From: Rhea pennata
Lineage: Eukaryota > Chordata > Aves > Rheiformes > Rheidae
Assembly (NCBI RefSeq): GCF_028389875.1
Contig: NC_084663.1
Span: 215,908,876-215,972,875, forward strand
DNA length: 64,000 bases
Reading direction: 5' to 3'
A program made the translations under genes and the position numbers. Of this stretch, positions 1 to 64,000 are shown piece by piece. Numbering within the stretch: position 1 is the stretch's first letter; every line of letters begins with the position of its first letter. The notes under the pieces were generated by a model that saw only the letters and a list, made by a program, of their open reading frames with translations, searched no databases and had not been told where the DNA came from.

Positions 1-60
1 ACCGGCCGACCACCCGCAGCTCCCTGCGGCGCTCCCTGGCCGCCAGCAGCTCCAGCCTCG
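1..60 (+). CDS. NUMA1: NUMA1 exon (5' truncated by window)
   Basis: Reads in the frame starting at base 3 as an Arg/Ser-rich segment (RPTTRSSLRRSLAASSSS). It ends in phase 1 at donor CTCG|GTGAGC, which joins in frame to the next exon at 151. The upstream limit lies outside the window. Confidence 0.85.
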
Positions 61-1432
61 GTGAGCAGGGCGCAGCAGGCTCCCGTGCCACCAGCTCCGG
101 AGGCGGCTCCTCGCCTTGGCCCCCCTCAGCCGCCGCTGCTTCGCTTTCAGGCCGGAGCAGCATCTACCTGGGCACGTGCCAGGACGAGCCGGAGCAGCTG
201 GACGACTGGAACCGCATCGCAGAGCTGCAGCAGCGCAACCGTGTGTGTCCGCCCCACCTGAAGACCTGCTACCCCCTGGAGAGCAGGGTAAGAGTGGGGC
301 AGAGCAGCGAGCACGCTGGAGCCTGGCTTCTCCCTTTCCCTAAGGGAAAGCGCGCGCGCGTGCGGCCGGGCAGAGCTGGGGCCCGCGGGCCGCCCCTCGT
401 GCAGCACCTCTGCCTCGCTTCCTCAGCCCTCCAACTCCCTGGGCACCATCACGGACGAGGAGATGAAGACGGGCGACCCCAAGGAGACGCTGCGGCGCGC
501 CAGCATGCAGCCCTCGCAGATCGCCGAGAGCGTGGCGGCCCGGCGCAGCACCCTGAGCGCCGCCTGGCCCGGCATCACCACCCGGCAGCAGCGGAAGCGC
601 CTCTCGGACGAGTCCCACCAGGGCCCCGACACCCCCGAGGTGAGCTGGGCCGAGCTGAGCCGTCCCGGCCGCTCGTCGGCTCCCGGCGGAGCCGCCCCGG
701 GGAGCGCGATGGGCTCAGCTGCAGCCCTTCTCCCCAGCTGCTGCAAAAGGCTGCCGGGGGCGTGGGAACGGCTCCTCCCCGCGCTGCTCCGGCAGGGCAG
801 ACCCTCCGGGTCGGTCCCTCGCCGCAGGCAGGGCTGGCGCGAGCAGCAGCCCGGGTCCCCCCGCCTGCCCGGCGGGCTGAGGCCGCCCTGGCTTCCCCGC
901 GCGCGCGGTGCTCCCAGCTCGGCCCTCTCCCCTGCAGTCCAAGAAGTCCGTCAGCTGTTTCCCGCGTCCCCAGACGCCGCGGGAGCGCAGCGAGCGCCGC
1001 AGCTCCCAGCTCAGCCGGCGGAGCGAGCAGCAGCCGGCGGGCGGCAAGCAGGTGAGCGGCGCCGGCGGGGCGGCCCCCAGCCCGGGCTGCTGCGTCCCCC
1101 CGCTCCTCCCTGCCCCACGGCTTCCTCCGCAGGCCGAGCGGCGCCAGTCCATGGCCTTCAGCATCCTCAACACGCCGAAGAAGCTGGGCAACAGCCTCCT
1201 GCGCCGGGCGGCCGGCAGGAAAACCACTCCCAAGAACTCGCCGCGCGGCGGCACCCGCCGCTCACCCCGCATCGCCACGGCCAAGTCCCCCCGGGGCAAG
1301 GTAGGCAGCGCGGCCCGGTCCCGCGGCCCCGTCCCCGCGGCGGGCTCGGGGCTCCCCCGAGCTCCCGGCCCTAATCCTCTGCTCTGCTTCTTGCAGGCCG
1401 CTCGCCGTGCGCTCAAGGACGGGAAATTCTGA
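1..1432 (+). CDS. NUMA1: NUMA1, C-terminal coding exons (gene starts upstream of window)
   Basis: Nuclear mitotic apparatus protein: a long coiled-coil protein that links LGN/GPSM2 to dynein at the mitotic cortex and focuses microtubules at spindle poles. Only the last ~215 residues are here, in six exons (1-60, 151-287, 427-639, 938-1051, 1133-1300, 1397-1432), all with GT-AG junctions and consistent phases. Seen: the LGN-binding stretch (EPEQLDDWNRIAELQQRN), the ITTRQQRKR basic segment, CFPRPQTPRE, the SILNTPKKLGNSLLRR block that holds the CDK1 site equivalent to human Thr2055, and TRRSPRIAT. From family knowledge, this region carries LGN binding, NLS/microtubule binding and phospho-control of cortical recruitment. 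The far C-terminus (ends DGKF) differs from the human tail. Identity is very secure; exon 1 of the window is truncated by the window edge. Confidence 0.97.
151..287 (+). CDS. NUMA1: NUMA1 exon with LGN-binding segment
   Basis: Acceptor TTTCAG|GC and donor AGG|GTAAGA. It encodes the GTCQDEPEQLDDWNRIAEL... segment, almost identical to the human peptide bound by the LGN TPR groove, followed by CPPHLKTCYPLESR. The length of 137 nt fits phase 1 to phase 0. Confidence 0.96.
427..639 (+). CDS. NUMA1: NUMA1 exon
   Basis: 71 whole codons. Starts after CCTCAG and ends before GTGAGC. It encodes LGTITDEEMKTGDPKETLRR, ASMQPSQIAE, a bird-specific-looking insertion (SVAARRSTLSAAWP), GITTRQQRKR and HQGPDTPE. 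The insert falls where human isoforms also differ in length (from memory, not checked). Confidence 0.95.
938..1051 (+). CDS. NUMA1: NUMA1 exon
   Basis: 38 whole codons between CTGCAG and GTGAGC. Begins SKKSVSCFPRPQTPRERSE. The Thr-Pro matches the human PRPMTPRD phosphorylation site. The second half is low-complexity, Arg/Ser/Gln-rich and diverged. Confidence 0.93.
1133..1300 (+). CDS. NUMA1: NUMA1 exon with CDK1 site
   Basis: 56 whole codons between TCCGCAG and GTAGGC. AERRQSMAFSILNTPKKLG is conserved; the Thr-Pro corresponds to human Thr2055, whose phosphorylation by CDK1 limits cortical NuMA in metaphase (family knowledge). Ends TRRSPRIATAKSPRGK, a basic tail. Confidence 0.97.
1397..1432 (+). 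CDS. NUMA1: NUMA1 terminal coding exon
   Basis: Twelve codons after acceptor TTGCAG: AARRALKDGKF then TGA at 1430-1432. The acceptor is good and in phase; the peptide does not resemble the mammalian GKAKH end, so the last residues are diverged. Confidence 0.85.
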   Translation, partial: AARRALKDGKF

Positions 1433-1945
1433 GGTTTCCCTGCGCCGCGCCAGGCTGGGGGAGAACAGCCCCCCCAGGGACCTGCGCTGCCCCTGTCCCC
1501 CCCCGCCCCTTACCTCTCCCCGCCGGCCCCCAGTGCCGCCGGGGGGCTGGGGAGGGAGAGGGGGTCAGCCTGCTCTCCAAGGCTGGCCCCCCATTGCCCC
1601 AGTCCCCCTGCTGCTGCAGGGCCAGGGGCTGCTTGCGCTGCCCCGGGGCAGCGTTTGCACCCCCTGAGCCCCCCACCCGCCTGCTCTGCTGCCGCAGCCC
1701 CACGGCAGTGTGGGGACGGGCGGCACAGCCCCCCCTGCGGGTTTGGGAGCCCGGGGGGCGGCCGTGCTGGAGGGATGGGAGCAGCGACGCTCGTCCCCCG
1801 TGGCTGCGGTCTGGCGCTGGCCCCGAGGGGGGACCTGGCTCCCACCCGCCTGCCGCTGCCCTCCTGGCACAGGGTGGTGGCAGGGGGGTGGTGGCATTTT
1901 TAAAGTGTTTCTACTTGTAAATAAATTGTATTTTTCTCCTGCTGG
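1433..1945 (+). other. NUMA1: NUMA1 3'UTR
   Basis: GC-rich untranslated sequence from the TGA to just past the poly(A) signal at 1920-1925. No other gene seen in it. Confidence 0.8.
1920..1925 (+). terminator. Polyadenylation signal for NUMA1
   Basis: Canonical AATAAA, followed by a T-rich stretch (TTGTATTTTTCTCC), about 490 nt after the NUMA1 stop. Confidence 0.85.
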
Positions 1946-2600
1946 CTGAGTCCTGGGTTTCTCCTCTCCACCTTGTCCCCGTATCTCTGTTCTGGGACGG
2001 CTCCAGCCGGCGTTCTGAGGTGCCCGGAGCCAGAGGGCCCTGGGGCATCTCCAGGATCCCCTGGGACCTGGGGGGGGGGGCTGCACGCTCGCCCGGCTTC
2101 AGGGCTCCTGCTCGTGGCCCCTTGCGCAAGGAGAGGGGAGCTTGGGAGCCGCCCCCAGCACGCGGCCCTAGGGAGGCCTGGGCGAGGGCGCGCGGGGAAA
2201 CAGCGCCCGTCTCCGCTGGGCCCGTGCCCTGCCGCGTGGCTCCGGCAGCGCGCTGAGCCGGGCGCCAGCGCGGCCTCGGCGCCGCCCTGCTGCCGCTGGT
2301 CGTGCCTGGCAGCTCAGCAGCAGCGCCTGCCCCGTCGCCTCCTTAAACTCCATTTCTACCTGCTTTCCCGGGCGAGGGGCTGTGCGCGTGGCGATCTGAG
2401 TGCCACACCGGCACCCACTGGCCCCAGGGCTGGTGGGCACTGGCGTGTGCGTGCACAGCCTGAGCACCAGCGCACGTCAGGCCAGGCCAGAGCAGCCCGC
2501 GAGGAGGACAAGAGACCTGGGCAGGGACCCACGGGGGGAAGCCGGCGCTGCGCCTCCCAGGCAGCCACAGGAAGGCTCTTCCCTCGCCCTTTCCTTTCTC
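1946..2600. other. Intergenic, convergent NUMA1/XNDC1 3' ends
   Basis: GC-rich, no exon with recognisable protein similarity. Open frames here are low-complexity Pro/Arg/Ala translations typical of GC-rich DNA. Confidence 0.6.
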
Positions 2601-2606
2601 CCCTCT

Positions 2607-2612
2607 TTTATT
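2607..2612 (-). terminator. Candidate polyadenylation signal for the XNDC1-like gene
   Basis: TTTATT on + is AATAAA on -, about 720 nt downstream of the minus-strand stop codon at 3335-3337. This is the first canonical hexamer I found in that direction; the true cleavage site is not shown by sequence alone. Confidence 0.5.
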
Positions 2613-3334
2613 CTTCCCCAAACTTATTTCATTACAGCCGTGCCAGCCCTCGGCTGCCCGCCCCGCCGAGCCAACGTAACGCGCTCGACATCCTTCGCAC
2701 GACAGCAGCGGCCCTGAGCCCGGGCCAGGCCCCCCGCTGCCCTCCCCAGCCCTGGGACGGGCCCCCCGAGCCCCGGCGGCAGAAGTGCTCTCTCCACTCG
2801 TGCGCCGGCCTTGCTTTAAATCGGCGGGGTCGCCCCCTCCGCTGTCGCTGCCCCCAGCCCGCCCCTCAACCCCTGCCCCTCGCTCCGCCACTCGCAGAAC
2901 CGGCGGCACAGCCCGGTCCAGCACCGCTGGCCCAGGCTTCGCGTGCTGCTGGCAGCGGCAACAGCTCGCTGCTCCTCACCCTTGTTTCGCAATGACAAGG
3001 GCCAGGCAACTCCCAGCGTCTGGAATCCCCACTCGCCTTAACAGCAGCCGAAACAAACTGTTCTGACAGACTTCAACCTCTTGGGTCCAGGGGGTCAGGG
3101 ATCTCCTGCCCCTCCGCTCCTCCAGACCCCCTTGGCCTCACCAGTCTCTGCGGCGGGTTCACGAGGAAGAAGTTTGCAATTTGAATGAATTCCCGGTAAC
3201 TGGAACTTCCCTGGTCCTTGTCTGTACATCGAGATCGCTGTAGGATCAACTACAGCCCTATTTCAGAGGAGTCTCTGCAAACCAGATGTCGGGGGAGCTG
3301 AGTCTGGGAGCCTCCTCTGGCCTCGCGGCCCTAC

Positions 3335-3570
3335 CTACTCCACCCAGAAGGGAGAGGACGAGGCGCCCAGGGTTCCTGCCTGCTCCCCGCAGGTGCTGGC
3401 GTGTCTCTCCACCTCCCCCGGGCTGAACCAGAGCTCGCAGATCGGACACGACACCCAGGCGTCAGGGGACAAATCCACCCACGGAGAGGAGGGCCAGTCC
3501 GCCTCCGGGACGAAGTCTTCCTCCCCACAGCTGGAGGCGTGCGCAGGAAGGAGCTCCACGCTGAAACGAC
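3335..3570 (-). CDS. XNDC1: XNDC1-like terminal exon (two UBZ4-like fingers)
   Basis: Acceptor ACCGCAG|GTCG, stop TGA/TAG-class codon at 3337-3335; 236 nt fits phase 1 entry. With the previous exon it reads CPICSGRFSVELLPAHASSC, then about 27 residues later CPICELWFSPGEVERHASTC. Both have identical Cys/His spacing, as in RAD18/WRNIP1-type UBZ4 fingers. Ends SSPFWVE. Confidence 0.7.
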
Positions 3571-6500
3571 CTGCGGTAAGGGGACGTCATGCAGGTTTCT
3601 CAAGCCGGCTGGACGTCCGGCTTTACAGAGAGCTGCGTGGTGAGAGCAGGGCTAGGGCCAGGACGCTGCTACCGTGGGAGCGCAGGCCCTCCCGCGGCAG
3701 GGAGCGGCAGCCTGGGCCTCGGGTCAGGCTGCGGCGAGGCGCAGGCGAACAAGTCCCGCTGGAAAGCTCACGTTGCAGCCCGGCACCACGAGCCTCCCCG
3801 CGCTGGGAGCCGCGTGGGAGGTTACAGAGAGGCTCCTTCGGGCCAGAGGACACACGCCGCAAAGCACTCACCTGAGCAGATGGGGCACGTGCCCGTCTCC
3901 CCCTGACTGCTCTCTCCTCTGCTCTCCCCGGTCCTGGCCAGTCTTCCTTCATCGCTCCGGGCTCTGGCTCTTCCTCCTGACCTGGACGGCCTTGAGGGAG
4001 CTGGCAGAGGCCTGCAGAGAAGTGTTGGGAGAGGTGCTGGGACTGCAGGTTCTGCTCTGCTGCGTCCTGCCCACCCGAGGCAGCCGGCCGCACGCAGAGC
4101 CGTGGGGCGAGGCAGCACCCCCAAAGGGAGCGGAGAGCCATGCACTGGCTGCTCGGCTGACTGTTGGGCTCAGGGACAGAGCTGCCTCTGAAAGACTTGG
4201 GAGAGAGAAATCACGAGGGCGGGGGCAGGGGAGAAGTGGTGACCCGAGAGGCTACCTGCCCACTGGGCTCCGAGCTCTCTGCCTCCTGTCCGGTATCCCG
4301 CGGGCTCTCTTTGGGGCTGCGGGCGCATCCTGCACGGACCCTGGACGACAAAGGACAAGCAATAATCCCTCCCTCCCGTGCAGCCCTGTGAGATCTCCCA
4401 GTGGAAGGGGTGAGGTGAGAAGCAAACAAGCAGCACTCACAGACCCCAGCCCACAGGTGGGGAAAAAGCAACGTGACACGAAGTACTGACGCACCTGAGA
4501 TGGCTTACACAAAACCCTAGTCCTTAGTGCCTCTCCATTTTGCCAGGCTGCACTGGCACCCCAAGCAAGCAAGAATTAAGTTGTTGGTCTCCAACAACAG
4601 GACGGTTAAGTGGAAAATGGAACAGAAACAGCATCTGAAAACAGCTCCTACAAAACTGCCTCGCTCCCTTGCTCCACGCACAGAGTGCAATGACTTCAAC
4701 CTCCCCAGGGGCTGATGTGGTCGGGAGACAGGCCCAAGCAAACGGCACGTATCGGGAGAGCCCCACAGCACGGGCTCTGACACGTGGGACGTGGAGCCTT
4801 CACCTGGAGGTGCCCTTGACAGGAAAAATAGTTACAGGAGGCTCCTTGCCGAGCTGTGGGACCTGCCACCTGCTGACTCCTCTTACCCCAGCAGGGAGCT
4901 GACTCCTTGGCACAGTTTCAGGGGGCGTAAACCAGCGGTGGAAAGGCTCTTTGGGCTGCAATACTCCCCCCACGAGCTCAGAGCCCCCAGCACTTCTCAG
5001 TTCTCGCTCACCTGATGCTGCAGGGCCTCCAGGGTCTTCAGCTGCCTGCTCCTGGTTGCTCCCCACGGAGCCTGTGCTGGCTCTGGGCTTGCGAGCCCGC
5101 CTTTGAGCTGCCGACAGCACCATCCTGGCCGGCCGGCTGAGGCGGGCCGGGCTCCACGCGCGGGACTCGGGGCCTGGCTCCAGCTGCTGCAGGTGGCTCT
5201 TCAGCTGCTCCTCCTCCCTAGTGCTCCTGGACACCGACAGTCGGTCAGCACCACCCAGCCCAGCACCATCCTTGCCAGCAGGATGCTCACGGGGGTTTGC
5301 CAGAGAAATCCAGCTGGCAGCAGTCAGGATTTCAGGTCCCCCGGGGCTCAGAGAACTGGCTAGACAGTGTCTCCAGGCGACTCCAGGCCTGGCTACATGC
5401 GGAGAGGATGGACAAGGGCAGGTGAGAGGGGATCCACAGCTCAGGGGTGCCCAAGGCCAGTTCTTTCCCAGTTGCTGCAGACATGTGAGGCCTTTGGCTT
5501 CACAGGGAGCTTCCCAGCAAACTACAGCTGGCAGAGCAGACCCTGGGCTCACAAAGCAACCGCTCCCGTGGCCTGGCCAGCTGGGATAAAGGATCGTGAG
5601 GGACCGAACTGTGTGAGTGGGCAGGGGCAGAAGGGCACAGCGCACACGCCTGGGGAGAAGGAGAGGGGAAGGAGACCGGCCAGAGAAGCCAAGCAGGCAA
5701 CATCTGGGCATCAACTGCTTCCTGGGACGTGCATGAACACAGCCTGTCCTGGACAGAAGGACAGCCCAGCTCGTGTGCCACCCAGCCAAGGCCTCTAGGT
5801 CCCAGAGCCCAGACCTGGCTACTTACACACGTGGCTCTGGAAAGAAAATCTTGCAGAAGGCAGGGTTGGAGTGCCAGGGGCTGGCTGCAGACTCAGGATC
5901 CTCCTGCAAGAGATGATGCCCCCGATTTTTCCTAGGAGATCTGCACGCCTTGCCCCACAGCTCAGACATAGAGAAAATCCACCTGTTTCAGCCAGGCTGT
6001 CACTACACTCATCACTTCTGTTCTCAGATCCACTCAAAGGAAACGAGCCCGTAGGACTGAGCCCTGCCACGCTGGATTCCTGCCCCCTCTCTCAAAGGTG
6101 CTCCCAGCTGGTCAGAACTGCGCTATCAGGAACAGCCAGCACAGGAAAGCCTGACGTCCGCACGCCACGCAAGAGCAGACCCACCGCCCGTCCCTGACGT
6201 AAACCCTTGAGCGAGGCCTCGATCTCAGCCCAAGGAGGCCTGGGACACCCTGGCTCAGTCGCAGCTTGTGGGCAGAGCAGCAGAGCAGCCCCAGGCCTGG
6301 CCCCCAGCTGAGACCTCGAGCCCGTTATTCCTGCGCATCGCGCGGGCTTTGAGCCAAATACCAGCCAAGGGGGAGACATCGATCGCTCCTGGCGTCCGCT
6401 CGTCCCCGCGTGGCACGGGCTTTGGCAGGGAGCGCTGGCTCCCCCGCATACTCCAAGCAAGCTCCCGGGTTTCGGCCTGGCACGGCTCCCAGTCCTCTGC

Positions 6501-8166
6501 AGAGCCGGCCCGGCTGCTCCCACGGTCCACAGGGCAGGAACAGCAGCAGCGCCAGAGAAGACACCGTCGCCACCAGAGCACGGGCAGCCCCAGGAGGCAC
6601 CTACCAGGCCTTGCTGCGAAGGCGGGGGTGGCTGGCCGCGGTCAGCTTCCAGCGGGGTGCGCACCCGGATGAAGGAGAGCCCGAACTGGCCGTGCTTGCT
6701 GAAGGGCTGGCTGCAGATGAGCCGCAGCCGGTCCCACTTCTGGCCCACCGCCAGCGCCAGGAAATCTGCTGTAGAGGCAGCAGGGCAGAGCTGGGGCCGA
6801 GGACTGCGCTGCCTGGGGACCGCGCGCTGCTTCCTTCTCGGCACTGCTCTCCGGGGTCCTGCTCCCACCTCCCCACGTGGCCCTAAGCCACCACCCCGCC
6901 CCCAGGACCAGGACACAGTGACAAGCGGGGGACTGGACACGGGAGCAGCTGAGGGAGGGGAACAGACCTGACAAAACCTCTCTGCTCTGCCCTGGCCCCC
7001 ACCACCCCGCCTGTTCGCTTGGACCAGACGCAGCTTTACCTTCTTTAAACATCCGGACTCCGCAGCGGTTCCTGTCCAGCTTCGAGTCAGCCGGCGTCAT
7101 CAGCGTGACGCTGGGCAGCAGGGTGACGTAAGGCTGGCTCAGCGGCCAGGAGGAGCGACCCACATCGATCTGGAGAAAGGCGCAGCCGCAGTTCCCTGTG
7201 TCACGGCGGGACAGAGGTGAGGCGCAGGGCTCGTGGCCCCTTCCCGGGCGCCGGCGGGCAGGGCGCCTCGCACCCCTTCCCCTCCCCACGGCGAGGGAAC
7301 CGGAGGGCAGACTGTCCCCTGCCCCATGCCCAACTCCTCGCGCCCCGAGGGCCGAGCCTCCGTCTCCCCGCTCGCATACCCACGTCTATGTAGCCGATGG
7401 CGCTGGCTCTCTCCAGCTGCAGCTCCGCTTTCAGCTGCCTGCTCTGGTCGTGGGGGCAGCTGAGCCAGGGCCGAAGGCCATCGCCCCGCAGCAAGTTCTC
7501 CACCGGGAACCTGGGGTCCTGCACCACAACCACAGGGGACACCGTGTCATTCCGCCGCTCCTTCTTCCGCCACTTTTCCTCTTGCACCTCCCTTTAGTTC
7601 ACTGCCTTGGGGAGAAACGTAGAGCGCTCGGGCAACGCACGGAAATGGCGCTCAGAGAATCACAGAATCGGTACGGTTGGCAGGGACCTCCAGAGACCAT
7701 CTGGGCCAACCCCCCTGCTCAGCACGGTCACCCACAGCATGGCAGACGGGGCTGCATCCAGGCGGGCCTGGAAGATCTCCAGAGAAGGAGACTCCACAAC
7801 CTCTCTGGGCAGCCTGGTCCAGTGCCCCGTATCTCTCACGGGGAAGAAATTCCTCCTCGTGTGCAGGTGGAACTTCCTGTGCTTCCATTTGTGCCCGTTG
7901 CCTCCCGGGACAACTGGAAGGAGTTTGTCCCCGTGCCCCGGACACCCTCCCTTCAGGTGCTCGTACGCGTGGACAAGATCCCGCTCCTCGGTTTGAGAGC
8001 GGAGAAGCCGTGCGCGCTCACGGAGAGCTTACCGCGCCGACCGGGAGACCCGCGCCGCGGACACCCCCCCCCCCCGCGCACCGCCCGACGGCGCTCGCCA
8101 AGGGAGCGGCGCCCGCGCGACCTGCGACGAGAAGGACACGACGTGGCCGACGGCGACCGGAGCCAT
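3335..8166 (-). CDS. XNDC1: XRCC1 N-terminal-domain protein with C-terminal UBZ4-like zinc fingers (XNDC1-like)
   Basis: Exons 1-4 (8166-8122, 7518-7380, 7195-7040, 6765-6605) join in phase to encode a complete XRCC1-type N-terminal domain: MAPVAVGHVVSFSSQ, DPRFPVENLL, LKAELQLERASAIGYIDVG, NCGCAFLQIDVGRSSWPL, SGVRMFKEG-like CGVRMFKEG, WDRLRLICSQPFS and FGLSFIRVRTP. These match mammalian XNDC1N. In XRCC1 this beta-sandwich binds DNA polymerase beta (family knowledge). The 3' exons (4011-3872, 3570-3335) encode two Cys/His fingers of spacing C-x2-C-x11-H-x3-C, like the ubiquitin-binding UBZ4 class, which suggests a DNA-repair adaptor that reads ubiquitin (inference). Exons between 6605 and 4011 are not resolved; two candidates are listed. 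The gene is head-to-head with RNF121. Confidence 0.85.
3872..4011 (-). CDS. XNDC1: XNDC1-like penultimate exon (first half of zinc finger 1)
   Basis: Acceptor TCTCTGCAG (probable), donor TCAG|GTGAGT. Ends ...GETGTCPICS in phase 1. Joined to the next exon it restores a complete C-x2-C-x11-H-x3-C finger in frame, the main argument that the junction is real. The 5' boundary is less certain. Confidence 0.55.
5012..5226 (-). CDS. Candidate middle exon of the XNDC1-like gene
   Basis: Between GTGTCCAG and CAG|GTGAGC. Translation starts STREEEQLKSHLQQLEPG and continues Arg/Ala-rich (AAQRRARKPRAST). Charged and possibly helical, no known domain. Phase does not join directly to either neighbouring candidate. 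Confidence 0.35.
5827..6056 (-). CDS. Candidate middle exon of the XNDC1-like gene
   Basis: Open stretch of 76 codons between an acceptor-like CTCAG and a perfect donor GTGT|GTAAGT. Non-repetitive translation with SLCLSCGARRADLLGKIGG. Its end phase does not match the next candidate exon, so the exon structure here is incomplete or partly wrong. Confidence 0.3.
6605..6765 (-). CDS. XNDC1: XNDC1-like exon 4
   Basis: Acceptor CAGCAG|ATTTCC, donor CTG|GTAGGT (another GT lies 4 nt further on). Encodes DFLALAVGQKWDRLRLICSQ, FGLSFIRV and a Pro-rich tail. It ends the XRCC1-NTD. Confidence 0.92.
7040..7195 (-). CDS. XNDC1: XNDC1-like exon 3
   Basis: Acceptor ACACAG|GGAAC, donor GAAG|GTAAAG, 156 nt. 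Completes G-N-C across the junction: GNCGCAFLQIDVGRSSWPL, then LLPSVTLMTPADSK and GVRMFKE. Confidence 0.95.
7380..7518 (-). CDS. XNDC1: XNDC1-like exon 2
   Basis: Acceptor GTGCAG|GAC, donor GTGG|GTATGC, 139 nt, ends phase 1. Encodes DPRFPVENLL...WLSCPHDQS then LKAELQLERASAIGYIDV. This is the strongest block of identity to XNDC1. Confidence 0.95.
7655..7975 (-). mobile_element. CR1 LINE 3'-end fragment
   Basis: The + strand begins GAATCACAGAATCGGTACGG, runs GGAGACTCCACAACCTCTCT and AGGTGGAACTTCCTGTG, then TTTGTGCCCGTTGCC. This is the reverse complement of the 3' end of avian CR1 retrotransposons. 5'-truncated, non-coding, lies in intron 1 of the XNDC1-like gene in the same orientation as that gene. 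Confidence 0.9.
8122..8166 (-). CDS. XNDC1: XNDC1-like exon 1
   Basis: ATG at 8166-8164, 15 codons: MAPVAVGHVVSFSSQ, then donor CAG|GTCGCG. It matches the family start (MAP-hVVSFSSQ). It sits in a very CpG-rich stretch, as expected for a first exon. Confidence 0.92.
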
Positions 8167-9561
8167 CCGGAAGCGCTCGGAGGCGGCCGCGCCGCGTCGC
8201 AGGGCCGGCCCTGCCGCGGCCGGCGGGGAGAGCGGGGCGCAGGCCTGAGGCGGCCGCGCGCCGCCGGGCCCCCCGCCCCCCACGGCCACGGGCCGCCCCC
8301 CACGGCCGCGGGCCGCCCCCCGGCCCGGCCCCGGCCCCATTCCACCCCAGCGTCCCCGTCCTGCCCCACAGCGCCCCAGGGCCCTGTACCACCCCCGGGC
8401 CCTCATCCCGCCCCACGGCTCCAGGGCGCCCCGCGGCCCCCGTCCTGCCCCACAGCACCCCAGGGCCCTGTACCACCCCCGGGCCCTCATCCCGCCCCAC
8501 GGCTCCAGGGCGCCCCGCGGCCCCCGTCCTGCCCCACAGCGCCCCAGGGCCCTGTACCACCCCCGGGCCCCTCATCCCGCCCCCGGCTCCAGGGCGCCCC
8601 GCGGCCCCCGTCCTGCCCCACAGCGCCCCAGGGCCCTGTACCACCCCCGGGCCCTCATCCCGCCCCACGGCTCCAGGGCGCCCCGCGGCCCCCGTCCTGC
8701 CCCACAGCACCCCAGGGCCCTGTACCACCCCCGGGCCCTCATCCCGCCCCACGGCTCCAGGGCGCCCCGCGGCCCCCGTCCTGCCCCACAGCACCCCAGG
8801 GCCCTGTACCACCCCCGGGCCCTCATCCCGCCCCACGGCTCCAGGGCGCCCCGCGGCCCCCGTCCTGCCCCACAGCACCCCAGGGCCCTGTACCACCCCC
8901 GGGCCCTCATCCCGCCCCCGGCTCCAGGGCGCCCCGCGGCCCCCGTCCTGCCCCACAGCACCCCAGGGCCCTGTACCACCGCCGGGCCCTCATCCCGCCC
9001 CACGGCTCCAGGGCGCCCCGCGGCCCCCGTCCTGCCCCACAGCGCCCCAGGGCCCTGTACCACCCCCGGGCCCTCATCCCGCCCCCGGCCCGGCCCGGCC
9101 CGGCCCGGCTCTCACAGCCGCCTACGGAATCTCCCGCCAAACGGCCGTGACCTTCGACCCGCCGACGCCGCACGCAGCCCGTCACTGCCGGCCGCGGGGC
9201 AGCATGGGGGCTGTGGTCCCTGCGGAGACCCGGCCGCGCTAGGGGAGCGTCTGCCACGTACACGCCCAGGGAGAAGCGTAGGGAGAGGCCTCTTGGGTGC
9301 GAGGCAGCCCGGCTGCGCCGGGCGCCCCCCGCCGGCGGCTCTGCGTTCCTCGCTGGGTCTGGCAATGGCAGAGGAGCCCTAACTGTGACAGCTCTCGCGG
9401 GCCGCCCCTCTGCCCGTGGTCCCGCCTCCTCTCCCTCTTGACTGGCCGTCATGGCAGAGACACGCTCAGCGATTGGCTGTTGTTGTCCTGGTGTAGCCTG
9501 TGATTGGCGGACGCTGGCGGAAGTAGTTGGACAGTGGGAGGGAGGGAACTGGGGGGGCAAG
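8167..9561. promoter_or_regulatory. Divergent promoter interval between XNDC1-like gene and RNF121
   Basis: 1.4 kb of CpG-rich DNA between head-to-head start codons. Its middle is occupied by the 84-bp minisatellite; the recognisable core promoter elements for RNF121 lie at 9465-9569. No TATA box seen. Confidence 0.6.
8352..9092. repeat. 84-bp GC-rich minisatellite, about 9 copies
   Basis: Unit of 83-84 bp, each copy with CCCCACAGC[A/G]CCCCAGGGC, CTGTACCACC and CTCATCCCGCCCC. Successive CCTGCCCCACAGC start at 8361, 8444, 8528 and so on. Copies are nearly identical, with one-base indels and A/G or Cc differences. Sits between the divergent start codons of the XNDC1-like gene and RNF121. The 28-residue repeats visible in translation are by-products; copies drift in frame. 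Confidence 0.95.

Positions 9562-9569
<8 letters not shown>
9465..9569 (+). promoter_or_regulatory. RNF121 core promoter: CCAAT boxes, ETS site, YY1 element
   Basis: Two inverted CCAAT boxes (GATTGG at 9471-9476 and 9502-9507), an ETS-like GCGGAAGTA at 9517-9525, and AAGATGGCGGC at 9559-9569, the classic YY1 motif overlapping the start codon of TATA-less housekeeping genes. The TSS is probably within about 60 nt upstream of the ATG (inference). Confidence 0.65.
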
Positions 9570-29541
<19,972 letters not shown>

Positions 29542-32198
29542 GGGAAGCCGGTGGGGAAGCCGTGGAGCCACGAGAGGACGCGAGCCGAGGGCAGAGGACA
29601 GCAGCTGGCCAGGGAGGCTGGTTTTTATCCTTCACCTCTCAGGATCTTGGCTGCCCTCAAGGACCGCGGCATCAGGGGCTGACGGAGGACTCTGCCCAGG
29701 CGACTCCCAGCCAGGCGCCTCCTGTTTGGGCCGGGGAAGCAGTTTTTTTCTTTCTTTTTTTTTTTTTAAGCAATTATTTTAACGAGCGTATTTAAAACTT
29801 TCTATTGCAGATGAAAAGACATTGGTCCCGTTTCCCTCCCCCAGCCCCTTGCCCCCTTAGCCGTGGCTCGTCCCTGCGGGAGGCAGGCTGCCGGCCTCGC
29901 GCGGAGCCCCTGCCTCGGGGCCGCCTCCGCCTCCCTCCCCGCGGCCGTGCCGCCCCGGACGCAGCCGGCGGGGAGCCCGGGGCTTCGCTGGCTCCCCGCG
30001 GCAGTCCTGCCGCGAGCGTAGGAGGAGACGGGGAAGCGGAGCCGCGCCGAGGGTCGGTGCTGTGCCCAGGCGGAGCTGGGCGCCGTCCGCCCGCTGCGCG
30101 CAGAAGACCCGCCGGCGGGACGCGCTGCCGCGGAGGAGAGGCCGCCCGAGGGAGGTGTCGCGCCGAGGGCCGGAGCGCAGGTCAGAGCCCCCGTCGCCCG
30201 GCGCCGTGCCCTCCGAGGAAGGAACCGGGGGCGGCCGGGGCCGCTCGGCCGCCGCCGCGCGGGACCCTCGCGGGCCGGGCCGGGCCGCTCCTTGCCCGGC
30301 GCCCGTCCTGGGGCGCGCGGCGGACGCGAGCCGTCCTCCTCCCCCAGGCAGCCCCACGTCCGCCCCCCCCACCGGTGACCTTTTTGTACGGTCACGTCTT
30401 TTTCTATGCGTGCTGGGGTCCCCCGAGCCCCGGTCCCCTACGCGACCCGCGTGCCAGCGAGCGGAGGCGGGCGCCCGGGCCCCCGTCTCTCCCCACACTC
30501 CTTTCCCGGGCGGAGAGCGGAGGCAGGCGGAGGGGCCGGGGGGGGCCGGGCCCCAGCCTGGGCGCTGCGCTCCTCGCTCCGGTTATTGCTCTTCCCTCGG
30601 CAGGGAGGTGGGAAGAGGACGCAGCGATGGCTCAGGGCAGGGCACCGCAGGGCCCGGGCGGGCGCTTCTCTGCGCTGCTCCGCTGGCGCTGGAGAAGGAG
30701 CAGCGCTTCGCCTAGGGCGACCTTGAGCTCGCGGCCGGCAGCACTGGCGTGCGGACCGGGGCCAGGACGTGCCGCTCCAGGGCGCGGAGCCGCCAGGAAG
30801 CCAGCCGGGGCGGCGACGGGCTCGCCCGGCTCCCGCGGGCGGCGCGGGGGCCAGGATGCGGCGGCGGCCGGCACCGCGGTCTTTGCGCGAGCTGCTGGCC
30901 CGCGCCGTAGCGCGTCCCTTCTCCCCCGGGGAGACCCGCCACGGCCGCCTGCTCTGCTGCGTTCTTTCGGTTTTGTTTCGGGTGAAATCACATTGACATG
31001 TCGTGCCAAACACCGAAATAGAATCCTGGAAACGGAGACGTGGCTCTGGGCTTTTGTTGATCTTTTCCCTCCTCGGCTGGCAGATCGTGTTTGGGAGATC
31101 GTGTTTCCTGCTCCTCTGGCACCGCGTGCCCTCGCTGCAGCCCCTTCCCATGTGCTCGGGGCTGGGCACGGGGTCAGGCTCTCCGGGGGAGCAGGCGCCG
31201 GCTCCCCAGGGGCCCGTGAGGCACAGGTTGCGCTCGGCAGCCTTGGAGGAGCGCTGAGATAACCTGTTTTCAAGCCATAATCTTCCCCCCCGCCCCCGGG
31301 AATGCCAGGAAAACTTGCTGGGTTTTTAGGGGCTTTTTGCCACTTGGAGCGTCGTTCCTGTGCCCGGAGGACCCGGGCTTCTGCTCCTGCCCCTGCGCCG
31401 GCTGCCTGGCAGTGGGGAGGCTCGGGGAGGCTGGAGCGGCCCCGGGGGCTCCCAGCTTTGCAGCCTGCTCTCCCTTCTTTCCCCACGCCCGCGGGGCTGG
31501 CCGCTCCCACGGCGGCAGCGAGCCCCTGCGCTGCCCCCCGGCAGCGCCGGCTCCGCACGGGCCCCCGTGTGCGTGCGGCGGGCTGCCGCCGCCTGCCCGG
31601 CCCCACTGCACGCGTGGGAGCCCCCGGTGCGACGGGCGCGTGTCCGACCTCCCGGGGGGACGCGCGCCCGTCCGGCCCCGCGGCGGGGAAAGGCCGCCGT
31701 GCCGCCTGCTTCCCCGTCCTCCGGAGCGCGGGCGTTGCCCAACTTCCCCCGGCCGCGGTGGGGCCGCTCGTGCTGCCGCGTGGGGCTGCTTACGTGGTGC
31801 CACTGTCAGCGGGGGCTGCCCCGGGGACGGTGACACCCGATGGCTCATAGCCCCACGCACTGGGGCACGAGGTCCCTGGGGGGCCCACGCCTGCTTGTTT
31901 GCCGGGACCAGGTCCGGTGCGGGTGCACGTGCCGGCGTGGGTGCGGGTGCCGGTGCAGGTCCCGATGCGGGTGCCGGTGCCAGGTCCGGTCCCGGCGCGG
32001 GTCCCGGCGTGGGTGTGGGTGCCGGTACCAGGTCCGGTCCCGGCGCGGGTGCCGGTGCCAGGTCCGGTCCCGGCGCGGGTGCGGGCGCGGCCCGGGAGGC
32101 GGCGCCGGGAGGCGGCTGCGGCGCGGGGCGGAGCGGGGCGCGGGCGGCTCCGCCGGGGAGTCCCGGGCCGCCCCCCCCGGGCCGCCCCCCCGGGCCCT
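29542..32198. other. Intergenic RNF121-IL18BP, RNF121 3'UTR at its start
   Basis: Begins with RNF121 3'UTR (no canonical AATAAA found; a poly(T) run at about 29755-29767). From 29.8 to 32.2 kb it is extremely CpG-rich, with long Pro/Arg/Gly/Ala frames on both strands that look like GC artefacts. No conserved exon recognised. Could contain regulatory CpG islands. Confidence 0.5.
31905..32095. repeat. Short GC-rich tandem repeat upstream of IL18BP
   Basis: Repeated GGGTGCCGGTGCCAGGTCC and GGTCCCGGCGCGGGT, nested short units of about 6-30 bp. Ends about 100 bp upstream of the IL18BP TATA-like element. Confidence 0.8.
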
Positions 32199-32205
32199 CA
32201 TAAAG
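32199..32205 (+). promoter_or_regulatory. TATA-like element of IL18BP
   Basis: CATAAAG about 30 bp upstream of 32230; the ATG is at 32235, so if used, the 5'UTR would be only a few nucleotides. Alternatively transcription starts further upstream in a non-coding exon. Confidence 0.4.
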
Positions 32206-32234
32206 CGCCGCCGGCCCGGTTCGGCCGCGGCATC

Positions 32235-32259
32235 ATGGCTCCACGCGCCAGCTGCACCG
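32235..32259 (+). CDS. IL18BP: IL18BP exon 1
   Basis: ATG in GCATCATGGCT; MAPRASCT plus one base; donor CACCG|GTACGG. Start of the signal peptide. The ATG is the first in frame with exon 2. Confidence 0.8.
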
Positions 32260-34101
32260 GTACGGCCGCTGCGGGGCCCAGGCGTCCCGGGGGGCGGGGG
32301 AGCCATCCCGGTGCCTCGGGACCCTGCTGGGGCTGGGGGCGGGGGGGGGCGCCTGGGTGGCGGGTGTTGGGGGGACCCTCCCTGGGATCGGGGGGATGGG
32401 GGGGGCCTGCTGGCGTTGGGGGGGGGATGTGGGAACGTGGCTGGGGCTGGGGATGTGGGGGGGACTCCTGGGTGGCAGGTGTGGGGAGACCCTCTGGGGG
32501 CTGTGGGGGGACCCCCCTGGGGCTGGGAGGACCCTCTGGGGGCTGATGGGATTTGGGGGGACCCTGCTGGGGCTGGCGATGCGGGGGGAGGACTCCGGTG
32601 TTGCAGGTGTGGGGGGACCCTCCAGGGGGTGGGGGATGTGGGGGGACCCTCTGGGGTTGCAGGCGTGGGGGGACCCTCCAGGGGGTGGGGGATGTGGGGG
32701 GACCCTCTGGGGTTGCAGGCGTGGGGGGACCCTCCGGTGTGGGGGATGTGGGGGGACCCTCTGGGGTTGCAGGTGTGGGGGGGACCCCCCGGGGGGCGGG
32801 CTGCGGGGATGCCCCAGCTCGGGGGGCACTGTGGGGACTGTGCCCCACTCGGAGCGTCCCTGGGGGGCTCCAGTGCGCCCGGCGCTGAGCACCCGGCGCT
32901 GAGCACCCGGCGCTGAGCGCCCGCCCCCGCTCGCAGCGCCCCGCATCCGCCTCCTGCTGACCCTGCTCTGCTGGGCCACGGCCGCCCGCAGCCCAGGTGA
33001 GCGCTGCCCCCCCGGGCCGGGGCCCCACCGCCCCCCGGGCCGGGCGCTCGCCCCCCTCACCCCGCTCTGCCCCCCAGGCGCCGCTGCCCAGCCGCCGCCG
33101 CTCAGCATCACCCTGCTGGGGGTGCCGGCGGAGCCCCCCCGCCCGGGTGAGTGACGCCGGGGCCCCCGCGGGGACAGCCGGCCGCAGCCCGGCCGGGGGG
33201 TGCCGGGGCCGCCGCCCACCCCCTCGCTGACACCCCCCCCCGGCGCCCTCCCGCTGCAGGCGACAACGTGACGGTGTCGTGCAAGGCGCTGAGCGGCCTC
33301 CCCGAGCTCACGCTGCTCTACTGGCTGGGCAACGGCTCCTTCGTGGAGACGCTCTACCCGGACGGGGCCGTGCGCGAGGGCGACGTGCAGTGAGCGAGCG
33401 GGACGGGGGGCAGGGGAGGTGAGGGGTGAGGGGGCGCAGGGGGCGAGGGGCGCACGAGGGTGCGTGGGGCTGCAAGAGTGAACGAGGCTGCGGGGCTACA
33501 GGAGGGCTGCGCGAGGCTGCAAGGCGCATGGGGCTGCATGGGGCTGCAAGGGTGCATGGGGCTGCATGGGGCTGCATGGGCGCATGGGGCTGCATGGGGC
33601 TGCATGGGGCTGCAAGGGCATATGGGGCTGCATGGGTGCATGGGGCTGCAAGGGCACATGGGGCTGCCTGAGGGCTGCGCGAGACTGCAAGGACGTGTGG
33701 GGCTGCATGAGTGCGTGGGGCTGCATGGGTGCATGGGGCTGCAAAGGTGCACGAGGCTGCACAGGCGCATGGGGCTGCACGGGCGCGTGGGGCTGCACGG
33801 GTGCCCTCGGGGTGCAGCCGCCCCGGGGCTCTGGGGCTCCCGGCACCCCGGGGGGCCGCTGCGCGCTGCAGCCCTGGGCCCCGGCCGGGGCGTCGCGCAG
33901 GCGCCGGCGGCCGCTCAGCGCCGCTTCGCCCGCAGGGAGGAGCCGCGGGGCCGGGGGGCGACCCTGCGCCGGGACCTGCACATCGGCTCCTTCGGCGCCC
34001 GGGAGCTGCACACCAACTTCACCTGCGTGGCGCTGAGCCCCGGGGGCTTCAGCGCCCGCCAGATGCGCTGGGCGCCCGCCCAGGGCCCGGGGCTGGGCTG
34101 A
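32235..34101 (+). CDS. IL18BP: IL18BP, interleukin-18 binding protein, complete
   Basis: Secreted soluble decoy that binds IL-18 and blocks IFN-gamma induction. Five exons (32235-32259, 32937-32996, 33078-33146, 33260-33389, 33936-34101), 450 nt, 149 aa, all phases fit. Exons 1-2 give a signal peptide (MAPRASCTG, then IRLLLTLLCWATA). Exons 4-5 form one Ig domain: DNVTVSCKALSGLPELTLLY, then WLGNGSFVETLYPDG (human LYWLGNGSFIE), and ELHTNFTCVALSPGG (human STNFSCVLVDP). Three N-glycosylation sequons (NVT, NGS, NFT) and the canonical Ig Cys pair are visible. Shorter than human (194 aa); the mammalian Cys-containing N-terminal extension and the long C-tail are absent. Introns 1 and 4 are filled with tandem repeats. 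Downstream of RNF121, as expected from synteny. Confidence 0.93.
32335..32815. repeat. IL18BP: G-rich minisatellite in IL18BP intron 1
   Basis: Unit of about 54-56 bp at its cleanest (32640-32810), with GGACCCTCTGGGGTTGCAGG, CGTGGGGGGACCCTCCAGG and GGGATGTGGGG; earlier copies are degenerate. Confidence 0.9.
32937..32996 (+). CDS. IL18BP: IL18BP exon 2
   Basis: Acceptor CTCGCAG, donor CCCAG|GTGAGC. APRIRLLLTLLCWATAARSP: hydrophobic core of the signal peptide. Confidence 0.88.
33078..33146 (+). CDS. IL18BP: IL18BP exon 3
   Basis: Acceptor CCCCCAG, donor CCGG|GTGAGT; AAAQPPPLSITLLGVPAEPP, a linker and first beta strand before the Ig core. Confidence 0.85.
33260..33389 (+). CDS. IL18BP: IL18BP exon 4 (Ig domain, first half)
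   Basis: Acceptor GCTGCAG, donor GTGCA|GTGAGC, phase 2. Contains the first Ig cysteine (VSCKAL) and the family signature LLYWLGNGSFVE that contacts IL-18. Confidence 0.95.
33430..33815. repeat. IL18BP: GCATGGGGCT minisatellite in IL18BP intron 4
   Basis: Repeated GCATGGGGCTGCATGGGTGC and GGGGCTGCAAGGG, period about 9-18 bp with a longer sub-pattern; fills most of the 546-bp intron between the two Ig-domain exons. Confidence 0.92.
33936..34101 (+). CDS. IL18BP: IL18BP exon 5 (Ig domain, second half)
   Basis: Acceptor CCCGCAG; completes Gln across the junction. RRDLHIGSFGARELHTNFTC carries the second Ig cysteine; ends AQGPGLG, TGA at 34099-34101. Confidence 0.93.
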
Positions 34102-34446
34102 GCCCCGCGCCGCGCCGCGCCGGGCTGCCGCCGAGCGCCGGGGCCGGGCGCTCCCCGCGGCTCGCGGCCCCGCTCGCCCCGGCTGCAGCCCCCCGCTCCG
34201 GAGCGCGGCGGTGCCCGAGGCTCGGCCGTACGCAGACACCCGGCCGCTGCCTGCCGGAAAATCCTCCTGCGTGACCATGCACGAGCCGTTTGCAGCGGGG
34301 CGCGGGGGGACCGCGGCCGGGCCGAGCGTGGGGGGACCCCGGCCGGGCCGAGCTGAGCATCCCGTGCCGCCGGCCCCAGCCCCGGGGAGGTGCCACCAGC
34401 GCGGGCGCGACTCCCCTGGCTTGTCCGCACCTTTCAGTCGGCTGTA

Positions 34447-34452
34447 AATAAA
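34447..34452 (+). terminator. Polyadenylation signal for IL18BP
   Basis: AATAAA (in CTGTAAATAAACTC), 346 nt after the IL18BP stop; 34102-34446 is its GC-rich 3'UTR. Confidence 0.85.
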
Positions 34453-34494
34453 CTCTGGGGAAAGCCCCTTGGCTCTGGCGAGCTGCGTGCACGT

Positions 34495-34965
34495 GGCAGG
34501 GGGAGCCGGGACCCCACGGGGAGCCACGATCCCGGGGGGAGCCGGGACCCCACAGAGAGCTGTGATCCCGGGGGGAGCCACGATCCCGGGGGGAGCCGGG
34601 AGCCCACGGAGAGCTGTGATCCCGGGGGGAGTCACAGTCACAGGGGGGGCAGGATCCTGGGGGGAGCCGGGATCCTGGGAGGAGCTGGGATCCCGGGGGG
34701 AGCTGGGACCCCATGGAGAGCCATGATCCCAGGGGGAGCTGGGATCCCACGGAGAGCCGTGATCCCAGGTGGAGCAGGGATCCCAGGGGGAGCCGGGATC
34801 CTGGGGGGAGCTGGGATCCCGGGGGGAGCTGGGACCCCATGGAGAGCCGTGATCCTGGGAGGATCGAGGACCCCACATGGGAGCCAGGACCCTGCAGAGA
34901 CCCGGGATCCCGTGGAGAGCAGGGACCGTGCAGGGAGCTGGGGTCTTGCGGAGAGCTGGGACATG
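34495..34965. repeat. 18-bp-type minisatellite downstream of IL18BP
   Basis: Repeated GATCCCGGGGGGAGCCGGGA, GATCCTGGGGGGAGC and GGACCCCATGGAGAGC; period about 18 bp arranged in 36-54 bp groups, degenerate at both edges. Confidence 0.9.
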
Positions 34966-35313
34966 GCGAGGCAGCCCGGGTCCCGCAGCAGCACCGCTGC
35001 TGAGCCGAGCCCGCAACCCGCCGGGAGCAGCGCCGGGTTCTGGAGATGCCGCTCCATCCTTGCGCGTTCTCCCGCTGCCAGAACTGAAAGTGCGGAGGTG
35101 GTTTCACCACTTTCGTCCCATTCGCGCTCTGTGCGCGGCTCCGGTCTCAGGCGGAGCCCTGGGCACGCGCTCGGCAGGCCATGCAGCGCTGCCGGGCTAC
35201 TCCGGTGACAAACTGTTGGTGCCTCCATGGACAACAGTGTGCAGGAGGGACTGGGGGCAGGGAGCATGGCCATGGGTGGGAAATGGGCAGGGAGCACAGT
35301 GGTGGGTGCAGGT
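34966..35313. other. Unique spacer between the downstream minisatellite and the 26-bp array
   Basis: Non-repetitive apart from GGGCAGGGAGCA-like G-rich words just before the array. No gene recognised. Confidence 0.6.
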
Positions 35314-36949
35314 GTGTGCGAGAGCAGTCACTGCACCGTGCACGTGGGAGCAGTCAGTGCACCGTGCGTGGGAGAGCGGTCAGTGCACCGTGCGTGGGAG
35401 AGCGGTCAGTGCCCCGCGCGTGGGAGAGCGGTCAGTGCCCCGTGCGTGGGAGAGCGGTCAGTGCACGGTGCGTGGGAGAGCGGTCAGTGCCCCGTGCGTG
35501 GGAGAGCGGTCAGTGCACGGTGCGTGGGAGAGCGGTCAGTGCCCCGTGCATGGGAGAGCGGTCAGTGCACTGTGCGTGGGAGAGCGGTCAGTGTACGGTG
35601 CGTGGGAGAGCGGTCAGTGCACGGTGCGTGGGAGAGCGGTCAGTGCCCCGTGCGTGGGAGAGCGGTCACTGCACCGTGCGTGGGAGAGCGGTCAGTGCCC
35701 CGTGCGTGGGAGAGCGGTCAGTGCACCGTGCGTGGGAGAGCGGTCAGTGCACCACGCGTGGGAGAGCGGTCAGTGCCCCGTGCGTGGGAGAGCGGTCAGT
35801 GCACGGTGCGTGGGAGAGCGGTCAGTGCACCGTGCGTGGGAGAGTGGTCAGTGCACCACGCGTGGGAGAGCGGTCAGTGCCCCGTGCGTGGGAGAGCGGT
35901 CACTGCACCGTGCGTGGGAGAGCGGTCAGTGCCCCGTGCGTGGGAGAGCGGTCAGTGCTCCGTGCGTGGGAGAGCGGTCAGTGCACCGTGCGTGGGAGAG
36001 CGGTCAGGGCCCCGTGCGTGGGAGAGCGGTCAGTGCACCGTGCGTGGGAGAGCGGTCAGTGCACGGTGCGTTGGAGAGCGGTCAGTGCACCGTGCGTGGG
36101 AGAGCGGTCAGTGCCCCGTGCGTGGGAGAGCGGTCAGTGCACCGTGCGTGGGAGAGCGGTCACTGCACCGTGCGTGGGAGAGCGGTCAGTGCACCATGCG
36201 TGGGAGAGCGGTCAGTGCACTGTGCGTGGGAGAGCGGTCACTGCCCCGTGCGTGGGCGAGCGGTCAGTGGCCCGTGCGTGGGAGAGCGGTCAGTGCCCCG
36301 TGCGTGGGAGAGCGGTCAGTGCACCGTGCGTGGGAGAGCGGTCAGTGCTCCGTGCGTGGGAGAGCGGTCAGTGCACCGTGCGTGGGAGAGCGGTCACTGC
36401 ACCGTGCGTGGGAGAGCGGTCAGTGCACCATGCGTGGGAGAGCGGTCAGTGCACTGTGCGTGGGAGAGCGGTCAGTGCCCCGTGCGTGGGAGAGCGGTCA
36501 GTGCCCCGTGCGTGGGAGAGCGGTCAGTGCACTGTGCGTGGGAGAGCGGTCAGTGCACCGTGCGTGGGAGAGCGGTCAGTGCACCGTGCATGGGAGAGCG
36601 GTCAGTGGCCCGTGCGTGGGAGAGCGGTCAGTGCCCCGTGCGTGGGAGAGCGGTCAGTGCACTGCGCGTGGGAGAGCGGTCAGTGCCCCGTGCGTGGGCG
36701 AGCGGTCAGTGGCCCGTGCGTGGGAGAGCGGTCAGTGCCCCGTGCGTGGGAGAGCGGTCAGTGCACCATGCGTGGGAGAGCGGTCAGTGCACCGTGCGTG
36801 GGAGAGCGGTCAGTGGCCCGTGCGTGGGAGAGCGGTCAGTGCACTGTGCGTGGGAGAGCGGTCAGTGCCCCGTGCGTGGGAGAGCGGTCAGTGCCCCGTG
36901 CGTGGGAGAGCGGTCAGTGCTCCGTGCGTGGGAGAGCGGTCAGTGCTCC

Positions 36950-37620
36950 GTGCGTGGGAGAGCGGTCAGTGCCCCGTGCGTGGGAGAGCGGTCAGTGCCC
37001 CGTGCGTGGGAGAGCGGTCACTGCACCGTGCGTGGGAGAGCGGTCAGTGCTCCGTGCGTGGGAGAGCGGTCAGTGCCCCGTGCGTGGGAGAGCGGTCAGT
37101 GCACCGTGCGTGGGAGAGCGGTCAGTGCACGGTGCCTGGGAGAGCGGTCAGTGCCCCGTGCGTGGGAGAGCGGTCACTGCACCGTGCGTGGGAGAGCGGT
37201 CAGTGCACTGTGCGTGGGAGAGCGGTCAGTGCACCGTGCGTGGGAGAGCGGTCAGTGCCCCGTGCGTGGGAGAGCGGTCAGTGCCCCGTGCGTGGGAGAG
37301 CGGTCAGTGCTCCGTGCGTGGGAGAGCGGTCAGTGCTCCGTGCGTGGGAGAGCGGTCAGTGCCCCGTGCGTGGGAGAGCGGTCAGTGCCCCGTGCGTGGG
37401 AGAGCGGTCACTGCACCGTGCGTGGGAGAGCGGTCAGTGCTCCGTGCGTGGGAGAGCGGTCAGTGCCCCGTGCGTGGGAGAGCGGTCAGTGCACCGTGCG
37501 TGGGAGAGCGGTCAGTGCACGGTGCCTGGGAGAGCGGTCAGTGCCCCGTGCGTGGGAGAGCGGTCACTGCACCGTGCGTGGGAGAGCGGTCAGTGCTCCG
37601 TGCGTGGGAGAGCGGTCAGT
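36950..37620. repeat. 390-bp (15-mer) higher-order repeat, two copies
   Basis: The rare monomer ending GGTGCCTGGG occurs at 37131 and 37521 (390 = 15 x 26), embedded in the same order of variant monomers. The same pair recurs at 43501 and 43891. Confidence 0.85.
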
Positions 37621-39300
37621 GCCCCGTGCGTGGGAGAGCGGTCAGTGCCCCGTGCGTGGGAGAGCGGTCAGTGCCCCGTGCGTGGGAGAGCGGTCACTGC
37701 ACCGTGTGTGGGAGAGCGGTCAGTGCCCCGTGCGTGGGAGAGCGGTCACTGCACTGTGCGTGGGAGAGCGGTCAGTGCCCCGTGCGTGGGAGAGCGGTCA
37801 GTGCCCCGTGCGTGGGAGAGCGGTCAGTGCACCGTGCGTGGGAGAGCGGTCAGTGCCCCGTGCGTGGGAGAGCGGTCAGTGCATTGTGCGTGGGAGAGCG
37901 GTCAGTGCACCGTGCGTGGGAGAGCGGTCAGTGCACGGTGCGTGGGAGAGCGGTCAGTGCCCCGTGCGTGGGAGAGCGGTCAGTGCACCGTGCGTGGGAG
38001 AGCGGTCACTGCACTGTGCGTGGGAGAGCGGTCAGTGCCCCGTGCGTGGGAGAGCGGTCAGTGCCCCGTGCGTGGGAGAGCGGTCAGTGCACCACGCGTG
38101 GGAGAGCGGTCAGTGGCCCGTGCGTGGGAGAGCGGTCAGTGCCCCGTGCGTGGGCGAGCAGTCAGTGGCCCGTGCGTGGGCGAGCGGTCAGTGGCCCGTG
38201 CGTGGGCGAGCGGTCAGTGCCCCGTGCGTGGGAGAGCGGTCAGTGCCCCGTGCGTGGGAGTGCGGTCAGTGCCCCGTGCGTGGGAGAGCGGTCAGTGCAC
38301 CGTGCGTGGGAGAGCGGTCAGTGCCCCGTGCGTGGGAGAGCGGTCAGTGCCCCGTGCGTGGGAGAGCGGTCAGTGCACCGTGCGTGGGAGAGCGGTCAGT
38401 GCCCCGTGCGTGGGAGAGCGGTCAGTGCACCGTGCGTGGGAGTGCGGTCAGTGCACTGTGCGTGGGAGAGTGGTCAGTGCACGGTGCGTGGGAGAGCGGT
38501 CAGTGCACCGTGCGTGGGAGTGCGGTCAGTGCATTGTGCGTGGGAGAGCGGTCAGTGCACCATGCGTGGGAGAGCGGTCAGTGCACCGTGCGTGGGAGTG
38601 CGGTCAGTGCATTGTGCGTGGGAGAGCGGTCAGTGCACTGTGCGTGGGAGAGCGGTCAGTGCACCGTGCGTGGGAGAGCGGTCAGTGCACCGTGCGTGGG
38701 AGAGCGGTCAGTGCACGGTGCGTGGGAGAGCGGTCAGTGCCCCGTGCGTGGGAGAGCGGTCAGTGCACTGTGCGTGGGAGAGCGGTCAGTGCCCCGCGCG
38801 TGGGAGAGCGGTCAGTGCCCCGTGCGTGGGAGAGCGGTCAGTGCCCCGTGCGTGGGAGAGCGGTCAGTGCCCCGTGCGTGGGAGAGCGGTCAGTGCACCG
38901 TGCGTGGGAGAGCGGTCACTGCACCGTGCGTGGGAGAGCGGTCAGTGCCCCGTGCGTGGGAGAGCGGTCAGTGCACCGTGCGTGGGAGAGCGGTCAGTGC
39001 ACTGTGCGTGGGAGAGCGGTCAGTGCCCCGTGCGTGGGAGAGCGGTCAGTGCACTGTGCGTGGCAGAGCGGTCAGTGGCCCGTGCGTGGGAGAGCGGTCA
39101 GTGCCCCGTGCGTGGGAGAGCGGTCAGTGCCCCGTGCGTGGGAGAGCGGTCAGTGCATTGTGCGTGGGAGAGCGGTCAGTGCACTGTGCGTGGGAGAGCG
39201 GTCAGTGCACGGTGCGTGGGAGAGCGGTCAGTGCACGGTGCGTGGGAGAGCGGTCACTGCACGGTGCGTGGGAGAGCGGTCAGTGCCCCGTGCGTGGGAG

Positions 39301-40600
39301 AGCGGTTAGTGCCCCGTACGTGGGATAGCGGTCAGTGGCCCGTGCGTGGGAGAGCGGTCAGTGCCCCGTGCGTGGGAGAGCGGTCAGTGCATTGTGCGTG
39401 GTAGAGCGGTCAGTGCCCCGTGCGTGGGAGAGCGGTCAGTGCACCGTGCGTGGGAGAGCGGTCAGTGCATTGTGCGTGGTAGAGCGGTCAGTGCCCCGTG
39501 CGTGGGAGAGCGGTCAGTGCCCCGTGCGTGGGAGAGCGGTCAGTGCCCTGTGCGTGGGAGAGCGGTCAGTGCACCGTACGTGGGAGAGCGGTCAGTGCCC
39601 CGTGCGTGGGAGAGCGGTCAGTGCATTGTGCGTGGGAGAGCGGTCAGTGCCCCGTGCGTGGGAGAGCGGTCAGTGCCCTGTGCGTGGGAGAGCGGTCAGT
39701 GCACCGTACGTGGGAGAGCGGTCAGTGCCCCGTGCGTGGGAGAGCGGTCAGTGCATTGTGCGTGGGAGAGCGGTCAGTGCCCCGTGCGTGGGAGAGCGGT
39801 CAGTGCACGGTGCGTGGGAGAGCGGTCAGTGTCCCGTGCGTGGGAGAGCGGTCAGTGCACCGTGCGTGGGAGAGCGGTCAGTGCCCCGTGCGTGGGAGAG
39901 CGGTCAGTGCACGGTGCGTGGGAGAGCGGTCAGTGCCCCGTGCGTGGGAGAGCGGTTAGTGCCCCGTACGTGGGATAGCGGTCAGTGGCCCGTGCGTGGG
40001 AGAGCGGTCAGTGCCCCGTGCGTGGGAGAGCGGTCAGTGCATTGTGCGTGGTAGAGCGGTCAGTGCCCCGTGCGTGGGAGAGCGGTCAGTGGCCCGTGCG
40101 TGGGAGAGCGGTCAGTGCCCCGTGCGTGGGAGAGCGGTCAGTGCATTGTGCGTGGGAGAGCGGTCAGTGCACTGTGCGTGGGAGAGCGGTCAGTGGCCTG
40201 TGCGTGGGAGAGCGGTCAGTGCACCGTACGTGGGAGAGCGGTCAGTGCCCCGTGCGTGGGAGAGCGGTCAGTGCATTGTGCGTGGGAGAGCGGTCAGTGC
40301 CCCGTGCGTGGGAGAGCGGTCAGTGCACGGTGCGTGGGAGAGCGGTCAGTGTCCCGTGCGTGGGAGAGCGGTCAGTGCACCGTGCGTGGGAGAGCGGTCA
40401 GTGCCCCGTGCGTGGGAGAGCGGTCAGTGCACGGTGCGTGGGAGAGCGGTCAGTGCATTGTGCGTGGGAGAGCGGTCAGTGCACTGTGCGTGGGAGAGCG
40501 GTCAGTGCCCCGTGCGTGGGAGAGCGGTCAGTGCACGGTGCGTGGGAGAGCGGTCAGTGCATTGTGCGTGGGAGAGCGGTCAGTGCCCCGTGTGTGGGAG
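39301..40600. repeat. 650-bp (25-mer) higher-order repeat, two copies
   Basis: The mutated monomer GGTTAGTGCCCCGTACGTGG followed by GATAGCGG occurs at 39305 and 39955 (650 = 25 x 26), with matching neighbours. The pair recurs at 45441 and 46091. Confidence 0.88.
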
Positions 40601-43600
40601 AGCGGTCAGTGCACCGTGCGTGGGAGAGCAGTCAGTGCACCGTGCGTGGGAGAGCGGTCAGTGCCCCGCGCGTGGGAGAGCGGTCAGTGCCCCGTGCGTG
40701 GGAGAGCGGTCAGTGCCCCGTGTGTGGGAGAGCGGTCAGTGCACCGTGCGTGGGAGAGCGGTCAGTGCACCGCGCGTGGGAGAGCGGTCAGTGCACTGTG
40801 CGTGGGAGAGCGGTCAGTGCACCGTGTGTGGGAGAGCGGTCAGTGCACTGTGCGTGGGAGAGCGGTCAGTGCCCCGTGCGTGGGAGAGCGGTCAGTGCAC
40901 GGTGCGTGGGAGAGCGGTCAGTGCATTGTGCGTGGGAGAGCGGTCAGTGCACCGTGCGTGGGAGAGCGGTCAGTGCACCGCGCGTGGGAGAGCGGTCACT
41001 GCACTGTGCGTGGGAGAGCGGTCAGTGCCCCGTGCGTGGGAGAGCGGTCAGTGCACTGTGCGTGGGAGAGCGGTCAGTGCCCCGTGCGTGGGAGAGCGGT
41101 CAGTGCACGGTGCGTGGGAGAGCGGTCAGTGCATTGTGCGTGGGAGAGCGGTCAGTGCACCGTGCGTGGGAGAGCGGTCAGTGCACCGTGCGTGGGAGAG
41201 CGGTCAGTGCCCCGTGCGTGGGAGAGCGGTCAGTGCACGGTGCGTGGGAGAGCGGTCAGTGCACCGTGCGTGGGAGAGCGGTCAGTGCACCATGCGTGGG
41301 AGAGCGGTCAGTGCACTGTGCGTGGGAGAGCGGTCACTGCACCGCGCGTGGGAGAGCGGTCAGTGCACCGCGCGTGGGAGAGCGGTCAGTGCACCGCGCG
41401 TGGGAGAGCGGTCAGTGCACTGTGCGTGGGAGAGCGGTCAGTGCACGGTGCGTGGGAGAGCGGTCAGTGCCCCGTGCGTGGGAGAGCGGTCAGTGCACTG
41501 TGCGTGGGAGAGCGGTCACTGCACCATGCGTGGGAGAGCGGTCAGTGCCCCGTGCGTGGGAGAGCGGTCAGTGCCCCGTGCGTGGGAGAGCGGTCAGTGC
41601 ACCGTGCGTGGGAGAGCGGTCAGTGCCCCGTGCGTGGGAGAGCGGTCACTGCACCATGCGTGGGAGAGCGGTCAGTGCACCGCGCGTGGGAGAGCGGTCA
41701 CTGCACCATGCGTGGGAGAGCGGTCAGTGCACTGTGCGTGGGAGAGCGGTCAGTGCACTGTGCGTGGGAGAGCGGTCAGTGCCCCGTGCGTGGGAGAGCG
41801 GTCACTGCACCATGCGTGGGAGAGCGGTCAGTGCCCCGTGCGTGGGAGAGCGGTCACTGCACCATGCGTGGGAGAGCGGTCAGTGCACCGCGCGTGGGAG
41901 AGCGGTCACTGCACCATGCGTGGGAGAGCGGTCAGTGCACCGCGCGTGGGAGAGCTGTCACTGCACCATGCGTGGGAGAGCGGTCACTGCACCATGCGTG
42001 GGAGAGCGGTCAGTGCCCCGTGCGTGGGAGAGCGGTCAGTGCACTGTGCGTGGGAGAGCGGTCAGTGCCCCGTGCGTGGGAGAGCGGTCAGTGCACGGTG
42101 CGTGGGAGAGCGGTCAGTGCATGGTGCGTTGGAGAGCGGTCAGTGCACCGTGCGTGGGAGAGCGGTCAGTGCACCGTGCGTGGGAGAGCGGTCAGTGCCC
42201 CGTGCGTGGGAGAGCGGTCAGTGCACTGTGCGTGGGAGAGCGGTCAGTGCACCATGCGTGGGAGAGCGGTCAGTGCCCCGTGCGTGGGAGAGCGGTCAGT
42301 GCACCATGCGTGGGAGAGCGGTCAGTGCACGGTGCGTGGGAGAGCGGTCAGTGCCCCGTGCGTGGGAGAGCGGTCAGTGCACCGCGCGTGGGAGAGCGGT
42401 CAGTGCACGGTGCGTGGGAGAGCGGTCAGTGCCCCGTGCGTGGGAGAGCGGTCAGTGCCCCGTGCGTGGGAGAGCGGTCAGTGCACCGTGCGTGGGAGAG
42501 CGGTCACTGCACCGTGCGTGGGAGAGCGGTCAGTGCACCATGCGTGGGAGAGCGGTCAGTGCACTGTGCGTGGGAGAGCGGTCACTGCCCCGTGCGTGGG
42601 CGAGCGGTCAGTGGCCCGTGCGTGGGAGAGCGGTCAGTGCCCCGTGCGTGGGAGAGCGGTCAGTGCACCGTGCGTGGGAGAGCGGTCAGTGCTCCGTGCG
42701 TGGGAGAGCGGTCAGTGCACCGTGCGTGGGAGAGCGGTCACTGCACCGTGCGTGGGAGAGCGGTCAGTGCACCATGCGTGGGAGAGCGGTCAGTGCACTG
42801 TGCGTGGGAGAGCGGTCAGTGCCCCGTGCGTGGGAGAGCGGTCAGTGCCCCGTGCGTGGGAGAGCGGTCAGTGCACTGTGCGTGGGAGAGCGGTCAGTGC
42901 ACCGTGCGTGGGAGAGCGGTCAGTGCACCGTGCGTGGGAGAGCGGTCAGTGGCCCGTGCGTGGGAGAGCGGTCAGTGCCCCGTGCGTGGGAGAGCGGTCA
43001 GTGCACTGCGCGTGGGAGAGCGGTCAGTGCCCCGTGCGTGGGCGAGCGGTCAGTGGCCCGTGCGTGGGAGAGCGGTCAGTGCCCCGTGCGTGGGAGAGCG
43101 GTCAGTGCACCATGCGTGGGAGAGCGGTCAGTGCACCGTGCGTGGGAGAGCGGTCAGTGGCCCGTGCGTGGGAGAGCGGTCAGTGCACTGTGCGTGGGAG
43201 AGCGGTCAGTGCACCGTGCGTGGGAGAGCGGTCAGTGCCCCGTGCGTGGGAGAGCGGTCAGTGCCCCGTGCGTGGGAGAGCGGTCAGTGCTCCGTGCGTG
43301 GGAGAGCGGTCAGTGCTCCGTGCGTGGGAGAGCGGTCAGTGCCCCGTGCGTGGGAGAGCGGTCAGTGCCCCGTGCGTGGGAGAGCGGTCACTGCACCGTG
43401 CGTGGGAGAGCGGTCAGTGCTCCGTGCGTGGGAGAGCGGTCAGTGCCCCGTGCGTGGGAGAGCGGTCAGTGCACCGTGCGTGGGAGAGCGGTCAGTGCAC
43501 GGTGCCTGGGAGAGCGGTCAGTGCCCCGTGCGTGGGAGAGCGGTCACTGCACCGTGCGTGGGAGAGCGGTCAGTGCACTGTGCGTGGGAGAGCGGTCAGT

Positions 43601-46600
43601 GCACCGTGCGTGGGAGAGCGGTCAGTGCCCCGTGCGTGGGAGAGCGGTCAGTGCCCCGTGCGTGGGAGAGCGGTCAGTGCTCCGTGCGTGGGAGAGCGGT
43701 CAGTGCTCCGTGCGTGGGAGAGCGGTCAGTGCCCCGTGCGTGGGAGAGCGGTCAGTGCCCCGTGCGTGGGAGAGCGGTCACTGCACCGTGCGTGGGAGAG
43801 CGGTCAGTGCTCCGTGCGTGGGAGAGCGGTCAGTGCCCCGTGCGTGGGAGAGCGGTCAGTGCACCGTGCGTGGGAGAGCGGTCAGTGCACGGTGCCTGGG
43901 AGAGCGGTCAGTGCCCCGTGCGTGGGAGAGCGGTCACTGCACCGTGCGTGGGAGAGCGGTCAGTGCTCCGTGCGTGGGAGAGCGGTCAGTGCCCCGTGCG
44001 TGGGAGAGCGGTCACTGCACCGTGTGTGGGAGAGCGGTCAGTGCCCCGTGCGTGGGAGAGCGGTCACTGCACTGTGCGTGGGAGAGCGGTCAGTGCCCCG
44101 TGCGTGGGAGAGCGGTCAGTGCCCCGTGCGTGGGAGAGCGGTCAGTGCACCGTGCGTGGGAGAGCGGTCAGTGCCCCGTGCGTGGGAGAGCGGTCAGTGC
44201 ATTGTGCGTGGGAGAGCGGTCAGTGCACCGTGCGTGGGAGAGCGGTCAGTGCACGGTGCGTGGGAGAGCGGTCAGTGCCCCGTGCGTGGGAGAGCGGTCA
44301 GTGCACCGTGCGTGTGAGAGCGGTCAGTGCACCACGCGTGGGAGAGCGGTCAGTGGCCCGTGCGTGGGAGAGCGGTCAGTGCCCCGTGCGTGGGCGAGCA
44401 GTCAGTGGCCCGTGCGTGGGAGAGCGGTCAGTGCCCCGTGCGTGGGAGAGCGGTCAGTGCCCCGTGCGTGGGAGAGCGGTCAGTGCCCCGTGCGTGGGAG
44501 TGCGGTCAGTGCCCCGTGCGTGGGAGAGCGGTCAGTGCACCGTGCGTGGGAGAGCGGTCAGTGCACTGTGCGTGGGAGAGCGGTCAGTGCCCCGTGCGTG
44601 GGAGAGCGGTCAGTGCCCCGTGCGTGGGAGAGCGGTCAGTGCACCGTGCGTGGGAGAGCGGTCAGTGCCCCGTGCGTGGGAGAGCGGTCAGTGCACCGTG
44701 CGTGGGAGTGCGGTCAGTGCACTGTGCGTGGGAGAGTGGTCAGTGCACGGTGCGTGGGAGAGCGGTCAGTGCACCGTGCGTGGGAGTGCGGTCAGTGCAT
44801 TGTGCGTGGGAGAGCGGTCAGTGCACCGTGCGTGGGAGAGCGGTCAGTGCACGGTGCGTGGGAGAGCGGTCAGTGCCCCGTGCGTGGGAGAGCGGTCAGT
44901 GCCCCGTGCGTGGGAGAGCGGTCAGTGCACTGTGCGTGGGAGAGCGGTCAGTGCCCCGCGCGTGGGAGAGCGGTCAGTGCCCCGTGCGTGGGAGAGCGGT
45001 CAGTGCCCCGTGCGTGGGAGAGCGGTCAGTGCACCGTGCGTGGGAGAGCGGTCACTGCACCGTGCGTGGGAGAGCGGTCAGTGCCCCGTGCGTGGGAGAG
45101 CGGTCAGTGCACCGTGCGTGGGAGAGCGGTCAGTGCACTGTGCGTGGGAGAGCGGTCAGTGCCCCGTGCGTGGGAGAGCGGTCACTGCACTGTGCGTGGC
45201 AGAGCGGTCAGTGGCCCGTGCGTGGGAGAGCGGTCAGTGCCCCGTGCGTGGGAGAGCGGTCAGTGCCCCGTGCGTGGGAGAGCGGTCAGTGCATTGTGCG
45301 TGGGAGAGCGGTCAGTGCACTGTGCGTGGGAGAGCGGTCAGTGCACGGTGCGTGGGAGAGCGGTCAGTGCACGGTGCGTGGGAGAGCGGTCACTGCACGG
45401 TGCGTGGGAGAGCGGTCAGTGCCCCGTGCGTGGGAGAGCGGTTAGTGCCCCGTACGTGGGATAGCGGTCAGTGGCCCGTGCGTGGGAGAGCGGTCAGTGC
45501 CCCGTGCGTGGGAGAGCGGTCAGTGCATTGTGCGTGGTAGAGCGGTCAGTGCCCCGTGCGTGGGAGAGCGGTCAGTGCACCGTGCGTGGGAGAGCGGTCA
45601 GTGCATTGTGCGTGGTAGAGCGGTCAGTGCCCCGTGCGTGGGAGAGCGGTCAGTGCCCCGTGCGTGGGAGAGCGGTCAGTGCCCTGTGCGTGGGAGAGCG
45701 GTCAGTGCACCGTACGTGGGAGAGCGGTCAGTGCCCCGTGCGTGGGAGAGCGGTCAGTGCATTGTGCGTGGGAGAGCGGTCAGTGCCCCGTGCGTGGGAG
45801 AGCGGTCAGTGCCCTGTGCGTGGGAGAGCGGTCAGTGCACCGTACGTGGGAGAGCGGTCAGTGCCCCGTGCGTGGGAGAGCGGTCAGTGCATTGTGCGTG
45901 GGAGAGCGGTCAGTGCCCCGTGCGTGGGAGAGCGGTCAGTGCACGGTGCGTGGGAGAGCGGTCAGTGTCCCGTGCGTGGGAGAGCGGTCAGTGCACCGTG
46001 CGTGGGAGAGCGGTCAGTGCCCCGTGCGTGGGAGAGCGGTCAGTGCACGGTGCGTGGGAGAGCGGTCAGTGCCCCGTGCGTGGGAGAGCGGTTAGTGCCC
46101 CGTACGTGGGATAGCGGTCAGTGGCCCGTGCGTGGGAGAGCGGTCAGTGCCCCGTGCGTGGGAGAGCGGTCAGTGCATTGTGCGTGGTAGAGCGGTCAGT
46201 GCCCCGTGCGTGGGAGAGCGGTCAGTGGCCCGTGCGTGGGAGAGCGGTCAGTGCCCCGTGCGTGGGAGAGCGGTCAGTGCATTGTGCGTGGGAGAGCGGT
46301 CAGTGCACTGTGCGTGGGAGAGCGGTCAGTGGCCTGTGCGTGGGAGAGCGGTCAGTGCACCGTACGTGGGAGAGCGGTCAGTGCCCCGTGCGTGGGAGAG
46401 CGGTCAGTGCATTGTGCGTGGGAGAGCGGTCAGTGCCCCGTGCGTGGGAGAGCGGTCAGTGTCCCGTGCGTGGGAGAGCGGTCAGTGCACCGTGCGTGGG
46501 AGAGCGGTCAGTGCCCCGTGCGTGGGAGAGCGGTCAGTGCACGGTGCGTGGGAGAGCGGTCAGTGCACTGTGCGTGGGAGAGCGGTCAGTGCCCCGTGCG

Positions 46601-49600
46601 TGGGAGAGCGGTCAGTGCACGGTGCGTGGGAGAGCGGTCAGTGCATTGTGCGTGGGAGAGCGGTCAGTGCCCCGTGTGTGGGAGAGCGGTCAGTGCACCG
46701 TGCGTGGGAGAGCAGTCAGTGCACCGTGCGTGGGAGAGCGGTCAGTGCCCCGCGCGTGGGAGAGCGGTCAGTGCATTGTGCGTGGGAGAGCGGTCAGTGC
46801 CCCGTGTGTGGGAGAGCGGTCAGTGCACCGTGCGTGGGAGAGCGGTCAGTGCACCGCGCGTGGGAGAGCGGTCAGTGCACTGTGCGTGGGAGAGCGGTCA
46901 GTGCACCGTGTGTGGGAGAGCGGTCAGTGCACTGTGCGTGGGAGAGCGGTCAGTGCCCCGTGCGTGGGAGAGCGGTCAGTGCACGGTGCGTGGGAGAGCG
47001 GTCAGTGCATTGTGCGTGGGAGAGCGGTCAGTGCACCGTGCGTGGGAGAGCGGTCAGTGCACCGCGCGTGGGAGAGCGGTCAGTGCACTGTGCGTGGGAG
47101 AGCGGTCAGTGCCCCGTGCGTGGGAGAGCGGTCAGTGCACTGTGCGTGGGAGAGCGGTCAGTGCCCCGTGCGTGGGAGAGCGGTCAGTGCACGGTGCGTG
47201 GGAGAGCGGTCAGTGCATTGTGCGTGGGAGAGCGGTCAGTGCACCGTGCGTGGGAGAGCGGTCAGTGCCCCGTGCGTGGGAGAGCGGTCAGTGCACGGTG
47301 CGTGGGAGAGCGGTCAGTGCACCGTGCGTGGGAGAGCGGTCAGTGCACCATGCGTGGGAGAGCGGTCAGTGCACTGTGCGTGGGAGAGCGGTCACTGCAC
47401 CGCGCGTGGGAGAGCGGTCAGTGCACCGCGCGTGGGAGAGCGGTCAGTGCACCGCGCGTGGGAGAGCGGTCAGTGCACTGTGCGTGGGAGAGCGGTCAGT
47501 GCACGGTGCGTGGGAGAGCGGTCAGTGCCCCGTGCGTGGGAGAGCGGTCAGTGCACTGTGCGTGGGAGAGCGGTCACTGCACCATGCGTGGGAGAGCGGT
47601 CAGTGCCCCGTGCGTGGGAGAGCGGTCAGTGCCCCGTGCGTGGGAGAGCGGTCAGTGCACCGTGCGTGGGAGAGCGGTCAGTGCCCCGTGCGTGGGAGAG
47701 CGGTCACTGCACCATGCGTGGGAGAGCGGTCAGTGCACCGCGCGTGGGAGAGCGGTCACTGCACCATGCGTGGGAGAGCGGTCAGTGCACTGTGCGTGGG
47801 AGAGCGGTCAGTGCACTGTGCGTGGGAGAGCGGTCAGTGCCCCGTGCGTGGGAGAGCGGTCACTGCACCATGCGTGGGAGAGCGGTCAGTGCACCGCGCG
47901 TGGGAGAGCGGTCACTGCACCATGCGTGGGAGAGCGGTCAGTGCACCGCGCGTGGGAGAGCTGTCACTGCACCATGCGTGGGAGAGCGGTCACTGCACCA
48001 TGCGTGGGAGAGCGGTCAGTGCCCCGTGCGTGGGAGAGCGGTCAGTGCACTGTGCGTGGGAGAGCGGTCAGTGCCCCGTGCGTGGGAGAGCGGTCAGTGC
48101 ACGGTGCGTGGGAGAGCGGTCAGTGCATGGTGCGTTGGAGAGCGGTCAGTGCACCGTGCGTGGGAGAGCGGTCAGTGCACTGTGCGTGGGAGAGCGGTCA
48201 GTGCACCATGCGTGGGAGAGCGGTCAGTGCCCCGTGCGTGGGAGAGCGGTCAGTGCACCATGCGTGGGAGAGCGGTCAGTGCACGGTGCGTGGGAGAGCG
48301 GTCAGTGCCCCGTGCGTGGGAGAGCGGTCAGTGCACCGCGCGTGGGAGAGCGGTCAGTGCACGGTGCGTGGGAGAGCGGTCAGTGCCCCGTGCGTGGGAG
48401 AGCGGTCAGTGCCCCGTGCGTGGGAGAGCGGTCAGTGCACGGTGCGTGGGAGAGCGGTCAGTGCCCCGTTTGTGGGAGAGCGGTCAGTGCACCGTGCGTG
48501 GGAGAGCGGTCAGTGCCCCATGCGTGGGAGAGTGGTCAGTGCACTGTGCGTGGGAGAGCGGTCAGTGCCCCGTGCGTGGGAGAGCGGTCAGTGCACGGTG
48601 CGTGGGAGAGTGGTCAGTGCACCGTGCGTGGGAGAGCGGTCACTGCACCGTGCGTGGGAGAGCGGTCAGTGCCCCGTGCGTGGGAGAGCGGTCAGTGCAC
48701 CGTGCGTGGGAGAGCGGTCAGTGCACCATGCGTGGGAGTGCGGTCAGTGCACTGTGCGTGGGAGAGCGGTCAGTGCCCCGTGCGTGGGAGAGCGGTCAGT
48801 GCACGGTGCGTGGCAGAGCGGTCAGTGCCCCGTGCGTGGGAGAGCGGTCAGTGCACTGTGCGTGGGAGAGCGGTCAGTGCCCCGTGCGTGGGAGAGCGGT
48901 CAGTGCACCGTGCGTGGGAGAGCGGTCAGTGCATCGCGCGTGGGAGAGCGGTCAGTGCACTGTGCGTGGGAGAGCGGTCAGTGCACTGCGCGTGGGAGAG
49001 CGGTCAGTGCACTGTGCGTGGGAGAGCGGTCAGTGCCCCGTGCGTGGGAGAGCGGTCAGTGCACCGTGCGTGGGAGAGCGGTCAGTGCACTGTGCGTGGG
49101 AGAGCGGTCAGTGCCCCGTGCGTGGGAGAGCGGTCAGTGCACCGTGCGTGGGAGAGCGGTCAGTGCACTGTGCGTGGGAGAGCGGTCAGTGCCCCGTGCG
49201 TGGGAGAGCGGTCACTGCACCGTGCGTGGGAGAGCGGTCAGTGCACTGTGCGTGGGAGAGCGGTCAGTGCCCCGTGCGTGGGAGAGCGGTCAGTGCACCG
49301 TGCGTGGGAGAGCGGTCAGTGCACGGTGCGTGGGAGAGCGGTCAGTGCCCCGTGCGTGGGAGAGCGGTCAGTGCACTGTGCGTGGGAGAGCGGTCACTGC
49401 ACCATGCGTGGGAGAGCGGTCAGTGCCCCGTGCGTGGGAGAGCGGTCAGTGCACCGCGCGTGGGAGAGCGGTCAGTGCCCCGTGCATGGGAGAGCGGTCA
49501 GTGCACTGTGCGTGGGAGAGCGGTCAGTGCCCCGTGCGTGGGAGAGCGGTCAGTGCACGGTGCGTGGGAGAGCGGTCACTGCACCATGCGTGGGAGAGCG

Positions 49601-50404
49601 GTCACTGTACCGCGCGTGGGAGAGCGGTCAGTGCCCCGTGCGTGGGAGAGCGGTCAGTGCACCGCGCGTGGGAGAGCGGTCAGTGCCCCGTGCGTGGGAG
49701 AGCGGTCAGTGCACTGTGCGTGGGAGAGCGGTCAGTGCCCCGTGCGTGGGAGAGCGGTCAGTGCACGGTGCGTGGGAGAGCGGTCAGTGCACCGCGCGTG
49801 GGAGAGCGGTCAGTGCCCCGCGCGTGGGAGAGCGGTCACTGCACCATGCGTGGGAGAGCGGTCACTGCACCGCGCGTGGGAGAGCGGTCATTGCCCCGTG
49901 CGTGGGAGAGCGGTCAGTGCCCCGTGCGTGGGAGAGCGGTCAGTGCACCATGCGTGGGAGAGCGGTCAGTGCACGGTGCGTGGGAGAGCGGTCACTGCAC
50001 CGTGCGTGGGAGAGCGGTCAGTGCACCATGCGTGGGAGAGCGGTCAGTGCCCCGCGCGTGGGAGAGCGGTCACTGCACCATGCGTGGGAGAGCGGTCACT
50101 GCACCGCGCGTGGGAGAGCGGTCATTGCCCCGTGCGTGGGAGAGCGGTCAGTGCCCCGTGCGTGGGAGAGCGGTCAGTGCACCATGCGTGGGAGAGCGGT
50201 CAGTGCACGGTGCGTGGGAGAGCGGTCACTGCACCGTGCGTGGGAGAGCGGTCAGTGCACCGTGCGTGGGAGAGCGGTCAGTGCACCGTGCGTGGGAGAG
50301 CGGTCAGTGCACGGTGCGTGGGAGAGCGGTCAGTGCACGGTGCGTGGGAGAGCGGTCACTGCACCGTGCGTGGGAGAGCGGTCAGTGCCCCGTGCGTGGG
50401 AGAG

Positions 50405-53400
50405 CGGTAACTGCACCGCGCGTGGGAGAGCGGTGAGTGCCCCGTGCGTGGGAGAGCGGTCAGTGCACTGCGTGTGGGAGAGCGGTCAGTGCCCAGTGCG
50501 TGGGAGAGCGGTGAGTGCACCGTGCGTGGGAGAGCGGTGAGTGCACCGTGCGTGGGAGAGCGGTCACTGCACCGCGCGTGGGAGAGCGGTCACTGCACCA
50601 TGCGTGGGAGAGCGGTCAGTGCCCCGTGCGTGGGAGAGCGGTCAGTGCACGGTGCGTGGGAGAGCGGTCAGTGCACCGCGCGTGGGAGAGCGGTCACTGC
50701 ACCATGCGTGGGAGAGCGGTCAGTGCCCCGTGCGTGGGAGAGCGGTCAGTGCACGGTGCGTGGGAGAGCGGTCAGTGCACCGCGCGTGGGAGAGCGGTCA
50801 CTGCACCATGCGTGGGAGAGCGGTCAGTGCACCGTGCGTGGGAGAGCGGTCAGTGCACCGTGCGTGGGAGAGCGGTCACTGCACCATGCGTGGGAGAGCG
50901 GTCAGTGCACCGTGCGTGGGAGAGCGGTCAGTGCACCGTGCGTGGGAGAGCGGTCAGTGCACGGTGCCTGGGAGAGCGGTCACTGCACCATGCGTGGGAG
51001 AGCGGTCAGTGCTCCGTGCGTGGGAGAGCGGTCAGTGCACCATGCGTGGGAGAGCGGTCAGTGCACGGTGCGTGGGAGAGCGGTCAGTGCACCATGCGTG
51101 GGAGAGCGGTCACTGCACCGCGTGTGGGAGAGCGGTCAGTGCCCCGTGCGTGGGAGAGCGGTCACTGCACCATGCGTGGGAGAGCGGTCAGTGCCCCGTG
51201 CGTGGGAGAGCGGTCAGTGCACCGTGCGTGGGAGAGCGGTCACTGCACCATGCGTGGGAGAGCGGTCAGTGCACGGTGCGTGGGAGAGCGGTCAGTGCAC
51301 TGTGCGTGGGAGAGCGGTCAGTGCACCATGCGTGGGAGAGCGGTCAGTGCCCCGTGCGTGGGAGAGCGGTCACTGCACCATGCGTGGGAGAGCGGTCAGT
51401 GCCCCGTGCGTGGGAGAGCGGTCAGTGCACCGTGCGTGGGAGAGCGGTCACTGCACCATGCGTGGGAGAGCGGTCAGTGCTCCGTGCGTGGGAGAGCGGT
51501 CACTGCACCATGCGTGGGAGAGCGGTCAGTGCACCGTGCGTGGGAGAGCGGTCAGTGCACTGTGCGTGGGAGAGCGGTCAGTGCACTGTGCGTGGGAGAG
51601 CGGTCAGTGCACCGTGCGTGGGAGAGCGGTCACTGCACGGTGCGTGGGAGAGCGGTCAGTGCCCCGTGCGTGGGAGAGCGGTCAGTGCCCCGTGCGTGGG
51701 AGAGCGGTCACTGCACCATGCGTGGGAGAGCGGTCAGTGCTCCGTGCGTGGGAGAGCGGTCACTGCACCATGCGTGGGAGAGCGGTCAGTGCACCGTGCG
51801 TGGGAGAGCGGTCACTGCACCATGCGTGGGAGAGCGGTCACTGCACGGTGCGTGGGAGAGCGGTCAGTGCCCCGTGCGTGGGAGAGCGGTCAGTGCACCG
51901 TGCGTGGGAGAGCGGTCACTGCACCATGCGTGGGAGAGCGGTCAGTGCTCCGTGCGTGGGAGAGCGGTCACTGCACCATGCGTGGGAGAGCGGTCAGTGC
52001 CCCGTGCGTGGGAGAGCGGTCAGTGCCCCGTGCGTGGGAGAGCGGTCACTGCACCGTGCGTGGGAGAGCGGTCAGTGCCCCGTGCGTGGGAGAGCGGTCA
52101 GTGCACGGTGCGTGGGAGAGCGGTCACTGCATCGTGCCTGGGAGAGCGGTCAGTGCCCCGTGCGTGGGAGAGCGGTCAGTGCACGGTGCCTGGGAGAGCG
52201 GTCACTGCATCGTGCCTGGGAGAGCGGTCAGTGCCCCGTGCCTGGGAGAGCGGTCAGTGCACCGTGCGTGGGAGAGCGGTCAGTGCCCCGTGCGTGGGAG
52301 AGCGGTCAGTGCACGGTGCCTGGGAGAGCGGTCACTGCACCGTGCGTGGGAGAGCGGTCAGTGCACCGTGCGTGGGAGAGCGGTCAGTGCACGGTGCCTG
52401 GGAGAGCGGTCACTGCATCGTGCCTGGGAGAGCGGTCAGTGCCCCGTGCCTGGGAGAGCGGTCAGTGCACCGTGCGTGGGAGAGCGGTCAGTGCACGGTG
52501 CGTGGGAGAGCGGTCAGTGCACGGTGCCTGGGAGAGCGGTCACTGCACCGTGCGTGGGAGAGCGGTCAGTGCCCCGTGCGTGGGAGAGCGGTCAGTGCAC
52601 GGTGCCTGGGAGAGCGGTCACTGCACCGTGCGTGGGAGAGCGGTCAGTGCACCGTGCGTGGGAGAGCGGTCAGTGCCCCGTGCGTGGGAGAGCGGTCAGT
52701 GCACCGTGCGTGGGAGAGCGGTCAGTGCACCGTGCGTGGGAGAGCGGTCAGTGCACTGTGCGTGGGAGAGCGGTCAGTGCCCCGTGCGTGGGAGAGCGGT
52801 CAGTGCACGGTGCGTGGGAGAGCGGTCAGTGCCCCGTGCGTGGGAGAGCGGTCAGTGCACCGTGCGTGGGAGAGCGGTCAGTGCACCGTGCGTGGGAGAG
52901 CGGTCAGTGCACCGTGTGTGGGAGAGCGGTCAGTGCCCCGTGCGTGGGAGAGCGGTCACTGCACCATGCGTGGGAGAGCGGTCAGTGCACTGTGCGTGGG
53001 AGAGCGGTCAGTGCCCCGTGCGTGGGAGAGCGGTCAGTGCCCCTTGCGTGGGAGAGCGGTCACTGCACCGTGCGTGGGAGAGCGGTCAGTGCCCCGTGCG
53101 TGGGAGAGCGGTCAGTGCCCCTTGCGTGGGAGAGCGGTCAGTGCACCGTGCGTGGGAGAGCGGTCAGTGCACGGTGCGTGGGAGAGCGGTCAGTGCCCCG
53201 CGCGTGGGAGAGCGGTCAGTGCACCGCGCGTCGGAGAGCGGTCAGTGCACCGCGCGTGGGAGAGCGGTCAGTGCCCCGTGCGTGGGAGAGCGGTCAGTGC
53301 ACCGCGCGTGGGAGAGCGGTCAGTGCACCGCGCGTCGGAGAGCGGTCAGTGAACCGTGCGTGGGAGAGCGGTCAGTGCCCCGTGCGTGGGAGAGCGGTCA

Positions 53401-56400
53401 GTGCACCGCGCGTGGGAGAGCGGTCAGTGCCCCGTGCGTGGGAGAGCGGTCAGTGCACCGTGCGTGGGAGAGCGGTCAGTGCACCATGCGTGGGAGAGCG
53501 GTCAGTGCCCCGTGCGTGGGAGAGCGGTCAGTGCACCGCGCGTGGGAGAGCGGTCAGTGCACCATGCGTGGGAGAGCGGTCAGTGCACTGTGCGTGGGAG
53601 AGCGGTCAGTGCCCCGTGCGTGGGAGAGCGGTCAGTGCCCCGTGCGTGGGAGAGCGGTCAGTGCACCGCGCGTGGGAGAGCGGTCAGTGCCCCGTGCGTG
53701 GGAGAGCGGTCAGTGCACGGTGCGTGGGAGAGCGGTCAGTGCACCGTGCGTGGGAGAGCGGTCAGTGCACCGCGCGTGGGAGAGCGGTCAGTGCCCCGTG
53801 CGTGGGAGAGCGGTCAGTGCACCGTGCGTGGGAGAGCGGTCAGTGCACTGTGCGTGGGAGAGCGGTCAGTGCCCCGTTTGTGGGAGAGCGGTCACTGCAC
53901 CGTGCGTGGGAGAGCGGTCACTGCACCGTGCGTGGGAGAGCGGTCAGTGCACTGTGCGTGGGAGAGCGGTCAGTGCACGGTGCGTGGGAGAGCGGTCACT
54001 GCACCGTGCGTGGGATAGCGGTCAGTGCACGGTGCGTGGGAGAGCGGTCAGTGCCCCGTGCGTGGGAGAGCGGTCAGTGCCCGGTGCGTGGGAGAGCGGT
54101 CAGTGCACCGTGCGTGGGAGAGCGGTCAGTGCACGGTGCGTGGGAGAGCGGTCAGTGCACCATGCGTGGGAGAGCGGTCAGTGCACCGCGCGTGGGAGAG
54201 CGGTCAGTGCCCAGTGCGTGGGAGAGCGGTCAGTGCACCGTGCGTGGGAGAGCGGTCAGTGCCCCGTGCGTGGGAGAGCGGTCAGTGCACGGTGCATGGG
54301 AGAGCGGTCAGTGCACCATGCGTGGGAGAGCGGTCAGTGCACCGTGTGTGGGAGAGCGGTCAGTGCCCCGTGCGTGGGAGAGCGGTCAGTGCACTGTGCG
54401 TGGGAGAGCGGTCAGTGCACGGTGCGTGGGAGAGCGGTCAGTGCACCGTGCGTGGGAGAGCGGTCACTGCACCATGCGTGGGAGAGCGGTCAGTGCACGG
54501 TGCGTGGGAGAGCGGTCACTGCACCATGCGTGGGAGAGCGGTCAGTGCACGGTGCGTGGGAGAGCGGTCAGTGCACCGTGCGTGGGAGAGCGGTCAGTGC
54601 ACCGCGCGTGGGAGAGCGGTCAGTGCACGGTGCGTGGGAGAGCGGTCAGTGCACCATGCGTGGGAGAGCGGTCAGTGCACGGTGCGTGGGAGAGCGGTCA
54701 GTGCCCCGTGCGTGGGAGAGCGGTCAGTGCACCGTGCGTGGGAGAGCGGTCAGTGCCCCGTGCGTGGGAGAGCGGTCAGTGCACCGTGCGTGGGAGAGCG
54801 GTCAGTGCCCCGTGCGTGGGAGAGCGGTCACTGCACCGCGCGTGGGAGAGCGGTCACTGCACCATGCGTGGGAGAGCGGTCAGTGCCCCGTGCGTGGGAG
54901 AGTGGTCAGTGCACCGCGCGTGGGAGAGTGGTCAGTGCACCGTGCGTGGGAGAGCGGTCAGTGCCCCGTGCGTGGGAGAGTGGTCAGTGCACCGTGCGTG
55001 GGAGAGCGGTCAGTGCCCCGTGCGTGGGAGAGCGGTCAGTGCACGGTGCCTGGGAGAGCGGTCAGTGCACCATGCGTGGGAGAGCGGTCAGTGCTCCGTG
55101 CGTGGGAGAGCGGTCACTGCACCATGCGTGGGAGAGCGGTCAGTGCTCCGTGCGTGGGAGAGCGGTCAGTGCACCATGCGTGGGAGAGCGGTCAGTGCAC
55201 GGTGCGTGGGAGAGCGGTCAGTGCACCGCGCGTGGGAGAGCGGTCACTGCACCGCGCGTGGGAGAGCGGTCAGTGCACCGTGCGTGGGAGAGCGGTCAGT
55301 GCACCGTGCGTGGGAGAGCGGTCACTGCACCATGCGTGGGAGAGCGGTCAGTGCTCCGTGCGTGGGAGAGCGGTCACTGCACCATGCGTGGGAGAGCGGT
55401 CAGTGCTCCGTGCGTGGGAGAGCGGTCACTGCACCATGCGTGGGAGAGCGGTCAGTGCACCGTGCGTGGGAGAGCGGTCACTGCACCATGCGTGGGAGAG
55501 CGGTCACTGCACGGTGCGTGGGAGAGCGGTCAGTGCCCCGTGCGTGGGAGAGCGGTCAATGCACCGTGCGTGGGAGAGCGGTCACTGCACCATGCGTGGG
55601 AGAGCGGTCAGTGCTCCGTGCGTGGGAGAGCGGTCACTGCACCATGCGTGGGAGAGCGGTCACTGCACCGTGCGTGGGAGAGCGGTCAGTGCACCGCGCG
55701 TGGGAGAGCGGTCAGTGCCCCGTGTGTGGGAGAGCGGTCAGTGCACCGTGTGTGGGAGAGCGGTCAGTGCCCCGTGCGTGGGAGAGCGGTCACTGCACCG
55801 TGCGTGGGAGAGCGGTCAGTGCCCCGTGCGTGGGAGAGCGGTCAGTGCACGGTGCGTGGGAGAGCGGTCAGTGCACCGTGCGTGGGAGAGCGGTCAGTGC
55901 CCCGTGTGTGGGAGAGCGGTCAGTGCACGGTGCGTGGGAGAGCGGTCAGTGCACGGTGCGTGGGAGAGCGGTCAGTGCACCGCGCGTGGGAGAGCGGTCA
56001 GTGCCCCGTGCGTGGGAGAGCGGTCACTGCACCGCGCGTGGGAGAGCGGTCAGTGCACGGTGCCTGGGAGAGCGGTCACTGCACCGTGCGTGGGAGAGCG
56101 GTCAGTGCCCCGTGCGTGGGAGAGCGGTCAGTGCACTGTGCGTGGGAGAGCGGTCAGTGCCCCGTGCGTGGGAGAGCGGTCAGTGCACGGTGCCTGGGAG
56201 AGCAGTCAGTGCCCCGTGCGTGGGAGAGCGGTCAGTGCCCCGTGCGTGGGAGAGCGGTCAGTGCACCGTGCGTGGGAGAGCGGTCAGTGCACGGTGCCTG
56301 GGAGAGCAGTCAGTGCCCCGTGCGTGGGAGAGCGGTCACTGCACCGTGCGTGGGAGAGCGGTCAGTGCACGGTGCGTGGGAGAGCGGTCAGTGCACCGTG

Positions 56401-59400
56401 CGTGGGAGAGCGGTCAGTGCACCGTGCGTGGGAGAGCGGTCAGTGCTCCGTGCGTGGGAGAGCGGTCACTGCACGGTGCGTGGGAGAGCGGTCAGTGCCC
56501 CGTGCGTGGGAGAGCGGTCAGTGCCCCGTGCGTGGGCGAGCGGTCAGTGCACGGTGCGTGGGAGAGCGGTCAGTGCACGGTGCGTGGGAGAGCGGTCAGT
56601 GCCCCGTGCGTGGGAGAGCGGTCAGTGCACTGTGCGTGGGAGAGCGGTCAGTGCACCGTGCGTGGGAGAGCGGTCAGTGCACGGTGCGTGGGAGAGCGGT
56701 CACTGCACCGTGCGTGGGAGAGCGGTCAGTGCACTGCGCGTGGGAGAGCGGTCTGTGCCCAGTGCGTGGGAGAGCGGTCAGTGCACCGTGCGTGGGAGAG
56801 CGGTCACTGCACCGTGCGTGGGAGAGCGGTCAGTGCCCCGTGCGTGGGAGAGCGGTCAGTGCACCGCGCGTGGGAGAGCGGTCAGTGCACCGCGCGTGGG
56901 AGAGCGGTCAGTGCACCGTGCGTGGGAGAGCGGTCAGTGCACCGTGCGTGGGAGAGCGGTCAGTGCACCGCGCGTGGGAGAGCGGTCAGTGCACCGTGCG
57001 TGGGAGAGCGGTCAGTGCACTGTGCGTGGGAGAGCGGTCAGTGCACTGTGCGTGGGAGAGCGGTCAGTGCCCCGTGCGTGGGAGAGCGGTCAGTGCCCCG
57101 TGCGTGGGAGAGCGGTCACTGCACGGTGCGTAGGAGAGCGGTCAGTGCCCCGTGCGTGGGAGAGCGGTCACTGCACGGTGCGTGGGAGAGCGGTCAGTGC
57201 ACCATGCGTGGGAGAGCGGTCACTGCACCATGCGTGGGAGAGCGGTCAGTGCACCGTGCGTGGGAGAGCGGTCAGTGCCCCGTGCGTGGGAGAGCGGTCA
57301 GTGCTCTGTGCGTGGGAGAGCGGTCAGTGCACCGTGCGTGGGAGAGCGGTCAGTGCACCGTGCGTGGGAGAGCGGTCAGTGCACTGTGCGTGGGAGAGCG
57401 GTCAGTGCCCCGTGCGTGGGAGAGCGGTCACTGCACCGTGCGTGGGAGAGCGGTCAGTGCACCGTGCGTGGGAGAGCGGTCAGTGCCCCGTGCGTGGGAG
57501 AGCGGTCAGTGCACCGTGCGTGGGAGAGCGGTCAGTGCCCCGTGCGTGGGAGAGCGGTCAGTGCCCCGCGCGTGGGAGAGCGGTCAGTGCACTGTGCGTG
57601 GGAGAGCGGTCAGTGCACTGCGCGTGGGAGAGCGGTCAGTGCACCGTGCGTGGGAGAGCGGTCAGTGCACTGTGCGTGGGAGAGCGGTCACTGCACCGTG
57701 CGTGGGAGAGCGGTCAGTGCCCCGTGCGTGGGAGAGCGGTCAGTGCACTGTGCGTGGGAGAGCGGTCAGTGCACGGTGCGTGGGAGAGCGGTCAGTGCCC
57801 CGTGCGTGGGAGAGCGGTCAGTGCCCCGTGCGTGGGAGAGCGGTCAGTGCACTGTGCGTTGGAGAGCGGTCAGTGCCCCGTGCGTGGGAGAGCGGTCACT
57901 GCACCGTGCGTGGGAGAGCGGTCAGTGCCCCGTGCGTGGGAGAGCGGTCACTGCACCGTGCGTGGGAGAGCGGTCAGTGCCCCGCGCGTGGGAGAGCGGT
58001 CAGTGCCCCGTGCCTGGGAGAGCGGTCAGTGCCCCGTGCGTGGGAGAGCGGTCAGTGCCCCGTGCGTGGGAGAGCGGTCAGTGCACTGTGCGTGGGAGAG
58101 CGGTCAGTGCCCAGTGCGTGGGAGAGCGGTCAGTGCCCCGCGCGTGGGAGAGCGGTCACTGCACCGTGCATGGGAGAGCGGTCAGTGCACCGCGCGTGGG
58201 AGAGCGGTCAGTGCCCCGTGCGTGGGAGAGCGGTCAGTGCACTGTGCGTGGGAGAGCGGTCAGTGCACCGTGCGTGGGAGAGCGGTCAGTGCACTGTGCG
58301 TGGGAGAGCGGTCACTGCACCGTGCGTGGGAGAGCGGTCAGTGCCCCGTGCGTGGGAGAGCGGTCAGTGCCCCGTGCGTGGGAGAGCGGTCACTGCACCG
58401 TGCGTGGGAGAGCGGTCACTGCACCGTGCGTGGGAGAGCGGTCAGTGCACCGTGCGTGGGAGAGCGGTCAGTGCACCATGCGTGGGAGAGCGGTCAGTGC
58501 CCCGTGCGTGGGAGAGCGGTCAGTGCCCCGTGCGTGGGAGAGCGGTCCCTGCACCGTGCGTGGGAGAGCGGTCACTGCACCGTGCGTGGGAGAGCGGTCA
58601 GTGCCCCGTGCGTGGGAGAGCGGTCAGTGCCCCTTGCGTGGGAGAGCGGTCACTGCACCATGCGTGGGAGAGCGGTCACTGCACCGCGCGTGGGAGAGCG
58701 GTCATTGCCCCGTGCGTGGGAGAGCGGTCAGTGCCCCGTGCGTGGGAGAGCGGTCAGTGCACCATGCGTGGGAGAGCGGTCAGTGCACGGTGCGTGGGAG
58801 AGCGGTCACTGCACCGTGCGTGGGAGAGCGGTCAGTGCACCATGCGTGGGAGAGCGGTCAGTGCACGGTGCGTGGGAGAGCGGTCACTGCACCGTGCGTG
58901 GGAGAGCGGTCAGTGCCCCGTGCGTGGGAGAGCGGTAACTGCACCGCGCGTGGGAGAGCGGTGAGTGCCCCGTGCGTGGGAGAGCGGTCAGTGCACTGCG
59001 TGTGGGAGAGCGGTCAGTGCCCAGTGCGTGGGAGAGCGGTGAGTGCACCGTGCGTGGGAGAGCGGTGAGTGCACCGTGCGTGGGAGAGCGGTCACTGCAC
59101 CGCGCGTGGGAGAGCGGTCACTGCACCATGCGTGGGAGAGCGGTCAGTGCCCCGTGCGTGGGAGAGCGGTCAGTGCACGGTGCGTGGGAGAGCGGTCAGT
59201 GCACCGCGCGTGGGAGAGCGGTCACTGCACCATGCGTGGGAGAGCGGTCAGTGCCCCGTGCGTGGGAGAGCGGTCAGTGCACCGTGCGTGGGAGAGCGGT
59301 CACTGCACCATGCGTGGGAGAGCGGTCAGTGCACCGTGCGTGGGAGAGCGGTCAGTGCACCGTGCGTGGGAGAGCGGTCAGTGCACGGTGCCTGGGAGAG

Positions 59401-62400
59401 CGGTCACTGCACCATGCGTGGGAGAGCGGTCAGTGCACCGTGCGTGGGAGAGCGGTCACTGCACCATGCGTGGGAGAGCGGTCAGTGCACCGTGCGTGGG
59501 AGAGCGGTCACTGCACCATGCGTGGGAGAGCGGTCACTGCACGGTGCGTGGGAGAGCGGTCAGTGCCCCGTGCGTGGGAGAGCGGTCAGTGCCCCGTGCG
59601 TGGGAGAGCGGTCAGTGCACCGTGCGTGGGAGAGCGGTCACTGCACCATGCGTGGGAGAGCGGTCAGTGCTCCGTGCGTGGGAGAGCGGTCACTGCACCA
59701 TGCGTGGGAGAGCGGTCAGTGCACCGTGCGTGGGAGAGCGGTCACTGCACCATGCGTGGGAGAGCGGTCACTGCACGGTGCGTGGGAGAGCGGTCAGTGC
59801 CCCGTGCGTGGGAGAGCGGTCAGTGCACCGTGCGTGGGAGAGCGGTCACTGCACCATGCGTGGGAGAGCGGTCAGTGCTCCGTGCGTGGGAGAGCGGTCA
59901 CTGCACCATGCGTGGGAGAGCGGTCAGTGCCCCGTGCGTGGGAGAGCGGTCAGTGCCCCGTGCGTGGGAGAGCGGTCACTGCACCGTGCGTGGGAGAGCG
60001 GTCAGTGCCCCGTGCGTGGGAGAGCGGTCAGTGCACGGTGCGTGGGAGAGCGGTCACTGCACCGTGCGTGGGAGAGCGGTCACTGCACCGCGCGTGGGAG
60101 AGCGGTCAGTGCACGGTGCCTGGGAGAGCGGTCACTGCACCGTGCGTGGGAGAGCGGTCAGTGCACCGTGCGTGGGAGAGCGGTCAGTGCACGGTGCCTG
60201 GGAGAGCGGTCACTGCATCGTGCCTGGGAGAGCGGTCAGTGCCCCGTGCCTGGGAGAGCGGTCAGTGCACCGTGCGTGGGAGAGCGGTCAGTGCACGGTG
60301 CGTGGGAGAGCGGTCAGTGCACGGTGCCTGGGAGAGCGGTCACTGCACCGTGCGTGGGAGAGCGGTCAGTGCCCCGTGCGTGGGAGAGCGGTCAGTGCAC
60401 GGTGCCTGGGAGAGCGGTCACTGCACCGTGCGTGGGAGAGCGGTCAGTGCACCGTGCGTGGGAGAGCGGTCAGTGCACTGTGCGTGGGAGAGCGGTCAGT
60501 GCCCCGTGCGTGGGAGAGCGGTCAGTGCACGGTGCGTGGGAGAGCGGTCAGTGCCCCGTGCGTGGGAGAGCGGTCAGTGCACCGTGCGTGGGAGAGCGGT
60601 CAGTGCACCGTGCGTGGGAGAGCGGTCAGTGCACCGTGTGTGGGAGAGCGGTCACTGCACCATGCGTGGGAGAGCGGTCAGTGCACTGTGCGTGGGAGAG
60701 CGGTCAGTGCCCCGTGCGTGGGAGAGCGGTCAGTGCCCCTTGCGTGGGAGAGCGGTCACTGCACCGTGCGTGGGAGAGCGGTCAGTGCCCCGTGCGTGGG
60801 AGAGCGGTCAGTGCCCCTTGCGTGGGAGAGCGGTCAGTGCACCGTGCGTGGGAGAGCGGTCAGTGCACGGTGCGTGGGAGAGCGGTCAGTGCCCCGCGCG
60901 TGGGAGAGCGGTCAGTGCACCGCGCGTCGGAGAGCGGTCAGTGCACCGCGCGTGGGAGAGCGGTCAGTGCCCCGTGCGTGGGAGAGCGGTCAGTGCACCG
61001 CGCGTGGGAGAGCGGTCAGTGCACCGCGCGTCGGAGAGCGGTCAGTGCACCGTGCGTGGGAGAGCGGTCAGTGCCCCGTGCGTGGGAGAGCGGTCAGTGC
61101 ACCGCGCGTGGGAGAGCGGTCAGTGCCCCGTGCGTGGGAGAGCGGTCAGTGCACCGTGCGTGGGAGAGCGGTCAGTGCACCATGCGTGGGAGAGCGGTCA
61201 GTGCACCGTGCGTGGGAGAGCGGTCAGTGCACCATGCGTGGGAGAGCGGTCAGTGCACCATGCGTGGGAGAGCGGTCAGTGCACCGTGCGTGGGAGAGCG
61301 GTCAGTGCACGGTGCGTGGGAGAGCGGTCAGTGCCCCGTGCGTGGGAGAGCGGTCAGTGCCCCGTGCGTGGGAGAGCGGTCAGTGCACCATGCGTGGGAG
61401 AGCGGTCAGTGCACCGTGCGTGGGAGAGCGGTCAGTGCACCGCGCGTGGGAGAGCGGTCAGTGCACCATGCGTGGGAGAGCGGTCAGTGCACTGTGCGTG
61501 GGAGAGCGGTCAGTGCACCGTGCGTGGGAGAGCGGTCAGTGCACCGCGCGTGGGAGAGCGGTCAGTGCACCGTGCGTGGGAGAGCGGTCAGTGCCCCGTG
61601 CGTGGGAGAGCGGTCAGTGCCCCGTGCGTGGGAGAGCGGTCAGTGCACCGTGCGTGGGAGAGCGGTCAGTGCACTGTGCGTGGGAGAGCGGTCAGTGCCC
61701 CGTTTGTGGGAGAGCGGTCACTGCACCGTGCGTGGGAGAGCGGTCACTGCACCGTGCGTGGGAGAGCGGTCAGTGCACTGTGCGTGGGAGAGCGGTCAGT
61801 GCACGGTGCGTGGGAGAGCGGTCACTGCACCGTGCGTGGGATAGCGGTCAGTGCACGGTGCGTGGGAGAGCGGTCAGTGCCCCGTGCGTGGGAGAGCGGT
61901 CAGTGCCCGGTGCGTGGGAGAGCGGTCAGTGCACCGTGCGTGGGAGAGCGGTCAGTGCACGGTGCGTGGGAGAGCGGTCAGTGCACCATGCGTGGGAGAG
62001 CGGTCAGTGCACCGCGCGTGGGAGAGCGGTCAGTGCCCAGTGCGTGGGAGAGCGGTCAGTGCACCGTGCGTGGGAGAGCGGTCAGTGCCCCGTGCGTGGG
62101 AGAGCGGTCAGTGCACGGTGCATGGGAGAGCGGTCAGTGCACCATGCGTGGGAGAGCGGTCAGTGCACCGTGTGTGGGAGAGCGGTCAGTGCCCCGTGCG
62201 TGGGAGAGCGGTCAGTGCACTGTGCGTGGGAGAGCGGTCAGTGCCCCGTGTGTGGGAGAGCGGTCAGTGCCCCGTGCGTGGGAGAGCGGTCAGTGCCCCG
62301 TGCGTGGGAGAGCGGTCAGTGCCCCGTGCGTGGGAGAGCGGTCAGTGCACGGTGCGTGGGAGAGCGGTCAGTGCACCGTGCGTGGGAGAGCGGTCACTGC

Positions 62401-64000
62401 ACCATGCGTGGGAGAGCGGTCAGTGCACGGTGCGTGGGAGAGCGGTCACTGCACCATGCGTGGGAGAGCGGTCAGTGCACGGTGCGTGGGAGAGCGGTCA
62501 GTGCACCGTGCGTGGGAGAGCGGTCAGTGCACCGCGCGTGGGAGAGCGGTCAGTGCACGGTGCGTGGGAGAGCGGTCAGTGCACCATGCGTGGGAGAGCG
62601 GTCAGTGCACGGTGCGTGGGAGAGCGGTCAGTGCCCCGTGCGTGGGAGAGCGGTCAGTGCACCGTGCGTGGGAGAGCGGTCAGTGCCCCGTGCGTGGGAG
62701 AGCGGTCAGTGCCCCGTGCGTGGGAGAGCGGTCAGTGCACCGTGCGTGGGAGAGCGGTCAGTGCCCCGTGCGTGGGAGAGCGGTCACTGCACCGCGCGTG
62801 GGAGAGCGGTCACTGCACCATGCGTGGGAGAGCGGTCAGTGCCCCGTGCGTGGGAGAGTGGTCAGTGCACCGCGCGTGGGAGAGTGGTCAGTGCACCGTG
62901 CGTGGGAGAGCGGTCAGTGCCCCGTGCGTGGGAGAGTGGTCAGTGCACCGTGCGTGGGAGAGCGGTCAGTGCCCCGTGCGTGGGAGAGCGGTCAGTGCAC
63001 GGTGCCTGGGAGAGCGGTCAGTGCACCATGCGTGGGAGAGCGGTCAGTGCTCCGTGCGTGGGAGAGCGGTCACTGCACCATGCGTGGGAGAGCGGTCAGT
63101 GCTCCGTGCGTGGGAGAGCGGTCAGTGCACCATGCGTGGGAGAGCGGTCAGTGCACGGTGCGTGGGAGAGCGGTCAGTGCACCGCGCGTGGGAGAGCGGT
63201 CACTGCACCGCGCGTGGGAGAGCGGTCAGTGCACCGTGCGTGGGAGAGCGGTCAGTGCACCGTGCGTGGGAGAGCGGTCAGTGCACTGTGCGTGGGAGAG
63301 CGGTCAGTGCTCCGTGCGTGGGAGAGCGGTCACTGCACCATGCGTGGGAGAGCGGTCAGTGCTCCGTGCGTGGGAGAGCGGTCACTGCACCATGCGTGGG
63401 AGAGCGGTCAGTGCACCGTGCGTGGGAGAGCGGTCACTGCACCATGCGTGGGAGAGCGGTCACTGCACGGTGCGTGGGAGAGCGGTCAGTGCCCCGTGCG
63501 TGGGAGAGCGGTCAATGCACCGTGCGTGGGAGAGCGGTCACTGCACCATGCGTGGGAGAGCGGTCAGTGCTCCGTGCGTGGGAGAGCGGTCACTGCACCA
63601 TGCGTGGGAGAGCGGTCAGTGCACCGCGCGTGGGAGAGCGGTCAGTGCACCGCGCGTGGGAGAGCGGTCAGTGCCCCGTGTGTGGGAGAGCGGTCAGTGC
63701 ACCGTGTGTGGGAGAGCGGTCAGTGCCCCGTGCGTGGGAGAGCGGTCACTGCACCGTGCGTGGGAGAGCGGTCAGTGCCCCGTGCGTGGGAGAGCGGTCA
63801 GTGCACGGTGCGTGGGAGAGCGGTCAGTGCACCGTGCGTGGGAGAGCGGTCAGTGCCCCGTGTGTGGGAGAGCGGTCAGTGCACGGTGCGTGGGAGAGCG
63901 GTCAGTGCACGGTGCGTGGGAGAGCGGTCAGTGCACCGCGCGTGGGAGAGCGGTCAGTGCCCCGTGCGTGGGAGAGCGGTCACTGCACCGCGCGTGGGAG
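50405..64000. repeat. Second large duplicated block in the array, offset about 7.7-8.5 kb
   Basis: Signposts: GGTAACTGC 50407/58935 (8,528 = 328 monomers); GCGTCGGAG 53231/60927 (7,696 = 296); GGGATAGCG 54016/61842 (7,826 = 301); GTCAATGC 55560/63516 (7,956 = 306). The two copies therefore differ by whole-monomer deletions and insertions. The second copy is cut by the window end. Confidence 0.85.

Follow-up and report, generated by a model that had tools for sequence, protein, structure and literature searches.

Classical minisatellites are strand-asymmetric, and the autosomal hypervariable minisatellites of the MS32/CEB1 type show this asymmetry together with block duplication and reshuffling, as does the array described here; their arrays are much shorter than the present one (at least 28.7 kb), and we claim no relation by descent. 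In the available part of the MSY1 study (PMC2599865), MS32/CEB1-type loci are likewise described as GC-rich, with units of 9–100 bp and interspersed variant repeats. The human minisatellite MSY1 (DYF155S1) is built there from a 25-bp unit, units of any other length never having been observed; it varies by base substitution and changes length by whole units, in steps of 1–3 units for which a strand-annealing model is given (PMC2599865, in excerpt). MSY1 is also 75% A+T and haploid, contains 48–118 units, carries its variants in blocks and has a predicted hairpin (same excerpt). Short-unit arrays with higher-order repeats are known in birds as well: in the accessible part of PMC9974502, the chicken CNM repeat (41-bp unit) lies at centromeres, and the chicken W sate-21 repeat (21-bp unit) has a TTTTC/GAAAA dyad.

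Extent, composition and register of the array

We analyzed a 64,000-nucleotide stretch of the Rhea pennata genome (the window). A first-pass annotation had placed in it a 26-bp satellite of about 1,100 copies and 28.7 kb, starting at 35,314 and directly downstream of IL18BP. Wraparound alignment to a 26-bp consensus delimited the array at 35,312–64,000, that is 28,689 bp, made up of 1,103 full monomers and a last 11 bases, which confirms the earlier copy number and length and shifts the approximately correct start by 2 bases. Because the array passes the window end, this length is a lower bound.

35312..64000, + strand: 26-bp minisatellite array, consensus GTGCGTGGGAGAGCGGTCAGTGCACC; 1,103 full monomers; extends beyond the window
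35255..35311, + strand: degenerate left edge of the array, two GGGCAGGGAGCA motifs followed by 14 bases of an incomplete unit that lacks one base
33262..34101, + strand: IL18BP coding exons, Ig domain with YWLGNGSF at 33,319; PDB 7al7
34447..34452, + strand: sole AATAAA of the 28–35.4 kb interval, 0.86 kb ahead of the array

TRF returned a single array over the same interval, with 0% indels and 93% matches between copies, and the 26-bp autocorrelation was 0.926. Mean identity of the monomers to the consensus was 95.5%, with 95 distinct monomer types and 41 minor alleles across the array. When the window before 35,290 was scanned for near-copies, the best ungapped match had 7 mismatches in 26 bases. 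The array is about 70% G+C: from 36,001 on, 2-kb bins had a GC content of 0.69–0.70 and a GC skew of +0.27 to +0.33.

All 1,103 full monomers are 26 bp long and vary by base change. Base-level alignment revealed no inserted base; the one base that is missing, at about 35,310, falls in the degenerate 14-base fragment that precedes the first full monomer. For no monomer of the 1,103 did edit distance fall below Hamming distance, indicating that compensating indels are favoured nowhere; counted by hand, the second monomer (at 35,338, with 5 mismatches) reads equally well as +2/−2 bases plus one change. From 35,301 on, a single phase was shared by all occurrences of GGTCA (1,079 of 1,079), GAGAGCGGTCA (1,038 of 1,038) and GTGGGAGAG (1,025 of 1,025). 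The 26-bp register noted earlier is thus kept array-wide, and neither the tandem-repeat finder nor the comparison of edit and Hamming distances brought out full monomers of another length.

Mismatches number 4 and 5 in the first two full monomers, whereas the others average 1.16. The interior is flat: each of the 23 bins (of 50 monomers, or 3 in the final bin) lies at 3.9–5.7% divergence. The two GGGCAGGGAGCA copies at 35255–35296, inside the degenerate edge, resemble what we take to be the Jeffreys minisatellite core, GGGCAGGAXG.

The 26-bp unit falls in the range of minisatellites (VNTRs), about 9–100 bp according to the available part of PMC2599865. The array is GC-rich and strand-asymmetric like a classical minisatellite, its substitution variants (the 95 types and 41 minor alleles) are interspersed, and it shows block duplications with whole-unit gains or losses (25 gap events between paralogous blocks, described below). 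With at least 1,103 units, it also reaches the hundreds to thousands of units of satellite DNA. It resembles MSY1 in its near-equal unit (26 vs 25 bp), constant unit length, base-substitution variants and whole-unit change (PMC2599865, in excerpt), and differs from it in being G+C-rich, in its far larger number of units, in having interspersed variants and in folding no better than shuffled sequence. Its unit is not the 41 bp of CNM, from which it is set apart by description rather than by sequence comparison, and its monomer lacks the dyad of sate-21 (PMC9974502, in the part accessible). The array is, we conclude, very probably a minisatellite of very large size, GC-rich and asymmetric between strands, that lies in the 3′ flank of IL18BP and turns over by whole units.

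The monomer was unmatched in the collections searched, so the earlier remark that it is not a named avian satellite stands for these, which excluded bird genomes and repeat libraries. A full-text search with six monomer strings matched one of them, 14 bases long, once in each of two papers, whose titles concern mitochondrial genome dynamics and Sox3 mice. The array was not described among the matches listed, by title and abstract opening, for 26-bp bird satellites, for IL18BP, chicken and minisatellites, or for GC-rich avian repeats. As far as these searches reach, the kind of repeat is already known and the array itself is new. A bacterial or viral origin was rejected, the dimer pattern having no exact match in viral_contigs or genome_contigs.

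The long open frames of the + strand, up to 2,807 codons, would be expected of a protein-coding repeat, a reading that we find hardly credible. The consensus itself has no stop on the + strand, and a 26-bp unit, not divisible by 3, shifts the reading frame from one monomer to the next, so that all three are used in succession. Moreover, stops occur in all three + frames (8, 9 and 10), and of the 7,998 candidates scored against a 153-residue piece, none matched at E 0.001; on these two grounds the coding repeat was ruled out.

The second IL18BP exon (HTNFTCVALSPG at 34,009) was presumed from general similarity. Searched against PDB, it gave no IL18BP match; the ORF at 33,460 matched a repeat protein (E 2.7e-32) and a hydrolase (E 0.023), and a 40-residue piece of it matched a repeat protein (E 2e-11) with no single stretch passing. 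For the gene as neighbour of the array, as annotated earlier, the evidence is the PDB entry 7al7, interleukin-18-binding protein, which was the best of 38 matches (E 1.7e-6), followed by interleukin-1 receptor type 2 (E 8.7e-5). The array begins 1.2 kb after the putative in-frame stop of IL18BP (34,099–34,101), and the AATAAA at 34,447 is a candidate polyadenylation signal for this gene.

Several compositional features were also observed. The CpG observed/expected ratio was 0.98 in the array and 0.58 in the flank, with more than 3,000 CpGs within 28.7 kb. The steady GC skew of +0.3 lies on the IL18BP sense strand, which would provide a setting for R-loops if read-through occurs. At the junction of monomer positions 26 and 1, we counted CG 711 times, TG 134, GG 132, CA 114, AG 6 and CT 5; TA and GA were absent, about 14 of each being predicted from column frequencies, and variants at these two adjacent positions never co-occur.

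Block duplications and probable whole-unit turnover

We recoded the array as its succession of monomer types and ran a self-alignment in which every gap spans whole monomers. Such an alignment is blind to part-monomer indels, the absence of which is established by the base-level alignment, the edit and Hamming distances and the phase counts. Two large duplications and smaller nested ones were found.

36092..42435, + strand: block A1, 244 monomers, 6,344 bp; the alignment continues to 42,461, one monomer into B1
42436..48415, + strand: block B1, head-to-tail copy of A1, from self-alignment of the monomer string
50080..58659, + strand: block A2, 330 monomers (8,580 bp) as given by the offset where it begins
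58660..63989, + strand: block B2, copy of A2, incomplete at the window end
43164..43943, + strand: small nested duplication, 15 monomers (390 bp) present as two exact copies
39264..40433, + strand: small nested duplication, 25 and 20 monomers adjacent; 20 paired, 17 identical

Between A1 and B1, 220 of the 227 paired monomers were identical, with 10 base changes and 12 whole-monomer gap events; B1 starts within one monomer of the end of A1, so that the two blocks abut in register. Between A2 and B2, the corresponding figures were 175 of 194, 23 and 13. A2 was matched in 50,080–56,033 and its remainder is presumed, since B2 meets the window end; we infer that A2 runs right up to B2. Taken together, the pairs had 395 identical monomers of 421, 33 base changes and 25 whole-monomer gap events, and divergence between copies was 0.17% for the 244-monomer block (6.3 kb) and 0.46% for that of about 330 monomers (8.6 kb). 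The block scores were 482 and 365.5, compared with 8–12 in 12 shuffles, made for the first range (which ended at 41,900) and the first block's sizes, and with 10, 11 and 21 when three pairs of unrelated array segments were aligned. The nested duplications found by self-alignment had 15, 18 and 20 paired monomers. Of the 33 base changes, 31 involve a rarer base that is present at least 7 times at the same monomer position in the array, as expected from reshuffling of existing monomers. Taking 2e-9 per site per year as the approximate neutral rate in birds, a figure of general background, would date the blocks to roughly 0.4 and 1.2 million years, with a large error.

These observations, namely whole-unit differences between blocks, variation by substitution only and a decayed left edge beside a flat interior, are the basis of the mechanism that we propose. 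The blocks would be recent tandem duplications, arising when sister chromatids or homologues recombine out of register (unequal exchange), and steps of 1–18 monomers would come from synthesis-dependent strand annealing or slippage. MSY1, with its constant unit length and strand-annealing model, is a precedent (PMC2599865, in excerpt). Pairing between near-identical monomers would set the register, and because it does so, only whole units would move. Such turnover would disperse base variants and purge rare length variants; it would be weakest at the edge of the array, which would be left to decay. No function for IL18BP would be required. The idea of a young array homogenised by whole-monomer exchange, put forward in the first-pass annotation, is supported by the two near-identical block duplications, whose copies are 25 whole-monomer steps apart.

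The copy number and both blocks rest on one assembly, and sequence alone would not separate recent duplication from assembly doubling. A tandem join of two haplotypes, or of wrongly threaded reads, might therefore account for the great length or for the two blocks, and divergences of 0.17% and 0.46% also lie within the allelic range. We nevertheless consider such an artefact unlikely, as the window contains no N, the doublings are two, of different sizes and in different places, rather than one of the whole array, A1 and B1 abut in register, and further duplications are nested in the array. The array is real, striking for its size and regularity, and its mechanism is most likely ordinary, a new one not being needed. 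Its variant monomers act as a barcode that allows base changes, whole-unit steps and duplications to be tallied within one sequence, making the array a readable record of minisatellite evolution and a candidate hypervariable locus in a bird. It also exemplifies the GC-rich repeat blocks that complicate assembly of avian regions.

The deficit of small indels

The first-pass annotation had started from the premise that arrays of this length normally hold monomers of altered length. This premise fits most other repeats of the window: poly-T aside, the other TRF rows with at least 8 copies had 1–21% indels. It is not general, since MSY1 and a second array of the window depart from it.

34497..34855, + strand: separate 18-bp minisatellite, 20 copies, 72% matches, 0% indels (TRF), 0.5 kb from the array

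We scaled the expected number of indels from the 33 base changes between copies or from the 41 minor alleles array-wide. The indel/SNP ratio is 0.05 in chicken. Genome-wide in great tit, indel diversity is 0.000356 and SNP diversity 0.00310, a ratio of about one tenth, and in ancestral repeats the values are 0.000363 and 0.00432 (ratio 0.084); the same paper quotes a human ratio of 0.125 (PMC6543879, in the part available). Over ratios of 0.05 to 0.125, the expectation runs from 1.7 to 5.1 small indels, and the probability of seeing none falls from 0.19 to 0.006. Great-tit-like ratios give about 3–4 expected indels, none being seen, with a chance of none of 0.063 or 0.032 at a ratio of 0.084 and of 0.037 or 0.017 at 0.1 (33 changes or 41 alleles, respectively). 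The deficit is modest, at the low end of expectation, and is probably overstated, because 31 of the 33 changes may be reshuffled monomers. In addition, the longest base run of the consensus is three (four in a CCCC variant), and without longer runs indels should be rarer than the genome average.

The first-pass annotation had raised, as an alternative, a constraint on monomer length such as the phasing of a bound protein. In this reading, each unit would be bound by a protein or a nucleosome array, and other lengths would be purged by selection. The lack of small indels (3–4 expected, chance of none 0.017–0.063) is a weak hint in its favour, as are the indels of most neighbouring repeats, but the nearby 18-bp array has 0% indels at only 72% matches, and the deficit itself is modest. 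Consistent with constraint, positions 1, 2, 20, 24 and 26, each with at least 90 variant copies (a threshold picked after looking), fall within 9 circular positions (p = 0.027), a clustering that leaves a near-invariant core. However, 20 alleles occur at the 14 core positions 6–19 and 21 at the other 12; variants thus arise in the core about as often as outside, so that the core is not protected from mutation, and is protected only from variants reaching high copy number, an outcome that drift can produce. Among offsets of 1–40 monomers, identity peaked at offset 8, or 208 bp (z 5.8), also consistent with constraint, although these z-scores are inflated because block duplications are counted twice. 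Helical phasing does not help either: 26 bp is about 2.5 turns, not a whole number, and neighbouring monomers would face opposite sides. We therefore regard length constraint as improbable. A functional element, comprising at least 1,100 candidate protein-binding sites at fixed spacing beside IL18BP, with a near-invariant core TGGGAGAGCGGTCA and with CpG and register kept by selection and not solely by recombination, seems more improbable still. We conclude that monomer composition and in-register recombination suffice for zero indels and that a length constraint is not needed.

A hairpin was also considered as a length constraint and rejected. In five single-strand folds (the monomer in two rotations, the consensus dimer on both strands and one variant dimer on the + strand), folding was no better than in shuffles, with z from −0.86 to +1.06, and a hairpin, as put forward to explain MSY1, is therefore unsupported here.

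Gene neighbourhood and other repeats

Exons at 19.5, 28.2 and 29.3–29.5 kb on the + strand were taken to be those of RNF121 from familiar motifs. A PDB search of one of them (the ORF at 28,217) gave no RNF121 match; it returned beta-ketothiolases (E 0.0008, residues 129–178) and, for the RING part, the RING protein Arkadia (E 0.55). C-terminal exons of NUMA1 lie on the + strand, from a motif at 583 up to about 1.4 kb, and are supported by the NuMA peptide of PDB 5gxw (E 0.01, 15 of 22 aligned residues identical).

This gene-bearing flank bears on the possibility that the array is the edge of a chromosome-specific centromeric or pericentromeric satellite, with IL18BP as the last gene before it, which would be compatible with the turnover mechanism. 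The array does extend past the window, and chicken centromeres devoid of CNM have chromosome-specific tandem repeats (PMC9974502, in the part available). A short GC-rich unit with strand skew, the CpG observed/expected ratio of 0.98 and the genes of the flank argue against it, as do several unrelated GC-rich minisatellites that TRF found within the same 35 kb, the pattern of a VNTR-rich, GC-rich region. We judge a centromeric location quite unlikely, and prefer a very large minisatellite turned over in whole units.

Within 1–35312, the order is NUMA1(+), RNF121(+), IL18BP(+) and then the array. The human order is presumably RNF121(+), IL18BP(+), NUMA1(−). Since the bird and human orders differ, the array may lie at an evolutionary breakpoint, the site of the mammalian NUMA1 3′ end. 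What we take to be CR1-like 3′ ends lie near 27,217 and near 7,656.

TRF also detected a G+C-rich 84-bp tandem repeat at 8354–9089 (8.8 copies, 98% matches, 1% indels), a family of 38/39-bp G-rich minisatellites at 9710–10578 (4–10% indels) and, between both putative IL18BP exons, a 10/18/36-bp GC-rich minisatellite at 33504–33804.
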